Source: Oceanicaulis sp. HTCC2633 (GTDB lineage: Bacteria; Pseudomonadota; Alphaproteobacteria; Caulobacterales; Maricaulaceae). From it: 64,000 bases of DNA. The number at the start of each line of letters is the position of its first letter. Positions within the stretch are counted from its first letter, which is position 1. Under the pieces are notes generated by a model. That model searched no databases and was not told the DNA's origin. It saw nothing but the letters and a program-made list of their open reading frames with translations. Positions 1 to 64,000 of the stretch are shown piece after piece. The stretch spans positions 1,140,732-1,204,731 of the forward strand of contig NZ_CH672428.1 of NCBI RefSeq assembly GCF_000152745.1, given 5' to 3'. Both the position numbers and the translations under genes were made by a program.

Positions 1-1
1 G

Positions 2-775
2 CACCGCACCTTGATCTTCCGCCGCCTCAAGGGCCTGGAGGAGATGATCGATCTCTCGGTCGTGCACTGGCTGATGCGCGAGAACGGCTGGACCTTCAAG
101 GACGGGCCCGGCGTCATTGCGGACCCGTTGCACGATGCCGAATTCATGCACCAGGTCTATACCGCCGCAAAGTCCGACTATTCGGGCCGGGTCACGGTGC
201 CCGTGCTGTGGGACAAGAAGACGAACACCATCGTCTCCAACGAAAGCGCGGACATCATCCGAATGTTCAACTCCGCCTTTGACGGCGTGGGCGCCAAGCC
301 GGGCGATTACTATCCCGAGGCGTTGCGCGAGGAAATCGATGCGGTGAACGCGCGCGTCTACGACGAGATCAATAACGGTGTTTACAAATCCGGCTTCGCC
401 ACGACGCAGGACGCCTATGAAGAGGCGGTGACGACGCTGTTTGAAGCGCTCGACTGGATTGAGGACCGCTTGTCAGACGGCCGCGCCTATCTGATGGGCG
501 ATGACGTGACCGAGGCCGACTGGCGGCTCTACACCACGCTGGTGCGCTTCGACCCGGTCTATCACGGCCATTTCAAAACCAATCTCAAGCGCCTGATCGA
601 ATACCCGCACATCAACGCCTATGCCCGGCGCCTGCACACGCAGCACGGGGTCGGTGATGTGTTCAATCTCGAACACGCCAAGCGGCACTATTACGAAAGC
701 CATGACATGATCAATCCGACCGCGGTCGTTCCGCTCGGACCGGACGTGCATGTGGCGGATGGCGACGCTGAATAG
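2..775 (+). CDS. Glutathionyl-hydroquinone reductase, Xi-class GST (5' end cut off)
   Basis: The reading frame is open from the first base, so the gene begins before the window. The first visible residues, HRTLIFRRLKGLE, are what normally follows the catalytic CPWA motif of the YqjG/ECM4 family, so the active-site Cys lies just outside. The C-terminal helical domain carries the family block DWRLYTTLVRFDPVYHGHFK. Known role of the family: cytosolic glutathione-dependent reduction of glutathionyl-hydroquinones (EC 1.8.5.7), in quinone detoxification. About 257 residues are visible of the usual 310-330. It converges with the next gene, with 3 bases between the stops. Confidence 0.9.
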   Translation, partial: HRTLIFRRLKGLEEMIDLSVVHWLMRENGWTFKDGPGVIADPLHDAEFMHQVYTAAKSDYSGRVTVPVLWDKKTNTIVSNESADIIRMFNSAFDGVGAKPGDYYPEALREEIDAVNARVYDEINNGVYKSGFATTQDAYEEAVTTLFEALDWIEDRLSDGRAYLMGDDVTEADWRLYTTLVRFDPVYHGHFKTNLKRLIEYPHINAYARRLHTQHGVGDVFNLEHAKRHYYESHDMINPTAVVPLGPDVHVADGDAE

Positions 776-778
776 ATC

Positions 779-1981
779 CTATGGGGCTGGCGGCACTGTA
801 ACCTCAACGGGGTCCCCGAAGGATCCCTCTGGCGTCCAGGCCGTCAGCACCCAGTCTCCTTCCGGCAGCATCAGCGGCAGCCTCTCTCCCGGATAGAGCA
901 TCAAACGCTCGACGGGGATCATCCCAAGGTCCTCACCGGGCGCCCGGGCCTCGATGATGATGCGCGTCTCTTCCGGAAGCAGGGATGCAGGAACGGCGAC
1001 AGGCCGATCGCCGATGGCGTAGCGCCAGTCGGGGCGTCCATCGGTAAAGCGCATGGGCGGACGCCCGAGAAACAGATCAACCCAGCCCGGCTGCCTCTGG
1101 GAGACGAGCAAGCCAGAGCCATCCACCAGCGGGCTTTCGGTCAGGGCGACCATCCCAGCCCCTGACTCGACGCTGCAAGAGGTCTGGGTAATCGTCAGGG
1201 GGTCGATGCCCGTCTTGTCACGCAGGCGCGCGGCGAACCAGCGCGACGTCTCCTCGCCGTCTTCGCCGCCGACTTCATTGAGATGGCTATACCCGACATG
1301 CACCAGGATGCGGGCGTCCGGATAGGCTTCGAGCGCATTTGCGATGAAATTGACCGCCTGCGCCTCCTCGCGCTCGGCAATGCTCGCCATGTATCCTTCG
1401 CTCCGATCCACAAGGCGTTGCTCGCGCGTGATCTCGTAAGCCGCGAAGCGGTATCCAAGATCGACCAGCGTCCTGAGCTGACGCCCGTAAATCGGCTCGC
1501 TTGAATACCAGCCGATATCCATGCTCGCTTGTGGAACCAGCGCGTCCACATCCCCTTCGTTTGAAAAGGTCTCGGCAGCGAAGATCGTGAAGTCAGGCGC
1601 CAGCGCCTCGGCCAGTCGGGCGATGACCCAGCGATGATAGGGGTCGTCATGCGCCTCGTTGATCATGACGACCCGGGCGTCTCCAACAGCCTCCAGGACC
1701 GCCTGCAAGCCGTCTTCACGCAGCACAGGACACGTTGGCTGCATGTAGGCGGTGTCCTGCAGGCGCTGGGTCAGATCCTCGCGCCCGACAAAACTGAAGA
1801 GCTGTGTCGCCATGCCGAGTTCATTGCCGTCTGGCGCATAACCCTCGAGCACCTCCGGCGTCATGTCGAAGTAGGACACGATCCTGTCAGGCAGCCCGTT
1901 GTCCGGCCCGGCATCTGACTGAGCGAATGCCGACTGAAAAAGCATTGCGCCTGCAAAGGCGACATAGATGGTCTTGTGCAT
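779..1981 (-). CDS. Secreted ChaN/Tiki-like protein of unknown function
   Basis: 400 residues with a cleavable signal peptide (ends near SAFAQS). The core has VVMINEAHDDPYHRW and later ILVHVGYSHLNE, resembling the acidic/His motifs of ChaN (iron-regulated haem-binding lipoprotein) and erythromycin-esterase-like/Tiki-fold proteins. The last ~130 residues look like extra beta-rich sequence. It lies 58 bp downstream of metH on the same strand with its own Shine-Dalgarno (AAGGGGAG). That Shine-Dalgarno lies in a 7-bp hairpin (1987-1993/1997-2003), so translation might be modulated. Fold assignment is motif-based; substrate unknown. Confidence 0.6.
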   Translation of the reverse strand: MHKTIYVAFAGAMLFQSAFAQSDAGPDNGLPDRIVSYFDMTPEVLEGYAPDGNELGMATQLFSFVGREDLTQRLQDTAYMQPTCPVLREDGLQAVLEAVGDARVVMINEAHDDPYHRWVIARLAEALAPDFTIFAAETFSNEGDVDALVPQASMDIGWYSSEPIYGRQLRTLVDLGYRFAAYEITREQRLVDRSEGYMASIAEREEAQAVNFIANALEAYPDARILVHVGYSHLNEVGGEDGEETSRWFAARLRDKTGIDPLTITQTSCSVESGAGMVALTESPLVDGSGLLVSQRQPGWVDLFLGRPPMRFTDGRPDWRYAIGDRPVAVPASLLPEETRIIIEARAPGEDLGMIPVERLMLYPGERLPLMLPEGDWVLTAWTPEGSFGDPVEVTVPPAP

Positions 1982-2038
1982 CGAGTTTCTCCCCTTGGGA
2001 GAACCAAACCATGATGCTACATTTGTCGCAAGCGCTTT

Positions 2039-4726
2039 CTATTCGGCCGCTTCCGCCGCCGCAACCGCCTCTGCATCCGGCTCATAGCCGAGGATCGGAG
2101 CGAGTTCCTTCTCCACCCGTTTCAGGGTCCAGCCCTTGCGCTTGGCGTAGTCCTCGACCTGATCCCTGGCGATCCGGCCCACCGCGAAATAGACGCTGTC
2201 GGGATGGGCGAGGTAGAGCCCCGACACGGACGAGGCCGGGCTCATCGCCCAGCTTTCCGTCAGGCTGATGCCCGTACGGTCGGTCGCTTCGAGAAGCTTG
2301 AACAGCAGATCCTTCTCGGTGTGATCGGGCTGAGCGGGATAGCCCGGCGCCGGGCGGATGCCGGCGTAGGCTTCCTTGATCAATTCCTCATTGGACAGCG
2401 TCTCGTCGGACGCATAGCCCCAGATCGAGCGGCGCACGCGCTGGTGGAGATATTCCGCGAAGGCTTCGGCGAACCGGTCCGAGAGCGACTTGAACAGGAT
2501 CTCGGAATAGTCGTCATTGTTCGCCTTGAAGCGGTCAATGATCGCCTGCTCGCCCTCGCCCGCCGTCACCGCGAAACCGCCGATCCAGTCGTCCTGCTTG
2601 GCCGAAATGAAATCGGTGATCGAGAAATTGGGCTTGTCGCCCTCTTTCCTTGATTGCTGGCGCAGACCGAAGAAGCGCCCGGCCTCCTCGCTGCGTTCCT
2701 CATCAGCGAAGACAATCACGTCATCGCCGTCGCGGCGCGCCGGCCACAATCCGACGACGCCCCGCGGCTTGAGCCAGTCCTCTTCAACCATGGTCTTGAG
2801 CATGGCCTGCGCATCCTTGAACAGGTTGCGCGCCGCCTCGCCCCGGTTGGGATCGTCGAGAATGGCGGGATAGCTGCCCTTGAGCTCCCAGGAGAAAAAG
2901 AAGGGCGTCCAGTCGATATAGTCCACGAGATCGGACAGCCGGACATCGTCGATGGTGGTCAGGCCGGTCTTTTGCGGCGCTACGGGTTGATAGTCGCCCG
3001 CATCGGCGTCGAACGCGTTCTGACGGGCGTCCTCGATGCTGACGCGTTCGCGACTGCCCTGGGTGCGGGCGCGGGTTTCACGGATCTTTTCGTAGCGGGT
3101 CGAAACTTCGTCCCAGAGCGGCTGCCGCTCTTCCCTGGACAGAAGGCGCGAGACCACGCCCACAGCCCGGCTGGCGTCGGTGGTGTGGATGACGGGCGCC
3201 CTGGAATAGGCCGGTTCGATCTTCACCGCGGTATGGGCGGGCGAAGTGGTGGCGCCGCCGATCATCAAGGGCAGGTCAAAGCCCTGACGCTGCATCTCGG
3301 ACGCCACATGCACCATTTCATCGAGCGACGGCGTGATCAGGCCGGACAGGCCGATAATGTCGGCCTTCTCGGCGCGCGCGGTCTCGAGAATGGTCTCGGC
3401 GGGCACCATCACGCCCAGATCGACCACGTCATAGCCGTTACACTGCAGCACGACGCCGACGATATTCTTGCCGATATCGTGCACATCGCCCTTCACGGTC
3501 GCCATGATGATCTTGCCGGCGGCCTCTTCCTCGGCGCCGCTCGCGAGGCGCTCCTCCTCCATGAAGGGGAAGAGATAGGCGACGGCCTTCTTCATCACGC
3601 GCGCGGATTTGACGACCTGGGGCAGGAACATCTTGCCTTCGCCGAAGAGGTCGCCGACCACATTCATCCCCGCCATCAGCGGGCCTTCGATCACGTGCAG
3701 CGGACGTTCGGCGGCCTGACGGGCCTCCTCTGTGTCCTCTTCCACACAGGCGTCGATGCCCTTGACGAGGGCGTGCTTGAGCCGCTCCTCCACGGGCAGG
3801 GCGCGCCAGGCTTCATCCTGTTTCTCGGCGGCTTCGCCAGAATCCCGATAGCGCTCGGCGGCCTCGAGAAGGCGCTCGGTCGCATCCTCGCGGCGGTTGA
3901 GGATCACATCCTCGACAAGCTCGCGCAGCTCGGCGTCAATCTCGTCATAGATGTCGAGCTGGCCGGCGTTGACGATCCCCATATCCATTCCCGCCTTGAT
4001 GGCGTGGTAGAGGAAGACCGAGTGCATGGCCCGGCGCACCGGCTCATTGCCGCGGAAGGAGAAGGAGATGTTCGACAGACCGCCCGAGACGTGACAGCCG
4101 GGCAGGTTCTCGCGGATCCAGCGGGCGGCCTCGATGAAGTCCACCGCATAATTGTTGTGCTCCTCGATCCCCGTCGCCACCGCGAAGATATTGGGATCAA
4201 AGATGATGTCGTTGGGGTCAAAGCCGATCTTGTCGACGAGGATCTTGTACGCGCGCTCGCAGATCTCGATCTTGCGCTTGGCCGTGTCCGCCTGCCCCTC
4301 TTCGTCGAACGCCATCACCACGACGGCGGCGCCATAATCCTTGCAGGCCTGGGCGTGCTTGAGGAACTCGGCCTCGCCCTCCTTCATGGAGATGGAGTTG
4401 ACGATGGCCTTGCCCTGCACGCATTTCAGGCCCGCCTCGATCACCTCCCATTTGGAGCTGTCGATCATGATCGGCACGCGGGCGATGTCGGGCTCGGCGG
4501 CGATCAGATTGAGGAAGGTGGTCATGGCCTGCTTTGAATCCAGCAGGCCCTCATCCATGTTCACGTCAATGATCTGGGCGCCCGCATCCACCTGCTGACG
4601 CGCCACATCGAGCGCAGTCGCATAATCGCCCGCCTTGATCAGCTTGCGGAATTTCGCAGAGCCAGTGACGTTGGTGCGTTCGCCCACATTGACGAACGTC
4701 GCGCGAGAGGGTGAGGCGTCAGACAT
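2039..4726 (-). CDS. metH: Methionine synthase, folate/cobalamin/reactivation subunit (split MetH, C-terminal part)
   Basis: 895 residues corresponding to modules 2-4 of cobalamin-dependent methionine synthase. The pterin-binding domain is at the N-terminus ([14 protein letters not shown]). A helical cap and B12-binding Rossmann domain follow, with the base-off cobalamin motif [11 protein letters not shown] near residue 414 (axial His). The AdoMet-binding reactivation domain occupies about the last 330 residues (RPAPGYP near residue 792). The homocysteine-binding module is a separate protein encoded just upstream (9 bp between the genes), so the two should assemble to make methionine from homocysteine and 5-methyl-THF. 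A split MetH is known in Caulobacter-type alphaproteobacteria. Confidence 0.96.
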
Positions 4727-4735
4727 ACGGGCTCC

Positions 4736-5797
4736 TCAGGCCAGCTCGAAGGGTTCAAGACCGGACAGGCGCATGGCCCTGGGCCGGTCATCGCGTTTGC
4801 GCGGCGCGCCGGCGCGCGCGTCCCGCGCAATGGCGGCGATATGGGCGGGCGTGGTGCCGCAACAGCCGCCGGCGATATTGATCAGGCCCGATTGCGCCCA
4901 GTCCGCGATGAAGGCGGCGGTCTCGTCCGGGGTCTCGTCATACTCGCCAAAGGCATTGGGCAGGCCCGCATTGGGATAGGCCAGCACATGGCATTCCGCG
5001 ATCCGCGCCAGCTCGGCCACATAGGGTCGGAGTTGCTTGCCGCCGAGAGCGCAGTTCAGACCCACCGCCCAGGGCTGGGCGTGTCGGATGGAATTGTAGA
5101 AGGCTTCGGTGGTCTGGCCCGACAGGGTCCGGCCCGACGCGTCGGTAATCGTGCCCGACAGGATGATCGGAATGTCGGCGTCGATCCGGCCTTCATTGCG
5201 CAGATCGAGAATCGCCTTGATCGCCGCCTTGGCGTTGAGCGTGTCAAAGATCGTCTCGATCAGGAAGAAGTCCACATGTTCGGCCATGGCCTCGACCTGC
5301 TCGGCATAGGCCTCGCGCACCTGATCGAAGGTCACTTCGCGAAAGCCGGGATCCTCCACATTGGGCGACAGCGACAGCGTCTTGTTGGTCGGGCCAATCG
5401 CCCCCAGCACGGCCTTGGGCGAACCGGTCTCGGCCTCGGCGGCATCGGCGGCCTCTCGCGCCAGACGCGCCCCCTCAGAGGCGATCTGGGCGGCGAGGTC
5501 TTCCATCTTGTAGTCGGCCTGGGCGATCTGGGTGGCGGAGAAGGTATTGGTCTCCACCAGGTCGGCGCCGGCGTCGAAATACTCTTTATGGATGGCGCGC
5601 ACGGCGTCGGGGGTCGACAGGTTCAGGATGTCGTTATTGCCCTGGATCGGGCAGGACCAGTCCGCGAACCGTTCGCCGCGATAGCCCGCCTCATCCAGCT
5701 TCAGGGTCTGGATCTGGGTGCCCATCGCGCCGTCCAGGATAAGAATGCGCTCCAGCGCCAACGCGTCCAGCGCGGCGCGGCGTTCAGCTTTGGTCAT
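4736..5797 (-). CDS. metH: Methionine synthase, homocysteine-binding subunit (split MetH, N-terminal part)
   Basis: About 353 residues: a homocysteine S-methyltransferase TIM barrel. It starts with the typical [11 protein letters not shown]. Zinc ligands are a Cys in GLNCALGG and the Cys pair in [10 protein letters not shown] near the C-terminus. The start is placed at 5797 (ATG, MTKAERR), preceded by an AGGACGAG-like ribosome site. An in-frame start at 5857 would overlap the end of metF. It supplies zinc-activated homocysteine to the cobalamin subunit encoded next. Operon order is metF, then this gene, then the large subunit. Confidence 0.93.
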
Positions 5798-5810
5798 GTC
5801 GCTCGTCCTG

Positions 5811-6704
5811 TCAGGCGGCTTTAACGTCTTGAAGGGACTTAACGCCCAGCAACGCACAGGTCGACAGCGCCAGTCCGGCCCGGTTCAGGGTGTAGAAGTG
5901 GAACGCGTCGGCCCCGCCCTGATTGAGCGTTTCGCACATTTCGGCGGCGAGGTGAGCGGTCACCAGTTCGCGCGTATCGGGATCCTCGTCCAGACCCTCA
6001 TAGACGGCGTGAATCCGGTCGGGTATGTGCGCGCCGCACATTTGCGCCATGCGCTTGAGCCCCTTGAAGTTGGGCTGCAGCATCACGCCCGGCACGATCG
6101 GAATGTCGATGCCGGCTTTGCGCACGCGTTCGAGATAGCGGAAATACACGTCCGGATCGAAGAAGAACTGGGTGATCGCCCGGGTCGCGCCCGCGTCGAT
6201 CTTGGCCTTCAGCATATCCAGATCCGCATCCCAGTCCGCACTGTCGGGATGTTTCTCGGGATAGCAGCCGACAGACACTTCGAAATCGCCAATGGCCTTG
6301 ATGCCCCTGGTCAGATCCGCGGAATTGCCATAGCCGCCCGGATACGCCTGATACCGCTCGCCCAGCCCTTCGGGCGGATCGCCGCGCAGCGCCACGATGT
6401 GGCGCACGCCCGCATCCCAGTAATCGCGAATGACCTCGTCCACCTCCTCGCAGGTGGCGGAGACGCAGGTCAGGTGCGCGGCCGGCTTCATGTCGGTTTC
6501 GGCCACGATGCGGCGCACGGTGCGGTGGGTGCGGTCGCGGGTGGAGCCCCCCGCGCCATAGGTCACGGAGACGAAGTCGGGGGCGAGCGGGTACAGCCGT
6601 TCAATGGACGACCACAATTTCGCCTCGGCTTCCTCGCTTTTCGGCGGGAAGAATTCAAAGGACACTTTCGGCCCTTGTGAAGAGGAGCGGCCCATAACGG
6701 TCAT
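5811..6704 (-). CDS. metF: 5,10-methylenetetrahydrofolate reductase
   Basis: About 297 residues, the size of E. coli MetF. It has the FAD-barrel hallmarks [32 protein letters not shown] and [11 protein letters not shown]. It reduces methylene-THF to 5-methyl-THF, the methyl donor used by the two MetH proteins encoded just downstream. Alternative in-frame starts exist at 6752 (GTG), 6710 and 6695. I prefer the ATG at 6704 with AGGA 5 bases upstream, because the GTG at 6752 would fall inside the palindrome at 6752-6769. As first gene of the operon it carries the likely methionine/SAH-responsive control region. Confidence 0.95.
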
Positions 6705-6751
6705 CACCATCCTGCCCTGGCTGGCGCCGCGCCGACCGCGCGACACATCCA

Positions 6752-6769
6752 CATAAAGATATCTTTATG
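6752..6769. promoter_or_regulatory. Perfect 18-bp palindrome upstream of metF: probable methionine-cycle operator
   Basis: CATAAAGATATCTTTATG is a perfect 18-bp palindrome, AT-rich in a GC-rich background, about 48 bp before the metF start. Its form resembles sites bound by ArsR-family regulators of the SAH/methionine cycle (SahR type) in proteobacteria. That assignment is inferred from recalled motif style, and no such regulator gene is adjacent. It could also affect the divergent mlaA (start 128 bp away). Confidence 0.6.
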
Positions 6770-6896
6770 CGATTATTGATGATCGAGCAAGGCTGTATTC
6801 ACTCCGGAACAGTACCTAATGGATCACACTGACTTGATATCGCGCCCCCAGACACGACATTGCTCCCAACCGAATATACGACCCAAAGGACCCTCC

Positions 6897-7637
6897 ATGC
6901 GCATTGACGCTCTGACCTCTTACGCCGCAGTCCTGCTGGCGGCGCTCAGCCTGACCGCTTGCGCATCGCGTGAGCTGGCGCAGGAGACCGGCGACCCGTT
7001 CGAGCCGACCAACCGGGCCATCTTCGCGGTGAACCAGACGCTGGACGATGCGGTGATTGGTCCGGGCGCGCGCGCCTATGACGCCGTCACGCCCGATCCG
7101 GTGCAGACCGGCGTGCGCAATTTCATGACGAATCTCAACCAGCCGGTGGTGTTCGCGAACGCCCTGCTGCAAGGCGATGTGCATGCGGCGGGCGATACGT
7201 TCGGCCGTTTCCTGATGAACACCACGATCGGCGTGGCGGGCGTTTTTGATGTCGCCACCCATGAGGGCGTGCCCGAACATCGCCGCGACTTTGGCCAGAC
7301 CCTCGCCCATTGGGGCGTTGGCGATGGGCCGTATCTGGTGCTGCCCGTGATCGGCCCTTCGAACGTCCGCGATGCAACCGGACGCTTTGTCGATCGTTAT
7401 CCTCATCCGCTCAACTGGAATGAAGAGGAATCCGGCGAGGCCTGGGCCTGGGGCGTTCGCGGACTGAACGGCGTTCAGACCCGCGCCGACCTTGATGACG
7501 CCATCGGCAGCCTCAATCGCACCGCAATCGACCCCTATGTTCAGGCGCGTTCAGCCTGGCGTCAGTCCCGCCGCGCCTTCATCCAAAGCCAGGGTGAGAC
7601 GGACGAGGATTACCAGGACCTGCCTGAGTTCGAATAA
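6897..7637 (+). CDS. mlaA: MlaA/VacJ family outer-membrane lipoprotein
   Basis: About 246 residues from ATG 6897 (AAAGGA Shine-Dalgarno 7 bases upstream). The lipoprotein signal has lipobox LTAC. MlaA signatures include DPFEPTNRAIFAVNQ, PVVFANALLQGD, RFLMNTTIGVAGVFDVA and the long DFGQTLAHWGVGDGPYLVLP stretch with conserved GP turns. Known role: removes mislocalised phospholipid from the outer leaflet and hands it to MlaC for retrograde transport. The next gene is an MlaC homologue 33 bp downstream, so the two probably form an operon. The MlaFEDB transporter is not in the window. Confidence 0.93.
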   Translation: MRIDALTSYAAVLLAALSLTACASRELAQETGDPFEPTNRAIFAVNQTLDDAVIGPGARAYDAVTPDPVQTGVRNFMTNLNQPVVFANALLQGDVHAAGDTFGRFLMNTTIGVAGVFDVATHEGVPEHRRDFGQTLAHWGVGDGPYLVLPVIGPSNVRDATGRFVDRYPHPLNWNEEESGEAWAWGVRGLNGVQTRADLDDAIGSLNRTAIDPYVQARSAWRQSRRAFIQSQGETDEDYQDLPEFE

Positions 7638-7670
7638 GCACGCCGAAACGGCGGCAAGGAGCACTCCCCG

Positions 7671-8288
7671 ATGATGAAACTGCTGATTTCGGCGTTTGCG
7701 CTGGCGCTGGCTGCGCCTGCAGCTCTCGCCCAGTCCACAACGGCTGAAGACGCCGAAGCCTTTGTCCAGACCCAGGCCAACCAGGTCATCGAAACCCTGT
7801 CCGAACTGCAATCAGGCCAGACCGATCTGGAGGCCGTTCGCCAGGACTTCCGTGATCGCATCGACGAGCTCGCCGATGTGGAGCGCATCTCCAACTTCGT
7901 GCTGGGCCGCTATCGCCGCACCGCCTCCGAGGCCGATCTGAACGCGTTTCGCACCGCATTCCGCAACTACGCGATCGGCGTCTATGAAAGCGAGCTGAGC
8001 GCCTATGCCGGTCAACAGCTGGACGTGACCGGTTCGGTGACCCGCAATCCGGGTGACTACATTGTCCGTTCGCGTGTCTTCGGCGGCCCCCAGAACGAAG
8101 AGTACGAAGTGAACTGGCGCATTCTGGAAACCGATGGCGACCTCAAGGCCGTGGACGTGGAAGTGCTGGGCGTGTGGCTCGCCCAGACCCAGCGCGAACA
8201 GATCCTGTCGGTGATCGGCGACAATGGCGGCGATGTGAGCGCGGCGACCGAGATGCTGCGTAATCGCGAGCCGGGTCAGGACAGCTAG
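7671..8288 (+). CDS. mlaC: MlaC/Ttg2D-family periplasmic phospholipid-binding protein
   Basis: 205 residues with a Sec signal peptide ending at ALAQS. Family features include the ISNFVLGRYRRTASEADLNAF block, a YESELSAYAGQQLDVTG strand, and a region matching the usual 'V-W-R-I-x-x-x-D-G-x-x-K-xx-D-V' pattern (NWRILETDGDLKAVDVEVLG). It ferries phospholipid between MlaA and the inner-membrane Mla complex. The start at 7671 (or 7674, ATGATG) follows AAGGAG. Its place directly after mlaA supports the call. Confidence 0.88.
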   Translation: MMKLLISAFALALAAPAALAQSTTAEDAEAFVQTQANQVIETLSELQSGQTDLEAVRQDFRDRIDELADVERISNFVLGRYRRTASEADLNAFRTAFRNYAIGVYESELSAYAGQQLDVTGSVTRNPGDYIVRSRVFGGPQNEEYEVNWRILETDGDLKAVDVEVLGVWLAQTQREQILSVIGDNGGDVSAATEMLRNREPGQDS

Positions 8289-8422
8289 ACCCACGACATG
8301 GCGTCGCGCCTGGGCGACCTCAGTTGAATGGCCCGCCGGGGCGCGCTAACGAGCGCGCTCCGGCGGTTTCGTATCCGGCCTTCGCGTCGCATGATCCGCC
8401 TCTGTCAGACCGGACCCGCGCC

Positions 8423-9097
8423 ATGACCGCCTTTCCCGCCCCAGAAATCCTCCCTGCGCAGAGCACGCCGTTTGAGCGCACCGCCCAGCTGAGCTGGTTT
8501 GACGGCATGGACGATCCGCGGCTGAACCTCAGCGCCGAGCTGGAAGCGCCGGATTTTGTCACCAAGGCCAAGTCCGGGGTCCTGCCCCCCTTCGCCGTGC
8601 TGTTTCACGCGATTTGCGGAGCCAGTCTGGATGTGGACGCCTTCCGCTGGCGCCTGACATCGGACGGTCAGCCCTTTCGCATCAATGCGCTGTTGCCCAG
8701 CTACACGGTCCGGAACGCCCAGGGGCATGTGAATTTTTCCTACGTCCCGTTCACTGAAGATCTCGACGCCTTCATCACCGCCTATCACGCCGACAAGCCC
8801 GAAGCGGAGAGCGCGACCGAGATGCGCACCAATGTCGAGACCGGGCCGGAATGCGGCCAGCTCTATTGCACCGGCCTGCCCTTCCTGCGCTTCAGCTCGA
8901 TCGAGCATCCCAGAAGCGGCGGCGGCGCCTTTGCGGCGACGCCCAATATCGCAGCCGGCCAATGGCGCATGGAAGCCTGGGGTCGCCTCACCCTGCCGCT
9001 GTCAGTCCAGGTCCATCACGGACTTGTGGACGGCGCGCATGTGGCGGATTGGTTCGAGGCGGTGAGCTCAAGGCTTGAGCGCTTCGTGAAGGGCTAG
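8423..9097 (+). CDS. Chloramphenicol acetyltransferase-like acyltransferase (CatA family)
   Basis: About 224 residues, the usual CAT monomer length. Near the C-terminus is the catalytic motif VHHGLVDGAHVADWF (His of HHxxxDG, followed by the structural Asp-Gly), typical of the trimeric CAT fold. Other CAT-like pieces are FAVLFHAICGAS and NFSYVPF. The family acetylates chloramphenicol from acetyl-CoA, but many chromosomal members have unknown acceptors, so resistance is not implied. The ATG at 8423 fits the family N-terminus; the frame is open upstream to 8324. It ends by overlapping the convergent gene by 4 bases at a shared CTAG. Confidence 0.82.
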   Translation: MTAFPAPEILPAQSTPFERTAQLSWFDGMDDPRLNLSAELEAPDFVTKAKSGVLPPFAVLFHAICGASLDVDAFRWRLTSDGQPFRINALLPSYTVRNAQGHVNFSYVPFTEDLDAFITAYHADKPEAESATEMRTNVETGPECGQLYCTGLPFLRFSSIEHPRSGGGAFAATPNIAAGQWRMEAWGRLTLPLSVQVHHGLVDGAHVADWFEAVSSRLERFVKG

Positions 9098-9867
9098 GTC
9101 CTGTCCAGAAATCCCAGCAGGGCATCGGGCATGCCCGGCGCAGGATGGGCGGGCGGCGCATCGGATCTCAGATCGAGATAAGCCGTCACAGCCGCCTTCA
9201 GTGCGTTCCGAACAGCATCGGGGTCAGCCTCCGCCAACGTCGCCTTGAGCGCTTCCGCCCCCGGCGCGTCATCGAGCTTGCGCACGCCGCGTTCGGGCCA
9301 GCCCAGACGCCGCGCCAGCATCGGCCCCAGCACCTGCTCGCGGAAAAAGCCCAGCATGCCGATGGCCTCAAACACTTCGCCCCGGCCCAGCTTGGCCGCC
9401 CCGTAGTGCAGCCAAATCCAGGCCCGGTCCTCGAGCCATTGCGCATCCGCTTGCGGCCAGGCGATCTGCGCCTGATCCAGTCGCGCCTCCAGCGCCGCCC
9501 GGTCCCGCGCCCATAAAATCGCCGGACGCTCCACCCGGTGATCAAGGTCGGTCGCGTCTGCGAACTTCAGATCCACGTGCAGAAGCTCGGGCCCGTAAAG
9601 CGTGATCAGCAGCCGCGGCTCGCCCACATGCTCTCCGGTGAAGGACGAAACGAGATCCCCCAGCCGCATCGCCAGCGCGCGCTTGTCATTCAATGTGACA
9701 GGCGGAGCGTCGTAAACGAGCACCAGATCAAGATCGGACCAGGCGTCAAACCCGCCATGGACCAGAGAGCCGCCGCCCAGGACCGCGGCCAGTCCCGGTT
9801 CCTGAGCGAAGACAGCGAGGGCGCGGTCCAGAAACCGCTGATGATGTTCGGGAAGCGTGCTGGTCAT
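9094..9867 (-). CDS. Nucleotidyltransferase-domain protein (aminoglycoside nucleotidyltransferase-like)
   Basis: 257 residues. The N-terminus has the Pol-beta-type nucleotidyltransferase motif GGGSLVHGGFDAWSDLDLVLVYD (G-S-x-x-x-G ... D-x-D), with a further Asp in the VDLKFAD strand as the likely third carboxylate. The rest is helical, as in KNTase/DUF4111-type proteins. The substrate cannot be told; such proteins may adenylylate antibiotics or small molecules. It is last in a minus-strand run after the CPBP protease gene (86 bp gap) and converges on the acetyltransferase gene. Confidence 0.65.
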   Translation of the reverse strand: MTSTLPEHHQRFLDRALAVFAQEPGLAAVLGGGSLVHGGFDAWSDLDLVLVYDAPPVTLNDKRALAMRLGDLVSSFTGEHVGEPRLLITLYGPELLHVDLKFADATDLDHRVERPAILWARDRAALEARLDQAQIAWPQADAQWLEDRAWIWLHYGAAKLGRGEVFEAIGMLGFFREQVLGPMLARRLGWPERGVRKLDDAPGAEALKATLAEADPDAVRNALKAAVTAYLDLRSDAPPAHPAPGMPDALLGFLDRT

Positions 9868-9953
9868 ACCATCCTCCAGGCCAGCACCTCAGGATTATCG
9901 AGGCGCCCCCGCACGCGCAACGCCAAACCTGCCCTGTCAGGAAAACTTCACGC

Positions 9954-10715
9954 CTAGCCCGGCGCGGTCAGGAAAGCCGGCAACAGCCCTTGTGCGGCCA
10001 GCGCGCCCAGCCCGACCCCCAGCGCATTGTTGACCGCATGAGCGAGTATGGCGGGCCAGATCGAGCCTGATTGCTCATAGAGCCAGATCAGGACGAGCCC
10101 CATCACCGCCGCATTGATCGCCTGATGCGGGACGATATGGGACGCCCCGAAGATGATCGAGGAGACAAGCGCCGCCAGCCAGACCGGACGATGCCCTTTC
10201 ATCCATTTATAGACAAAGCCGCGAAAGAAGACTTCCTCGGCGAACGGCGTGACCACAAGCGTCATCCCCACAAAGGCCGCGATCATGCCCGGCGAGGCGG
10301 ACGGTCCGAAATCAAACGGCGCCCGGGTCATCATCGCCCAGGACGGGATCAGCCCGGTCAACGCCTTCACCAGCATCAGCCCCGTCACCGTGAAGCCCAG
10401 GCCCGCCGCCGCGCCGGTCAGAAGCCAGCCCGTCCCGACGGGCCTTAATCCCACCGCACGCCAGTCGAGCCCCTTGAGCAAAAGTCCCAGCCCCCAGAGC
10501 ACGCCCAGAAGCGCGACCGCCTTGCTGAGCTGACTGATGACGAGGATTTTGAGCGGCAGTCTGTCGCCGGAGCCAACATAGGCCTCCATGCCGACCGTCT
10601 CGCTGACGAGCGCCATATGCGCCCAGCTTAGCGCCGTGTAGGCGGCCATGGCTGTGGCGAGCACAACGATCCCGTCCCGAAACCGCCACAGCGGCTGTGT
10701 CACATCTTGATGCAT
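9954..10715 (-). CDS. CPBP-family intramembrane glutamic endopeptidase (CAAX-protease-like)
   Basis: 253 residues with about six to seven hydrophobic segments. The three CPBP/Abi motifs are present: FAEEVFFRGFVY (EExxxR), then ASHIVPHQAINAAVMGL (H), then ILAHAVNNALG (HxxxN). The family contains type-II CAAX prenyl endopeptidases and bacteriocin-immunity proteins; most bacterial members have unknown substrates. It follows the membrane-anchored LuxR regulator by 73 bp, and a functional link through proteolysis at the membrane is conceivable but speculative. Confidence 0.88.
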   Translation of the reverse strand: MHQDVTQPLWRFRDGIVVLATAMAAYTALSWAHMALVSETVGMEAYVGSGDRLPLKILVISQLSKAVALLGVLWGLGLLLKGLDWRAVGLRPVGTGWLLTGAAAGLGFTVTGLMLVKALTGLIPSWAMMTRAPFDFGPSASPGMIAAFVGMTLVVTPFAEEVFFRGFVYKWMKGHRPVWLAALVSSIIFGASHIVPHQAINAAVMGLVLIWLYEQSGSIWPAILAHAVNNALGVGLGALAAQGLLPAFLTAPG

Positions 10716-10788
10716 GATGTCCTCCCTTGCATGGGAGGAGGCTGTCGCGCGGAGGGTTTTGCACCTATCGACGGATGTCAGTGATCTG

Positions 10789-11466
10789 TCAGTCTGCAGA
10801 TGTCAGCGCGGCGCCGCGGGCGAGTTTCACCGCCTCGCCGCGCCCTTGAACGCCCAGCTTGGCGTAGAGGGTGCTGTTATAGGTGCGCACGGTCGTCGGA
10901 GAGAGATTGAGCCGCCGCGCAATCGCCTTGTCGCTCAACCCTTCCGCCAGAAGCGCCAGCAGGGCGCGCTCACGCTCTGTCAGCTGATCCGCGATGACCG
11001 GGTCCAGCCCCGCCTCTTGTCGGGAGGCTCGCTCGATGGACAACAGAGCGCCAGAAGCCGGGGCGTAACGCGCGGTCAGCCAGACGCCCGGCGTCACCGC
11101 GCCCGCCATATCGTCCTCAAGCGTGAACCGCCGCCCTTCAAGCTCCAGCGTCGCACTCAGGCCTGAGAACAGGCCGGGACGTCTTCGCCAGTAAACATGG
11201 GCGACGCCGCTGTCCATTTCGACCGCATCGCCTTTGAGATCATCCAGTGCGCCGCGCCATTGAAGGGGCGCACGCCAGCACCGCGCCACGACGATCAGCA
11301 CGGGCAGCAGGAGCACCAGAACAGGGGAGCGGAACACCCATTCGGGCCGCGCAATCATGAAAACGATGAGCGCGGCGCCCGTGAGCGCCGCGCAGATCAC
11401 CGCCAGAGACGCCCACCGCCGTCCCGCCATAAATGCGGTCAGGCGGCGGCGTTCAGCGGACGTCAT
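10789..11466 (-). CDS. Membrane-anchored LuxR-type transcriptional regulator
   Basis: 225 residues. The N-terminus has two hydrophobic helices (about residues 18-36 and 46-62), then a cytoplasmic stretch of about 90 residues with no recognised sensor domain. The C-terminus is a LuxR/GerE helix-turn-helix (LTERERALLALLAEGLSDKA, then IARRLNLSPTTVRTYNSTL). Receiver and PAS domains are absent. The start codon is 10 bp after the ettA stop. Direct membrane tethering of a LuxR HTH is unusual; release by proteolysis is one option given the neighbouring CPBP protease, but that is inference. Confidence 0.82.
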   Translation of the reverse strand: MTSAERRRLTAFMAGRRWASLAVICAALTGAALIVFMIARPEWVFRSPVLVLLLPVLIVVARCWRAPLQWRGALDDLKGDAVEMDSGVAHVYWRRRPGLFSGLSATLELEGRRFTLEDDMAGAVTPGVWLTARYAPASGALLSIERASRQEAGLDPVIADQLTERERALLALLAEGLSDKAIARRLNLSPTTVRTYNSTLYAKLGVQGRGEAVKLARGAALTSAD

Positions 11467-11476
11467 CGTCGAAGTC

Positions 11477-13141
11477 CTAGCGTTCGAACTTCTGGAACTT
11501 CACGCGCTTGGGCACCAGCGCGTCATCGCCCAGGCGGCGCTTCTTGTCGGCCAGATAGTCGGTGAACGAGCCTTCGAACCATTCCACATGGCTGTCGCCT
11601 TCAAAGGCGAGGATGTGGGTGGCGATCCGGTCGAGGAAGAAGCGATCGTGCGAGATCACCACGGCGCAGCCGGGGAAGTCCTCGAGCGCGGCTTCCAGGG
11701 CCGACAGGGTTTCAACGTCGAGATCGTTGGTCGGTTCGTCGAGGAGGAGCAGATTGCCGCCCTCCTTGAGCATCTTGGCGAGGTGCACGCGGTTGCGCTC
11801 ACCGCCGGACAGGATGCCGACCTTCTTCTGCTGGTCGCCGCCCTTGAAATTGAACGCGCCCACATAGGCCCGGCTCGGCACTTCCTGCTCGCCCAGCATG
11901 ATCATGTCATTGCCGTCGGAAATCTCTTCCCAGACCGTCTTGTTGGGGTCGAGCGCGTCACGCGACTGGTTCACATAACCCAGTTTCACGGTCTCGCCGA
12001 GGGTGACAGACCCGCTATCGGGCTGTTCCTCGCCGACGATCATCTTGAACAGGGTGGTCTTACCCGCGCCGTTCGGACCGATCACCCCCACAACGCCGCC
12101 CGGCGGCAGTTTGAAGTCGAGATCGTTGATCAGCAAGCGGTCATCAAAGCCTTTCGACACATGGTCGAACTCGACCACATTGCCCCCGAGGCGCGGGCCC
12201 GGGGGAATGCGGATGACGGCGGTCGAGATCTTTTCCTTCTCCGCCGCGTCCCGCTTTTCCTCATAGGACTTGATACGCGCCTTGGACTTGGCCTGACGCG
12301 CTTTCGGCGCGGCGCGGATCCATTCCAGTTCGCGAGCCAGAGCGCGCTGCTTGGCGCCCTCTTCGCGGGATTCCTGCTCGAGGCGCTTGGCCTTCTGCTC
12401 CAGCCAGTCCGAATAGCCGCCCTTGTAAGGCACGCCCTGACCGCGATCGAGTTCGAGAGTCCAGGTGGTGATGGCGTCCAGGAAGTAACGGTCGTGGGTG
12501 ACGATCAGAACGGCGCCGGGATAGTTCTCCAGGTGATTCTGGAGCCAGGCGACGCTTTCGGCATCGAGGTGGTTGGTCGGTTCGTCGAGCAGCAGCATGT
12601 GCGGCTTGGACAGAAGAAGCTGGCAGATCGCCACGCGGCGGCGCTCACCGCCCGAGAGGTTCGTCACATCCGCATCCGGCGCCGGGCAGCGCAGGGCGTC
12701 CATGGCCATCTCGATCTTGGAATCGATGTCCCACGCATCGCGCGCGTCGACCTGCTCCTGCAGCTCGGTCATCTTCTCCATCAGCTCGTCGGAGTAATCC
12801 TCAGCAAGCTGCATGGCGATGGCGTTGTAGGCGTCATAGATCTGCTTGTCCTCAGACCCCTCAATGACGTTCTCCCACACGGTCTTGTCGGGGTTGAGCT
12901 TGGGCTCCTGCGGCAGATAGCCCACGCGCACGCCCTTTTCCGCCCAGGCCTCGCCGGTGAAGTCATTGTCCTGACCGGCCATGATGCGCAGCAGCGAGGA
13001 TTTACCCGCGCCGTTGACGCCCACGACGCCGATCTTGGCGTCCGGCAGGAAGTGCAGCGAGATGCCGGAGAAGACCTGTTTCCCGCCGGGATAGGTCTTC
13101 GCCAGATTGTCCATGTGATAGACGTATTGATACGCGGCCAT
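11477..13141 (-). CDS. ettA: Energy-dependent translational throttle protein EttA (ABC-F ATPase)
   Basis: 554 residues, matching EttA (about 555). Two ABC ATPase domains have Walker A motifs GVNGAGKSS and GPNGAGKTT and signatures LSGGERRR and LSGGERNR. They are joined by the charged P-site interaction arm/linker. There are no membrane segments. Known role: binds the ribosomal E site and gates translation elongation according to the ADP:ATP ratio. The start is placed at ATG 13141 (MAAYQYVYHMDNLAK, as in other EttA proteins) with GGAG upstream; the frame is open to 13213. Confidence 0.95.
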   Translation of the reverse strand: MAAYQYVYHMDNLAKTYPGGKQVFSGISLHFLPDAKIGVVGVNGAGKSSLLRIMAGQDNDFTGEAWAEKGVRVGYLPQEPKLNPDKTVWENVIEGSEDKQIYDAYNAIAMQLAEDYSDELMEKMTELQEQVDARDAWDIDSKIEMAMDALRCPAPDADVTNLSGGERRRVAICQLLLSKPHMLLLDEPTNHLDAESVAWLQNHLENYPGAVLIVTHDRYFLDAITTWTLELDRGQGVPYKGGYSDWLEQKAKRLEQESREEGAKQRALARELEWIRAAPKARQAKSKARIKSYEEKRDAAEKEKISTAVIRIPPGPRLGGNVVEFDHVSKGFDDRLLINDLDFKLPPGGVVGVIGPNGAGKTTLFKMIVGEEQPDSGSVTLGETVKLGYVNQSRDALDPNKTVWEEISDGNDMIMLGEQEVPSRAYVGAFNFKGGDQQKKVGILSGGERNRVHLAKMLKEGGNLLLLDEPTNDLDVETLSALEAALEDFPGCAVVISHDRFFLDRIATHILAFEGDSHVEWFEGSFTDYLADKKRRLGDDALVPKRVKFQKFER

Positions 13142-13309
13142 AGGCGCAGCGCTCCATTGATGAGGGGCTGAAACTTTGCGCCCGCTATACCGGAGATAGG
13201 GGGGCGGATGCAATCGGGGCTGTAGGCCAGACCGCGCAACGCTTTCCAGAGTGTAACGTGAAACCGCGCGAGCGACGTGTCAGGCTTTCCCCAAACGGGG
13301 GAGATGCTC

Positions 13310-14755
13310 ATGAACGCCTTGATCGCGCTGGCGCTGGCCGCCGCGCAGCAGACCGCCCTGCCGAACTCGGTTTCGGTCAGCCGGACCGGGGAGGACTGGA
13401 GCACGGTCACCCTCACGCTGGGCTTTGACGCGGAGGCGGGCGACAGCCTCGCCTTGCGCTTCCCCGAGCAATGGGGACCCGCGGAAAACCTGACGCAGCT
13501 TGTCAGCGATGTGGCCGTCAGCGGCCCGGATGGGCCTCTGGCGTTCGAGCGGGCTGGCGCGTCCCTGTCTGTAACCGCCCTGCCCGCTGGCCCGATCGAG
13601 GTCCGCTATGACATAGCGCAGGATTATGAGGGTGAACCGCAATGGGGCGCACAGCGCCTGCCCGGCATGCGGCCCGTCCTGCAGCCGGACTACGCCTTCT
13701 TTGCGGGCGGCGCGGTGCTGCCGTCTTTTGACGAGGCGACAGATGACGTCCGCGTCATCCTGCCAGACGGCGGCAGGATCAACCGCCCCGTTGATGAGGC
13801 AGGCGAAAGCGCGCCTGTCTCTTACGCCGCGCTGACCAACGGCCTGTTCGCTTTTGGGGCGTTCCGGATGGAGACAACCGATGGGGACGGCCTCGCTTTG
13901 CGCTCGGCGATCCGGGGCGACTGGGCGCTCGATGACACGACCTTGCATGCCGTGACAGCGGACACGCTGGGCCAGGCGGCGAGCCTGTTCGAGGACCCGG
14001 CGTTTGCGCAATACTTCGTCATGGTGACGCCGCTGCCGGAGCTGCCTCAGGGCTCGGCGGTGATCGGATCGGGCTTTGATGAGGCCTTCTTCCTGCTCGC
14101 CACGCCCAATGCCGATCCTGAAAACCTCATCCACACGATCACCCATGAAGTCCTGCACGAATGGATTCCGCGCCGGGCCGGTCAGACCGATGAGGCGACC
14201 GATCCTGCCCGCGCCTGGTTCACCGAAGGCTTCACCGAGTATTTCACCCAGCGCCTGCTCCTTCAGACCGGCCGCATCACGCTTGATGAGTTCGCGGCCA
14301 ACATGGACGCGCTTTGGACGGCCTACAGGACATCGGACGTGAACACACTGCCCGCCGAGGCGCTCAATGAGCGCCTGTTTGAGAGCGAACAGACCGAGCG
14401 CCTGCCCTATCAGCGCGGCGCCTTGCTGGCCCTGCATTGGGATACGATCCTGAAAGCGGAGGGCGATGAAGGCCTGACCCGCGTGCTCGCCACTCTCATT
14501 GACCGCGCCGACGCGCTGGAAGGGGACGGACACGCGCGCACCCTCTCAGACGCCGCGCTGCACGCCGCCCTGCGCGACGCGCTCGGCCAGCAGTTCGACG
14601 CGGATTACCAGCACTACATTGTCGAGGGCGGGCTGATCGATCTGCGCACGCTGACCCTGCCGGAGTGCCTGGAAGCCGACGCCCACGCCCATCTGCGGAT
14701 CAAGCCGGCTTCTGAAGCGCTTGAGGCGTGTGCGGCAGGGATTGTGGGGAAATAG
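13310..14755 (+). CDS. Secreted gluzincin metallopeptidase (M1/M61-like)
   Basis: About 481 residues. A short hydrophobic N-terminus (MNALIALALAAAQ) suggests export. The zinc site is clear: HEVLHEW (HExxH) followed by ARAWFTEGFTEYFTQ, giving the third Glu ligand as in M1/M61 gluzincins. The N-terminal half is beta-rich and lacks other recognised domains. The start at 13310 is preceded by GGGGGAG; an in-frame ATG lies 6 bases earlier and a GTG at 13277. It probably cleaves peptides in the periplasm. The next gene, a SIMPL lipoprotein, is 69 bp downstream. Confidence 0.8.
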   Translation: MNALIALALAAAQQTALPNSVSVSRTGEDWSTVTLTLGFDAEAGDSLALRFPEQWGPAENLTQLVSDVAVSGPDGPLAFERAGASLSVTALPAGPIEVRYDIAQDYEGEPQWGAQRLPGMRPVLQPDYAFFAGGAVLPSFDEATDDVRVILPDGGRINRPVDEAGESAPVSYAALTNGLFAFGAFRMETTDGDGLALRSAIRGDWALDDTTLHAVTADTLGQAASLFEDPAFAQYFVMVTPLPELPQGSAVIGSGFDEAFFLLATPNADPENLIHTITHEVLHEWIPRRAGQTDEATDPARAWFTEGFTEYFTQRLLLQTGRITLDEFAANMDALWTAYRTSDVNTLPAEALNERLFESEQTERLPYQRGALLALHWDTILKAEGDEGLTRVLATLIDRADALEGDGHARTLSDAALHAALRDALGQQFDADYQHYIVEGGLIDLRTLTLPECLEADAHAHLRIKPASEALEACAAGIVGK

Positions 14756-14824
14756 TCGCGAGCCACTCAGGGCATTCTCAAGAGCCGAAAATGGCGTATG
14801 GTTTCTCCAATAGGGGGAAATCAC

Positions 14825-15580
14825 ATGAAACGGCTCATTCTTCCAGCCCTGCTTCTGGCCAGCCCGCTCCTTGCCGCCTGCGAGCCTGAAACGCCGCGCA
14901 CGGTGACAGTGACCGCCGAAGGGTGGGCAGTGGAACCCGCGCACTATGCTGTGGTCGAAGTTCACCTCGGCGCACGCGCGGAGACTCAGGCTGAGGCTTT
15001 AGAACAAGCGCAAGCCCTTTTCACGACGTTAAACAGTCAATTGCCCCGATTAGAAGGCATGGAGAGCTTCGCCCTGAGCACTCAAGAACTTGATATTCAG
15101 CAAGACTGCCCAAGGGGCCAGAACCGCAATATCTACAGGGGGACACCATGCGAGGCGGAGGGATATGTGGTGACTCAACGCATCACAATTACAATTTCGC
15201 CGGCAGCTCTAGCTGGAAACATGGCGAGCCTTGCCAACGAGCTGGGCGCAGCCGATGCCAGCATTTACGACTTTCTCGCTGGAGATGCGGAGAGCGTTGA
15301 CAGAAGAGCGTTGCAGGATGCCTTGGCGAACGCCCAGCACAGCGCCAATGCCTTGGCTGAGGCCTCCGGTCTCGAGCTTGGGGACATCATCTCCATTCAA
15401 CCCGCATACGGGCGCGTAGATGTGAATCGCAGGCGTGTTGATGAGGAAACAATCACCGTAACCGCGCAGATGCGCGCGCCCGTTCAAGAATTGGATATCT
15501 CGCCCTCGGATATCCGGGCAGGTTCAGAAATCACCGTCGTCTTCGAACTCGCCGATCCGGTCCCAGCCTCTAACGACTAA
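14825..15580 (+). CDS. SIMPL (DUF541) domain lipoprotein
   Basis: About 251 residues from ATG 14825 with AGGGGGA upstream. The lipoprotein signal has lipobox LLAAC. SIMPL features are VTVTAEGWAVEPAHYAVVEV at the N-terminus, then a helical segment (ALQDALANAQHSANALAEAS) and GDIISIQPAYG. SIMPL proteins are oligomeric envelope proteins of mostly unknown function. Codon and base use is noticeably AT-richer than the flanking genes from about 14990 to 15480. A second, diverged SIMPL-like gene lies 2.9 kb downstream. Confidence 0.8.
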   Translation: MKRLILPALLLASPLLAACEPETPRTVTVTAEGWAVEPAHYAVVEVHLGARAETQAEALEQAQALFTTLNSQLPRLEGMESFALSTQELDIQQDCPRGQNRNIYRGTPCEAEGYVVTQRITITISPAALAGNMASLANELGAADASIYDFLAGDAESVDRRALQDALANAQHSANALAEASGLELGDIISIQPAYGRVDVNRRRVDEETITVTAQMRAPVQELDISPSDIRAGSEITVVFELADPVPASND

Positions 15581-15583
15581 CCC

Positions 15584-15943
15584 CTACTCCGGCCGCTCCA
15601 CATTCGCGCAGGCGTATTCGGCGATATGGCCGGAGATGGCGTTCGGGTCGATGGGCTCGAAATGGTAATTGCGGTGGTCCGCGTTCATCTCGTCCACCGT
15701 ATGGCCCTGCCCCAGATAACGCACGAGGCCCTCGCGGCAGTTGATCTCGCGCTGCACGAAGGTCTCCCCGCGACGGCCCACGCGGCGGGTGACGATCTCC
15801 AGATTGCCGCCGCGGATCGGCACCAGCATCAGCACGTCATAGCGCGCCGCCGGATCATTCGGCACGTCGATCACGGGGAAACGCTGGGCCTGCGCACTGA
15901 CGGCGAGGCTGGCGGAGAGGGCGAGAGTGACGAGTACAGGCAT
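15584..15943 (-). CDS. Small secreted protein, unknown function
   Basis: 119 residues with a clear signal peptide (MPVLVTLALSASLAVSAQAQ) and a good ribosome site (GGGAGG). The mature part is about 99 residues with two Cys (INCREG and EYACANVE) that could form one disulfide. I recognise no family. It converges with the SIMPL lipoprotein gene (3 bp apart) and is divergent from the DPP-IV-like peptidase gene. Confidence 0.7.
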   Translation of the reverse strand: MPVLVTLALSASLAVSAQAQRFPVIDVPNDPAARYDVLMLVPIRGGNLEIVTRRVGRRGETFVQREINCREGLVRYLGQGHTVDEMNADHRNYHFEPIDPNAISGHIAEYACANVERPE

Positions 15944-16090
15944 GGACGCCTCCCAGAAATTGAACGCTTCCGGACATTCTCAGTCTCGCCGAAGAATGCT
16001 TAAGATCAGTTACGAGGCCGCCCCGACATTGTCCCCCGCGCGCCCTGCCTGTAGCTTCGCGCCCGACAGAACAAGAGAAGGGGAGTTCTC

Positions 16091-18337
16091 ATGCGCCACG
16101 CCCTGTCCACCTGCGTGTGCCTGCTGGCCTTGATCGCCTGCGCGCCATCCACAGACATCCAGGCCTCCGAGCCCGCAGACCCGGCGGCCCTGAGCATTGA
16201 TGATGTGTTCGGCAGCGCGAACCTCGCCGGCGCCACGCCGCGCGGCCTGCGCTTTTCACCTGATGGCGAGCGCGTGACCTTCCTGCGCCCCAAGGATGAC
16301 GACCGCACGGTGACCGATCTCTGGGCGATGGATCTCAGCGATGGCCGGACCTACATGCTGGTTGATTCCGCCGTGCTGGCGCCCGATGAGCGGGAGCTGT
16401 CCGAGGCCGAGATCCAGTATCGCGAGCGCGCCCGCATCTCCACCTCCGGCGTCGTCAGCTATGACTGGGACGAGACGGGCGAAGCCATTCTGGTGCCGCT
16501 CGATGGTGATGTCTTCTACGTCGATGTGAACACCGGCGAGGCCGAGCGCCTGATGCAGACCGAGGCGTTCGAGACCGACGCCCGCGTCAGCCCGGACGGG
16601 TCCTATGTGAGCTTCATCCGCGACCAGAACCTCTGGGTGCACGATCTTGAAACCGGCGAGGAGCGCGCCCTGACCACCGAGGGCGGCGATGCGATCAGCT
16701 GGGGCGTCGCCGAATTCGTCGCCCAGGAAGAGATGAGCCGTTACACCGGCTATTGGTGGAGCCCGGATGGCCGCTATATCGCCGCGGCGCGCATTGACGA
16801 GACCCCGGTCGAGATCGTGCCCCGCTTCGGCATCAACGCCGAGGGCGTCACCGTCACCGACCAGCGCTATCCGCGCGCGGGCACGCCGAACGTGCTGATC
16901 GAGCTGCATGTCATCGATGTGGCCACCGGCGAACGGACGCAGGTCGATCTCGGGGAAGAGACCGACATCTATCTCGCCCGGGTGAACTGGAGCCAGGACA
17001 GCGGCACGCTGTACGCCCAGCGCCAGAACCGCGCCCAGACCGTGCTCGACATTCTGGCCGCGAACCCGGAGACCGGCGCGACCGAGACCGTCCTCACCGA
17101 GCAGAACGACGCCTGGATCAACCTCACCAATGATTTCCGCGCGCTCGAGGATGGCGGCTTCCTGTGGACCTCCGAACGCACGGGCTTCCGGCACATCTAT
17201 CATGTGAGCGCGGACGGCGCGGTGCGCCCCCTGACCTCGGGCGAGTGGGTGGTCGATGATATCGCGGGCCTGTCTGAAGACGGCGCGACGGTCTATTTCG
17301 AAGGCTGGGTGACGAGCCCGCTCGAGCGTCATCTGTACGCCGTGCCCTTTGAGGGCGGCGAGCCGGTCCAGATCACCGAAGGCGAAGGCCGCTGGAGCGT
17401 GAGCCTCGGTCAGGGCGGCACGGGCTTTATCGGCAGCTATTCCGATCCCGACACCCCGCCCCAGACGGCGCTCTACGACATTTCCGGCGAGCGCGTGGCC
17501 TGGATCGAGGAAAACACCATCAATGAAGACCACCCCTATGCGCCGTTCCTCGCGAGCCATCTGGTTCCCGAATTCGGCACGGTCCTCGCCGATGACGGGG
17601 AGACCGAGCTCTACTGGTCCATGCTCAAGCCGGACCATTGCTCGGCGGCCAATCCCTGCCCGGCCATCGTGCAGGTCTATGGCGGACCGCACGTCCAGAC
17701 CGTGTCCGGGGGCTGGGTCGGCGCGCGTGATCAGCTGTTCGCGGACGAGGGCTATATCCTCTTCAAGCTCGACAATCGCGGCAGCTGGAATCGCGGCCTC
17801 GCTTTTGAAGCGGAGCTCCATGACCGTATGGGCACGGTCGAGGTGCGCGACCAGCTGACGGGGCTCGATTACCTTGAAAGCCTGGATTTCGTGGACAATG
17901 ACCGCATCGGTCTGTGGGGCTGGTCCTATGGCGGCTACATGACGCTGATGACCACGCTGCAGGCGCCGGGCCGGTTCGACGCCGCGGTTTCGGGCGCGCC
18001 GGTGACCGACTGGTCGCTCTATGACACCCATTACACCGAGCGCTACATGGACACCCCGCAGAACAATGAGAGCGGCTATTATGAAGGCTCCGCCTTCGCC
18101 CATCTCGACGGGTATGAAACCCCGACCCTGCTGATCCATGGCATGGCGGATGACAACGTCACCTTCGACCATGCCACCCGGCTCTATGCCGAGCTGCAGG
18201 AACGCGGCGAGCTCTTCGAGATGATGACCTATCCCGGTCAGCGTCACGGTGTGCGCCCGCCCGCCCTGCAACGCCATCTGTGGACCACGATCTACGACTT
18301 CTTCGGCCGCGAACTGGCCGAGGAGGACCAGGAGTAA
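16091..18337 (+). CDS. DPP-IV-family S9 serine peptidase, probable lipoprotein
   Basis: 748 residues. The signal sequence has lipobox-like LIAC. The N-terminal beta-propeller includes the DPP-IV signature WGVAEFVAQEEMSRYTGYWW, whose Glu pair binds the substrate N-terminus. The C-terminal alpha/beta-hydrolase has the nucleophile Ser in GWSYGGYMT (near residue 613), Asp in HGMADDNV (near 687) and His in GQRHGVRP (near 719). It should remove X-Pro or X-Ala dipeptides from peptide N-termini in the periplasm. It is monocistronic: a strong hairpin terminator follows 23 bp after the stop. Confidence 0.93.
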   Translation: MRHALSTCVCLLALIACAPSTDIQASEPADPAALSIDDVFGSANLAGATPRGLRFSPDGERVTFLRPKDDDRTVTDLWAMDLSDGRTYMLVDSAVLAPDERELSEAEIQYRERARISTSGVVSYDWDETGEAILVPLDGDVFYVDVNTGEAERLMQTEAFETDARVSPDGSYVSFIRDQNLWVHDLETGEERALTTEGGDAISWGVAEFVAQEEMSRYTGYWWSPDGRYIAAARIDETPVEIVPRFGINAEGVTVTDQRYPRAGTPNVLIELHVIDVATGERTQVDLGEETDIYLARVNWSQDSGTLYAQRQNRAQTVLDILAANPETGATETVLTEQNDAWINLTNDFRALEDGGFLWTSERTGFRHIYHVSADGAVRPLTSGEWVVDDIAGLSEDGATVYFEGWVTSPLERHLYAVPFEGGEPVQITEGEGRWSVSLGQGGTGFIGSYSDPDTPPQTALYDISGERVAWIEENTINEDHPYAPFLASHLVPEFGTVLADDGETELYWSMLKPDHCSAANPCPAIVQVYGGPHVQTVSGGWVGARDQLFADEGYILFKLDNRGSWNRGLAFEAELHDRMGTVEVRDQLTGLDYLESLDFVDNDRIGLWGWSYGGYMTLMTTLQAPGRFDAAVSGAPVTDWSLYDTHYTERYMDTPQNNESGYYEGSAFAHLDGYETPTLLIHGMADDNVTFDHATRLYAELQERGELFEMMTYPGQRHGVRPPALQRHLWTTIYDFFGRELAEEDQE

Positions 18338-18360
18338 GTCTATCGGCGGACCAGACGCGA

Positions 18361-18389
18361 AAACCCCGGAGCCAAGCTCCGGGGTTTTT
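18361..18389 (+). terminator. Rho-independent terminator of the DPP-IV-like gene
   Basis: A perfect 12-bp stem (18361-18372 with 18376-18387), 3-base loop CAA, and a run of five T at 18385-18389. It lies between the S9 peptidase stop and the next gene start. Confidence 0.92.
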
Positions 18390-18441
18390 GTTTGCGCAGG
18401 CGCAAGCCGCCTCTAGAGTGTGCAAGCACACGCAATAGGGG

Positions 18442-19149
18442 ATGCGAAACATGATGAAGACGATGGGTGTAACGGTTCTGGCAAGCTGCCTGCTCTGGGC
18501 TGCACCTGCACCCGCACTCGCTCAATCGGCCAGTTCAGCGCCAACCTTGGACATTATGGTCAGAGGCAAGGGCTCAGTTTCTCAAGAGGCGCAAGAAGGG
18601 GTTCTTCTTATTAGTGGTAACGTTAGTACAGATTTTGATTGGGGCGCGTTTCGATCTGGCCTGATAGAGCAAACAAATGTCACGGCGTTAGAACGAAGCA
18701 ATGGATGGGTTTTGTACCCACCACTGAGCTCGGCAGATGAAGCTTCAGAGCAAACTCCTGTTTTCAGTTACTTTGAAGGCTCCGCTGATGAAATTTCAGC
18801 AGCTCTGAGTTACATCTCCGATGCTGACCTGGATGTTTCCACATCCATTCAATGGATCACAAACCCAACACCAGAGACTGAAAGCCGAGCTGTTGAACGA
18901 GCGACAGCTGATGCCCGCAACAGAGCCGTCATCGTAGCTTCGTCTGCTGGATGCAACTTGGTCCGCCTCAGCTCGATAGAACTCATCAGAATAGAACCAA
19001 GTGAAAACAGTGAAAACAATGATGACGCGCTCATCAGCCCTAGCAGCTTGAGTGAATCGTCTGAGCATTCAACGCACGTCACGGCCACACAACCACTCGC
19101 TTTTTTTGAAGCTCATATTTCAGCGTCATTCTTGGCCCAGTGCCCATAA
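18442..19149 (+). CDS. Secreted SIMPL-like protein, AT-rich
   Basis: 235 residues with a signal peptide ending ALAQS. The segment RAVERATADARNRAVIVAS followed by GCNLVRLSSIEL resembles the helix-strand unit of SIMPL/DUF541 proteins, but the N-terminal strands are diverged. An Asn/Ser-rich insert (SENSENNDDALISPSSLSE) follows. Base composition is strikingly AT-rich compared with all neighbours (for example 18601-18660 is about 43% GC), which suggests a different origin. The start may be 18442 or 18454. The inverted-repeat cluster begins just after it. Confidence 0.6.
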   Translation: MRNMMKTMGVTVLASCLLWAAPAPALAQSASSAPTLDIMVRGKGSVSQEAQEGVLLISGNVSTDFDWGAFRSGLIEQTNVTALERSNGWVLYPPLSSADEASEQTPVFSYFEGSADEISAALSYISDADLDVSTSIQWITNPTPETESRAVERATADARNRAVIVASSAGCNLVRLSSIELIRIEPSENSENNDDALISPSSLSESSEHSTHVTATQPLAFFEAHISASFLAQCP

Positions 19150-19190
19150 ACAAATAAACCCCATTACAGCCTTCCCTCACTTCTGCATTC

Positions 19191-19289
19191 TGTCATCCCG
19201 GACGCGAAGCGATCCGGGATCTACCGAAACCGCTCTGTTTTGATCACAGCAATGAAACCGGTAGATCCCGGCTCAGGGCCGGGATGACA
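19191..19289. repeat. Nested inverted repeat, REP/MITE-like (99 bp)
   Basis: The outer arms TGTCATCCCGG (19191-19201) and CCGGGATGACA (19279-19289) are perfect complements. The inner arms CCGGGATCTACCG (19214-19226) and CGGTAGATCCCGG (19259-19271) are also perfect. The whole unit can fold into one long hairpin. GTCATCCCGG-type palindromic units are commonly dispersed between alphaproteobacterial genes. Confidence 0.8.
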
Positions 19290-19350
19290 CTCAGAGGGAA
19301 TAGAAGAAGCACCCCCATCCCCGCCGCAAGACGGCGAGGGCATGAGCAGG

Positions 19351-19422
19351 GCGCGCGGGAGCAGTCCGGGCGATTATGGGTCTGTTGGTTTTGTTATGGA
19401 GCCCGATAAGGCTCCCGCGCGC
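19351..19422. repeat. 12-bp perfect inverted repeat with 48-base loop
   Basis: GCGCGCGGGAGC (19351-19362) pairs perfectly with GCTCCCGCGCGC (19411-19422). The enclosed sequence is less GC-rich. It could be a structured RNA or a repeat unit; nothing identifies it. Confidence 0.6.
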
Positions 19423-19743
19423 GGTGGTGTTTTCTACGGCCTCGACCGGCTTGCTGACGCCATTTCTACGCAGCCTGTCCAAGCTGGACGTTTGTCAGAC
19501 GTCCGCCCAAGGGATTCCTGCCCCAGGGGCGCGGCTCCAACAGGATCGCCGGAATGTACGAAGTCCCGCCTTTTCGCTGCAGCGCGGTGCGTTAAACCGC
19601 GCCCGCTCGGGACACCACCACCCCTCCCGAACCCAACGCGCCGGCCGCCCGCTCTGAAGGAGTGGGGGCAGTATGGGGGAAGAGCGGGAGGGGGAGGATA
19701 AGTTGAGGGTTGTCCTCGAAGAGTGCGGATGAAAGCAGCGTCG

Positions 19744-19823
19744 CATGGGCCTCCGGATCAAGTCCGAAGGCCGAGTGGTTCAGGCTCTACTCTCGGTCCT
19801 CGGGCTTGACCCGGGGACCCATG
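19744..19823. repeat. Imperfect 31-bp inverted repeat, REP-like
   Basis: The arms 19744-19774 and 19793-19823 are each 31 bases and complementary except for about six positions, with an 18-base spacer. The core CGGGCTTGACCCGGGGACCC is typical of dispersed extragenic palindromes in alphaproteobacteria. It ends 6 bases before the stop of the next minus-strand gene, so it may also act in 3'-end formation. Confidence 0.7.
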
Positions 19824-19828
19824 AGCCC

Positions 19829-20407
19829 CTACCCCGCCTGCGCTTCGAGCCATAGATCGAAGCGGTCATGGCCCCAATACTTGTCCGCGCCATCAATCAG
19901 GAAGGGCACGCCGAAGACGCCGTCTGCGTCGGCTTGCTCGCTATAGCCGTCCAGGATCGCGTTGAGCGCCTCGCCGGTCGGCAGGGCATCGGGATCAAAT
20001 CCCTCCCATTCCGCCATCATCGCCGCTTTGCCGAGCACGTCCGGCTTGGAGATATCGAGCCCCTGCCCCCAGCGCAGGTCGGAGACCGCCAGCGCGAACG
20101 CCATGCCCTGCCCAGCGGCGCTTGCAGCGTGAAAGGCAGCGTTTGAAGGCGCGTAGTCAGGATCAAAAGGGTCGGGCAGCGCCAGCGGCAAGCCCTGACG
20201 CACCGTCATGCGGTAGACGTCCTGCACCAGGTAATCGCGCTTTTTCGGATTGGACAGCGGATCGACGAAACCGCTCTCCGGGCTGAGGATGAAGGGGATC
20301 AGGTCACCCGTGAACCCGGCCCGCGCCAGCTTGTGCAGGCCCAGGCGTGAATAGGGGCTGCGGAAACCGAAATAGCATCGCAGGCCTGAGGCGGTCGTGT
20401 CGTTCAT
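19829..20407 (-). CDS. 2-hydroxychromene-2-carboxylate isomerase-like DsbA-fold protein
   Basis: About 192 residues. CYFGFRSPYSRLG near the N-terminus is the kappa-GST/HCCA isomerase hallmark (F-D/G-xxSPYS), and the C-terminus has GVFGVPFLIDGADKYWGHDR, the cis-Pro loop and ending typical of that family. Family enzymes use glutathione to isomerise aromatic degradation products, but many homologues are uncharacterised. The ATG at 20407 gives the usual N-terminus; the frame is open to 20461. It stands alone, divergent from the next gene. Confidence 0.82.
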   Translation of the reverse strand: MNDTTASGLRCYFGFRSPYSRLGLHKLARAGFTGDLIPFILSPESGFVDPLSNPKKRDYLVQDVYRMTVRQGLPLALPDPFDPDYAPSNAAFHAASAAGQGMAFALAVSDLRWGQGLDISKPDVLGKAAMMAEWEGFDPDALPTGEALNAILDGYSEQADADGVFGVPFLIDGADKYWGHDRFDLWLEAQAG

Positions 20408-20585
20408 GTCGCAAATTCCCGGGCGCGAGGAGAAATTGATCATCTGCAGCTTAACAGCCACGCCGCAGGGCGCTAACGTTCTGTTAACAGCATCGCGTAT
20501 GGCGGCCAGTCACATTTGAATGAGCCGCGATGCAGGTCGAGGGGGCCTCTGCCATGGGCGTCAGAACCGAGGGGGATGAGCGGCG

Positions 20586-21824
20586 ATGACATCGGAAGTC
20601 ATGATCATGAACCGGCAGGCCGTGGTGCTGGCCGCGGACAGCGCCGTCACCTATGGCGGCGGGCCAGGCTCGGTCGTCACGCTGGAAGCGGAGAAGATCC
20701 TCCAGCTCGGCCCGAACATGGCGCTGATGGTGTATTCGCGCGGCGACGTGCTGGGCCGGTCCTGGTCGCATATCGCCCACGCCTTCAAGCGCGCCCAGGG
20801 CGAGCTCGACTTTGACAGCGTGCAGGCCTGTGCGGACGCCTTCTTCGCCTTCATCGACAATAACCGCCAGCTCTTCCCCGAGAAGGAGGAGCGCGAGGAG
20901 CTCGAGGACCTGATGCGCGCGGCCATGCTGACCGTGCTCAATCACGCCCGCAATCTTCGCACCCATGCGCCGGGCCAGTACGAGACCGACGCCGCAGCCT
21001 TCGAGGGCGCGCTGGATCTGTATCGCGCGCACCTGCTGCAGGATGAGGGCGGGGCGGAGCGACCAAGCCTTGAAGTCTTTGCGGCTCTGGATCGCGACCG
21101 CTTCTACCAGCAATACGCCAGCATGCTCGACAGCCTGATCGGCGAGGCCCTCGGCGAATTCGGCATGCAGGAGAGCATCCGCAACAAGCTCTATGACTTC
21201 GCCTATCTGATCATCACGCGCCCCGCCTTCCTCGAGCCCTATGCCGGGCTTGTGTTCGCCGGATTCGGCGAGGGCGACGTCTTCCCCGTCTATTGCCACT
21301 ATTATGCGTCGATCATGGTCGATGGCGTCATCAAGCGCGCTCATGACGAGACGACCCAGGTCGGCGTGGAGAACGGGCCGAACGCGTATCTGCGCACGTT
21401 TGCGCAGGCGGAGATGACCCATGCCTTCCTGCGCGGGGTCCATCCGTACATGTTCGATGTGATGGCCTCGATGAACATGGTGACCAATGAGGCCGCCAGC
21501 GAGATCGCCCTGCGCAAGGCCGGCCTCGACGAGGCCGAGATCAGTCGGGTCATGGGGGAAATGCGCGACTCAGAACTGCTGTCCCTGTCCGCCGAATTCA
21601 TCCACACCGCGCGCACGATTTCACAGGAAGAATTCATCGACCCGTTCATCGCCGTGGTCGCCGCTTCGGGCAAAAAGCAAATGGGCGAAACCGCCAAGGC
21701 TCTGGTGGAGCTCAACATTCTCAAAAGCGACCTGCACCAGACCCAGACCGGCGTGGGCGGCGAAGTCGATGTCGCAATGATCTCGCGCACCGGCGGATTT
21801 GAGTGGTATGCTAAAAAATCGTAA
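20586..21824 (+). CDS. Large protein with HslV/proteasome-like N-terminus (putative Ntn-hydrolase)
   Basis: 412 residues, no signal peptide. After Met, residues TSEVMIMNRQAVVLAADSAV align without gaps with the start of HslV as I recall it ([20 protein letters not shown]). This places a Thr at position 1 of the processed chain and Asp at 17. A Lys (EAEKILQL) sits three residues later than HslV Lys33. A helical insert of about 120 residues follows (roughly 90-210), then a second beta-rich half with GLVFAGFGEGDVFPVYCHYY and, at the end, VGGEVDVAMISRTGGFEW, both proteasome-beta-like. I infer a distant Ntn-hydrolase relative; activity is unproven. The small gene 39 bp downstream may be co-transcribed. 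Confidence 0.6.
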   Translation: MTSEVMIMNRQAVVLAADSAVTYGGGPGSVVTLEAEKILQLGPNMALMVYSRGDVLGRSWSHIAHAFKRAQGELDFDSVQACADAFFAFIDNNRQLFPEKEEREELEDLMRAAMLTVLNHARNLRTHAPGQYETDAAAFEGALDLYRAHLLQDEGGAERPSLEVFAALDRDRFYQQYASMLDSLIGEALGEFGMQESIRNKLYDFAYLIITRPAFLEPYAGLVFAGFGEGDVFPVYCHYYASIMVDGVIKRAHDETTQVGVENGPNAYLRTFAQAEMTHAFLRGVHPYMFDVMASMNMVTNEAASEIALRKAGLDEAEISRVMGEMRDSELLSLSAEFIHTARTISQEEFIDPFIAVVAASGKKQMGETAKALVELNILKSDLHQTQTGVGGEVDVAMISRTGGFEWYAKKS

Positions 21825-21863
21825 ACTGCCCCTCCACCCTCACACGTCCTTGAGGAGGTGATG

Positions 21864-22310
21864 ATGAGCGAAGACCCCACACGCCTGAACATCGAACGGG
21901 CCCGCGAAGCTCTGGCCCGCGCCCGCCTTGATGATGTCGCCATGGCGGTGCGCGCCCCGCGCCCGGCGGACCTGTCCCGGCTTGAGGAAACCCAGGCGCG
22001 GGCTGAAAATCTCAGCGCCCGGGCGGACGCCTTTCGCGACACGGTGCGCTCGCGCATGGGCCTGTCCGCCTATACAGGCGGCGCGGCCAGCTTCACCTCG
22101 GGACTGTCGGGCATGGACGCAGCGCTCTGCGACGCTGATGTCTGCGCTCCGGCTCCGCCTGCCATGACTGACGCCTCGCGCGCCGCGCTGATGGGAGAGG
22201 TCGAGCGGGCGCCCGCGGTCGCACAACCCTCCGTCGCCGACAATGCCAGGGAGTCCCGCAGCGCCGAGCCCCGAGAGCCGCGTCGCCGCCGCTTCTTCTG
22301 GCTGTTCTAG
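21864..22310 (+). CDS. Small cytoplasmic protein, unknown function
   Basis: About 148 residues from ATG 21864, preceded by a strong GAGGAGG. Residues 8-65 are helical and charged (NIERAREALARARLDD... RLEETQARAENLSARADAF), possibly a coiled coil. The middle is Gly/Ala/Pro-rich, and the C-terminus is very basic and ends in aromatics (EPRRRRFFWLF), which could bind membrane or a partner. No family recognised. It follows the proteasome-like gene and overlaps the convergent msrC stop by 4 bases. Confidence 0.6.
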   Translation: MSEDPTRLNIERAREALARARLDDVAMAVRAPRPADLSRLEETQARAENLSARADAFRDTVRSRMGLSAYTGGAASFTSGLSGMDAALCDADVCAPAPPAMTDASRAALMGEVERAPAVAQPSVADNARESRSAEPREPRRRRFFWLF

Positions 22311-22807
22311 GCCGTCAGCAGGATCTTGCAGATCGCTTCAAGACCCGCCTGATCCTCGGCGTCAAACGCGTCGAGTTCGGCTGAGTCCACGTCCAGAACG
22401 GCAGCGAGCGCTCCATCGGCGTCAAGGACCGGCACGACGATTTCCGATCGAGACCGGCTGTCGCAGGCGATGTGGCCCGGAAACGCTTCGACGTCCCGCA
22501 CCAGCTGGGTCTCGCCGCTCTGCGCAGCCGCGCCGCACACGCCGCGACCGAACGGGATCCGCAGACAGCCCAGCGTCCCCTGATACGGGCCCACCACAAG
22601 CTCCTGAGGTTTCTGCGGATCCACCACGTAGAAGCCGGTCCAGAAAAAGCGCGGGCCGAAATTGTGCGCCAGCAGACAGGCCGCCGTGGCGTATCGCGCG
22701 GTCCGGCTGGTCTCACCGGCGACGATCGCGGCGATCTCCTTGCCGATCCGGACATAGGCTTCGGCCTTGGTTTCACCCTCGACCGCGGTGCTCATTTCTT
22801 CGGCCAT
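22307..22807 (-). CDS. msrC: Free methionine-(R)-sulfoxide reductase (GAF-domain fRMsr)
   Basis: About 166 residues, a single GAF domain. It carries the fRMsr signature: FWTGFYVV, then VVGPYQGTLGCLRIPFGRGV followed by CG, and GHIACDSRSRSEIVVPV. The three Cys correspond to the resolving and catalytic thiols of E. coli YebR/MsrC. It reduces free methionine-R-sulfoxide in the cytosol. The start at ATG 22807 has AGGA 7 bases upstream; an in-frame ATG lies at 22822. It is monocistronic. Confidence 0.92.
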   Translation of the reverse strand: MAEEMSTAVEGETKAEAYVRIGKEIAAIVAGETSRTARYATAACLLAHNFGPRFFWTGFYVVDPQKPQELVVGPYQGTLGCLRIPFGRGVCGAAAQSGETQLVRDVEAFPGHIACDSRSRSEIVVPVLDADGALAAVLDVDSAELDAFDAEDQAGLEAICKILLTA

Positions 22808-23005
22808 AACAGGTTCCTGCATGCTGTGACGTCATTATTGCGCGCACATCTAGGCGCAGGATCGTCCTGACGCCAGCACCCGTCTGTAAAGAAGTGTGAT
22901 CACGTCTTTCTCACGCGCTCGTGCAAAGCTGTGTAAAGCGGTAAACGGATACATCGCGTATGCCTGCCCTGACCGGCGATTGTGCCGATGAGATGGGAGT
23001 TGATC

Positions 23006-23464
23006 ATGCGTAAAGCCTTGTTCCTCGCCGCCGCTCTGGCGGCTGCCGGCGCCGTCCTTCCTGCGGACGCCGCCTGGGCGGAAGACCCGATCTATACCGG
23101 CCGATTCAGCAATACCGCCGTCGGCGGTTACGACGCCGTCGCCTACCATACCGAAGGCCAGGCGATCCGCGGCGAGCGTGAATTCTCAACAGAATGGCGC
23201 GGCGCCGAGTTCCGCTTCGCCAGCCAGGCCAATCTCGACCTGTTCCTGTCCGACCCCGAGGCCTATGCCCCGGCCTATGGCGGGTATTGCGCCTGGGCGG
23301 TCTCGGAAGGCTATACAGCCAAGGGCGATCCCAATGTCTGGAACATCGTCGATGGCGTTCTCTACCTGAACTACAACGCCCAGATCCAGGACCGCTGGAG
23401 TACCGACATTCCCGGCCATATCGAGCGGGCGAATGCGAACTATCCCGGCCTTGTGGACGAGTAG
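23006..23464 (+). CDS. Secreted YHS-domain protein
   Basis: About 152 residues with a Sec signal peptide (ends ADAAWAED). The YHS-like module covers most of the mature part: GGYDAVAYHTEGQAIRGERE, then FRFASQANLDLFLSDPEAYA, then PAYGGYCAWAVSEGYTAKGD. This YHS class is periplasmic and thought to bind metal or a small ligand; function is not established. The start at 23006 follows GGGAG. A DoxX-like membrane protein gene follows 9 bp downstream, a common pairing. Confidence 0.85.
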   Translation: MRKALFLAAALAAAGAVLPADAAWAEDPIYTGRFSNTAVGGYDAVAYHTEGQAIRGEREFSTEWRGAEFRFASQANLDLFLSDPEAYAPAYGGYCAWAVSEGYTAKGDPNVWNIVDGVLYLNYNAQIQDRWSTDIPGHIERANANYPGLVDE

Positions 23465-23473
23465 GGAACGGAT

Positions 23474-23974
23474 ATGGCCGGCTCACTCCTGCGCAAAATC
23501 CCCGCTTACGTTCTGGGCGTCTGGATCTCCGCGATCTTCCTGGATTCCCTGCGCTTCAAGTTCACGGGTCACGAAACGCCCCGACACATCTTCGAAACCC
23601 TGCGCGACTGGTCGGGCATCGCGCTCTTCTATCCCGCGGGTCCCTGGATCATCGGACTGGCGGAGCTGACCGCCTCCTTGCTGGTGCTGGGTGTTCCCTT
23701 CATCATCCTGCTGACCACGCGAAAACCGGTCCAGGCCGCGCTGAGTCAGACCCTGGGCGGTCTGCTGGCCCTCGCGGTCATGAGCGGGGCGATCGTGTTT
23801 CACCTCTTCACGCCGCTTGGGATCGAGACCCCGACCGCCTGGGACAACGGTCAACCGACCGATTGGAGCCCCGCCCTCTTCATCGCCGCTTGCCTCACAT
23901 GGGTCGCAGGCGCGATGCTGGTTCTCCTGCGTGGCGGTGAAGCCCTGCGCATCCTGAAAGGAAATCCTGACTGA
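23474..23974 (+). CDS. DoxX-like four-helix membrane protein
   Basis: 166 residues with four hydrophobic segments (about 8-25, 52-85, 90-112, 133-152). Conserved-looking residues include FLDSLRFKFTGHETP at the first periplasmic loop, as in DoxX-like proteins next to YHS proteins. The function of the family is uncertain (quinone or thiosulfate-linked in some archaea). Its stop overlaps the next start by one base (TGATG), so it is translationally coupled to the D-glutamate cyclase gene. Confidence 0.72.
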   Translation: MAGSLLRKIPAYVLGVWISAIFLDSLRFKFTGHETPRHIFETLRDWSGIALFYPAGPWIIGLAELTASLLVLGVPFIILLTTRKPVQAALSQTLGGLLALAVMSGAIVFHLFTPLGIETPTAWDNGQPTDWSPALFIAACLTWVAGAMLVLLRGGEALRILKGNPD

Positions 23975-24888
23975 TGAGCCCCGCCCCCGCCTCCGACACG
24001 CAGACCCGGGACAGTCACAGCCTGTTTGCGGCGCTGGAGGCGGAACTGGCGCAGGGCGCAAGCCGCGGCGCGGACAAGCTTGCGCCACATGCGGCTGGCG
24101 GGCTGGAACGGGCGGCGAGACATCTCGCTCAATCCCGCAGCCCGCTCGCCCTGTTCACAGGGTTTTACGTCGCCCACGCTGCAAAACCCGCAGCGGAAAC
24201 CGACGGGCCGCTGACCGTAATGGCGATCGCAGAAGCGCTCTTCGCCCTGGGACGCGAGGCGGTAATCATCACCGATGCGCCCTGCGCGCCCGTGCTCTAT
24301 CGCCTGGTGGCCGAAGCCGGCCTGCCGGCGGATGTGCTGTATGTTCCCGAAACGCCAGACATGCTCGACCCTGCACTCAGGGCGCGTGGGGTCGACACCG
24401 TGTTCGCCATTGAGCGCCCCGGACGCGCGATCGACGGACGCTGTTACTCCATGCGCGCTCAGGACCTGACAGCCCATACGCTCGCCTTTGACGCGGTCTT
24501 CAGTCCCCGGTCTGGCTATACGCGTCTGGCGGCGGGGGATGGCGGCAATGAAATCGGCATGGGCGCCCTGCCGAAATCTGCGCTTTTCAGCCATATCGCC
24601 GATGGCCAGACCATCGCGAGCGCCACCGGCGCCGACGCCTTGATCGTGACCGGCGTCAGCCACTGGACCAGCTACGCGCTCGCCGCCGCCATGGCCGCTG
24701 TCGCGCCGGGCGATTCCGCGGTCTGGCGCGACGCTGTCAGCGATGCCCGCGAATGCCACCGTCTCTCAGCAGCGCTCAGCGCAGGCGCGGTGGATGGCGT
24801 GACAGCCGAATCCGCGCCGACGATTGACGGCCTGCCCCTCGAAATTCACCTCGCCAAGCGGGACCGCCTGTTCGCCCTCGCACGCTGA
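23974..24888 (+). CDS. D-glutamate cyclase-like protein (DUF4392)
   Basis: 304 residues. Family features are LFTGFYV, ETDGPLTVMAIAEALFALGR, and the strongly conserved GDGGNEIGMGALP loop, then ALIVTGVSHWTSYALAAA. This is the DUF4392 domain found in mammalian DGLUCY, which converts D-glutamate to 5-oxo-D-proline. Bacterial members are assigned by similarity only. It is the last gene of the YHS-DoxX-cyclase operon. It lies about 6 kb from the dgcN/dgcA genes, so two D-glutamate disposal routes may coexist in this region. Confidence 0.82.
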   Translation: MSPAPASDTQTRDSHSLFAALEAELAQGASRGADKLAPHAAGGLERAARHLAQSRSPLALFTGFYVAHAAKPAAETDGPLTVMAIAEALFALGREAVIITDAPCAPVLYRLVAEAGLPADVLYVPETPDMLDPALRARGVDTVFAIERPGRAIDGRCYSMRAQDLTAHTLAFDAVFSPRSGYTRLAAGDGGNEIGMGALPKSALFSHIADGQTIASATGADALIVTGVSHWTSYALAAAMAAVAPGDSAVWRDAVSDARECHRLSAALSAGAVDGVTAESAPTIDGLPLEIHLAKRDRLFALAR

Positions 24889-25003
24889 CTGGACGCGCCG
24901 TCAGAGCCTCCCGCTCCTGCGATTATGTCACGCACGATGGAACAACCGGTCAGGGTGTCTCGTTGATCCCGTAATGCGAATGCGCAAAACGAGGACCCTC
25001 CCC

Positions 25004-26377
25004 ATGGCTCAACTCACCACCATCAACCCCGCCACCAACGAAACGCTCAAGCAGTATGACCTGATGTCGGATCAGGACGTCGAGCAGGCCATCGAACTCT
25101 GCCATGCGGCCTATGAAGACTGGCGGCTGACCTCACTGGCCAAGCGGGCCTCGGTCATTCGCGCCATTGCGGACGCCCTGCGCGCCCGCAAGAACGAGTA
25201 CGCCGAGCTGATGACCCGGGAGACCGGCAAGCGTTTTCAGGACGGACAGGCCGAGATCGAACTGTGCGCCAGCATCTGCGAGTACACGGCGGATGAAGGG
25301 CCCTCGGAACTCGCCGATGAAACGCGTGAACGTCCGGACGGCAAGGGGCTCGTCACCTATTCGCCCATCGGGGTCATCTATGGCATCCAGCCCTGGAATT
25401 TCCCCTGCTACCAGGCTGTGCGCTATTCCATCGCCAACCTCATGGCGGGCAATGGCGTCCTGCTCAAGCACGCGGAAAGCTGCACCGGAAGCGGGCTGTT
25501 GCTCAAGCAGATCTATGAGGAGGCCGGCTTGCCCAAAGGCCTGTTCACGGTGCTGCTGATCGACCATGACCAGTCCGATGACGTGATCGCCCATGACAAG
25601 GTGCGCGGCGTGACCCTGACCGGCAGCGAGGGCGCCGGCAAGACCGTCGCCAGGAAGGCCGGGGAACACCTGAAAAAGACCGTGCTCGAACTGGGCTCCA
25701 ATGACGCCTATGTCGTTCTGGAGGACGCGGATCTTGATCTTGCGGTTGAGACCTGTGTTCAGGCGCGCCTGTTCAACAACGGCCAGACCTGTGTGAACGG
25801 CAAGCGCTTCATCGTCACGGACAAACACTATGACGCCTTTGTCGACCGTTACGCCACGGCCATGGCCGAAATCAAAATGGGCGACCCCATGAAAGAGGAG
25901 ACCGAGCTCGGCCCCATGTCCCGTGTTGAGCTGCGCGACCAGCTTCACGACCAGGTCCGCAAGAGCATCGAGAACGGCGCCCGGGCTCTGTGCGGCGGTG
26001 AAGTGCCGGACAAGGACGGCGCCTATTATCCCGCAACCGTGCTGGTGGACGTCAAGCCGGGTCAGCCCGCCTATGATGACGAATTGTTCGGTCCGGTCGC
26101 ATCGGTCATTCGCGCCAAGGACGATGAAGACGCCATGCGCATCGCCAATGACAGCCGCTACGGTCTGGGCGGCGGCATCTTCTCGCAAGACAAGGACAAG
26201 GCGCTCAAGCTGGCGCGCGACCATTTCGACACCGGCATGGTGATGATCAACGGCTATGACATCGCCACGCCCAACCTGCCCTTCGGCGGGGTCAAGAATT
26301 CCGGCTATGGCCGCGAGCATGGCGGCTTCGGCATGAAGGAGTTCGTCAACGCCAAGGCCGTCTCGGTCCTGAACTAG
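25004..26377 (+). CDS. Aldehyde dehydrogenase, succinate-semialdehyde dehydrogenase type
   Basis: 457 residues. ALDH fold with PWNFPCYQAVRYSIANLMAG, TGSEGAGKTVA (coenzyme loop), general base Glu in VLELGSND (near 229), nucleophile Cys in NGQTCVNGKR (near 262), and the C-terminal LPFGGVKNSGYGREHG. The short N-terminus and these loops match NAD(P)-dependent succinate-semialdehyde dehydrogenases (Sad/YneI type). It oxidises succinate semialdehyde or a similar aldehyde; the exact substrate is uncertain. The start at ATG 25004 has GAGGA upstream. A hairpin terminator follows 23 bp after the stop. Confidence 0.9.
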   Translation: MAQLTTINPATNETLKQYDLMSDQDVEQAIELCHAAYEDWRLTSLAKRASVIRAIADALRARKNEYAELMTRETGKRFQDGQAEIELCASICEYTADEGPSELADETRERPDGKGLVTYSPIGVIYGIQPWNFPCYQAVRYSIANLMAGNGVLLKHAESCTGSGLLLKQIYEEAGLPKGLFTVLLIDHDQSDDVIAHDKVRGVTLTGSEGAGKTVARKAGEHLKKTVLELGSNDAYVVLEDADLDLAVETCVQARLFNNGQTCVNGKRFIVTDKHYDAFVDRYATAMAEIKMGDPMKEETELGPMSRVELRDQLHDQVRKSIENGARALCGGEVPDKDGAYYPATVLVDVKPGQPAYDDELFGPVASVIRAKDDEDAMRIANDSRYGLGGGIFSQDKDKALKLARDHFDTGMVMINGYDIATPNLPFGGVKNSGYGREHGGFGMKEFVNAKAVSVLN

Positions 26378-26672
26378 ACCCAGAGCCTAACAGCAGAATC
26401 AGGCCCGCCCGCACGATCCGGGCGGGCCTTCTCATGGGAGCGATCCAGTCGGCCGCTCGCACCATGACCAGCGCATCATTGATCTGTCGGTTGTGATTGA
26501 GCTGATGCACGATCACGACGTCATGCTCGGAAACTGCGTGCTGGGCTACAAAGTCGGGATACAATTCCAGGGACCGCCCCGCCCCTTCAAGCGTCGGCGT
26601 GGATGGGGCGGCGTCACAACCTGTCAGAGCCAGGGCCGCAACGCCCGACAACAATCCGTATCCAAGCTTCAT
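26346..26672 (-). CDS. Short lipoprotein ORF, possibly degraded
   Basis: About 108 residues from ATG 26672 with a good ribosome site (GGAAGG) and a convincing lipoprotein signal (LSGVAALALTGCDAA). Some 60 residues after the lipobox look ordinary. The C-terminal third, however, reads through the aldehyde dehydrogenase terminator and into its 3' end, giving low-complexity RRPARIVRAG...GSGSSSGPRR. That suggests a lost stop or frameshift, or that the real gene is shorter. No family recognised. Confidence 0.4.
   Translation of the reverse strand: MKLGYGLLSGVAALALTGCDAAPSTPTLEGAGRSLELYPDFVAQHAVSEHDVVIVHQLNHNRQINDALVMVRAADWIAPMRRPARIVRAGLILLLGSGSSSGPRRPWR
26401..26431 (+). terminator. Hairpin terminator after the aldehyde dehydrogenase
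   Basis: A perfect 11-bp stem (26401-26411 with 26419-26429), 7-base loop, followed by a weak T-rich tail (TTCTC). Confidence 0.7.
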
Positions 26673-26761
26673 GTGCTGACCTTCCATGCTGGGGGACAGT
26701 CTAGCCTCCAGCACGGAAAAATCCTTGCGATTGCACCGGTCAAAGCCCGCCTGAACGCATA

Positions 26762-26789
26762 ATCCCCCCGGCGCGGAGGCCGGGGGGAT
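26762..26789 (-). terminator. Hairpin downstream of the minus-strand hydrolase operon
   Basis: A 10-bp perfect stem ATCCCCCCGG / CCGGGGGGAT (26762-26771 with 26780-26789), 33 bp past the stop at 26823 on the minus strand. The T tail is short, so termination may be partial. Confidence 0.55.
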
Positions 26790-26822
26790 CAGCGGAACGC
26801 AGACAGCTCAGGATGGGTGGAG

Positions 26823-28808
26823 CTAGAAGCTGGTCTCCCAGCTCAGCAGACCGTTCGTGCCGGCGAAGAAGAGCACCATCGCCACCGAGGCGATGATCAC
26901 AACACTCCACAGCTTGGCGAACCAGCTCTGGGCGCTGGTCCAGACCACGAAGGCGTTCCAGACCGTCGCCGCCAGCGCAAGATACAACAGGAACTGCGCG
27001 GCGATGGCGATGTAGAGCTGGCTGATGAAGCCCGAACCCAAGCCCGTCAGGTTCGCGAACATGGTCTGGAAGGTCAGCCCCCAGATCAGCAGAAAGGCGA
27101 AGACCAGCACAATGCCGCCGCGAGCGGCGCGATAGGCCAGCGCCTCCCGCCCCGTCAGCGGGAAGGCCCGCTTGTAGCGCCAGCGCACGATTGCGCGGAC
27201 CGGCCAGAGCGCCAATGTCGCCAGAAGCGCCAGGATCGCCAGAATCAGGACCGGGGTCACCAGTGAAGCCGTGCGCCACCAGGGCGCAGGGATCAGATGC
27301 ATGATCGGAGAGACCGGCTCGAAGGTCACATATTCGACCTGACCGTCCTCATCGAGAACGGCGGCCATGCGTTCATACCCGCCCACATGTCGCCAGACGA
27401 ACGGCTCGACCTCTCGCCAGACCACGGGTGGGCCGAACAGCGGAAAGACCAGATCCCCGTCTTCATTCTGCGTAATCGTCGATTGCCCGGCGAAACGCAG
27501 GATGGCGGCGAAATTGGTCTCGATGGTGCGCGAGCTCTCATAGGTCCCGGCGACCAGCGCGCCGTGCTCCATCGCCGTATCCAGGCGCGGCCCGACCGGC
27601 TGGGTGACTTCGGGGAAATAGCGTTCCTCGAACCGCGTGGTCACGGCGAAGCGCAGCGCCCCCGCTTCACCGGCCGGCCCGGTGCTGTACACCGTGACAT
27701 AGATGCCCACGCCGTCATCAAGCATGACGTTGAGGTCGGAGTGGAAGAAATTGGTGTCGCCGCCATGCCCGCGAATGCGCAAATCGCCCTTGTCGAGCTG
27801 CCAGAAGCCCAGCGCCATCGCGTTCAAGGGGGGCGTCAGCGGGTAGAGCGTCTCATACATCTGCTCCCAGGTTTCCGCCGACATGACCTCGGGATTGCGC
27901 TCGAGCAGCGCAATCATGAACCGGCCCATGGCCTCGCCGCTCGCGGCGACCGAGCCGGCGGGCGACATGGGCACCAGCTCGTAATACTGGGCCACGCCAT
28001 CAGATGCGCTGGCATACCCATTGACCATGAAAGGCTCGAACTCGGCCGGCAGAGGCTGGCGGAAGGTCGCCCGCTCCATGCCCATGGGGGCGAAGACATG
28101 CTCGTCCACATAGTCCTCAAAGCCCTGCCCCGTGACGCGTTGAACGATATAGCCTGCGAGCGCCGTGCCGTAATTGGAATAGCCCGGCGTTTCACCCGGC
28201 GGGAAGATCCGTGAGGGCGGCGGCGCCTGTTTGAGAAACTCCTCCAGCGACAGGTTGAGCGCAGGATCCCCGATGATCAGGTTGTAAAGCCGTTCCTGGA
28301 AACCGGCCGTATGGGTCATCAGGTTCCGCATGGTGATCGGTGCGTCGAATGCGTCGGGAATCTCGAAATCGAGATAGGTGTTCACATCCGCGTCGAGATC
28401 GATCCGCCCCGCTTCCACCTGCTGCATGACCGCAATCCAGGTAAAGAGCTTTGAGATAGAGCCCGGCCTGAACATGTCTCCAGACCCGTCCACCGGCGTG
28501 CGCGCCTCGAGGTCGGAGTACCCGAAGCCCCGGGCCGTCAGGATCTCGCCATCCTTCACCACCACAACCTGAGCGCCGACAATATCGGCCACGCTCATGG
28601 CATTGGGCATGAAGCCGTCCAGCCAGGCGTCCACATCGGTGCGGGTCAGACTGGCCGGCCCCTGCGAGACAGGCTCTGGCGTTTCAACACGCGGAACCGG
28701 GCTGTCGAGCGGTTGCGGATCGGCCCCGCCCTCCTGCGCCAGCGCGGTGGCGCAACTGAGCGCCAGCACCAAGCTTCCAAGCCATTTCATCTGCGTTCTC
28801 AAAGACAT
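26823..28808 (-). CDS. SxxK serine hydrolase (beta-lactamase/S12 family) with C-terminal membrane domain
   Basis: About 661 residues. Signal peptide (ends ATALAQE), then a class-C beta-lactamase fold with RPGSISKLF (nucleophile Ser117, Lys120), YSNYG (YxN) and an HGG-type triad in RGHGGDTNF. From about residue 510 there are four to five membrane segments, so the enzyme is tethered with its catalytic part in the periplasm. The start at 28808 has a strong GGGAGG. S12 relatives act on D-amino-acid peptides or esters. It is last in the dgc operon. Its N-terminal half is clearly paralogous to the soluble hydrolase at 41137. Confidence 0.85.
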   Translation of the reverse strand: MSLRTQMKWLGSLVLALSCATALAQEGGADPQPLDSPVPRVETPEPVSQGPASLTRTDVDAWLDGFMPNAMSVADIVGAQVVVVKDGEILTARGFGYSDLEARTPVDGSGDMFRPGSISKLFTWIAVMQQVEAGRIDLDADVNTYLDFEIPDAFDAPITMRNLMTHTAGFQERLYNLIIGDPALNLSLEEFLKQAPPPSRIFPPGETPGYSNYGTALAGYIVQRVTGQGFEDYVDEHVFAPMGMERATFRQPLPAEFEPFMVNGYASASDGVAQYYELVPMSPAGSVAASGEAMGRFMIALLERNPEVMSAETWEQMYETLYPLTPPLNAMALGFWQLDKGDLRIRGHGGDTNFFHSDLNVMLDDGVGIYVTVYSTGPAGEAGALRFAVTTRFEERYFPEVTQPVGPRLDTAMEHGALVAGTYESSRTIETNFAAILRFAGQSTITQNEDGDLVFPLFGPPVVWREVEPFVWRHVGGYERMAAVLDEDGQVEYVTFEPVSPIMHLIPAPWWRTASLVTPVLILAILALLATLALWPVRAIVRWRYKRAFPLTGREALAYRAARGGIVLVFAFLLIWGLTFQTMFANLTGLGSGFISQLYIAIAAQFLLYLALAATVWNAFVVWTSAQSWFAKLWSVVIIASVAMVLFFAGTNGLLSWETSF

Positions 28809-28837
28809 CAACGCCTCCCGACATTTCAGGTGAAAGC

Positions 28838-29974
28838 TCATGGGGCGCCGCCCTGGAGCAGGGTGAACAGACCCACGCCGGCGAAATTGCCCAGCACATA
28901 GCCAAGAATCCCCGTGAGGATTCCGGGCGCGACCAGGTTTCGCCATTTGAAAAGAATTGCGATCGCCGCCGCGATGGGCGGGCCGGCGATACAGGCCAGA
29001 GAGGCGGTGACCATCTCGGCATAGTTCAACTTCAACAACCGCCCGACGGCCAGAACGGCCAGGGCATGCACCACGAAGATGCAGCCCACCATCACGAACA
29101 TGCCCGGCGCGGCCTGCAGCATCTCGCCCAGATCCGCCCCGGCGCCGATGATGGCGAAGAACAGATACATGAACATCATGGCGATCACGTCCTCGCCCTT
29201 CAGTCCTGCGAGCACTGAGCGACCGAGTGTTGCAAGGACGGTCACGATCACCGTCAGGACCAGCATCTCGTAATTGGCGATGCCCAGCGCGGTTGAAACG
29301 GCGCCGCTGACCGCAACAGCCGCCGCTGAAACCGCAAGCGCGGACAGAAGACCGAACAGGCTGGCGCCGCCAGCGTCTGCGTCCTCTACGGGAAGGAGGC
29401 GTTCGCCAAGCCGGTCCGCCCGCCAGCCATACCAGCGCTGGAACAGGCTCCAGCCCGCGGCAAGATTGAGCAGGAGGATGAAGCCGACGCCGAAGATATT
29501 GTCGATGGCGAGCGCAGCCGAGAGCTGGGAGCTGTCCTGCAGGCCCACCGCCTCCGCCACGGCGACGAAATTGAGGGAGCCGCCGGTATAGGTGGCGGCG
29601 AACACGCCGGCGATCCGGGCTTCATTGACGCCCAGATCAACGATCAGCGCCGCGAGCGCCGCACCGGCGATCGTGCCCGCCATCCCGGCCAGGAACGCGA
29701 TCAGGACGCGCCCGCCTTCGGTGAAGACCTTGATCAGGTCCGCCTTGAGCAGAAACAGCGCGATCGCCAGAGGCACCAGATAGGTCCAGATCGTTCCATA
29801 GAGCGGCGCGCTTCTGGGAATGACGCCGAACTGCGCCGCGAGCAGCGCCGTCAGCAGGATGATCCCCGCTCCGGAGATGCGACGTCCCCAGGCTGTGCGT
29901 TCCAGACCCGCGGCCAATGCGCATATGCCCAGAAGCGCCGCCATGAGACCGAAGATGTTCTCCGCTCCGATCAT
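28838..29974 (-). CDS. DUF819 family membrane protein, putative transporter
   Basis: 378 residues, about 10-11 hydrophobic segments. Family pieces include ATYTGGSLNFVAVAEAVGLQ and AIDNIFGVGFILLLN, and a repeat of the inverted kind near AGPPIAAAIAILFKWRNLVAP. DUF819 (YjcL-like) proteins resemble sodium-coupled transporters; the substrate is unknown. Co-transcription with dgcA/dgcN and hydrolases suggests transport of an amino acid or peptide fragment. The start at 29974 has GGGAG. A run of nine G (30010-30018, plus strand) lies between it and dgcA. Confidence 0.82.
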   Translation of the reverse strand: MIGAENIFGLMAALLGICALAAGLERTAWGRRISGAGIILLTALLAAQFGVIPRSAPLYGTIWTYLVPLAIALFLLKADLIKVFTEGGRVLIAFLAGMAGTIAGAALAALIVDLGVNEARIAGVFAATYTGGSLNFVAVAEAVGLQDSSQLSAALAIDNIFGVGFILLLNLAAGWSLFQRWYGWRADRLGERLLPVEDADAGGASLFGLLSALAVSAAAVAVSGAVSTALGIANYEMLVLTVIVTVLATLGRSVLAGLKGEDVIAMMFMYLFFAIIGAGADLGEMLQAAPGMFVMVGCIFVVHALAVLAVGRLLKLNYAEMVTASLACIAGPPIAAAIAILFKWRNLVAPGILTGILGYVLGNFAGVGLFTLLQGGAP

Positions 29975-30023
29975 GAGGCCGCACTCCCACGCTCACGCGC
30001 GAACAGGCAGGGGGGGGGCAGGG

Positions 30024-31007
30024 TCACGCACACCCCCAGAAATTCCGGGTCGGCGCCTCGACCAGCCCCTCATGATAGCGCATGGCCGGCGCAGTATCGG
30101 ATTTGAGATTGAGCGGTCCGTCCAGATCGACGAAGTCGCAAAGCTGGGCGATGACAAAGGCTGGCGCCATGGACAGGGATGTGCCCAGCATATTGCCCAC
30201 CATCAGGCCCTTGCCCGCCGCCCGCGCCTCGCGCGCCAGCAGGAGCGCTTCCGTCAGCCCGCCTGTCTTGTCGAGCTTGATATTGATCATGTCATAGCGG
30301 CCCAGAGCCTGAGCCAGCTCGCCGCGATGCAGGCAGCTTTCATCCGCGCACAGGGGGATCGGGGACTTGAACCCTTCCAGCGCCGCGTCATCGCCGCGCG
30401 GCAAGGGCTGCTCCACCATGGCCACCCCCAGCGCCGCAAAGGGCTCGAGCACGGACTGCAGCATGTCGAATGTGAAGCCCTGATTGGCGTCGATGATGAT
30501 CTGGACATCCGGGCGCGCCTTGCGCACCGCCATGACCCTCTCTACCGGATCCACGCCGTCGAGCTTGATCTTGATGAGCTTGAAATCCCGAGCGCGTGTG
30601 GCCTGTGCGGCCATGAGATCGGGCTGCTTCTGAATGCCCAGCGTGTACGCCGTCCGGCACGGCTGAGGGCGGATGTCCGCCATGTCCCAGACCGATTGAC
30701 CGGTGCTCTTGGCCTCCAGGTCCCACAAGGCGCAATCAACCGCGTTGCGCGCCCCGCCGGCCGGCATCAGATCCAGCAGCCCTTCCCGGGTGATCCCGGC
30801 CTCGATCTCGGCTCGCACCGCCTCGATCTGGTCCAGCATTTCGACGGCGCTTTCCTGAAGATAGTAGACCGGCACGCCCTCTCCCGATCCGCAGACGCCC
30901 TCACGCTCCAGGGTCACGACCACAGCCTCGAGACTGTCAAAGACATGCCCTGTGATGACGAAAGGCGCCGTCATGGGCCAGCTTGTGCGATGCACGCTCA
31001 AACGCAT
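30024..31007 (-). CDS. dgcA: Enolase-superfamily N-acetyl-D-glutamate racemase / dipeptide epimerase (DgcA-like)
   Basis: 327 residues. N-terminal capping domain, then a barrel with the muconate-lactonising-subgroup ligands: LIKIKLDG (KxK acid/base), IIDANQ (metal Asp), MVEQPL (Glu), CADES (Asp) and INIKLDKTGG (second Lys). Paired KxK and Lys residues fit 1,1-proton transfer (epimerase/racemase). Next to a DUF1611 protein this matches DgcA, reported in marine bacteria to convert N-acetyl-D-glutamate to the L form. An L-Ala-D/L-Glu epimerase is the main alternative. It begins 9 bp after dgcN. Confidence 0.8.
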   Translation of the reverse strand: MRLSVHRTSWPMTAPFVITGHVFDSLEAVVVTLEREGVCGSGEGVPVYYLQESAVEMLDQIEAVRAEIEAGITREGLLDLMPAGGARNAVDCALWDLEAKSTGQSVWDMADIRPQPCRTAYTLGIQKQPDLMAAQATRARDFKLIKIKLDGVDPVERVMAVRKARPDVQIIIDANQGFTFDMLQSVLEPFAALGVAMVEQPLPRGDDAALEGFKSPIPLCADESCLHRGELAQALGRYDMINIKLDKTGGLTEALLLAREARAAGKGLMVGNMLGTSLSMAPAFVIAQLCDFVDLDGPLNLKSDTAPAMRYHEGLVEAPTRNFWGCA

Positions 31008-31016
31008 GGGGAAGTC

Positions 31017-32093
31017 CTATTCTTCAAGCAGTTTGTCGACGATGCGGGCCGTGCCGTCCCGGATCGGATCGGCGACCGGAAGGCCCGTCTCGCGTTCATA
31101 GCGGGTAAAGAGCTCGCGCCGCTCGGCATCGGAGAGCGAGGAGCTGTTCACCGACAGCCCCACAAAGCGCGCTTTGGGATTCACCCGGCGGGCGAAGGTC
31201 AGGCATTGCTCGATGGCTTCCGGGATCGGCAGGATCGGAAATTCCTGACGGTCCTGAGCGCCCAGCAGATAGGTGCGCGACGGGTCGTGACAGAGCACCA
31301 GCGCATCAGGCTGTGCGCCGTGAAGCAGGCCCAGACTGACCCCGGCGAAGCTGGGATGAGACAAGGCGCCCTGACCTTCGATGACGTCCCAATGGTCCGA
31401 CGCAGCCGCCGGCGAGAGCATCTCGGCGGCGCCGGACAGGAAGTCGGACACCACGCAATCCATGGGCACGCCCGTTCCGGCGATCATGATGCCGGTCTGT
31501 CCGGTGGCGCGGAAATCGGCGTCGAGTCCGCGCCGACGCATTTCCTGTTCAATCGCCAGGGCGGTGTACTTCTTGCCGACGGCGCAATCGGTGCCCACGG
31601 TCAGAAGTCGCTTGCCCGGGCGCTTTGTCCCGACCCCGATCGGAATGGTCTTTGGCGGCGTCCGCACATCGATCAGCCGCGCGCCGGACGCGCGCGCCGC
31701 CATGGCGATTTCCGGAAAATCTGACAGGCGCACATGCATGCCGGACACGACATCGAGACCGGCGCGCGCCGCTTCAGCCAGATCCTTCACCCAGGCGCGC
31801 GGAATTGAGCCGCCCTCGGAGGCGACGCCGATTATGATCGAGCCCAGCCCCTGGGCGGCCGCCTCGGTCACGCTCATATCGCGCAGACCGCCATCGACCT
31901 GGCATCCGGCAGCGCGCAACTGCCCAGCGCAGAGCTCGCGTCGCCACTGGATCAGGCCGAGACCTGTCTTGGCGTGACCGTAATCGCGGACATCCCCGAA
32001 ATAGATCAGATAGGGAGGCTTGAGCTGGACCGCGCTGAGCCCGTCCGGGGCGACGGCTTCGCCGTGGAGTTCGTCATGACTGGCGAGAGACAC
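31017..32093 (-). CDS. dgcN: DUF1611 protein, D-glutamate N-acetyltransferase DgcN-like
   Basis: 358 residues. An N-terminal Rossmann-like half and a C-terminal P-loop half with VGTDCAVGKKYTALAIEQEM (Walker A), ATGQTGIMIAG, and IEGQGALSHPSFAGVSLGLL. This is the DUF1611 architecture. Reported DgcN acetylates D-glutamate so that DgcA can racemise it; that role is from the family, not visible in residues. The GTG start at 32093 has GGAGG 6 bases upstream. The gene overlaps the transporter gene by 20 bp, so translation is probably coupled. Confidence 0.83.
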   Translation of the reverse strand: MSLASHDELHGEAVAPDGLSAVQLKPPYLIYFGDVRDYGHAKTGLGLIQWRRELCAGQLRAAGCQVDGGLRDMSVTEAAAQGLGSIIIGVASEGGSIPRAWVKDLAEAARAGLDVVSGMHVRLSDFPEIAMAARASGARLIDVRTPPKTIPIGVGTKRPGKRLLTVGTDCAVGKKYTALAIEQEMRRRGLDADFRATGQTGIMIAGTGVPMDCVVSDFLSGAAEMLSPAAASDHWDVIEGQGALSHPSFAGVSLGLLHGAQPDALVLCHDPSRTYLLGAQDRQEFPILPIPEAIEQCLTFARRVNPKARFVGLSVNSSSLSDAERRELFTRYERETGLPVADPIRDGTARIVDKLLEE

Positions 32094-33216
32094 GGGGTTC
32101 CTCCGTAACTGGATTGTCAGACGCTGCGATCCTGAAAATGCCGAGCGTCAGCAATGGCGCGACGACCACTGCGATGAAGGCGTAAGAAAGGGCGCCATAG
32201 CCGCCCGCGATGAGGTCGATGATCCCGACGGCCTCGGCCAGGAAAATCGCGATGGCGAGAAATCCGGTGGCGAGCACGAAGCGCGCCCATTGGGGGAGAC
32301 GGCGTCCGCTGGCCTTGAGCGCGATGGCGACGCGTTCGTTGATGGCGTGGATGATCCCGACCCCGGTTTCCACGAAGGTGCCGAAGAGAACGACCTGGAA
32401 GGCCGCCGCGAGCCAGACCGCATTGAGCGAGCCCAGAAGGACCACCACCGGAACCGCTTCGGTCTCGATGCCGGGAAACCGGGCCAGCATGGCGATGAAG
32501 ACAAGAACGCCGGGCAATATGCTGACCGCCCCGGCGATGGCGCCGGACGTCACCGCTTCCCGCCGCGTCTTCAGGTTCGGAAGGACGAACAGGACGGCGG
32601 CGAATGCGACCAGATTGTAAGCGGCGTAGCGCACGCCATCGAGCACCCAGTTGCCCTCGGCGCTCGCGCCTGAAAGGGCGGAGGCTATGGCCTCGCCCTG
32701 GGAAACGCTGACCCAGACAAAGAACACGCCGTACAGGCTGAACAGCAGCACGGACCACCAGGTCATGACCTTCGCGATCGCGCCGCCTCCGAAAAAGGCG
32801 AGGACGCCAATGGTCAACAGCAATCCCAGCGCGCCAACCACGGTGGGCGCCCCGAAAGCGGTGGCGATCATCTGCCCGGCGGCGGAGCCCAGCACCGACA
32901 GGACCAGCAGGGCGATCAGAAGATACAGGATTTCAAACAGACGCCAGAACGGCCCCAGCAGAGCCGAGAAGAAAGTCTTGTAGTCATAGCCCTTGAACAC
33001 CCGGGCGAACTCGAAGCCGACAGCGAGCAGCACGGCCCAGGTCAACGCCGTCACGCCAAAGCCCAGCAAGCCGCCAAGCGCGCCATGAGACAGGAAGTAT
33101 TCCGCGATTTCCCGTCCCGTGCCGTAGCCGCCGCCAATAATGACGGACTGGAACACCAGGCCTGGCAAAAGGTAGGTCTTGAAAATGGAGGTCATGTCAT
33201 TCGCTAACGCATTCAT
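32074..33216 (-). CDS. YkvI-type multi-spanning transporter (APC/LeuT-like)
   Basis: About 380 residues with about ten membrane segments. The first helix has the broken Gly-rich motif SVIIGGGYGTGREIAEYF, the type of unwound helix seen in LeuT-fold carriers. It looks like the YkvI family of membrane proteins. It lies between the TonB-dependent receptor and dgcN, so uptake of a D-amino acid or small peptide is a sensible guess. The start is uncertain: ATG 33216 or 33195, neither with a strong ribosome site. Confidence 0.75.
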   Translation of the reverse strand: MNALANDMTSIFKTYLLPGLVFQSVIIGGGYGTGREIAEYFLSHGALGGLLGFGVTALTWAVLLAVGFEFARVFKGYDYKTFFSALLGPFWRLFEILYLLIALLVLSVLGSAAGQMIATAFGAPTVVGALGLLLTIGVLAFFGGGAIAKVMTWWSVLLFSLYGVFFVWVSVSQGEAIASALSGASAEGNWVLDGVRYAAYNLVAFAAVLFVLPNLKTRREAVTSGAIAGAVSILPGVLVFIAMLARFPGIETEAVPVVVLLGSLNAVWLAAAFQVVLFGTFVETGVGIIHAINERVAIALKASGRRLPQWARFVLATGFLAIAIFLAEAVGIIDLIAGGYGALSYAFIAVVVAPLLTLGIFRIAASDNPVTEEPRVSRQS

Positions 33217-33295
33217 GTCTGGACCCGGCTCGACTGCCGCGCCCCGGTCCGGCGAGCCCAGGGGAAAGCTCGCCGGACACATGTCGCCGCGTCCC

Positions 33296-35635
33296 CTAGT
33301 AGCGCAGGGAGAGGCTCAGCCCGACCGCACGCGGCCGGTTGACGCTCGCGGCGATGATGGGCGCATCAAGCGCGCCGTCCGCCGTCACGAACTGCTGGAG
33401 CGGGTTCGATCCGATGCTGACCGCCTCGACATCATTCAGCAGGTTCGTGCCGTACAGGTGCAGACCCCACCGATCATTCGAGACGCCAATCCGCAGGTTC
33501 AGCAGCTCCAGGGAATCAAGTTCCGCGGACTCAAAGTTCTGAACGTTGGAGAAGCGTTGCCCGACATACTGGAAGGAGCCGTTGGAGTTCAGGCTCCAGC
33601 CTGACGCGCCGATCGGCCGCTCGAAGGAGTAACCGGCGGCAAGCGTGTATTCGGGAATATTGGCCGGAGCATTGCCCTTGCGCAGGTCAAACTGGCCATA
33701 GGTCCCGCCGGGCGCGGAAGTGATCAGCTTGCCCTGATCGAACTCGGCGTCGATGACCGAGAGGTTCAGGAAGGTCGACAGGCTGTCATTGACCTGCAGC
33801 CGGGTTTCCAGCTCAAGACCCAGAATGGTTTGTTCAGGCCCGTTCACCGTGTTGTTGGCCGGCGTGTTCACCTGGATCTGGGTGTCTTCATAAGTGGTGT
33901 GGAAGACGCCGAGATTGGTGATCAGATCACCATCGAACCAGGAGGCTTTCACCCCTGCATCCACCGACAGCACCTGATCATCGTCGAAGGTCAGGTTCTG
34001 GAAGAACACATCCTGGCTGCCGCCCGATGCGCCCAGGGCGGCAATGGCGTTGCCGATGCCGCCATTGCGCGCGCCCTGCGCAATGTTGGCGTAGAGCAGC
34101 ATGTCTTCGGACAGCTCGAACTCCACGCCGGCACGCGGCAGGAATTTTTCAAGCTCGAACTCGAACTCGGTGCCGAAGCCGGCGCCGGTCAAAAGATCCA
34201 GCGTGCTGACAAAGCCGATCGGGTTGCTTTCCGTCCAGGGAATGAGATTGCCCTGGCCGTCAAACTGGGGAACGAGGTTCACCACATCATCCTGTTGGAG
34301 AATGGCCGTGACGGTGTCGTTCACATAGCGGACGCCGCCAATCAGGCGCAGACGCTCGGTCAGCTCGAACGTGAATTCGGCAAAGGCGGAATACTGTTCA
34401 GACTGGGTGCTGGACAAGCGGGTCGCAAGATTCGAGCTCGACGGATTGGTCACGGTGACGAACCCGTCGCCGGTCAGGAATTGACCGCTGACATCCTCGC
34501 GATCGCGATAATAGACGCCGGCGGTGAAATTCAGCGGACCGCTGAAGTCTGACACGAACCGGAACTCCTGGGAGAATTGTTCGAACTCGCTGGAGCTCGT
34601 GTTGAACGCCGTCGTGTCAATCGTCGGAAAGAAGGGCGCCAGGCCGAAAGAATTGCCTGCGCTGAACAGGGCCGAGGCCGTGCTGCGCTCGTAATAACCG
34701 GTGATCGAGGTCACATCGATCGCGTCAAAGCTGTAGGTGACCCGCCCGGCGTACAGATCGAAATCGTCGGTGTAGCTGCCAGAGCGCGGCGACGCCGAGA
34801 AGGTCAGGTCCTCGGGATCCGAGCCGGGATCGATCTGGGTGGATTCCCCGAGTTCGTCCCGGGACAGGAAGGCCGAGAGCCTGACTTCCAGCCGGGGCGA
34901 CAATTGCGCCAGAAGAACGGCGCGACCGCCGCTGGTCTCGAAATCGTTGACGTCCTCTCCCTCGCTGGGATTGTCGATGAAGCCGTCATCGTTGCGATGG
35001 AAACCGGACAGGCGCAGGCCGACCTTGCCCGGCACGAGCACCAGCGAGGTCGCGTTCTGGACCGTGTAGGCCGTCCCGCCATCGGTAATGGTTTCATAGC
35101 GCCCCGCCGCTTCGCCGGTGATGCGCGGACCGTCCAGATCGGGATCGTTGGTGAAATAGCGGATCACCCCGCCGACCGCGCCTTCACCGAACAGGGTCGG
35201 CTGCGGTCCGCGAATGACCTCGATCCGGTTCAGGTCAACAGAACTGAAGTCCCGCAGATTGCCGGCGCCCGTGACCGAGACATCATCGACAAATACGCTG
35301 AAGACCGTGCTGGTTTCATATCCGCTGCCTGCGCTGCGCACGCCGCGGATCGCAATGTCATTGGAGTTCTGACGCGTCTTCACGTTCGCCATGCCGGCAA
35401 TGCTTCGCGCCAGATCCTCGATGTCCTGAATGCCCCGCTCCCGGATTTCCGCTCCCGAAATGCCGGCGACGCTGGCGCCGATATCCTGGACCGTCTCCTC
35501 CCGGAACCGCGCGGTCACGGTAATCACATCGTCCGTCACAGACCGGACGTCGGCGTCCGGGCTCGTTTCCTGGGCGGCCACGGGGGCCGCGAACGCAACG
35601 CTGGCCAGCAGCGCTATTCTCAGATGATTGGTCAT
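33296..35635 (-). CDS. TonB-dependent outer-membrane receptor
   Basis: 779 residues with a signal peptide (ends PVAAQE). Plug domain: the VITVTARFREETVQDI region is the likely TonB box, then IRGVRSAGSGYET and VIRGPQPTLFGEGAVGGVIR. A 22-strand-type barrel follows, ending in the classical C-terminal aromatic (LSLSLRY). It is the first gene of the minus-strand set. Its ligand is inferred from context (D-amino-acid peptides or peptidoglycan fragments) rather than from residues. The operator-like sequence at 35684-35703 lies 49 bp upstream of the start. Confidence 0.93.
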   Translation of the reverse strand: MTNHLRIALLASVAFAAPVAAQETSPDADVRSVTDDVITVTARFREETVQDIGASVAGISGAEIRERGIQDIEDLARSIAGMANVKTRQNSNDIAIRGVRSAGSGYETSTVFSVFVDDVSVTGAGNLRDFSSVDLNRIEVIRGPQPTLFGEGAVGGVIRYFTNDPDLDGPRITGEAAGRYETITDGGTAYTVQNATSLVLVPGKVGLRLSGFHRNDDGFIDNPSEGEDVNDFETSGGRAVLLAQLSPRLEVRLSAFLSRDELGESTQIDPGSDPEDLTFSASPRSGSYTDDFDLYAGRVTYSFDAIDVTSITGYYERSTASALFSAGNSFGLAPFFPTIDTTAFNTSSSEFEQFSQEFRFVSDFSGPLNFTAGVYYRDREDVSGQFLTGDGFVTVTNPSSSNLATRLSSTQSEQYSAFAEFTFELTERLRLIGGVRYVNDTVTAILQQDDVVNLVPQFDGQGNLIPWTESNPIGFVSTLDLLTGAGFGTEFEFELEKFLPRAGVEFELSEDMLLYANIAQGARNGGIGNAIAALGASGGSQDVFFQNLTFDDDQVLSVDAGVKASWFDGDLITNLGVFHTTYEDTQIQVNTPANNTVNGPEQTILGLELETRLQVNDSLSTFLNLSVIDAEFDQGKLITSAPGGTYGQFDLRKGNAPANIPEYTLAAGYSFERPIGASGWSLNSNGSFQYVGQRFSNVQNFESAELDSLELLNLRIGVSNDRWGLHLYGTNLLNDVEAVSIGSNPLQQFVTADGALDAPIIAASVNRPRAVGLSLSLRY

Positions 35636-35683
35636 GTTGGTCTCCCCATTTCGCGGCCATGGCGCATATCGGCTCTTTTGGCT

Positions 35684-35703
35684 GCCTTAAAAAACCTTAT
35701 GGC
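35684..35703. promoter_or_regulatory. Operator-like 20-bp sequence upstream of the TonB receptor gene
   Basis: GCCTTAAAAAACCTTATGGC sits 49 bp before the receptor start. It shares length and outer half-sites (GCCTTA...TAWGGC) with the perfect palindrome in the gntR promoter. I infer it is a second binding site for the adjacent GntR regulator. Confidence 0.55.
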
Positions 35704-35813
35704 AGTTTTATTGCGATGGGAAGGATGAACTCTAATTTCGATAGAACTGTTTATCCCGAGCCGGAGCAGAAAGCTGAAGAGCTGCACAGGCTCAATGCGT
35801 TACGCACATACAA

Positions 35814-35844
35814 AACCGCCCCGCGCACAGGGCGCGGGGCGGTT
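35814..35844 (-). terminator. Terminator of the gntR gene
   Basis: A perfect 13-bp GC-rich stem (35814-35826 with 35832-35844), 5-base loop, followed on the minus strand by TTTTG. It starts 24 bp after the gntR stop. Confidence 0.85.
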
Positions 35845-35868
35845 CCGGATTTCGATTCAGGCTGGAAT

Positions 35869-36585
35869 TCAGGGCTGACCGGGAACCTTCAGGTCCTGGG
35901 TATAGAGCTGGTCATGCATGAAGACGGCGTCCAGAACCCGCTCCTCTGAGCTGGTCAGGATCTTGTGAACCTGGGCGCGTATCTCATCCGTTGCATCCTT
36001 GCGGATCGCTTCGACCAGAGCGCGTTGATGCTCCCACGAATAGGGCAGTGTCCGGTTCAGTTTCACATACAGCCAGTAAATCCGCATCGTGGTGTCCTCC
36101 AGCTGCCGGATCCAGTGGATCAGCAGGGGATATTTCACGTGCTGGGCCATGTAGACGTTGAATTGCTTGTTGGCTTTCAGAAGCTTAAGCGCAATTTCAT
36201 CGTCATCCAACGGCGCCTTGTGGGAGGTGTCCTCGTTCATCCGCGCAATCAGATCAGCATCCACCTGGGACGCCGCCATGGCGAAGATCTCCGGCTGCAG
36301 CATTTTGCGCATGGCGAAATTCTGCTTCACGTCCAGCAAGGTCAGCGGGGCGACGCGCGTGATTCTGGGCGACACGGATACCAGGAATTGCTGGGCGGTC
36401 AGTTGCTCCATGATGTTGCGCGCGGTGGTCCGGCTGATGTCGAACATTTCAGTGAGAATGTTCTCGCTGACCTTCTGACTGGGCGCGAGCTTCTGGGTCA
36501 CGATGGCGTCCATGATGACGTCATAGGCCGAAGCCGGATCCGTCGCCGCCGGTTTCGCCTGCTTGTTCTGCGCCGTCTTGCTCAT
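35869..36585 (-). CDS. GntR-family transcriptional regulator (FCD/FadR subgroup)
   Basis: 238 residues. N-terminal winged helix (about 18-90: VSENILTEMFDISRTTARNI then MEQL), then an all-helical FCD-type ligand domain. Ligand/metal residues may include the His of HWIRQLED and the EHQRALVEAI segment, which matches the usual EHxxIxxAI motif. It lies between two divergent operons for D-amino-acid/peptide use and is a natural local regulator. A perfect 20-bp palindrome lies 30 bp before its start, suggesting autoregulation. The inducer is unknown. Confidence 0.88.
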   Translation of the reverse strand: MSKTAQNKQAKPAATDPASAYDVIMDAIVTQKLAPSQKVSENILTEMFDISRTTARNIMEQLTAQQFLVSVSPRITRVAPLTLLDVKQNFAMRKMLQPEIFAMAASQVDADLIARMNEDTSHKAPLDDDEIALKLLKANKQFNVYMAQHVKYPLLIHWIRQLEDTTMRIYWLYVKLNRTLPYSWEHQRALVEAIRKDATDEIRAQVHKILTSSEERVLDAVFMHDQLYTQDLKVPGQP

Positions 36586-36614
36586 GATCCGCCCCAGCAG
36601 AGATTAGTATGGAG

Positions 36615-36634
36615 GCCTTATTTTAAAATAAGGC
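36615..36634. promoter_or_regulatory. Perfect 20-bp palindrome between gntR and the M19 gene
   Basis: GCCTTATTTTAAAATAAGGC is a perfect palindrome in the divergent promoter region, 30 bp from the gntR start and 64 bp from the M19 start. It is the probable GntR operator controlling both directions. Confidence 0.75.
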
Positions 36635-36697
36635 TGTATTAAATGATCTGTTTCCGTTAGCGTACCCACCATACCGGGGATGAGGAAGCAGTTTGTC

Positions 36698-37888
36698 ATG
36701 GCCAATCTGACGCACAGGACCGCAGCGAAACAGACTGGCGCAACACGGCGCCGCCTTCTGAAGGGCGGCCTCGCCGCAGCGCTTGCAGCCCCCATGATCA
36801 ATTCGGGTCAGTTCAAGGTCTTCGCTCAATCTCAGCGCACTTATTCCGCCCGCACGATCGAGCTGATCGAGAACAATGTCGTCATCGACATGCTCTCGAT
36901 CATCGCCGATCTCGGCGACATGCTCGACGCCATGTACAGTCCGCGTCCCAAGCTCGAAGACGGGTTGGGCGTCACCGACGAGCACCTTGAGAAACTGCGC
37001 AGCTCCGGCGTCAATGTCTTCCACCCTGCGGTGGGTCTGGGCGGACGCGACAGCGCCCTCTCCTTCATCGCGAGACTGAACGCCTATGCCGCCGAACGCC
37101 CCGACGTGTTCCGCCGCATCGACGCGGTCGAGGATTTCGATCGCGTGATGGAAGAGGGCCGGCTCGGCTATATCGTGGGGGTCCAGAACGCCCATCATTT
37201 CGATGCGCCGGACGATGTGAACGAGTTCTACACGCTGGGACAGCGGGTCAGCCAGCTCACCTACAATTCACAGAACCGGATCGGCGCCGGCTCCACCGAA
37301 CGCGTGGATGGGGGGATCACCCATTTCGGCGCCGCCATCGTGGCCCGCATGAACGAGGTGGGGATGGCGGTGGATGTATCCCATTGCGGCGACCGGACCA
37401 CGCTGGACGCCTTTGAATTGTCCACCGCGCCTGTCCTGATCACGCATTCGAACGCCCGCGCCCTGGTCGGCGACCATCCGCGGGCCAAGCCCGACGAGGC
37501 GATCCAGGCCATGGCGCGCTCAGGCGGCGTGATGGGCATTTCCGGCGTACGCAATTTCGTACGCGACCGCGAACCCACGACCATCGAGCACATGCTGGAC
37601 CATTACGACTATGTGGCGCGCCTTGTCGGCGTGGAGCATGTGGGAATCGGCACGGACATGGATGCGGACGGATATGACGATGTCTCGCCTGCCGCACATG
37701 CCCGACTGACCAGCGGGTATGACGAGTCCTACGCCTTCCGAGGCCGTATCGACACCGATGGTTTCGATACGCCGCAGAAAATCTTCAATCTGACCGAAGG
37801 GCTGATCCGGCGCGGTTATTCCGACACCGATATCGCGCTCATGCTCGGCGGCAACTTCAAACGCGTGCTTGGCGAAATCTGGAAATAA
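36698..37888 (+). CDS. Tat-exported M19 (membrane dipeptidase) homologue with altered metal site
   Basis: About 396 residues. A twin-arginine signal (TRRRLLKGGLAAALAAP) predicts export in folded form. It retains M19 barrel motifs VDVSHCGDRTTLDA (His), LITHSNARAL (His) and GIGTDMDADG (Asp). However, the usual N-terminal HxD zinc ligands are replaced (VIDMLSII in place of the usual IDGHND) and the bridging Glu is replaced (GVQNAHHF in place of IEGGH). M19 enzymes cleave dipeptides, including L-D dipeptides. The substitutions suggest a divergent subfamily with one metal or another reaction. The start at 36698 has GAGGAAG. Confidence 0.85.
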   Translation: MANLTHRTAAKQTGATRRRLLKGGLAAALAAPMINSGQFKVFAQSQRTYSARTIELIENNVVIDMLSIIADLGDMLDAMYSPRPKLEDGLGVTDEHLEKLRSSGVNVFHPAVGLGGRDSALSFIARLNAYAAERPDVFRRIDAVEDFDRVMEEGRLGYIVGVQNAHHFDAPDDVNEFYTLGQRVSQLTYNSQNRIGAGSTERVDGGITHFGAAIVARMNEVGMAVDVSHCGDRTTLDAFELSTAPVLITHSNARALVGDHPRAKPDEAIQAMARSGGVMGISGVRNFVRDREPTTIEHMLDHYDYVARLVGVEHVGIGTDMDADGYDDVSPAAHARLTSGYDESYAFRGRIDTDGFDTPQKIFNLTEGLIRRGYSDTDIALMLGGNFKRVLGEIWK

Positions 37889-37924
37889 AAAACACGCCGC
37901 TTCGCGCACCGAGGGGAGAGTACA

Positions 37925-39487
37925 ATGACACGCACTGCATTTGCTGCGGCCGCGACCGCCTTGCTGTTGGGCTCGGCGACTGCGTCCGCTCAGGAACTCA
38001 CAGCCGAACGAGCGAGCGCGGCGGCCAGGCAGGCCGTCGAGGATTTTGATGTGACCGGGCTCTCCGTTGCGGTCGTGAAGGGCGATGAAATCGTCTTCAT
38101 GAACAGCTATGGCGTGCGGGATGTCCGTCAGCCGGATGTGCCGGTGACCACTGACACGATCTTTCCCTTCGCCTCGGTCAGCAAGGCCTTCACGACCACG
38201 GCGATCGCCATGCTGGTTGATGACGGGGTGATGGACTGGGATGACCCGGTCCGGGACTTCATCCCGGAATTCGAGATGTCCGATCCCTACATCACCGCGG
38301 AATTCTCTGTGCGGGACCTCGTCACCCACCGTTCGGGCCTGCCGCTGGGCGCGGGTGATCTGCTGGTCTTCCCCGATGGAAAGCCCGAAGTCTCAGACAT
38401 TCTGGCTGCGATCCGCAACATCCCGCCGGCCACCAGCTTCCGCTCCGAATACGCCTACGACAATCTGATGTACATCATCGCCGGCGAAGTGGTCGCACGC
38501 GCAGCCGGCCAGCCCTGGCACGATGTGATTGACGACCGGATCTTCACGCCGCTTGGCATGGACAGCTGCGAAGCCCTGCCCTCCGAAGCCGCAGCGGCGG
38601 AGAACACCGTCACCCAGCACACCCGCGCGCCGGGACAGACCGAAGCCGTCCCGATCGACCCGCTTTACATCATTGGCGACAGCACCTCTCCGGCAGGCGG
38701 GCTGAGCTGCTCCATCGCCGACCTCGCGATCTGGGCCCAGTTCTGGCTCAATGAAGGCGTAGGTCCGGATGGCGAGCGCCTGCTGTCAGAAGGCCAGGTT
38801 GCAGAGTTGTGGTCGCCCGTTACGCCGCAATCTGTGAGCCCCCTGCTGGCGCAGCTCGCAGACTCCCATTTCTCGCTCTATGCGCATGGCTGGTCTGTGC
38901 GGGATTTTCACGGCGAGTATTTCGTCGGCCATAGCGGCGGCCTTCTGGGCGCCTCCTCCTATCTCGGCCTCCTCCCCGATCAGGACATAGCCGTAGTGGT
39001 GACCAGCAATGTGTCGACCTACGCCTCGACCGCTCTGGCCCTGCAGCTGCTCAGCGACGCCGCAGCCCCCGAGGCGGAAGCGGACTGGCTGGGCCTTTTG
39101 CAAAGCGTCTACGCCGCCAATCGTGAAACGGCCCTCGAGGACTCAGGCGCTGGCGAAACGGCCGATGTCGCTATCGAGCCGGTGCGCGATCTGGATGATT
39201 ATTCCGGAGAGTATATCGATCCCTGGTACGGGCTTGTGACCATCGAGCAGCGCGAGGACGGCCTGTTCATCGACATGAGCCGGTCCGAGGTGCTGGACGC
39301 ACCGCTGATCGCCGTTGCGCCGGACCGGTTTGTAGCGCGCTGGCCGGACCGCAGCCTGAATGCGGACGCCTATGTGGATTTCACCGTGGTAGACGGACAG
39401 GTCACCGGCATGACCATGCAGGCGGTGTCAGAGACCACTGACTTCTCCTTCGATTTCCACGATCTCGATTTCACCAAGCGCGACTAG
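37925..39487 (+). CDS. Periplasmic SxxK serine hydrolase (beta-lactamase/S12 family)
   Basis: 520 residues with a signal peptide (ends ATASAQE). The class-C/S12 triad is present: FASVSKAF (Ser84, Lys87), the YAYDNLMY YxN site near 178, and HSGG near 336. About 110 C-terminal residues form a separate beta-rich domain (DDYSGEYIDPWYGLVTIEQR), like the C-terminal domains often found on these proteins. Likely a D-amino-acid-peptide or ester hydrolase; it could also be a D-Ala-D-Ala-type peptidase. It is 36 bp after the M19 gene in the same operon. Confidence 0.88.
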   Translation: MTRTAFAAAATALLLGSATASAQELTAERASAAARQAVEDFDVTGLSVAVVKGDEIVFMNSYGVRDVRQPDVPVTTDTIFPFASVSKAFTTTAIAMLVDDGVMDWDDPVRDFIPEFEMSDPYITAEFSVRDLVTHRSGLPLGAGDLLVFPDGKPEVSDILAAIRNIPPATSFRSEYAYDNLMYIIAGEVVARAAGQPWHDVIDDRIFTPLGMDSCEALPSEAAAAENTVTQHTRAPGQTEAVPIDPLYIIGDSTSPAGGLSCSIADLAIWAQFWLNEGVGPDGERLLSEGQVAELWSPVTPQSVSPLLAQLADSHFSLYAHGWSVRDFHGEYFVGHSGGLLGASSYLGLLPDQDIAVVVTSNVSTYASTALALQLLSDAAAPEAEADWLGLLQSVYAANRETALEDSGAGETADVAIEPVRDLDDYSGEYIDPWYGLVTIEQREDGLFIDMSRSEVLDAPLIAVAPDRFVARWPDRSLNADAYVDFTVVDGQVTGMTMQAVSETTDFSFDFHDLDFTKRD

Positions 39488-39527
39488 GCCGGAAGGCCGG
39501 TCCAACGCCTGCAAGGAGGTCCGGACC

Positions 39528-41072
39528 ATGCTCAAGACACTGACCCTGGGACTGGCGCTCGCGGCGGCTTCAGCCCCCGCACTCGCTCAGGGCGCCCAGC
39601 CCTATGACATCGTCATCCTCGAAGGACGCGTGATCGATCCCGAAACCGGTCTCGACACGATCCGTAACGTGGCGATCCGCGATGATGAGATCGCGCTGAT
39701 CACCGAAGACCCGATCGAGGGGGAACTCGTGATCAACGCAACGGGTCTCGTCGTCGCTCCCGGGTTCATCGACCTTCACGCGCATGGCCAGACCCTCCTG
39801 GCGGGCCGCGTTCAGGCGCTGGATGGCGTTACGACCGCCCTTGAACTTGAGGCCGGGGTTTATCCTGTTGCGGACTTCTATGCAGACGCCGCCGAAGAGG
39901 GCCGCACGATCAATTATGGCGCCGCGGTCAACTGGGCGGCCGCCCGCAACGCGGTGCTGACCGGCGCCGAGCCTGATGAGGCCGGTGCGCTTCACGCCCA
40001 TGAGGACGGGCCGGACTGGCGCTACACGCCGGCCAGTGCAGAGCAGACCGCCACCGTCCTGGAACGCGTGCGGGACGGTCTGAATGAAGGCGCGCTCGGC
40101 ATTGGCGTTCTGCTGGGTTATGTGCCCGGATCGGGACGGTCGGAATATTACGCCCTGCACGAGCTGGCCGCTGCCTATGACGTGCCCAGCTTCACCCATG
40201 CGCGGTATCTGTCGAATCTCGAACCGGACAGCTCGCTTGAAGGCTTTCAGGAAATGATCGCCGTCTCCGCCGCAACGGGCGCGGACATGCACATTTCCCA
40301 CCTCAACAGCATCAGCCTGCGCGACATCAATGTCATTCGCCCCATGATCGAGGCGGCTCAGGCGCACGGCGTGAACATCACGGTGGAAGCCTATCCGTAT
40401 GGCGCAGGTTCGACCTCCATCGGGACAGCGCTGTTCGAAGGCGCAGACTGGCAGGCCCGGTTCGGCGGCATCGAGAAATCCGATTTCACCCTCGCCGGAA
40501 CGCCCTTGAGCGATGAGGCCTTCGACCGCCTGCAGGCGGAGGCCCCGGACACCACGATCGTGGTGCACTTCCTCGATATCGAGAACGACCCCGCCGACCG
40601 GGCCATCCTGTCCCAGTCCATCCTGTTTCCGGGCGGCTCCATCGCGTCTGACGGCGGCGACTGGATGGTGAACGGAGAGGTCTTGCCGGCGGAGACCTGG
40701 CCGCTGCCTGACAATGCGGATTCTCACCCGCGCAGCGCCGGCACCTTCTCGCGGTTCCTGCGTGAATATGTGCGTGAGCGCGAAGCGATCAGTCTGAGTG
40801 AGGCCTTGGCGAAAACCAGCCTCATCCCCGCCCGGATCCTGGCGGACGCCGTGCCCCAGATGCGCCGCAAGGGACGCCTGCAAGCGGGAATGGACGCGGA
40901 CATCGTGATTTTCGATCTCGCCACGGTCAGCGACCAGGCGACCTATGAGGCGCCCGCCCGGACATCGACTGGCTATTCCTACGTGATCGTCGGCGGGACG
41001 CCGGTCGTTCGCGAAGGCCGGCTCGATACCGAGGTCCGGCCCGGACGACCGGTCCGGCGACCGACGCAATAG
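39528..41072 (+). CDS. Secreted N-acyl-D-amino-acid deacylase-like amidohydrolase
   Basis: 514 residues with a signal peptide (ends APALAQG). Amidohydrolase barrel: FIDLHAHGQT (HxH), ALELEAGVYP (Glu/Cys position), THARYL and HISHLN (His ligands), SIASDGGDWM (catalytic Asp). The C-terminal beta domain ends with RKGRLQAGMDADIVIFD. The arrangement is that of D-aminoacylase/N-acyl-D-glutamate deacylase. It would release D-amino acids from N-acylated forms in the periplasm. Its position beside dgcN/dgcA-linked genes supports a D-amino-acid role. It is 40 bp after the preceding hydrolase. Confidence 0.87.
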   Translation: MLKTLTLGLALAAASAPALAQGAQPYDIVILEGRVIDPETGLDTIRNVAIRDDEIALITEDPIEGELVINATGLVVAPGFIDLHAHGQTLLAGRVQALDGVTTALELEAGVYPVADFYADAAEEGRTINYGAAVNWAAARNAVLTGAEPDEAGALHAHEDGPDWRYTPASAEQTATVLERVRDGLNEGALGIGVLLGYVPGSGRSEYYALHELAAAYDVPSFTHARYLSNLEPDSSLEGFQEMIAVSAATGADMHISHLNSISLRDINVIRPMIEAAQAHGVNITVEAYPYGAGSTSIGTALFEGADWQARFGGIEKSDFTLAGTPLSDEAFDRLQAEAPDTTIVVHFLDIENDPADRAILSQSILFPGGSIASDGGDWMVNGEVLPAETWPLPDNADSHPRSAGTFSRFLREYVREREAISLSEALAKTSLIPARILADAVPQMRRKGRLQAGMDADIVIFDLATVSDQATYEAPARTSTGYSYVIVGGTPVVREGRLDTEVRPGRPVRRPTQ

Positions 41073-41136
41073 CCCAGCTCCGCCCGGACACCGCCGAACA
41101 AGGCGGGCCGGCGACCCGTCACATGGGGAGAGAAGT

Positions 41137-42642
41137 GTGACCTGGAAACAGAAGAGAACCGTCTGGCGTGGCGCCATCGCCGCCTTCGCCCTGATCACAG
41201 CCTTGCCGGCCCCTGTCCTGGCGCAAGCCGGGGGCGCAGGGGGCGCGCTCAGCGAGATGCAGCCTGCTCATCTGGCAGGCCTTCAAGACTTCGTTGATGG
41301 CGTGATGGCCCAGCAGATCGTCAGCCATGAACTGGCGGGCGCGACCCTGGCCGTGGTGCATGAGGGCGAGATCCTGTTCTCGGCCGGCTACGGCTTTTCC
41401 GATATCGAGGCAGGCGCGCCAGTGGACCCGGCGCAGACCCTGTTCCGCCCGGGATCGGTGTCCAAGCTCTTCACCTGGACCGCTTTGATGCAACAGGTTG
41501 AAGCTGGGCGCGTGGCGCAGGACGCGGATGTGAACAGCTATCTCGATTTCGAGATTCCGCCCTTTGAGGGCGCGCCGGTCCGCATCGTCGACCTGATGTC
41601 TCACAGTCCGGGCATGAGCGATGTGAGCGGCATAACCGCGCCCACCGTCGAAGAACTCACGCCCTACGATCTCTGGATCAGGGACAATGTGCCCGAGCGC
41701 TTATGGGCGCCCGGCAAGGAAGCGGCCTATTCCAATTACGGCACGGCTCTGGCCGGTTACATCGTCGAACGGGTGTCCGGCGAGCCGTTCGCCGATTATG
41801 TCGAGCGTCACATCTTCACGCCGCTGGGCATGACCTCCACCAGCTTCCGCGAACCCTTGCCCGAGGCGCTTCAGCCGCGCATGGCCAGGGGATACGAGCT
41901 GGAGAACGGACGCCTGGTCGAGCAGCCTTTCGAGCTGTTCAGCAATATCATGCCCGCGGGCTCCGCCTCCTCGACCGCACATGACATGGCGCGCTTCATG
42001 CTCGCCATGCTCAATGACGGCGTCTATGAGGGCGCGCGCATTCTCGAACCGTCTTCGGTGTCCACACTGTTCAGCGACAGTCTGCGCAACGCACCGGACC
42101 TGCCGGGCATGGCGCACGGCTTTTATGTGGTGCGCGAAGCGGGCCCCCGGCTCGTCGGGCATGCCGGCAATACCGGCGACTTTCACTCCAATCTGATCCT
42201 GGCGCCGGAACACGGCTTCGGTTTCTTCGTGTCCACAACAGGCGGCGCTGAAAGTTCGGCGGCGCGCACCGACCTGTCCAACGCCATTATCGGACGGGTC
42301 TTCCCCGAGACCCCTGCCCCGCGTCAGGCGCGCCCCGCCGGTGAAGTATCTCCGGCAGGGACCTATCGCGTGAACCGCCGCAATTATTCGCGCCCGCCGA
42401 ACGAAGCCTATGACATTACAGTCGAGCGCGTCGGCGAAGACGGGCTGGAAATCACCAATCAGGGCGAGACGACCTATTGGGAGCGGATCGGACCGCTGAC
42501 CTATGAAAAGGTCACGGGCGCGCGCAATGGCGGACCCTATGAGCGCATCCAGTTCCATGGCGGCGACGAGACGCTCGTCCTGTCCTTCAATTCCCAACCT
42601 TACATGGCCTATCGCCGCCTTGCGGCCGAGGAGCAAGACTGA
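41137..42642 (+). CDS. Periplasmic SxxK serine hydrolase (beta-lactamase/S12 family)
   Basis: 501 residues. GTG start with GGGGAGA upstream and a signal peptide ending PVLAQA. Active-site motifs are RPGSVSKLF (Ser107, Lys110), YSNYG near 198 and GHAGNTGDF (HxG type). Long stretches match the minus-strand enzyme at 26823 (for example LFTWxxxMQQVEAGR and LDFEIP), so the two are paralogues; this one lacks the membrane domain. Its stop overlaps the next start by one base (TGATG). Probable role is hydrolysis of D-amino-acid-containing peptides. Confidence 0.87.
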   Translation: MTWKQKRTVWRGAIAAFALITALPAPVLAQAGGAGGALSEMQPAHLAGLQDFVDGVMAQQIVSHELAGATLAVVHEGEILFSAGYGFSDIEAGAPVDPAQTLFRPGSVSKLFTWTALMQQVEAGRVAQDADVNSYLDFEIPPFEGAPVRIVDLMSHSPGMSDVSGITAPTVEELTPYDLWIRDNVPERLWAPGKEAAYSNYGTALAGYIVERVSGEPFADYVERHIFTPLGMTSTSFREPLPEALQPRMARGYELENGRLVEQPFELFSNIMPAGSASSTAHDMARFMLAMLNDGVYEGARILEPSSVSTLFSDSLRNAPDLPGMAHGFYVVREAGPRLVGHAGNTGDFHSNLILAPEHGFGFFVSTTGGAESSAARTDLSNAIIGRVFPETPAPRQARPAGEVSPAGTYRVNRRNYSRPPNEAYDITVERVGEDGLEITNQGETTYWERIGPLTYEKVTGARNGGPYERIQFHGGDETLVLSFNSQPYMAYRRLAAEEQD

Positions 42643-44588
42643 TGACCCTGCCCGATTTGAAAACCCTCGCCTCCGTGGTCGCGCTGTCGGCGGCCGCATT
42701 CGGAACCCCGGCGCTGGCGCAGGACGCGCCTGAGCTGACTCAGCCCGAGAACTGGAGCCTCGAGCAATCAGACAGCGTATCGGTCGTCACCGCCCCCGAA
42801 GGCAATCTCGACATAGCGGTGATCGAGGTCGGACCGGCCGAGGACGCGCTGGCCGCCGCTAACGCCGCCTGGGCGCTTTATGATGCGGACGCCGGACGCG
42901 AGGTCGAGCTGACCACCAACGCCGCGCCGGACAATGGCTGGGAAGAACGCGTCTCGATCAGCTATGTCACCGCCCCGTCCGAACAGGCGATCGTCAGCGC
43001 CCTGGCCCTGCGTCAGGGCGAAAACTGGACGGTGATCATCGTCAACGGCGCCCAGTCGACCGCCAATGTTCGCTCCGCCGCCCTGTCCCTTGTGCGTGAT
43101 TCCGTTCGCGCGGAAGGCTTCGAGCAGGAGGATTTTTCCGGTCAGACCGCCCATCCGCTGACCGCGGAGCGCATCGCCGCGCTCCGCGATTTCGTCGCCG
43201 AAGCCGCAGAGCTGCTTGATGTCCCCGGCGTCGGGCTGGCGCTGATTGATCAGGGCGAGGTCGTCTATGAAGGCGGGGTCGGCGTGCGCGAGCTGGGCGG
43301 TGATGCGCCGGTGACCGCAGACACCAAGTTCATGATCGCATCCAACACCAAGGGCATGTCCACGCTGCTGCTGTCCATCCTGGTGGATCAGGGCTTGCTG
43401 GACTGGGACCAGCCTGTGGTCGATCTCTATCCGTCCTTCCGTCTGGGCTCGGATGAAACCACCAACGCCACGCTGGTCCGTCATCTTCTCTGCGCGTGTA
43501 CGGGCCTGCCGCGCAAGGACTGGGGCTTCATCCTCGCGGATCTTGATACGCCCGCTTCAGACGTCTTCCGCCAACTGTCCGAAACCGCGCCGACGAGCGC
43601 TTTCGGAGAACTGTTCCAGTACAACAACAATATGGCGGCGGCCGCAGGCTATGTGGGCGGTGCGCTCGCCTATCCCGACATGGAGCTGGGCGCCGCTTAT
43701 GACCGCGCCATGGAAGAGCTGATCTTTGAACCGCTCCACATGGATGACACCACCTTCGATTACGCTGAGGGTGAAGCGGGGAACTGGGCGCCGCCGCACG
43801 GGCTGAACATCGACGGCGAACAGACCGTAATGTCCAACTATTTCAATCAGAGCGTCTATCCCTATCGTCCGGCGGGCGGGGCCTTCTCGACGGCGTCGGA
43901 TATGGCCCATTACGTCCAGCTTGAGCTGTCCAGGGGGCTTACGCCGGAGGGCGAGCGTCTCGTCAGCGAGGAAAACCTGCTGGCCCGGCGCGAGCCCGGC
44001 GTTCAGGTCGGAGAAGGCGTCTGGTACGGCATGGGTCTGTTCAATGAGGAGCATTGGGGCGTCCCCGTCGTCACCCATGGCGGCACGCTCGTCGGCTATC
44101 ACAGCAACTGGTACGCCCTGCCCGAGGCCGGCGTCGGCGCGGTGATCCTGACCAATGCCGATACAGGCGCAGCCATTCTGCGACCCTTCCTGCGCCGTCT
44201 GGTGGAAGTGCTCTATGATGGCCGCCCTGAAGCCATGGCGGAAATCGAGGCCATGGCGGCAAGCCTGCAAGCCCAGGCCAGCGCTCGGCGCGAAGGCCTG
44301 ACCCTGCCCGGCGACCCCGAAGTGCTCGACGCCCTGGCGTCTCGCTATGAAAGCCCGGGCCTGGGGCCCCTCAGCATTTTCGAACAGGATGGCGAGACCT
44401 GGGTCGAGGCCGGCGCCATTCGCGCCCCCATCGCCACGCGTGTGAACGCGGACGGCACCGTCTCCATCGTGTCGGTGGGCCCCGGCATCATCAGTCTGGA
44501 AGCGGAGATCGGCGAACAGGACGGGCTTCGCACACTGACAGCGCGCGATAGTCAGCACGAATATGTCTATGTGGAGGCTGAAACCTAG
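42642..44588 (+). CDS. SxxK serine hydrolase with extra N-terminal domain
   Basis: 648 residues with a signal peptide (ends PALAQD). Residues 30-170 form an additional beta/alpha domain of unknown type (NWSLEQSDSVSVVTAPEGNL and on). The S12 catalytic fold follows: IASNTKGMS (Ser near 234, SxxK), QYNNNMAAA (YxN, near 326) and THGGTLVGYHSN near 479. A short beta domain ends the protein. It is the last gene of the plus-strand operon and is translationally coupled to the preceding one. A terminator follows 29 bp after its stop. Confidence 0.85.
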   Translation: MTLPDLKTLASVVALSAAAFGTPALAQDAPELTQPENWSLEQSDSVSVVTAPEGNLDIAVIEVGPAEDALAAANAAWALYDADAGREVELTTNAAPDNGWEERVSISYVTAPSEQAIVSALALRQGENWTVIIVNGAQSTANVRSAALSLVRDSVRAEGFEQEDFSGQTAHPLTAERIAALRDFVAEAAELLDVPGVGLALIDQGEVVYEGGVGVRELGGDAPVTADTKFMIASNTKGMSTLLLSILVDQGLLDWDQPVVDLYPSFRLGSDETTNATLVRHLLCACTGLPRKDWGFILADLDTPASDVFRQLSETAPTSAFGELFQYNNNMAAAAGYVGGALAYPDMELGAAYDRAMEELIFEPLHMDDTTFDYAEGEAGNWAPPHGLNIDGEQTVMSNYFNQSVYPYRPAGGAFSTASDMAHYVQLELSRGLTPEGERLVSEENLLARREPGVQVGEGVWYGMGLFNEEHWGVPVVTHGGTLVGYHSNWYALPEAGVGAVILTNADTGAAILRPFLRRLVEVLYDGRPEAMAEIEAMAASLQAQASARREGLTLPGDPEVLDALASRYESPGLGPLSIFEQDGETWVEAGAIRAPIATRVNADGTVSIVSVGPGIISLEAEIGEQDGLRTLTARDSQHEYVYVEAET

Positions 44589-44617
44589 ACGTCGGCTTAC
44601 GGTCGTCAGACATCTGG

Positions 44618-44655
44618 GCCCGGGCCGGTTCTGATCCGTTGGCCCGGGCTTTTTT
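44618..44655 (+). terminator. Rho-independent terminator of the plus-strand hydrolase operon
   Basis: GCCCGGGCC (44618-44626) pairs with GGCCCGGGC (44641-44649), 14-base loop, then six T (44650-44655). It marks the end of the M19-deacylase-hydrolase operon. Confidence 0.9.
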
Positions 44656-44826
44656 GTTTGAAACTCTGAGCTGGCCCTCGTCGGCCCCGATCCGCTCCTG
44701 CCCCTCTCACACGCGAGGGAAGGGCCCGCCCCTTTTTCTGCACCGCAATCGACACAGCTTAGGGGCTGAGAGGCGGGTCGCCCGCTTCGGAACCGGAATT
44801 CAGAGACGCCAATCGAGGAGACAATC

Positions 44827-45534
44827 ATGGCGAGCTACGCAATCTTCGGCGGTGCAGGCGGTGTCGGCTCGGCGCTGGCACGCAAACTCACCTCCAATGG
44901 TCACGAAGTTCACCTAATCGGGCGCACGGAAGACAGCCTGTCCGAACTCGCCGAGGAGATTGGCGCGAGCTACGCCGTCGCCGACGCCACCGACTGCGAT
45001 GCGGTTGAACAGGCGATCGGGCAAGGCCCGGACTCGCTGGACGGCATGGCCTATGCCGTGGGCACGATTGATCTCAAACCCTTGCGCCGCGTTACCGCAG
45101 AGGACATGCGCCACGCCTTTGACGTCAATGTCATCGGCGCACTGAACGCCGCCCGCGCCAGCCGCGAGCGTATGGGAAAGGACAGCGCCATGGTGCTGTT
45201 CTCGTCTGTGGCCGCCCAGAAGGGGTTCCAAAACCATACCGCTATCGCCTCGGCCAAGGGCGCGCTCGAAGCGCTGACCCGTCAGCTGGCCGCCGAGTAC
45301 GCGCCCAAGACGCGCGTCAACGCCATTGCGCTGAGCCTCACCGACACGCCGCTCGCTTCAGCTGTGCTCAAGAGCGACGCCATGCGCGACGGCATCGCCA
45401 AGAGCCACGCCCTGCATCGCCTGGGTCAGCCCGAGGACCCGGCCGCCTTGGCCCGCTTCCTGTTGTCCGAAGAATCGAGCTGGATGACGGGAACCATCCT
45501 GAATGTGGATGGCGGACGGACCGCGCTCGCCTGA
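44827..45534 (+). CDS. Short-chain dehydrogenase/reductase family protein, catalytic Tyr absent
   Basis: 235 residues. N-terminal nucleotide motif FGGAGGVGSALARKL, NNAG-equivalent YAVGTIDLKP, and catalytic Ser in VLFSSVAAQKG. The usual YxxxK reads IASAK, with Ile in the Tyr position while Lys is kept. The C-terminus is standard (MTGTILNVDGG). Family members with this change may still bind nucleotide but act differently. The start follows GAGGAGA. It stands alone after the operon terminator. Confidence 0.85.
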   Translation: MASYAIFGGAGGVGSALARKLTSNGHEVHLIGRTEDSLSELAEEIGASYAVADATDCDAVEQAIGQGPDSLDGMAYAVGTIDLKPLRRVTAEDMRHAFDVNVIGALNAARASRERMGKDSAMVLFSSVAAQKGFQNHTAIASAKGALEALTRQLAAEYAPKTRVNAIALSLTDTPLASAVLKSDAMRDGIAKSHALHRLGQPEDPAALARFLLSEESSWMTGTILNVDGGRTALA

Positions 45535-45722
45535 TCCCGAACCAATCACAAGCCGTCCAGGACTCCCCCTTTGTAGCCCACCTGAGAGTGGCGTTTCTTG
45601 TCCGGTCACTGGACATTTCGACCGCAGCGCCGCGATGATGCGTGTCATACTTGCCGCTCCAGAGCCATCCGGCTTCGCCGCAACGCCTCATCAAAACGCC
45701 TTCAACACCGAAAGCGCCCGCT

Positions 45723-47111
45723 ATGACATGCCTGAACACACACCTCGCCCTTTGCCTGACCGTCACGCTGGCCGGCTTCATGACGGGGATGTCGGCCCAG
45801 GCGCAGGAGTCGTCTCCGCCGGTATTTCCCATGAGCGAGGTCGAGCACAGCCATCCCGAGCTTCCGCCCATCCTGCCTTTGCGCGACCGGGCCGAGGTGA
45901 TCGATCGCATTCTCGAGGAGCGGCTGGACACGATCATCCCGCAGATCATGCGCGAACAGGGCGTCTCCATGTGGGTGCTGATGGCGCGGGAATATTTCGA
46001 GGAGCCGGTAGTGGAAAGCCTGCTGGATGCGCGCAGCATGGCGGCGCGCCGCCGCACCATCCTCATCTTCTCAGATCCCGGCGAGGGCCAGCCCATCGAG
46101 CGGCTGACCGTCAGCCGCTATGGTCTGGCGGGCCTGTTCGAACCGTCTTGGGATCCCGACGAAGAGCCGGACCAGTGGCAGGCCGTGGCGGACATCATCG
46201 CAGACAGAAACCCCGCCACTATCGCCATCAACTTTTCCGATCTGACCGCCTTTGGCGACGGCATGACGCTGAGCCAGTACCGGCTCATGATGAACGCCCT
46301 GCCCGCCGACTATCACGAGCGCATCGTCTCGGGTGAAACGCTCGCCGTGCGCTGGCTGGAAACCCGCACACCCTCGGAGCTTGAAATCTATCCCGGCGTG
46401 GTGCGCATCGCCCACGCCCTCATCGACCAAGCCTTTTCCAATGCCGTGATCACGCCGGGCGTGACCACCGCTGACGACGTCGTCTGGTGGTATCGCGAGG
46501 AATTGTCCCGCCTGGGCCTGGAACCCTGGTTCCACCCCTCCATCGGCATCCAGCGCGAAGGCGCCGACGCCATGCTGCGCGACGATACCGTGATCGAACC
46601 GGGCGATCTTCTCTGGACCGATTTTGGCATCACCTATCTAAGGCTCAGCACCGACACCCAGCATCTCGCCTATGTGCTCAGGCCCGGCGAGACCGAAGCG
46701 CCCGCAGGGCTGCGCCAAGGCCTCGCCGCCAGCAATCGGGTTCAGGACATTCTGATGTCGCATTTCGAAACGGGGCTGAGCGGCAATGAGGTGCTCGCGC
46801 GGGCGCGCGAAGAGGCGATTGCGGAAGGGCTCGACCCGTCCATTTATTCCCATCCCATCGGCACGCACGGCCATGGCGCCGGCCCGGCCATCGGCTTCTG
46901 GGACAATCAGGACGCCGATCCGCGCGGCGCCGGATTGATCAACGCCAACACTGCCTGGTCGATCGAGCTGACCTCCTATAACGCCGTACCCGAATGGGGC
47001 GGCCAGATCGTGGATTTCCGCACCGAGGAAGACGCCTTCTTTGACGGTGAAACCATACGCTTCCTCGACGGCCGCCAGACCGAGATCAAGCTGATCGGTT
47101 CGGGACAATAG
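45723..47111 (+). CDS. Secreted M24-family metallopeptidase (Xaa-Pro aminopeptidase-like)
   Basis: About 462 residues. Signal peptide (ends SAQAQE), N-terminal creatinase-type domain, then a pita-bread domain with metal ligands LWTDFGITY (Asp), TDTQH (Asp), SHPIGTHGHG (His), WSIELTSY (Glu) and DFRTEEDAFF (Glu). It would release N-terminal residues from X-Pro peptides in the periplasm, complementing the DPP-IV-like enzyme at 16091. ATG 45723 is the most reasonable start although no strong ribosome site is visible; the frame is open to 45642. Confidence 0.85.
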   Translation: MTCLNTHLALCLTVTLAGFMTGMSAQAQESSPPVFPMSEVEHSHPELPPILPLRDRAEVIDRILEERLDTIIPQIMREQGVSMWVLMAREYFEEPVVESLLDARSMAARRRTILIFSDPGEGQPIERLTVSRYGLAGLFEPSWDPDEEPDQWQAVADIIADRNPATIAINFSDLTAFGDGMTLSQYRLMMNALPADYHERIVSGETLAVRWLETRTPSELEIYPGVVRIAHALIDQAFSNAVITPGVTTADDVVWWYREELSRLGLEPWFHPSIGIQREGADAMLRDDTVIEPGDLLWTDFGITYLRLSTDTQHLAYVLRPGETEAPAGLRQGLAASNRVQDILMSHFETGLSGNEVLARAREEAIAEGLDPSIYSHPIGTHGHGAGPAIGFWDNQDADPRGAGLINANTAWSIELTSYNAVPEWGGQIVDFRTEEDAFFDGETIRFLDGRQTEIKLIGSGQ

Positions 47112-47565
47112 GTTCACGGAGCCGGAGCAGGAGATCGGTTTACCCCGCCTGAATAGGGTGGCGCCGTCATATTCGGCATCACCCCGGAATGAGGCGGCTG
47201 ACCTGAGCGTGGGGCGCGGAAGACTCTCACCCCCCCTGCCTTCCGGACATCTCCGATCAGCCTCCCTGATGAGGGGCGCCTTGTCGTTTATCGGGTAAAT
47301 CAGGGTGTTCATGACATTCTTGGGCCAGGCCGCTTTCTGGCGCCTGGCCGGCGCCCTATCCAGCCCTTGTTACGTGGAAGTCTCTCAAGGCTTTGCGGCA
47401 GATCAGGCTGGGGGGCCATCAGTTCATGATGCAGGAATCCGCAGCGTCACAGGCTCTGCCTGTGCACTCGTCCGCTCTGTCGTGAACACTCACGCCTGAC
47501 AACAAGAGCTTCCCTGAGATTTTGGGTCCCGCGCCGCTGAGACGGCGCGAGGGAGAGGGACGATT
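47112..47565. other. 454-bp regulatory/intergenic region before the first autotransporter
   Basis: No convincing gene. The notable element is the direct-repeat site at 47283-47312. A good ribosome site (GAGGGAGAGGGA) precedes the autotransporter start. Confidence 0.7.
47283..47312 (+). promoter_or_regulatory. Candidate LytTR binding site upstream of autotransporter 1
   Basis: Two 9-base half-sites, GTCGTTTAT (47283-47291) and GGTGTTCAT (47304-47312), have GTT cores exactly 21 bp apart (12-bp spacer), the classical LytTR layout. The core TAAATCAGG between them is shared with a matching site before autotransporter 2. The binding protein is inferred to be the LytTR regulator at 54198-54974. Confidence 0.5.
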
Positions 47566-50500
47566 ATGAACAGCTGGGTCTGGAATGCGGCGCGCACGGC
47601 CGTCATGGCGCTCGCGGGAGTGTTGTGTGGGACCGCCTGGGGGCAAACCACGGACTTCAACACGGGCACGAACGGCTTTGTGATTGACCAGAGCACGAGC
47701 GGCTCCTTCTCGACCACCGTACAGGGCTGGACGGTTGTGGTCGCGACCGATCCCGGCGCCACCACGACGCGGCTGCGGCTCGGGACCAGCACGCTGACAG
47801 GCGCGCCCAGCGCGGGCTGGATTCGCGGCGAAGGCAGCGCGGGCCTGTTCAACTCGCTCGAATTCCGGTCCGCCAGCCAGTTCGACCTCGACAGCATCTG
47901 GACCGCGGCCACCGCCTCGACAACCATTCAGCCGCTGAACGCGTCCTATGCGCCGATCGGCTCGGCCGTGGCCTATTCTCCGGGCTCCAGCCAGACCGAG
48001 ATCAATCTGAGCGCCAATACGGATTTTGACGGCATTTACGGCTTCCGCATCGTGCCCTCGGACGGCAACACCCTGCAGCCCATTTCCCAGGTCACCATCA
48101 GCAATGTGGGCACGCCGCCCACCGTCACGCTCGCCGCCTCTCCGGCCAGCATGGGCGAGACGGGCGGCAGCTCGACCGTCACCGCCACCCTGTCGGATAC
48201 GGCCTCCACGGCGACCACGGTGAACCTCGCCTTCAGCGGGACGGCGTCCGGCGGCGGGACCGATTACACCGCGAGCAATACCTCCATCACCATCCCCTCC
48301 GGCAGCACGACCGGCTCGGTCACCCTGAGCGCGGCTTCGGACGCCATCGCGGAAGGCAATGAGACCATCATCGTCGACATTTCCAGCGTCAGCGGGGGCG
48401 ATGGCGCGACCGAGAGCGGAACGCAACAGGCGACCGTCACCATCACGGACGATGACAGCGCCGCCGTCACCATCGCCGATGTGTCCCAGGCCGAGAACGG
48501 GGGCGCAGTGACCTTTACGGCCACCCTGTCTGCAGCGGTGCAGGGCGGGTTCACCGTCGATGTGTCGACGGCGGACGGCACCGCCACGGTGGCGGACGGG
48601 GACTACACCGCCGTTTCGGGCCAGACCCTCACCTTTGCCGGGACATCGGGCGAAACACAGACCTTCACGATCACGCCCGGCGCGGACACCAAGGTCGAGC
48701 CGAACGAGACCGTGACGATCGCCATGAGCAATCTCACTGGCGCGTCCGGCACGGTCGACATCAGCGACACCGCCACCCTGACGATCAGCAATGATGACAG
48801 CGCCGCCGTCACGATCGCTGACGTCTCCGCCAATGAGGACAATGGCGCGATTACTCTTACCGCCACGCTCGACAATGCCGTGGCGGGCGGCTTTACGGTC
48901 GATGTTTCAAGCGCAGACGGGACGGCGACAACCGCGGATTCAGACTACACGGCCCTATCCGGCCAGACCCTGACCTTCGCCGGGACGGCCAGTGAGACCC
49001 AGACCTTCACGATCACCCCGACCTCGGACACGAAGCTGGAAGCGAACGAGACCGTCAGCGTGTCGATGAGCAATCTCGCCGCGACGGCCCTTAGCGTCAC
49101 CATCACCGACACCGCCACGGTGACCTTCAACAATGACGATACGGCGGCTGTGACCATCGCCGACGCCTTTGGCGACGAGGATGCAGGCGCGGTCACCTTC
49201 ACCGCTACCCTGTCCAACGCCGTGCAGGGCGGCTTCACGGTCGATGTGTCCACCAGCGATGGAACCGCGACGACGGCCAACTCAGATTACACCGCGGTTT
49301 CGGGGCAAACCCTCACCTTCGCAGGCACGGCCAGCGAAACGCAGACCTTCACCGTCACGCCCACCAGCGATAGCGCCATCGAGGCCGCCGAGACGGTGAA
49401 CATCGCCATGAGCAATCTGGCGGGCACCAGCCTGGGCGTAGACATCAGCGACACCGCCACCCTGACGATCAACAATGATGATGCGGACGCCACCGCGCCG
49501 CGTGTTCAGTCGGTCACGCGGTCCAACCCAACCACATCGCCCACCAGCGCAAGCACGCTCGACTGGGCCGTGGCGTTCAATGAAACCGTGAACAATGTGG
49601 ACAGCACGGACTTCGTGGTGAGCGGCGCCAGCGTTGCGCCCTCCATCACGGTACTGGGTTCAGGCGCGAGCTATACGGTGCGCGCCACGGGCGGCAGCCT
49701 GAGCGGGATGAACGGCACGGTCACCCTGAGCTTCGCCCCAGGCCAGAACATCGCCGATACATCGGCCAATGCGCTGAGCAACACCACGCCGATCGGCGCC
49801 AATGACAACACTTTCCTTATCAGCAATCCGACGCCGCCCGCTTTCAGCCTGGCCTTTTCCCCGTCGAGCATGGCTCAAGGCGCCGCCAGCACGCTGACCT
49901 ACACCCTCGACAACAGCGCCAATGTGGTGAACGCCACATCGCTGGACTTCACCAACACCCTGCCCGCGAATGTGATCGTCGCGGCGACGCCCAACGCCTC
50001 AACCAGCTGCACAGGGGGAACCCTGACCGCTGCGTCTGGCGCGGGAAGCATCAGCTATAGCGGCGGAACCGTATCCGCCTCCGGCAGCTGCACGGTGTCG
50101 GTGAACGTCACCTCCAGCACGGCCGGAAACTACACAAACACGACAGGAAGCCTGACGTCATCGCTGGGCAATAGCGGGACCGCATCTGGCGGACTGACCG
50201 TGACGGACGGCACGTCGCCGACCGTCACCTCCATCACGCGCCTGACCCCCGCCAGCGAAACCACAGACGCGGACGCCGTGACCTGGCGCGTGGTTTTCAG
50301 CGAATCCGTGGTCAATGTCGGCGCGGCGGACTTCACCATCAGCGGGCCCTCCGGCGCGTCCACAGGCGTGACCGGGTCGGGCAGCACCTATGACGTCACC
50401 GTCTCGGGCGGCGACATGGCCGGTTTGAACGCCACCATCACGCTGAACATCGCGGGCGGCAATGACATTGCCGATGCGTCCGCAAACGCGCTCGCCAGCA

Positions 50501-53500
50501 CAACGCCTTCCGGAACCGACGAGCGCAGCTACATCATTAGCAATCCTAATGCGCCCGGTTTCACCGCCGCCTTCTCACCCAATACGGTCGCGGTCGGCGG
50601 CACGGCGACCCTGACCTTCACGATCAACAATGGGAGTAACGTGGTCCCTGCAACGGCGCTCGGCTTTACAACCACCCTGCCCTCCGGACTGACCCTCGCC
50701 TCCTCGCCAAACGCCGCCACCACCTGTACGGGCGGCGCGCTGACAGCCTCTGGCGGGGCCAGCAGCCTCAGCTATGGCAGCGGCTCGGTTGCAGCCGGCG
50801 CGACGTGTTCCATCAGCGTCGACGTCATTCCGGATTCAGCGGGCGCCTTCACCATTACATCCGGCGCCCTGACCTCTTCACTGGGCGCGAGCGCCTCAGC
50901 GACCGCCTCGCTCACGGCGACTGATGCGACGCCTCCGGTGCTGACGGCGTTTCAGAGACAAAGCCCCAGCGACGCGCTGACCAATTCGGATACGCTGGTG
51001 TTCGCCATCAGCTTCAGTGAAGCAGTGTCTAATGTCACTGCCGATGATTTCAACAATCCGGGCACAACGGCGACAGGCGTGCTCTCCGGTTCCGGCGCCA
51101 ACTACTCGCTGACCCTTTCGGGCGGAGATCTGGCGGCGCTGGACGGCTCGGTCAGCCTTAATCTTTCCGGCGGACAGGACATCACGGACCTAGCAGGCAA
51201 CGCCCTGCCAGCGGGCGAACCCGGCGTCGACCAGAGCTACACTCTGGACAACACTTCGCCTGGCGTGACGCTTTCCACGGCCTCGAACGCCCCGGCGTCG
51301 GGACCCTTTACGCTCTCGATCACCTTCACGGAGGCTGTGACAGGGTTTGCTCTTGGCGACCTGACGGTGAGCAATGGCGTTGCGTCAGACCTGACTTCGC
51401 TCAGTCCTTCGGCTTACACAGTGACGATCTCGCCAAGTGACGATGGCGTCGTGACGGTGGATCTGGGCGCCGGCGTCGCAACAGACGCCGCCGGAAACTC
51501 CAACAGCGCCGCCGCGCAAGTGTCGCGCACCACTGACAACACAGCGCCGAGCGCAGAGATTAGCGGTCCGTCTGATGCAGCTCTGTCCGGTCCGTTCGCA
51601 GTGACGATCACCTTCTCCGAGATCGTATCCGGCTTCACCCTGGACGACATACAGGTAGGCAACGGATCGGCGTCTGACTTCAACGCCACCTCAGAACAGA
51701 TTTATACGGCTCTCATCACCCCATCCGATGACGGCCCCGTCACAGTGGACGTGGCGGCCAATGCGGCTGAAGACGCGGCCGGGAACGGGAATCTGGCGGC
51801 AGACCGCTTTGCCACTTTCAACGACGCCACATCGCCGACTGTCACTCTGACCCGGGCCGGAAACGGTCTCGCTGCGGGCCCCTTCGACGTGACGATCAAC
51901 TTCTCCGAACCGGTGAGCGGTCTGGCTCTGGAAAACCTGGCTGTCAGCAATGGCGCAGCTTCCGCCCTGACCGGCTCTGAGGCGCAGTATGCAGTGACAA
52001 TCACGCCAACGACCGATGCCGAAGTGACGATTGACCTGGCGGCGGGTGTCGCCGTGGATGCAGCCGGCAACCCCAACCTTGCCGCAGACACGCTGAGGGT
52101 CAGCGTCGACAGCACGGCGCCGGTTCTGACCATCGACCTGCCCGGCGCCACAACGGAAGGCGCCTTCACCGCCCGCTTCACCTTTGATGAGAGGGTGAGC
52201 GGCTTTGAAGCATCCGACATCATTGTCACCAATGGCGCCGTTTCCGACTTCATGATTGAAAGCGATCGCAGCTTCACTGCTCTGATCACGCCCGCCACCG
52301 CAGGCCTGATCATGGTTGAGGTCGCGAGCGCGGCCGCGTCCGATCAGGCTGGCAATGGCAATGAAGCCGCCCAAGCCATCATAGAAGCGATCACCGGCAC
52401 ACAGGATGTGGAGATCGTGATCGACCAGACCACGGGCGATGTGACCGATATCAAGGCGGAGGTCCGGATCGGCAATCCGGGCAGCCAGTCGCTGAACTTC
52501 CGTATCGAGGTCGACGTGCCCTGGATCGCGGTTGACCCTGTGTCCGGGGTCATTCCGGCGCTTGGCGATATCTTGCTGAATGTGCAGGTCCTGCCCGAAG
52601 CGGTCGATCTGCCCGCGGGCGTCTATTCGGGCGTCATCACGGTCGTTCGCGACCTGCCTGCAAGCCCGTTGATGAGACCCAGCGCGACGGGCCGGGCGGC
52701 GACGGAATCCATCATTGTGGAGATCCCCCTGACCGTGACCATCGAGGAGCGTTTCGGCTCCATCCAGCTGGTTGCGACAACGCCGGGCGGCGTCCAGCGC
52801 GACGCCACCTTCCTCTACGCCTCCAGCGATGCGGATCTTGACGGCCTCCAGCTGACGACGGTTGGCGGCTCCGCCGCCTCCGCCAGCTTTGAAAAGGAAG
52901 CGGGCCTCTATGACGTCAGCCAGTCCGCGCCTGAAGGCTGGCGTCTCGATGAAATCAGCTGCTCGGGCGATACGGATGACGGCTCGGTCATCACGCTGAG
53001 CGACGAGCGGGTCCTGATCGACCTTGATCCGAACGAAGCCATAACCTGCACATTCTCCAATACCCGTGACGAGGATGCGGTCCGGCTGGCGACCCAGCGC
53101 GCCATCAACAATTTCATGATCCGGCGCGCTGATCGCATTCTGGCGGCGGCTCCGGATCTGTCCCAACGCCTGCGCGAACGCGAGACCGATACCCCCGGCC
53201 GGTTCAGCGCCCATATCGAGGGCGGCCGCAAGGCGCTGAGCCTGGCGACCAGCCTGTCTGGCATTCGCAATCATGTGCAGGCAGCCCAACCTCAAATGCC
53301 GGGGACTGCGGACCTTCATGACCAGGATCGTCACAGACTTGACGTCTGGATGCGCGCTGATTTCAGCGCCTTGTCCGATGATCGCGACGGGGGAGATGTG
53401 TCCAGTGATTTCGGTCTGTTGCAGATCGGCGCGGACTGGACACTGGGTGACAGTGCGTTGGTAGGGGTCATGGTCCAGCGCGACTGGATGGATGATCGCT

Positions 53501-54129
53501 CAGGCGAGATCGCGGAAAGCGCCGGGGCCTTGCGCGGGGCTCGCGTCGAGGGCGAGGGCTGGATGGCCGGGCCTTATATGGTCTGGAGTCTCGCCGACGG
53601 CGCCTGGCTCGATATGCTGGCGATGTGGGGCCAGTCACAGAACACTGTCGATCCGCTTGGCCTTTATGAAGATGAGTTCGACACGGACCGGCTGATGATC
53701 CGCGCCAATCTGAGCGGGGAATGGCAATCGGCCAACTGGCGTGTCCGGCCCTCGATCTCCCTGGCGCATTTCGAGGAGACACAGGGCGGTTACACGGATT
53801 CGCTGGGCATCGAGATTCCCGAACAGACGATCCGGATCGGACGGCTGCAGGCGGGACCGGAGGTCTCCTATCGCTTTGAACGTCGGAACGGCAGCTGGTG
53901 GGAGCCGGGTCTGAGCCTGAACGGCGTCTGGGATTACGACCCTGCCGCCCTGATGGATGAGCTGGGCCAGCGCATCTCCACAGGCGCGCTGCGGGCGGAT
54001 GCGGGTCTGAGCCTGCGGGCCAGATTGTCAGACGGCGCAATGCTGTCAGGCGAAGTCCGGCTCGACGGACTTGGGAACGGCGATTTCTCGGCCAATAGCG
54101 GCCGCCTCGAAATCCGACTGCCCTTCTAG
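47566..54129 (+). CDS. Giant autotransporter with Calx-beta and Ig-like repeats
   Basis: 2187 residues. The signal peptide ends near GTAWGQ. Passenger: an N-terminal domain (to about 180), four Calx-beta-like domains (about 184-640, the last three nearly identical with a 114-residue period), two alternating pairs of Ig-like and DUF11-like domains (about 642-1225), four Ig-like modules with TDAAGN-type endings (about 1229-1608), a BACON-like domain and an SdrD/prealbumin-like domain (to about 1835). A type-V beta-barrel of about 265 residues ends in F (EIRLPF). Likely a surface adhesin or biofilm protein; Calx-beta domains usually bind calcium. Convergent with the LytTR gene. Confidence 0.9.
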   Translation: MNSWVWNAARTAVMALAGVLCGTAWGQTTDFNTGTNGFVIDQSTSGSFSTTVQGWTVVVATDPGATTTRLRLGTSTLTGAPSAGWIRGEGSAGLFNSLEFRSASQFDLDSIWTAATASTTIQPLNASYAPIGSAVAYSPGSSQTEINLSANTDFDGIYGFRIVPSDGNTLQPISQVTISNVGTPPTVTLAASPASMGETGGSSTVTATLSDTASTATTVNLAFSGTASGGGTDYTASNTSITIPSGSTTGSVTLSAASDAIAEGNETIIVDISSVSGGDGATESGTQQATVTITDDDSAAVTIADVSQAENGGAVTFTATLSAAVQGGFTVDVSTADGTATVADGDYTAVSGQTLTFAGTSGETQTFTITPGADTKVEPNETVTIAMSNLTGASGTVDISDTATLTISNDDSAAVTIADVSANEDNGAITLTATLDNAVAGGFTVDVSSADGTATTADSDYTALSGQTLTFAGTASETQTFTITPTSDTKLEANETVSVSMSNLAATALSVTITDTATVTFNNDDTAAVTIADAFGDEDAGAVTFTATLSNAVQGGFTVDVSTSDGTATTANSDYTAVSGQTLTFAGTASETQTFTVTPTSDSAIEAAETVNIAMSNLAGTSLGVDISDTATLTINNDDADATAPRVQSVTRSNPTTSPTSASTLDWAVAFNETVNNVDSTDFVVSGASVAPSITVLGSGASYTVRATGGSLSGMNGTVTLSFAPGQNIADTSANALSNTTPIGANDNTFLISNPTPPAFSLAFSPSSMAQGAASTLTYTLDNSANVVNATSLDFTNTLPANVIVAATPNASTSCTGGTLTAASGAGSISYSGGTVSASGSCTVSVNVTSSTAGNYTNTTGSLTSSLGNSGTASGGLTVTDGTSPTVTSITRLTPASETTDADAVTWRVVFSESVVNVGAADFTISGPSGASTGVTGSGSTYDVTVSGGDMAGLNATITLNIAGGNDIADASANALASTTPSGTDERSYIISNPNAPGFTAAFSPNTVAVGGTATLTFTINNGSNVVPATALGFTTTLPSGLTLASSPNAATTCTGGALTASGGASSLSYGSGSVAAGATCSISVDVIPDSAGAFTITSGALTSSLGASASATASLTATDATPPVLTAFQRQSPSDALTNSDTLVFAISFSEAVSNVTADDFNNPGTTATGVLSGSGANYSLTLSGGDLAALDGSVSLNLSGGQDITDLAGNALPAGEPGVDQSYTLDNTSPGVTLSTASNAPASGPFTLSITFTEAVTGFALGDLTVSNGVASDLTSLSPSAYTVTISPSDDGVVTVDLGAGVATDAAGNSNSAAAQVSRTTDNTAPSAEISGPSDAALSGPFAVTITFSEIVSGFTLDDIQVGNGSASDFNATSEQIYTALITPSDDGPVTVDVAANAAEDAAGNGNLAADRFATFNDATSPTVTLTRAGNGLAAGPFDVTINFSEPVSGLALENLAVSNGAASALTGSEAQYAVTITPTTDAEVTIDLAAGVAVDAAGNPNLAADTLRVSVDSTAPVLTIDLPGATTEGAFTARFTFDERVSGFEASDIIVTNGAVSDFMIESDRSFTALITPATAGLIMVEVASAAASDQAGNGNEAAQAIIEAITGTQDVEIVIDQTTGDVTDIKAEVRIGNPGSQSLNFRIEVDVPWIAVDPVSGVIPALGDILLNVQVLPEAVDLPAGVYSGVITVVRDLPASPLMRPSATGRAATESIIVEIPLTVTIEERFGSIQLVATTPGGVQRDATFLYASSDADLDGLQLTTVGGSAASASFEKEAGLYDVSQSAPEGWRLDEISCSGDTDDGSVITLSDERVLIDLDPNEAITCTFSNTRDEDAVRLATQRAINNFMIRRADRILAAAPDLSQRLRERETDTPGRFSAHIEGGRKALSLATSLSGIRNHVQAAQPQMPGTADLHDQDRHRLDVWMRADFSALSDDRDGGDVSSDFGLLQIGADWTLGDSALVGVMVQRDWMDDRSGEIAESAGALRGARVEGEGWMAGPYMVWSLADGAWLDMLAMWGQSQNTVDPLGLYEDEFDTDRLMIRANLSGEWQSANWRVRPSISLAHFEETQGGYTDSLGIEIPEQTIRIGRLQAGPEVSYRFERRNGSWWEPGLSLNGVWDYDPAALMDELGQRISTGALRADAGLSLRARLSDGAMLSGEVRLDGLGNGDFSANSGRLEIRLPF
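48454..49479 (+). repeat. Three tandem 342-bp repeats encoding Calx-beta domains
   Basis: Units begin near 48454, 48796 and 49138, each 342 bp (114 codons), with high nucleotide similarity (for example GACAGCGCCGCCGTCAC at the first two). They lie within the autotransporter gene and could recombine to change domain number. Confidence 0.85.
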
Positions 54130-54148
54130 ACCCCTTTGCACGCGCATG

Positions 54149-54184
54149 AAAAAAGGGGCCGCATCGCAAAGGCGATGCGGCCCC
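54149..54184 (-). terminator. Terminator of the lytS-lytTR operon
   Basis: A perfect 13-bp stem (54155-54167 with 54172-54184) and 4-base loop, followed on the minus strand by six T. It also sits just after the autotransporter stop, so it may act in both directions, though the plus side lacks a T run. Confidence 0.9.
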
Positions 54185-54197
54185 CTGCCTTTGCAGC

Positions 54198-54974
54198 TCA
54201 GCCCATGAGGGCCTGAAGCTTGTCCTTGAATTTGCGCCCGACTGGAATGACCTGGCCGTTGCGCAAATGAACCAGAAGCCCGCCCCATGACGTGCGTGAG
54301 GTCTGGATGCAATCGCGAGCGGGGACGATGTAGGAGCGATGGACGCGAATGAAGCCTTCCTCCGCCATCTCTTCCTCAAAGGCGCTGATGGATTGCCGGT
54401 GCAGCAGGCTGCGCTCGCCAATATGCAAGCGTATATACTCCGCTTCAGCGGACACGTATTCGATCTGGGATGGCTCCACCCGGATATTCTGTCCGCCATT
54501 GCTCACCCAGATGGACACAGGCCCCTGGCTGGAGCGCGACCGGGTCTCGCGCAATCCCTCAAGATGCGATTGCAGTTTCTCCAGACGGCTCATCGCTTCA
54601 CGCGAGCGCAGAAGCTGCCGTGCGCGAGACAACGCCAGCTCGAGCCGGGCGGGCCGGATGGGCTTGGTCAGGAAATCGATCGCGCCCGTGTCATAGGCCT
54701 GGGCCGCCATGGCCGGAAAGGCCGTCGCAAAAATGAACAAGGGCGGCTCATCGCGGAAGGTGGCTTGCGCCAGCGCCTCCACAACATCGAAGCCATCGAG
54801 CTTGGGCATCTCGATATCCAGAAAGACCAGCTCGGGTTCCTCAGCCTGGATCAGGGCGATCATGTCCTCGCCATTCTGCGCCTCGCCGCAGATCTCGATA
54901 TCCTCATCAAGGGCGAGCATCTTGCGCATGCGTTCACGCGCCAGCGGCTCATCATCCGCGAAGCAGACTCTCAT
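54198..54974 (-). CDS. LytTR-family response regulator
   Basis: 258 residues. Receiver domain (FADDEPLARERM acidic pocket; phospho-Asp in LVFLDIEMPKLDG; Lys in FLTKPIRP), then a C-terminal LytTR DNA-binding domain (RVEPSQIEYVSAEAEYIRLH, then GFIRVHRSYIV, then IPVGRKFKDKL). The ATG at 54974 has AAGGAGA 7 bases upstream and overlaps the kinase gene end by 23 bp. It pairs with the kinase encoded just upstream. Flanking autotransporter genes both carry LytTR-like direct repeats, so they are likely targets. Confidence 0.93.
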   Translation of the reverse strand: MRVCFADDEPLARERMRKMLALDEDIEICGEAQNGEDMIALIQAEEPELVFLDIEMPKLDGFDVVEALAQATFRDEPPLFIFATAFPAMAAQAYDTGAIDFLTKPIRPARLELALSRARQLLRSREAMSRLEKLQSHLEGLRETRSRSSQGPVSIWVSNGGQNIRVEPSQIEYVSAEAEYIRLHIGERSLLHRQSISAFEEEMAEEGFIRVHRSYIVPARDCIQTSRTSWGGLLVHLRNGQVIPVGRKFKDKLQALMG

Positions 54975-56076
54975 CCTGGCTCTCCTTGAAACGCAATGGC
55001 AGCGCCAGAACAGAGCGGAAGCCGCCCGCAACCGGGCCCGCTTCAAGCGCCGCCTGATCGCCATACACGGCCGCCAGACGATTTCTGATATTGTTCAGGC
55101 CTGTCCCCGTGCCTGCTCGGACGCTCGCATCGGGCGCCTCGGCACACCGGTCCGAAACCTCGATCACCAGTGAATCCGCCAGTTTTGACACGGCGATACG
55201 AACGGTCACGGTCGTCGTGTGCGCGGAGACGGCGTGCTTGATGCTGTTCTCGATCAGGGGCTGGATCATCAAGGTTGGCGCCAGCGCCTGCTCCAGCGCC
55301 TCGGGCAAAACCACTTCGACCTCCAGCCGGTCGGGAAAACGGATCCGCTCAATATCGAGATAGCGCAGCTGGGCCTCTATCTCGTCCCGGACCGGTGCCA
55401 GCTCGGCCTGAGGCGCGATCAGGGCGCGCTCATAATAGCTCGCCAGCATGTCCACCATGCGCTCAGCCTCCTCCACACGCCTCGACGTCAGCAAGGCGGA
55501 GACCGAGTTCAGCGCGTTGAACAGGAAATGCGGATTGACCTGATAGCGGAGCGCGCGCAGCTCGGCCTGTCGCTGGGACTTCTCGGCCTGGATCGCATCC
55601 GCTTCACGCTGCCTCAGCTGCCGCGCATACAGGAACGCCACCAGCACGACGCTCTGGGCGAAGAAAATGTGCACGCTCGCCGACCAGGCCACCAGGCTAT
55701 GCAGAAACAAGGGCTGATTGGCCGCCGAAAATGTCGTGATCATCCACCAGTTGAAGACCGCGAAGGGGATGGCGGTGACAGTGGAGGCCAGCACTACGAG
55801 GGCGGCCGTCAGCCAGACTGATCGCCCCCAGAAAAAGCGCAACACGGCATACATGCACAAGGACAGACAGGCGCCCACGCCGATCACGACGAGACGCCCG
55901 GGAAGAAAGCCGAGCACATCCCTGACGCGCACAAAGTCGAGCACGATCCGGGTGAAGAAATAGAACCCCCAGCACAGCATGATCAGCCCGAACGCAATGA
56001 GCGTTTCTCTGACGAGCGGCGAATTGGGCATGAAAGACGGCCTTTGCCGACGGTCCGGTATCTGTGTGGTCCCCAT
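54952..56076 (-). CDS. LytS/YehU-type sensor histidine kinase
   Basis: 374 residues. Four membrane segments lie in the first 150 residues with little periplasmic sequence, then a coiled linker, the His_kinase domain (LRYQVNPHFLFNALNSVSAL, phospho-His), and an HATPase domain (IQPLIENSIKHAV N-box; GTGTGLNNIRNRL G-box). It phosphorylates the LytTR regulator encoded in overlap downstream. The stimulus is unknown; the compact membrane sensor suggests a membrane or envelope signal. Confidence 0.93.
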   Translation of the reverse strand: MGTTQIPDRRQRPSFMPNSPLVRETLIAFGLIMLCWGFYFFTRIVLDFVRVRDVLGFLPGRLVVIGVGACLSLCMYAVLRFFWGRSVWLTAALVVLASTVTAIPFAVFNWWMITTFSAANQPLFLHSLVAWSASVHIFFAQSVVLVAFLYARQLRQREADAIQAEKSQRQAELRALRYQVNPHFLFNALNSVSALLTSRRVEEAERMVDMLASYYERALIAPQAELAPVRDEIEAQLRYLDIERIRFPDRLEVEVVLPEALEQALAPTLMIQPLIENSIKHAVSAHTTTVTVRIAVSKLADSLVIEVSDRCAEAPDASVRAGTGTGLNNIRNRLAAVYGDQAALEAGPVAGGFRSVLALPLRFKESQDESLLRG

Positions 56077-56121
56077 CCGGCAATACTAGACCGGACCGTG
56101 CAGGCCATTCAATTTGCCCGC

Positions 56122-56154
56122 TAGGTCGTTCACCCGATAAATCAGGTCGTTGGT
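56122..56154 (+). promoter_or_regulatory. Candidate LytTR binding site upstream of autotransporter 2 and lytS
   Basis: AGGTCGTT occurs at 56123-56130 and again at 56144-56151, exactly 21 bp apart. The intervening CACCCGATAAATCAGG resembles the site before autotransporter 1 (shared TAAATCAGG). It lies between divergent lytS (46 bp away) and autotransporter 2 (about 142 bp), so it could control both. Confidence 0.55.
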
Positions 56155-56295
56155 GGCATTTCCAGCCTCTGATCGCGCTCATGGCCGCGTTCATGACTTT
56201 GCGCTGGCGCGCTCCCCCCGCACGCAGAGTATGTCCCGCTTCAACGGGCGGGCTTCCAAAGCCACGCCCAAGCACAGAGGGGAGAATGTTCAAGC

Positions 56296-59200
56296 ATGCA
56301 ACAGTTTTCATTGATTCAAGCCGGCCTGGTGAAGGACCGAGGCTTGAGACTTCGGCTCCTGTCGAGCGCCCTTGGGTGCGGCCTGCTGGCCCTGCAGCCT
56401 GGGGCCAGCGCTCAGGACGCCCCGAGCCAGAGCATCCATGTCGAGACCGATGGGGACGTGGATATCGTCGTGGACGCGCCTCTGGTCACCGATCAAGACG
56501 GCAAACCGGCGATCCTGGGGCGGTCCTTTCTGGGCGGCGTCACCATCAACAGCCATGACGTGCTGACCCATGGCGCGATGTCCGACGGCATTTTCGCGCA
56601 ATCCTTCGCCAATGATGGCGAAGTCCTGATTGTCAGCGGCGATGTGGAAACGACCGGCATCGGCTCAAGGGGCATTGTCGCTCGCAATGAGGGCGCTTTC
56701 CCCAGCAGCCGGACACAGGTTTTCAGCGGCAATGTGACGACTGCCGGCGCCGACGCCATAGGCATTCACGCTACCGCCATGGCGGGCGTTATCACGCTTG
56801 AAAGCCAATCTGTCACGACCAGCGGCGACAGCGCCATCGGCATTCAGGCGCACGCTGAGTCCGGCGATGTCCAGCTGCTGAGCAATGAAGTGAAGACATC
56901 CGGCTTGAACGCCGTCGGCATCCAGGCTGAAGCCAGCGACTTTGTCATTGTCGACAGTCTCGCTGTGACCACCTCTGGCGACGGCGCCCATGGCATTGTC
57001 GCAGAGGCCGGCATGAGCGCCTATGTGCGCAGCGAATCCGTACAGACCGAAGGCGAACAGGCGCACGGCATCGTGGCGTCCAGTACAGGCCAGATCGCCT
57101 ATGTGGAAAGCGAGACCCTGGCGACCCGGGGCGATGGCGCGATCGGCATCCTGGCCCGCTCCAATGGCAGCGTGGCCGTCCGCAGCGGCAGCGTCTCCAC
57201 ACAGGGGGAAGCCATAGCAGGCGGCGATGGGGGCGACTTGCCGCCCGGTGATGGCGGAGACCTGCCTCCTGGCGATGGCGGCGATCTGCCTCCGGGCGAT
57301 GGAGGCGGCGATCCCTTCCCGCCCAGTGAACCGGTAGACACCCTGCCGGCGACGCCCAATGGCGCCGCCATAGGCATCCTGGCGATAAGCGATGGCGCCG
57401 ATGTCTTTGTGGAAAGCGGTTTCGTCTCAACCGCAGGCTCGGGCGCGACCGGCATTCATGCCTCGGCACAAACCGATACGATAGTGATCAGCGATGAAAT
57501 CCAGACATCAGGTGAAAGCGCGATCGGGCTTCTGGCTCGCAGTCGTTTTGGTGACGTTAGCGTTAGCAGCGGCGCTGTATCAACTCAGGGAGATTTCTCC
57601 ACCGGCATCTCACTCCTCAGTGAGTCCGGAAACGTCCTTGTACTAAGCGAAGCGCTCTCCACAGCAGGCTTTGACTCCGCGGGCATTCGGTTGACAGCGG
57701 ACAAGAACGTCATTGTTGACAGCCAGTTGGTCGAAACCTCCGGAGATTCCTCGAGCGGCATCCAGGTTCTCACCCAGACGGGCGAAGTCGACATCATCAG
57801 CGGCGACATCATAACACAGGGCGAGGATAGCGACGGGATTTCCGTCATCGGTCTGGGCGGCGGATCAGACGTCCGGATCAGCTCAGGAAGCCTCTCGACG
57901 GTCGGCGACGGCGCTGACGGCATCTTCGTCAACACCTTCGGTGATGTCAGCATCGCGGCGGACACCATCGCCACGGCCGGCGTAAGCGCGGCCGGCATTT
58001 ATGCCGATGCAGGCGGAGACCTGTCCGTTCAGGTCAATGACGTCACCACGGACGGCGCCTTGTCCGCTGGCATAAGCCTGCAATCGAGCAATGGCGGCGT
58101 CACCGTCAATGCAGGCCGGATCTCCACAACCGGCGACAGTTCCGCGGGCATTGAAGCGGTCGCCTTCAATGGTGACATCGCCATCAACGTGACCGAGATT
58201 GATGTCTCCGGTGACCGGTATATCCCCGGAGATGGCGGCGGCGAACTGCCTGTGGATCCCAATCCCGGCGGCGGCCCGGCTTCGACCATGATTAATGGCA
58301 ATGTCATCGGCATCGCCGCCAGCAGTTTCAATTCCGACATCTCCGTAACGGCTGACAAGGTCACTGCCAGCGGCTTGAACACGAATGGCATCAATGTATT
58401 TGCGACCGGCGGTCGCGCCGATGTCACCGCTGGAACCGTGGACGTTGACGGCGTGGGCGGCGTCATTGGGTTACGGGCCCGCGGCGATCTGGGCGCACAC
58501 GTCATCGTCGACAGCGTCACGGCGGTCTCAACGCTTGAGAACACGGCGCCGGGAGAAACCGATCCCTTTGGCGAGGCCATTTCCGTGGGCGCCGTCACCG
58601 GTCAGGCCCGCGTGCAGGCCAATAGCGTCCGCACCGAGGGCACCAAGATGACCGGGGTGGAAGTGATCTCCGTCAACGCCTCGATCCTGGCCGAGATCGG
58701 TGATGTCGTCGTGATCGGTGAAGGCGGCGGGGGCGGCATCCGCACGCTCAGCGGCGCTGACGAAGGCGACGGGGGAAGAACCGATATCCGCGCCAACTCC
58801 ATCGTGACGGACGGCGATTACATAACGGGCGTCCGAGCCGTTTCTCTGAAGAACTTCAACGATATCCGTGTGGGTCAAATCCAGACAGACGGACGGCATT
58901 CCGTCGGGGTGTTCTCGGCGAGCCAGTCAGGCGCGAACATTGAGGTCGGTGAGATCGTCACCACCGGCGATGTGTCCGATGGCATTCAGGCCATCAACCG
59001 CACCGGGCTGAATGGCGGCGAAGGTCCGCTCATGCGCGATCCGGATGAGTATATCATCGGGGACGGCGAACCGGATGAAGGTCCGGGTTCCGGCGAGGAC
59101 GGTGTGTCCTTCGGGACCGGCGAGGCCGCAGCAAATGAACCCTTGCCCGGTGCGATCCCTGATGGAGACATCGTGATCACTGCCGGTTCGGTAAGCACGT

Positions 59201-61275
59201 CGGGTGATTCCTCACGCGGCATTGCGGCCCATGCCAATGGCGATGTGATCATCGTCAGCGGCGCCGTCACCACTACGGGCGAACGCACCCGTTATTTCTC
59301 CACCACGGATTACCAGTTCGGCCTGAGCGTGAGTGGTCTGTTCGAATTCGAAGGTCCGGCCTCCCACGGCATCGACGCCCGCAGCGATTACGGGGCTGTC
59401 GCCATAGAGAGCCAGTCGGTCACGACGCTGGGCGCCGGCGCCCACGGGATTCGCGCACAAACGGCCGAAGGCGACATCACAGTCCAGGCGGGCGACATCT
59501 CGGTGTCCGGGCAGGATGCTGACGGCCTGCATCTGGTCAGCCAGACCGGCGATGTCACCGCCACGGTCGAGGGCCATGTCCGTGCCGAGCTGGGGGCCGG
59601 CGTTCGCATCGCCAGCGCCGGCGCCATCGAGCTGATTATCGCTGATGGCGGTCAGGTGGACAGTGCGGACGGCGCGTTCGCGATCGTGATCGAGCCCGGC
59701 CTTGTGCCAGACGATCCGATCATCCCTGAAGACCCGGTGAGCGTGCTCGCGGCGCAATCGCTGGGCGGCACGGCGACCCCGGTCACGAGCGGCGCTTCGC
59801 TGACCGTGGATGAAGGCGGCGTTCTGCAAGGCCGCATCCAGCTGACGGACGGGGATGACACGCTTCAGATCGCCGGGCGCTTTCTCGCCTCCGGAACCAG
59901 CCTGTTCGGCGACGGCGAGGATGTCCTGGTCAATACCGGCTCGGTCTTCGTGACTGATGGCGCCGCGGCCTTTGACGGTCTCGAGCGTTTTGAAAACCAG
60001 GGCCTCTTCAGCCTGGCCAATGGGGATGCCGGCGACAGCCTTGATCTGTCAGACATCGCCTTCATGGGCGGCGAAGGCAGTGTGCTGGCGTTCGACGTCC
60101 TCAGCGACGGCGCCGGTGGCGTCCTGGCCGATGACATCACCTTCGGGCTGGTTCAGGGCACGACCGAAGTGGAGATCGCGGCCGAGGCCGGGCTGACACT
60201 TGACGCCAGCGTGGACCTGATCACCTTCACCGAACCTGTAGCGGATGACGCTTTCCGCATAAGCGCAGGAACCGCGGACGCCGGGTTCATGCAGTGGACG
60301 CTGCGCCAGTCTGCGAACCGTCTCACCCTGGCCGCCAATCCCGACGTGGAGGTCTTTGAGATTGTCCAGGCCGGCGGCGTCGCCACAGACCTCTGGCATG
60401 AAGGCGTACAGGTCATCCGCCAGCAGGCCGCCCTCTCTCGTTCAACACAAGGCGGAAGCGGCGACGGCCTTTCAGGCTGGATCGAGGCCGCGAGCACGGA
60501 CCGGAACGGCGCAGACATGAGCCTGAGCACGCAATATGCCGGGGCCACCTTGTCCCAGACCCTGTCTCGCGATCTCAGCGCCAACTCGGTCTCAGCGGGC
60601 CTGACCTGGCGCACCGGCGCGGCGCATTTCGGAGCCGCATTGGGGTATGTCGATGGCCGCGCTCAGTTTGACGGCACAGGCAACGAGATGGAGATGGAGG
60701 CGGTCAGCCTGTCTGGCTATGGCGGCTGGAGCACCCAGCGCTATTTCGCCAACGTGATCGGCAAGCTCGATACCGGGACGCTCGACCTTAATGTCGTCAG
60801 CGCGAATGAGCGTAGCAATGTGGATGTCACCACCTGGGGTCTGAATGGCGAGCTGGGCGCCCGTTTCCAGTCCGGTAATGCCCATGTCGAACCGACAGTG
60901 TCGATGAGCTGGGTCTCCGCCTCCCTGGACGAGGCGGCGTTCTCCACCGGCACCTTCGATCTGGAAGACGGCGATAGCCTGAAGGCCGAGATTGGCGCCC
61001 GGGTCGGTCACGCCTTCACTGCCGGCGCCTGGACGGTTCGTCCGAGTGCAGCGGCCTATCGGGTGGAAGAGCTCGCAGGTGAGAACACGGCCCGTTATGC
61101 CTCTGGCGCGAGCCAGCTGGCTTTGCAGGACGAGCCGGCCGGATCCTACACCCGTCTGGAACTCGGAGCCTCTTTTGAGACGGGCGCGGGCCTGGTGCTG
61201 AGCCTCTCCGGGGAAGCCTTTGACGGCGACCAGTCCGGTGGGGCCATCCGCTTGGGAGGACGGATGCAATTCTAG
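56296..61275 (+). CDS. Large beta-solenoid autotransporter with ~25-residue repeats
   Basis: 1659 residues with an extended N-terminus and signal peptide (ends GASAQD). The passenger (about 45-1370) is built from roughly 25 repeats of about 25-26 residues with the pattern T-x-G-x-x-[AS]-x-G-[IV], which suits a right-handed beta-solenoid. Three flexible Asp/Gly/Pro-rich inserts interrupt it (near 310-347, 646-660 and 913-945), the first with a repeated GGDLPPGD unit. The C-terminal barrel (about 1388-1659) ends in the autotransporter signature aromatic (GGRMQF). Likely a surface adhesin. A strong terminator follows. Confidence 0.9.
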   Translation: MQQFSLIQAGLVKDRGLRLRLLSSALGCGLLALQPGASAQDAPSQSIHVETDGDVDIVVDAPLVTDQDGKPAILGRSFLGGVTINSHDVLTHGAMSDGIFAQSFANDGEVLIVSGDVETTGIGSRGIVARNEGAFPSSRTQVFSGNVTTAGADAIGIHATAMAGVITLESQSVTTSGDSAIGIQAHAESGDVQLLSNEVKTSGLNAVGIQAEASDFVIVDSLAVTTSGDGAHGIVAEAGMSAYVRSESVQTEGEQAHGIVASSTGQIAYVESETLATRGDGAIGILARSNGSVAVRSGSVSTQGEAIAGGDGGDLPPGDGGDLPPGDGGDLPPGDGGGDPFPPSEPVDTLPATPNGAAIGILAISDGADVFVESGFVSTAGSGATGIHASAQTDTIVISDEIQTSGESAIGLLARSRFGDVSVSSGAVSTQGDFSTGISLLSESGNVLVLSEALSTAGFDSAGIRLTADKNVIVDSQLVETSGDSSSGIQVLTQTGEVDIISGDIITQGEDSDGISVIGLGGGSDVRISSGSLSTVGDGADGIFVNTFGDVSIAADTIATAGVSAAGIYADAGGDLSVQVNDVTTDGALSAGISLQSSNGGVTVNAGRISTTGDSSAGIEAVAFNGDIAINVTEIDVSGDRYIPGDGGGELPVDPNPGGGPASTMINGNVIGIAASSFNSDISVTADKVTASGLNTNGINVFATGGRADVTAGTVDVDGVGGVIGLRARGDLGAHVIVDSVTAVSTLENTAPGETDPFGEAISVGAVTGQARVQANSVRTEGTKMTGVEVISVNASILAEIGDVVVIGEGGGGGIRTLSGADEGDGGRTDIRANSIVTDGDYITGVRAVSLKNFNDIRVGQIQTDGRHSVGVFSASQSGANIEVGEIVTTGDVSDGIQAINRTGLNGGEGPLMRDPDEYIIGDGEPDEGPGSGEDGVSFGTGEAAANEPLPGAIPDGDIVITAGSVSTSGDSSRGIAAHANGDVIIVSGAVTTTGERTRYFSTTDYQFGLSVSGLFEFEGPASHGIDARSDYGAVAIESQSVTTLGAGAHGIRAQTAEGDITVQAGDISVSGQDADGLHLVSQTGDVTATVEGHVRAELGAGVRIASAGAIELIIADGGQVDSADGAFAIVIEPGLVPDDPIIPEDPVSVLAAQSLGGTATPVTSGASLTVDEGGVLQGRIQLTDGDDTLQIAGRFLASGTSLFGDGEDVLVNTGSVFVTDGAAAFDGLERFENQGLFSLANGDAGDSLDLSDIAFMGGEGSVLAFDVLSDGAGGVLADDITFGLVQGTTEVEIAAEAGLTLDASVDLITFTEPVADDAFRISAGTADAGFMQWTLRQSANRLTLAANPDVEVFEIVQAGGVATDLWHEGVQVIRQQAALSRSTQGGSGDGLSGWIEAASTDRNGADMSLSTQYAGATLSQTLSRDLSANSVSAGLTWRTGAAHFGAALGYVDGRAQFDGTGNEMEMEAVSLSGYGGWSTQRYFANVIGKLDTGTLDLNVVSANERSNVDVTTWGLNGELGARFQSGNAHVEPTVSMSWVSASLDEAAFSTGTFDLEDGDSLKAEIGARVGHAFTAGAWTVRPSAAAYRVEELAGENTARYASGASQLALQDEPAGSYTRLELGASFETGAGLVLSLSGEAFDGDQSGGAIRLGGRMQF
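57223..57340 (+). repeat. Short tandem repeat encoding a Gly-Asp-Pro linker
   Basis: Repeats of GGCGATGGCGGCGATCTGCC-like units (about 24 bp) encode GGDLPPGD three times within the autotransporter passenger. Such in-frame short repeats can change copy number without breaking the frame. Confidence 0.75.
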
Positions 61276-61303
61276 GAGCGCCCAAGCTGCTCCTTCCCTC
61301 CCT

Positions 61304-61341
61304 GCCCCCGTCGAGGTTCCCCCACCTCGACGGGGGCTTTT
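61304..61341 (+). terminator. Terminator of autotransporter 2
   Basis: A perfect 13-bp stem (61304-61316 with 61325-61337), 8-base loop, then TTTT. Confidence 0.88.
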
Positions 61342-61465
61342 CGTATCCGGATTCAGGATGGTCTCTTCTCGAAGACGTTCTCAACGCCTCAGGCGTCGTG
61401 TGCGCTGCCCGGCGGTTTCAACAAAATGGTGGTCTTGGGATGACGCCGCGATGACGCGAGACGCT

Positions 61466-63616
61466 TTATTGACCGGCTTCGGCGCCTTGGAGCGACTGGG
61501 TCGTGTGCTGACGGATAATCTCTTCTGTCAGCACCTGCGGGAGGATCACGCCTTCATCAATCCCCGCCCCCTGCTCGAAATAGAGATAAAGAGGCACCCC
61601 TGCGCGCCCGTACTCGGCAATGAAGCGGGAAATCTCCGGATCCTCACGGGTCCAGTCGCCCACCATCAAGCGAATGTCATTGCGCTCAAAATGGTCAAGC
61701 GTGGCCTGCGTCCTGAGCGCCGTCGCTTCGTTCACTTTGCAGGTGATGCACCAGTCAGCCGTGAAATAGAGAAAGACCTTCTGATCGTCTGCGAGCAGCG
61801 ATCCCAGGGCCTGCCGGGAGAAGCCCTCTCCTCCTTGGCTTTCAACGAGCTCGGCGGATGCAGAAGCGTCTGAGAGCCAGGCCAGGGGAAGCACGCTGCT
61901 CGCCCCCAGAACGATCAGGCTTGCGCCCAGGGTCTGGCCAACCCGCCCTCCATGGGACAGCGCCTTGGCCGCAGCGGCCAGCGCCAGGCATGCCAGAAGG
62001 CCTATGGCCATTCCATCATGACTGGTCTGCGCGCCGAGCACCCAGAGAAGCCAGATCGCGGTTACAAACATGGGAAAGGCGAGAACCTGCTGCAGGGCCT
62101 GCATCCATGGGCCAGGCTTCGGCAACAGGTGCTGCGTCGCCGGGGCGTGCGTGATAACGAGATACGGCAGGGCCAAACCGCCGCCCAGAGACACAAACAC
62201 CGCCAGTGCGCCCAGAGGGGATGCAATCATCGCATACCCCAAAGCCGACGCCATGAATGGCGCCGTGCAAGGGGCCGCCACAAGAACGGCGAGCATGCCG
62301 GTCAGGAACGCGCCGCGCAGGCCCTGACGCGTCTGAAGAGCGCCCCCGAGCCGCTGCAAGCTGCCCCCGAGCTTCAGAACGCCCAAGAGGTTCAAACCCA
62401 CGCCCGTCATCAGAAGCGCCAACCCCATGACGACGACGGGATTCTGCAATTGGCTGCCCCAGCTGGCAGCTGGCATGACGCTTCTGCCGATCAGGACCGC
62501 CAGTCCGATCAGTCCGAAACATGACAACACACCTGCAGCATACGCCCAGCCATCCGCCCTCATCGCGGCCGGCTTCAGGCTGGCGGTGCGCGCGAGAGCG
62601 ATCGCTTTGAGTGACAGCACCGGCAAGACACAGGGCATAAGATTCAGAATCAGCCCGCCCAGAAAAGCGAACATGATCGCCTTCCATACGCCTTGAGCCG
62701 TTGCAGAGGCGGCGACCTCACTGGAAGGGCTCTGCGCATCCAGCGGCAGAGCAACACTCACACCCCGATAGGCGCCCTCCCCGTCGGTGAAAGCGAGAAC
62801 GCCGGAAAGGCGAGACCTGTCCCCCTGATAGAAAGGGTCAGCCCGCACGGAGAGCTCATGCTCGGTTGAGGAAACCCGAGTCACCGTCTGTGGATCCGCG
62901 TGCCATATGACGGGCTCTACAGGGAAGAAGTACAGATCATCGATGACTTCCGGAGCGATGATCTGCAGCCTGAATTCACCCTGCGCGGTGCTCGCATCAA
63001 ACCGCCACTGATCAGCGCTCTCCGGGAGGGTCAGAACGTCCGGGTTCATTTCTGGTCGTGAGGTCTCTGCTGAAGCGGACACCTCGACATCGAGCGACAG
63101 GCTTGCGCCACCCTCAACACAGTCCCGTTCACGACAGGCAAGCCACTGAAGCTCGAGCTCTACGCTCTTGATGTCGCCCGGACGCGCAGTGTTCGGCGCC
63201 ACAATCCGGAACGGCAGAAAAAGGGTTTCATCATAGCCATAGCCAAAAACACGCCCCTCCCCGTCCATGATCCGACGCGGCGTTGGCCACCCCTCGGCTT
63301 CGACGCTCCACCCCTCTGGCGCCTCCCACCGTGCGACAATGGCTTCACCCGCACCGGGATTGATCCAGAACGTGCTCCAGCCGGGCTGATGCTCCAGCCT
63401 GATGCGCACATCGGCGGCGCCACCCGGCTCCATGCGGACAGACACGGGGCTAAGGGTCGCCTCTACCGGCGACGCATTTTCGGGAAGAGGCTGTGCGCGG
63501 CTGGGCGCGAGGCAAGAGAGCGACAGGGCCAGGGCGACAGCCAGCATGCGAACAGCGTTCTGAAGCCTGCCTGGGACGCGCCTCAAGCTCAACCGGTTGC
63601 GCCTAGTCTTCAACAC
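61466..63616 (-). CDS. DsbD/ScsB-like protein-disulfide reductase
   Basis: 716 residues in three parts. The N-terminal periplasmic domain is DsbC/DsbD-alpha-like, with the CRERDC pair in LQWLACRERDCVEGG. The central membrane domain has about eight helices and redox Cys in NLMPCVLPVLSLKA and VAAPCTAPFMASALG. The C-terminal thioredoxin domain has DWCITCKVNE (CxxC). Electrons would pass from cytoplasmic thioredoxin to periplasmic thiol proteins. Start: GTG 63616 overlaps the upstream gene by 14 bp; ATG 63547 is an alternative that still leaves a signal sequence (MLAVALALSLSCLAPSRA). Confidence 0.92.
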   Translation of the reverse strand: MLKTRRNRLSLRRVPGRLQNAVRMLAVALALSLSCLAPSRAQPLPENASPVEATLSPVSVRMEPGGAADVRIRLEHQPGWSTFWINPGAGEAIVARWEAPEGWSVEAEGWPTPRRIMDGEGRVFGYGYDETLFLPFRIVAPNTARPGDIKSVELELQWLACRERDCVEGGASLSLDVEVSASAETSRPEMNPDVLTLPESADQWRFDASTAQGEFRLQIIAPEVIDDLYFFPVEPVIWHADPQTVTRVSSTEHELSVRADPFYQGDRSRLSGVLAFTDGEGAYRGVSVALPLDAQSPSSEVAASATAQGVWKAIMFAFLGGLILNLMPCVLPVLSLKAIALARTASLKPAAMRADGWAYAAGVLSCFGLIGLAVLIGRSVMPAASWGSQLQNPVVVMGLALLMTGVGLNLLGVLKLGGSLQRLGGALQTRQGLRGAFLTGMLAVLVAAPCTAPFMASALGYAMIASPLGALAVFVSLGGGLALPYLVITHAPATQHLLPKPGPWMQALQQVLAFPMFVTAIWLLWVLGAQTSHDGMAIGLLACLALAAAAKALSHGGRVGQTLGASLIVLGASSVLPLAWLSDASASAELVESQGGEGFSRQALGSLLADDQKVFLYFTADWCITCKVNEATALRTQATLDHFERNDIRLMVGDWTREDPEISRFIAEYGRAGVPLYLYFEQGAGIDEGVILPQVLTEEIIRQHTTQSLQGAEAGQ

Positions 63617-64000
63617 GCAGCAAAACCCGGATCGGGTGTTCGATAGGCGGCAGACACGTGTCGCCGTCGCAGGTCTGGTATTCCACCATGCCTCGGATCA
63701 GCATGTCTCCGGATGGCGTGCGGGGGTGAAACCTCACAGGCTGAAACAGGCTGACGACCTCACCTGTCAGGATATCGTAAGCGCCAAAGGAGATGGGCTC
63801 GGGAAACCGGGCGTCGGCGAATTGCGCATACTCATGATCGCGCATCGACACGGACGTCTCGACAAGCCCCTGACCGGCATTCACCCCTGTGGGGGCGTAC
63901 AGATACCAGCCCCTTTCCAGTTCAACGCGAACCTCGATCTCGAACGGCGTCCCGGGCGCTACCGACTCAGGCGCAACGACCTCGACATTGACAGGCTGGG
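63603..64000 (-). CDS. DsbD-alpha/DsbC-domain protein, 3' part only
   Basis: The frame stays open to the window edge, so the 5' end is missing; about 132 residues are visible. The sequence is an Ig-like thiol-disulfide interchange domain: APGTPFEIEVRVELERGWYL and, near the end, VEYQTCDGDTCLPPIEHPI, with the CxxxxC pair typical of DsbD N-terminal domains. It overlaps the start of the DsbD/ScsB-like gene, so the two are probably translationally coupled and act together in periplasmic thiol reduction. Whether a thioredoxin or other domain precedes it cannot be seen. Confidence 0.8.
   Translation of the reverse strand, partial: QPVNVEVVAPESVAPGTPFEIEVRVELERGWYLYAPTGVNAGQGLVETSVSMRDHEYAQFADARFPEPISFGAYDILTGEVVSLFQPVRFHPRTPSGDMLIRGMVEYQTCDGDTCLPPIEHPIRVLLRVED

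Follow-up and report, generated by a model that had tools for sequence, protein, structure and literature searches.

Twelve neighbouring genes of Oceanicaulis sp. HTCC2633 (NZ_CH672428.1) are arranged in two divergent operons, with a single GntR gene at the centre. The window analysed here is a stretch of 64,000 nt, and all coordinates are positions within it. The features of the locus are as follows:

26381..44706, no strand: present/absent cassette, by blastn of the window on L215 without counterpart in sister genome G096
26823..28946, minus: S12a hydrolase with C-terminal hydrophobic stretches (PF00144, 1.6e-56)
28838..29974, minus: DUF819 membrane protein, predicted transporter of the CPA/AT clan (PF05684, 2e-54)
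30024..31007, minus: dgcA, N-acetyl-D-Glu racemase by family (NF042940, 426 bits, cut-off 400)
31017..32093, minus: dgcN, D-Glu N-acetyltransferase (DUF1611) by family (NF041892, 450 bits, below the cut-off of 480)
32074..33282, minus: YkvI-type transporter with LeuT/APC fold by structure model, predicted D-Glu importer
33296..35635, minus: TonB-dependent outer-membrane receptor (PF00593 and PF07715)
35680..35705, no strand: half-sites resembling an operator (CCTTA...CCTTAT), located upstream of the TonB operon
35869..36585, minus: GntR/FCD regulator (PF07729, 1.4e-11, over cut-off; PF00392, 9.1e-06, just under)
36615..36634, no strand: perfect 20-bp palindrome GCCTTATTTTAAAATAAGGC in the GntR/M19 gap, predicted GntR operator
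36680..37888, plus: M19 homologue with twin-arginine signal (PF01244, 2.5e-73)
37925..39487, plus: S12b hydrolase with DUF3471 and signal peptide (PF00144, 1.1e-64; PF11954, 4.2e-19)
39528..41072, plus: amidohydrolase with signal peptide, predicted N-acyl-D-Glu deacylase (NF006560, 677 bits, cut-off 340)
41137..42642, plus: S12c hydrolase with signal peptide (PF00144, 1.1e-59)
42642..44588, plus: S12d hydrolase with N-terminal extension and signal peptide (PF00144, 3e-51)

A present/absent cassette and its regulator

By blastn, window positions 19746-26380 and 44707-47103 match positions 9921-16598 and 16703-19106 of L215. Because these flanks are joined by only 104 bp at the empty site of the close sister G096, where the whole block is absent, the ~18 kb segment is one present/absent cassette. 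The initial annotation had described one GntR gene between two gene sets; all 12 genes were found where it had placed them, and their order is identical in four other Maricaulaceae genomes (G070, G077, G079 and G083, the last being Marinicauda pacifica). No direct or inverted words longer than 10 bp common to 26331-26830 and 44581-44760 were found, and given this lack of shared terminal repeats we propose no transposition mechanism. A wider locus, taking in the D-glutamate-cyclase-like, ALDH, SDR and M24 genes next door, was dropped for lack of orthologues beside the four other cassettes; the only match was an SDR of 28% identity lying ~9 kb off in G079, in a comparison that covered just ~0.6 kb on one side in G070 and ~1.9 kb in G077. 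All four of these genes stand side by side at the G096 empty site.

Across the four other cassettes the GntR regulator is 82-86% identical and the TonB receptor 75-81%; the GntR domain itself scores 25.7 bits against a cut-off of 27. The palindrome at 36615-36634 was found in all five cassettes, three with exact arms and two with one mismatch, and in its own genome it is the only site at up to one mismatch. The pattern is not exclusive, as G070, G077 and G050 have one further one-mismatch site each. When 208 loci were searched for the exact operator core, there were three matches, all in full cassettes, the other two cassettes being absent because they carry one mismatch each. As the core was matched in full cassettes only, it belongs to this cassette rather than to dgcN loci at large. 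The half-site block, weaker than the palindrome, is also conserved in the TonB/GntR gaps of the five cassettes. This conservation suggests that GntR may bind both the palindrome and the half-sites near 35680-35705, which would place the two operons under one signal.

The DgcN-DgcA core and its neighbours in other genomes

The core of the cassette is already known. Yu et al. reportedly put forward, in the ISME J in 2023, a DgcN-DgcA D-glutamate pathway with a proposed conversion of D-Glu to N-acetyl-L-Glu, and DgcR is the described regulator of the system. The pathway is also named in PMC10845958 and PMC12363236. In the cassette, dgcN and dgcA lie 9 bp apart. DgcN matches NF041892 over its full length, carries the motif GTDCAVGKK and has 7xrj as best solved relative (1.3e-96); of the 26 genomes in the family where DgcN is matched, 23 likewise score below the cut-off. 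The score of DgcA above its curated cut-off speaks for the D-Glu scavenging proposed below, and that of DgcN under its own (450 bits where 480 are asked) counts against it.

We asked how often the accessory families accompany dgcN by taking those of the 80 named dgcN loci that are at least 19 kb long (52 loci). Compared with 40 random 20 kb regions, a control drawn from Maricaulaceae only, and counting related loci that are not independent, YkvI was found in 23/52 dgcN loci vs 0/40, any S12 in 29/52 vs 2/40, TonB in 21/52 vs 2/40, M19 in 18/52 vs 0/40 and the deacylase in 15/52 vs 0/40. These five families recur around dgcN in shuffled order in Alpha- and Gammaproteobacteria, so the idea survived the test of co-occurrence in relatives that the initial annotation had named. 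Counting against it, DUF819 (3/52) and GntR (6/52) are rare near dgcN, and an HTH-cupin regulator, PuuR-like with 48 bits against a cut-off of 211 and present in 26/93 loci, is commoner there. The deacylase was rejected as an obligate dgcN partner, as only one of nine over-cut-off deacylases in 289 class genomes stands beside dgcN.

Nor are the accessory families the sole recurrent neighbours of dgcN. Ninety unlabelled clusters, 63 of which do not overlap a labelled gene, each occur in at least three of 93 dgcN loci, and Pfam scans of ten clusters turned up other families. Besides the HTH-cupin regulator they comprise an Lrp/AsnC regulator (10 loci), an ABC ATPase (8), class III (6) and class I/II (4) aminotransferases, a Glu/Leu/Phe/Val (ELFV) dehydrogenase (6), a D-amino-acid transaminase (4), a C26 gamma-glutamyl-type peptidase (5), a TonB receptor (5) and a FecR protein (4). 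The transaminase acting on D-amino acids, the ELFV dehydrogenase and the C26 peptidase fit amino-acid use, in favour of D-Glu scavenging.

The C26 peptidase would also suit muropeptide use, with DgcA acting as an L-Ala-D/L-Glu epimerase while the M19 and S12 proteins cut peptidoglycan stem peptides. DgcA is indeed related to the epimerase 1jpd (5.8e-78); against this, it reaches the DgcA cut-off and falls below that of the epimerase model (307 bits, cut-off 343), and it is present in 69 of the 80 named DgcN loci. No peptidoglycan-specific enzyme (amidase, LD-carboxypeptidase or other) was recognised in the labelled and ten further recurrent clusters scanned, and the specific tie to peptidoglycan made at first is not supported. 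We consider muropeptide use quite improbable.

Exported hydrolases and candidate transporters

The four SxxK hydrolases first noted in the locus were borne out, as each of the 4/4 cassette S12 proteins carries SxxK, YxN and HxG motifs. In S12a these are SxxK 163, YSN 256 and HGG 394; its true start is probably near 28808 and is followed by a signal peptide which, like its hydrophobic stretches, was read by eye. The S12 family includes class C beta-lactamases and esterases, and the genome has 21 S12 genes, so that four such genes might stand beside dgcN-dgcA by chance. S12d has as its sole NCBIfam match an esterase-type model, far below cut-off. Yet beta-lactamase models were far below cut-off for all four proteins among the matches listed. 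Together with the excess of S12 genes at dgcN loci over random regions, this leaves the chance presence of beta-lactamases or esterases extremely unlikely. The four S12 genes in this locus are also more than chance by placement, as only 84 of 20,000 random placements reached at least four in some 17.8 kb stretch.

The peptidase ClbP is among the solved relatives of the four S12 hydrolases, which fits a cassette that degrades not debris in general but a D-Glu-bearing natural product, such as a cyclic peptide or a lipidated one, with DgcN-DgcA disposing of the D-Glu. Such a special substrate would suit a mobile cassette. M81/MlrC is known from microcystin degradation, and such genes occur both at the YkvI locus of G107 and, in G070, ~4.6 kb from a second dgcN. 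However, an M81 search gave no match in the cassette's own genome, and of the four other genomes with a cassette three had none; three matches in G107 and one in G070 show that the search works. Microcystin degradation was thus rejected, and with similar gene sets in many distant Alpha- and Gammaproteobacteria we regard natural-product degradation in general as unlikely.

In membrane dipeptidases of the M19 family, HxD and a bridging Glu are metal ligands. The cassette M19 has LxI in place of HxD and Gln in place of the metal-bridging Glu, and all 120 M19 homologues listed share the change of His to Leu, of Asp to a non-acidic residue and of bridging Glu to Gln. Compared with the renal dipeptidase family (3id7; 2i5g), its domain keeps both later His and Asp but lacks the three standard metal ligands, the Gln occurring also in 2i5g. 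Of 32 M19 ORFs near dgcN, 11 do have HxD and Glu, a point in favour of muropeptide use.

The closest solved relative of the amidohydrolase is the N-acyl-D-glutamate deacylase 3gip (1.4e-27). As in 3gip/3giq, HxH and the later metal ligands are kept, and 119 to 120 of 120 homologues listed have HxH and the later His and Asp. A Cys ligand and a Lys (SHHK) have roles in characterised D-aminoacylases; unlike 3gip/3giq, the cassette protein has Ala and Asn at these positions and an export signal, and in the homologues listed Ala, Ser, Gly or Val takes the place of the Cys, and Asn that of the Lys. The initial annotation had argued from the M19 and D-aminoacylase families to action on D-residues, but with HxD and the bridging Glu missing from the M19 and the amidohydrolase altered at Cys and Lys, these activities are not directly transferable. 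Both departures also count against D-Glu scavenging.

Several relatives of the 32074..33282 protein carry the source name 'membrane protein YkvI'. No match was found to Pfam and NCBIfam at default threshold, to Pfam at E up to 5 with the window protein, or to solved structures by sequence at E up to 1. The structure model has a LeuT/APC fold (Foldseek best E-value a modest 2.1e-05, TM 0.64, rmsd 6.4), and D-Glu transport is predicted. Among 137 genomes of the family, counting its own, 15 have YkvI, and in 14 of these it lies no more than ~2 kb from dgcN; joint presence with DgcN across family genomes gave p 2.8e-11, uncorrected for relatedness. Of the 26 genomes in the family that have DgcN, 12 lack YkvI, which counts against D-Glu scavenging, our best explanation. 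In the sole carrier that lacks dgcN, YkvI is paired with DUF819, S12, TonB, M81 and an MR_MLE enzyme that comes closest to L-Ala-D/L-Glu epimerase. Sources still call the YkvI family uncharacterised. PMC8396727 places DUF819 in the CPA/AT clan, and PMC10845958 mentions eight genes of a Shewanella that may transport D-Glu.

A proposed D-Glu route and its relation to known systems

Peptidoglycan, in which D-Glu is a basic residue, makes up an important part of marine refractory dissolved organic matter (PMC10845958). In the literature searched we found no settled route for D-Glu from bound forms, nor its importer. We think it probable that the cassette scavenges D-Glu from D-Glu peptides or N-acyl-D-Glu conjugates, a substrate we infer. 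The TonB receptor would take the conjugate across the outer membrane, and the six hydrolases (four S12, M19-like and amidohydrolase), with export signals read by eye, would trim it in the periplasm so that D-Glu is released there. YkvI, with its modelled LeuT fold, may import D-Glu or a small D-Glu compound, and DUF819 may import a second product. By family assignment, DgcN would then acetylate D-Glu and DgcA racemise N-acetyl-D-Glu to N-acetyl-L-Glu, returning D-Glu to ordinary metabolism. The outer-membrane-to-cytoplasm pathway first suggested for this locus fits the layout and its export signals, while its substrates are still conjectural.

More tentatively, and with some doubt, we suggest that this may be a horizontally moving, GntR-controlled and complete outer-membrane-to-cytoplasm system for D-Glu conjugates, in which YkvI is the D-Glu importer and D-Glu is freed in the periplasm by two new enzyme subfamilies, the Leu/Gln-type M19 proteins and the exported amidohydrolases of PRK09061 type. 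The linkage names candidates for each step, and it offers a candidate function both for the YkvI family and for the M19 subfamily with altered metal site.

The initial annotation had not matched the set to a described system, which holds for the accessory gene set around dgcN-dgcA, no description of which was found in the literature searched, but not for the DgcN-DgcA core. With the DgcN-DgcA pathway the cassette shares adjacent dgcN and dgcA of the same family assignments, to which it adds, in one cassette, a TonB receptor, six hydrolases with export signals, two transporters and a GntR regulator. The mlr microcystin degradation cluster likewise has an S12 hydrolase (MlrB) and a transporter around a D-Glu peptide, but the cassette's own genome has no M81 match. 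The murein-peptide genes ykfABCD of B. subtilis and ycjG of E. coli are similar in having an MR_MLE epimerase, peptidases and transport for D-Glu peptides, whereas neither an N-acetyltransferase nor an outer-membrane receptor is known among them.

An all-or-none block of divergent genes

The locus at 26823-44588 holds 12 genes in two divergent operons with a GntR/FCD regulator between them: S12a-DUF819-dgcA-dgcN-ykvI-TonB-GntR on the minus strand and M19-S12b-deacylase-S12c-S12d on the plus strand. The genes are closely spaced: dgcA and dgcN lie 9 bp apart, ykvI overlaps dgcN by 20 bp and stands 13 bp from the TonB receptor gene, and S12c and S12d, the final two S12 serine hydrolase genes, share 1 bp. 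The S12a open reading frame overlaps DUF819 by 109 bp, and the position of its signal peptide (signal peptides were judged by eye on translated sequences) points to a true start near 28808.

DgcN matches were found in 26 of 137 Maricaulaceae genomes, including the window's own. The neighbourhoods of 28 DgcN places out of 34 listed, spread over 25 other genomes, were searched for window genes; the other six comprise the own genome's place, one weak DUF1611 match (G042) and four fragments (G011). The complete set of 12, with order and strands conserved, is found in four of these genomes (G070, G077, G079 and G083; G079 is the same contig as locus L087, and G083, corresponding to L086, is Marinicauda pacifica), and the proteins are 67-86% identical to those of the window except for S12a of G083 (45%). 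Orthologues of the genes that flank the block in the window were not seen beside these four cassettes, for which sequence on one side is short in G070 (~0.6 kb) and G077 (~1.9 kb). Among the other 14 genomes of the genus, 10 carry dgcN, none of them with the cassette around it, and four lack a DgcN match. In the near sister G096, whose flanking M24 protein is 91% identical to the window's, counterparts of the flanks 19746-26380 and 44707-47103 adjoin with 104 bp between them. Because the 12-gene order is kept in four genomes and the flanks are joined in G096, the boundaries that the initial annotation drew for a D-amino-acid and peptidoglycan-peptide scavenging locus delimit a genuine all-or-none unit, which has likely spread by horizontal transfer.

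Just left of the cassette, a stand-alone protein resembling the D-glutamate cyclase C-terminal domain (PF14336; 23974-24888) is followed by an aldehyde dehydrogenase gene (ALDH); both lie outside the cassette, since both are present at the G096 empty site. Other features of the window are:

45251-45337, minus strand, within the SDR gene: tRNA-Lys called by ARAGORN, probably false
47566-54129: 2187-aa protein with Calx-beta, Big_12 and DUF7933 domains
56296-61275: 1659-aa autotransporter, separated from the 2187-aa protein by a LytTR two-component pair

Gene families recurring around dgcN

A genome-collection scan gave 80 named dgcN loci, the best 80 of at least 578 confirmed relatives. Alpha- and Gammaproteobacteria supply most of these loci, and the rest come from Bacteroidota and a few other groups; contig ends shorten many of them. 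Those of at least 19 kb (52 loci) were compared with 40 random 20 kb regions. Open reading frames were also clustered over 93 loci (80 named, 12 from the family, and the window), with two genomes counted twice.

Recurrence of window genes near dgcN (columns: gene; loci with a match, best 80 of at least 578; 52 loci vs 40 random regions; loci in the gene's cluster, of 93)
DgcN; -; -; 92
DgcA; 69; -; 81
YkvI; 34; 23 vs 0; 47
TonB; 23; 21 vs 2; 28 and 10 (two clusters)
Deacylase; 21; 15 vs 0; 34
M19; 20; 18 vs 0; 27
S12a, S12b, S12c, S12d; 19, 18, 15, 2; any S12 29 vs 2; S12a/c 45, S12b/d 22
GntR; 9; p 0.03; 15
DUF819; 4; p 0.18; 9
ALDH (comparison); 4; 3 vs 0, p 0.18; -
DPP4 (comparison); 3; 3 vs 3; -
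SDR (comparison); 2; 1 vs 4; -
LytTR (comparison); 1; 1 vs 1; -
Two further comparison genes; -; none; -

YkvI, S12, deacylase, M19 and TonB were in excess near dgcN (one-sided p 7e-5 to 1e-7), values that serve as a guide only, as the random regions all come from one family and the dgcN loci are related by descent. None of the six flanking or remote window genes was significantly in excess in the same comparison.

An HTH-cupin regulator, weakly PuuR-like, clusters in 26 of the 93 loci (L155 2729-3454 and 25 further dgcN loci) and is likely an alternative to the cassette's GntR. Further recurrent families are smaller, several of them in amino-acid metabolism, including a glutamate/leucine-dehydrogenase-type enzyme and a D-amino-acid transaminase (385 bits against a cut-off of 320; near dgcN-dgcA at L110 11982-12869 and in L145, L150 and L152) that may handle D-amino acids by a second route. 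Nothing recognisably peptidoglycan-specific turned up among the labelled clusters or in the 10 of 63 non-overlapping unlabelled clusters that were scanned.

Two loci, L100 and L136, each hold two dgcN genes less than 10 kb apart. Cassette-bearing G070 has a second dgcN-dgcA pair, with an M81 (MlrC-type) gene ~4.6 kb away (G070:C1, 247507-248364 and 252932-253909). At L206 (9415-12372), a YkvI-type transporter and an S15/CocE hydrolase share a single 986-aa open frame in a locus that also holds DUF819, MR_MLE enzyme, S12, TonB and M81 genes. The genome with this locus gave no match to DgcN.

Operator candidate and enzyme motifs

GntR and M19 are separated by 94 bp, within which lies the palindrome GCCTTATTTTAAAATAAGGC (36615-36634), found in all five cassettes with arms exact in three and one mismatch in two. 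It is the sole match at up to one mismatch in its own genome; G070 and G077 have one extra one-mismatch site each, that of G070 within the TonB/GntR gap. G050 has one such site, elsewhere in its genome, and G107 has none. A reversed version of the pattern, used as a control, matched once in G079 and once in G050. Half-sites related to the palindrome precede the TonB operon, and a single GntR operator system is predicted to serve both operons.

DgcA scores above its own curated cut-off and below that for epimerases, and DgcN falls under its own. In 23 of the 26 family genomes with DgcN, the match is likewise under the cut-off. In the window M19, Leu and a non-acidic residue replace the His and Asp of HxD, and Gln replaces the bridging Glu. 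All of the best 120 of 7,297 homologues (one being the window's own) share this pattern and retain both later His and the Asp. The window type accounts for 21 (two from genomes that appear twice) of the 32 M19 reading frames near dgcN; the remaining 11 have HxD and Glu, and both types occur together in five dgcN loci.

The exported deacylase (39528-41072) has an N-acyl-D-glutamate deacylase as its closest solved structure, and sources give some relatives that name, perhaps automatically. HxH and later ligands are present; the Cys and the SHHK Lys are absent. At class level, it exceeds the cut-off in nine of 289 genomes, beside dgcN in its own genome only. In G245, of another alphaproteobacterial family, a divergent, lower-scoring D-aminoacylase-type deacylase gene directly adjoins dgcN-dgcA (L208 7371-10865).

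A candidate D-glutamate pathway

We propose that D-Glu conjugates would pass the outer membrane via the TonB receptor and be trimmed in the periplasm by the exported enzymes in a putative order of steps; YkvI, modelled with a LeuT fold, may then bring D-Glu into the cell, where DgcN and DgcA would convert it to N-acetyl-L-Glu under the putative GntR control. A literature search that covered few subscription papers found no account of the accessory gene set. By family assignment, the DgcN-DgcA core is the published D-Glu pathway. This pathway is cited or named in PMC10845958 and PMC12363236.
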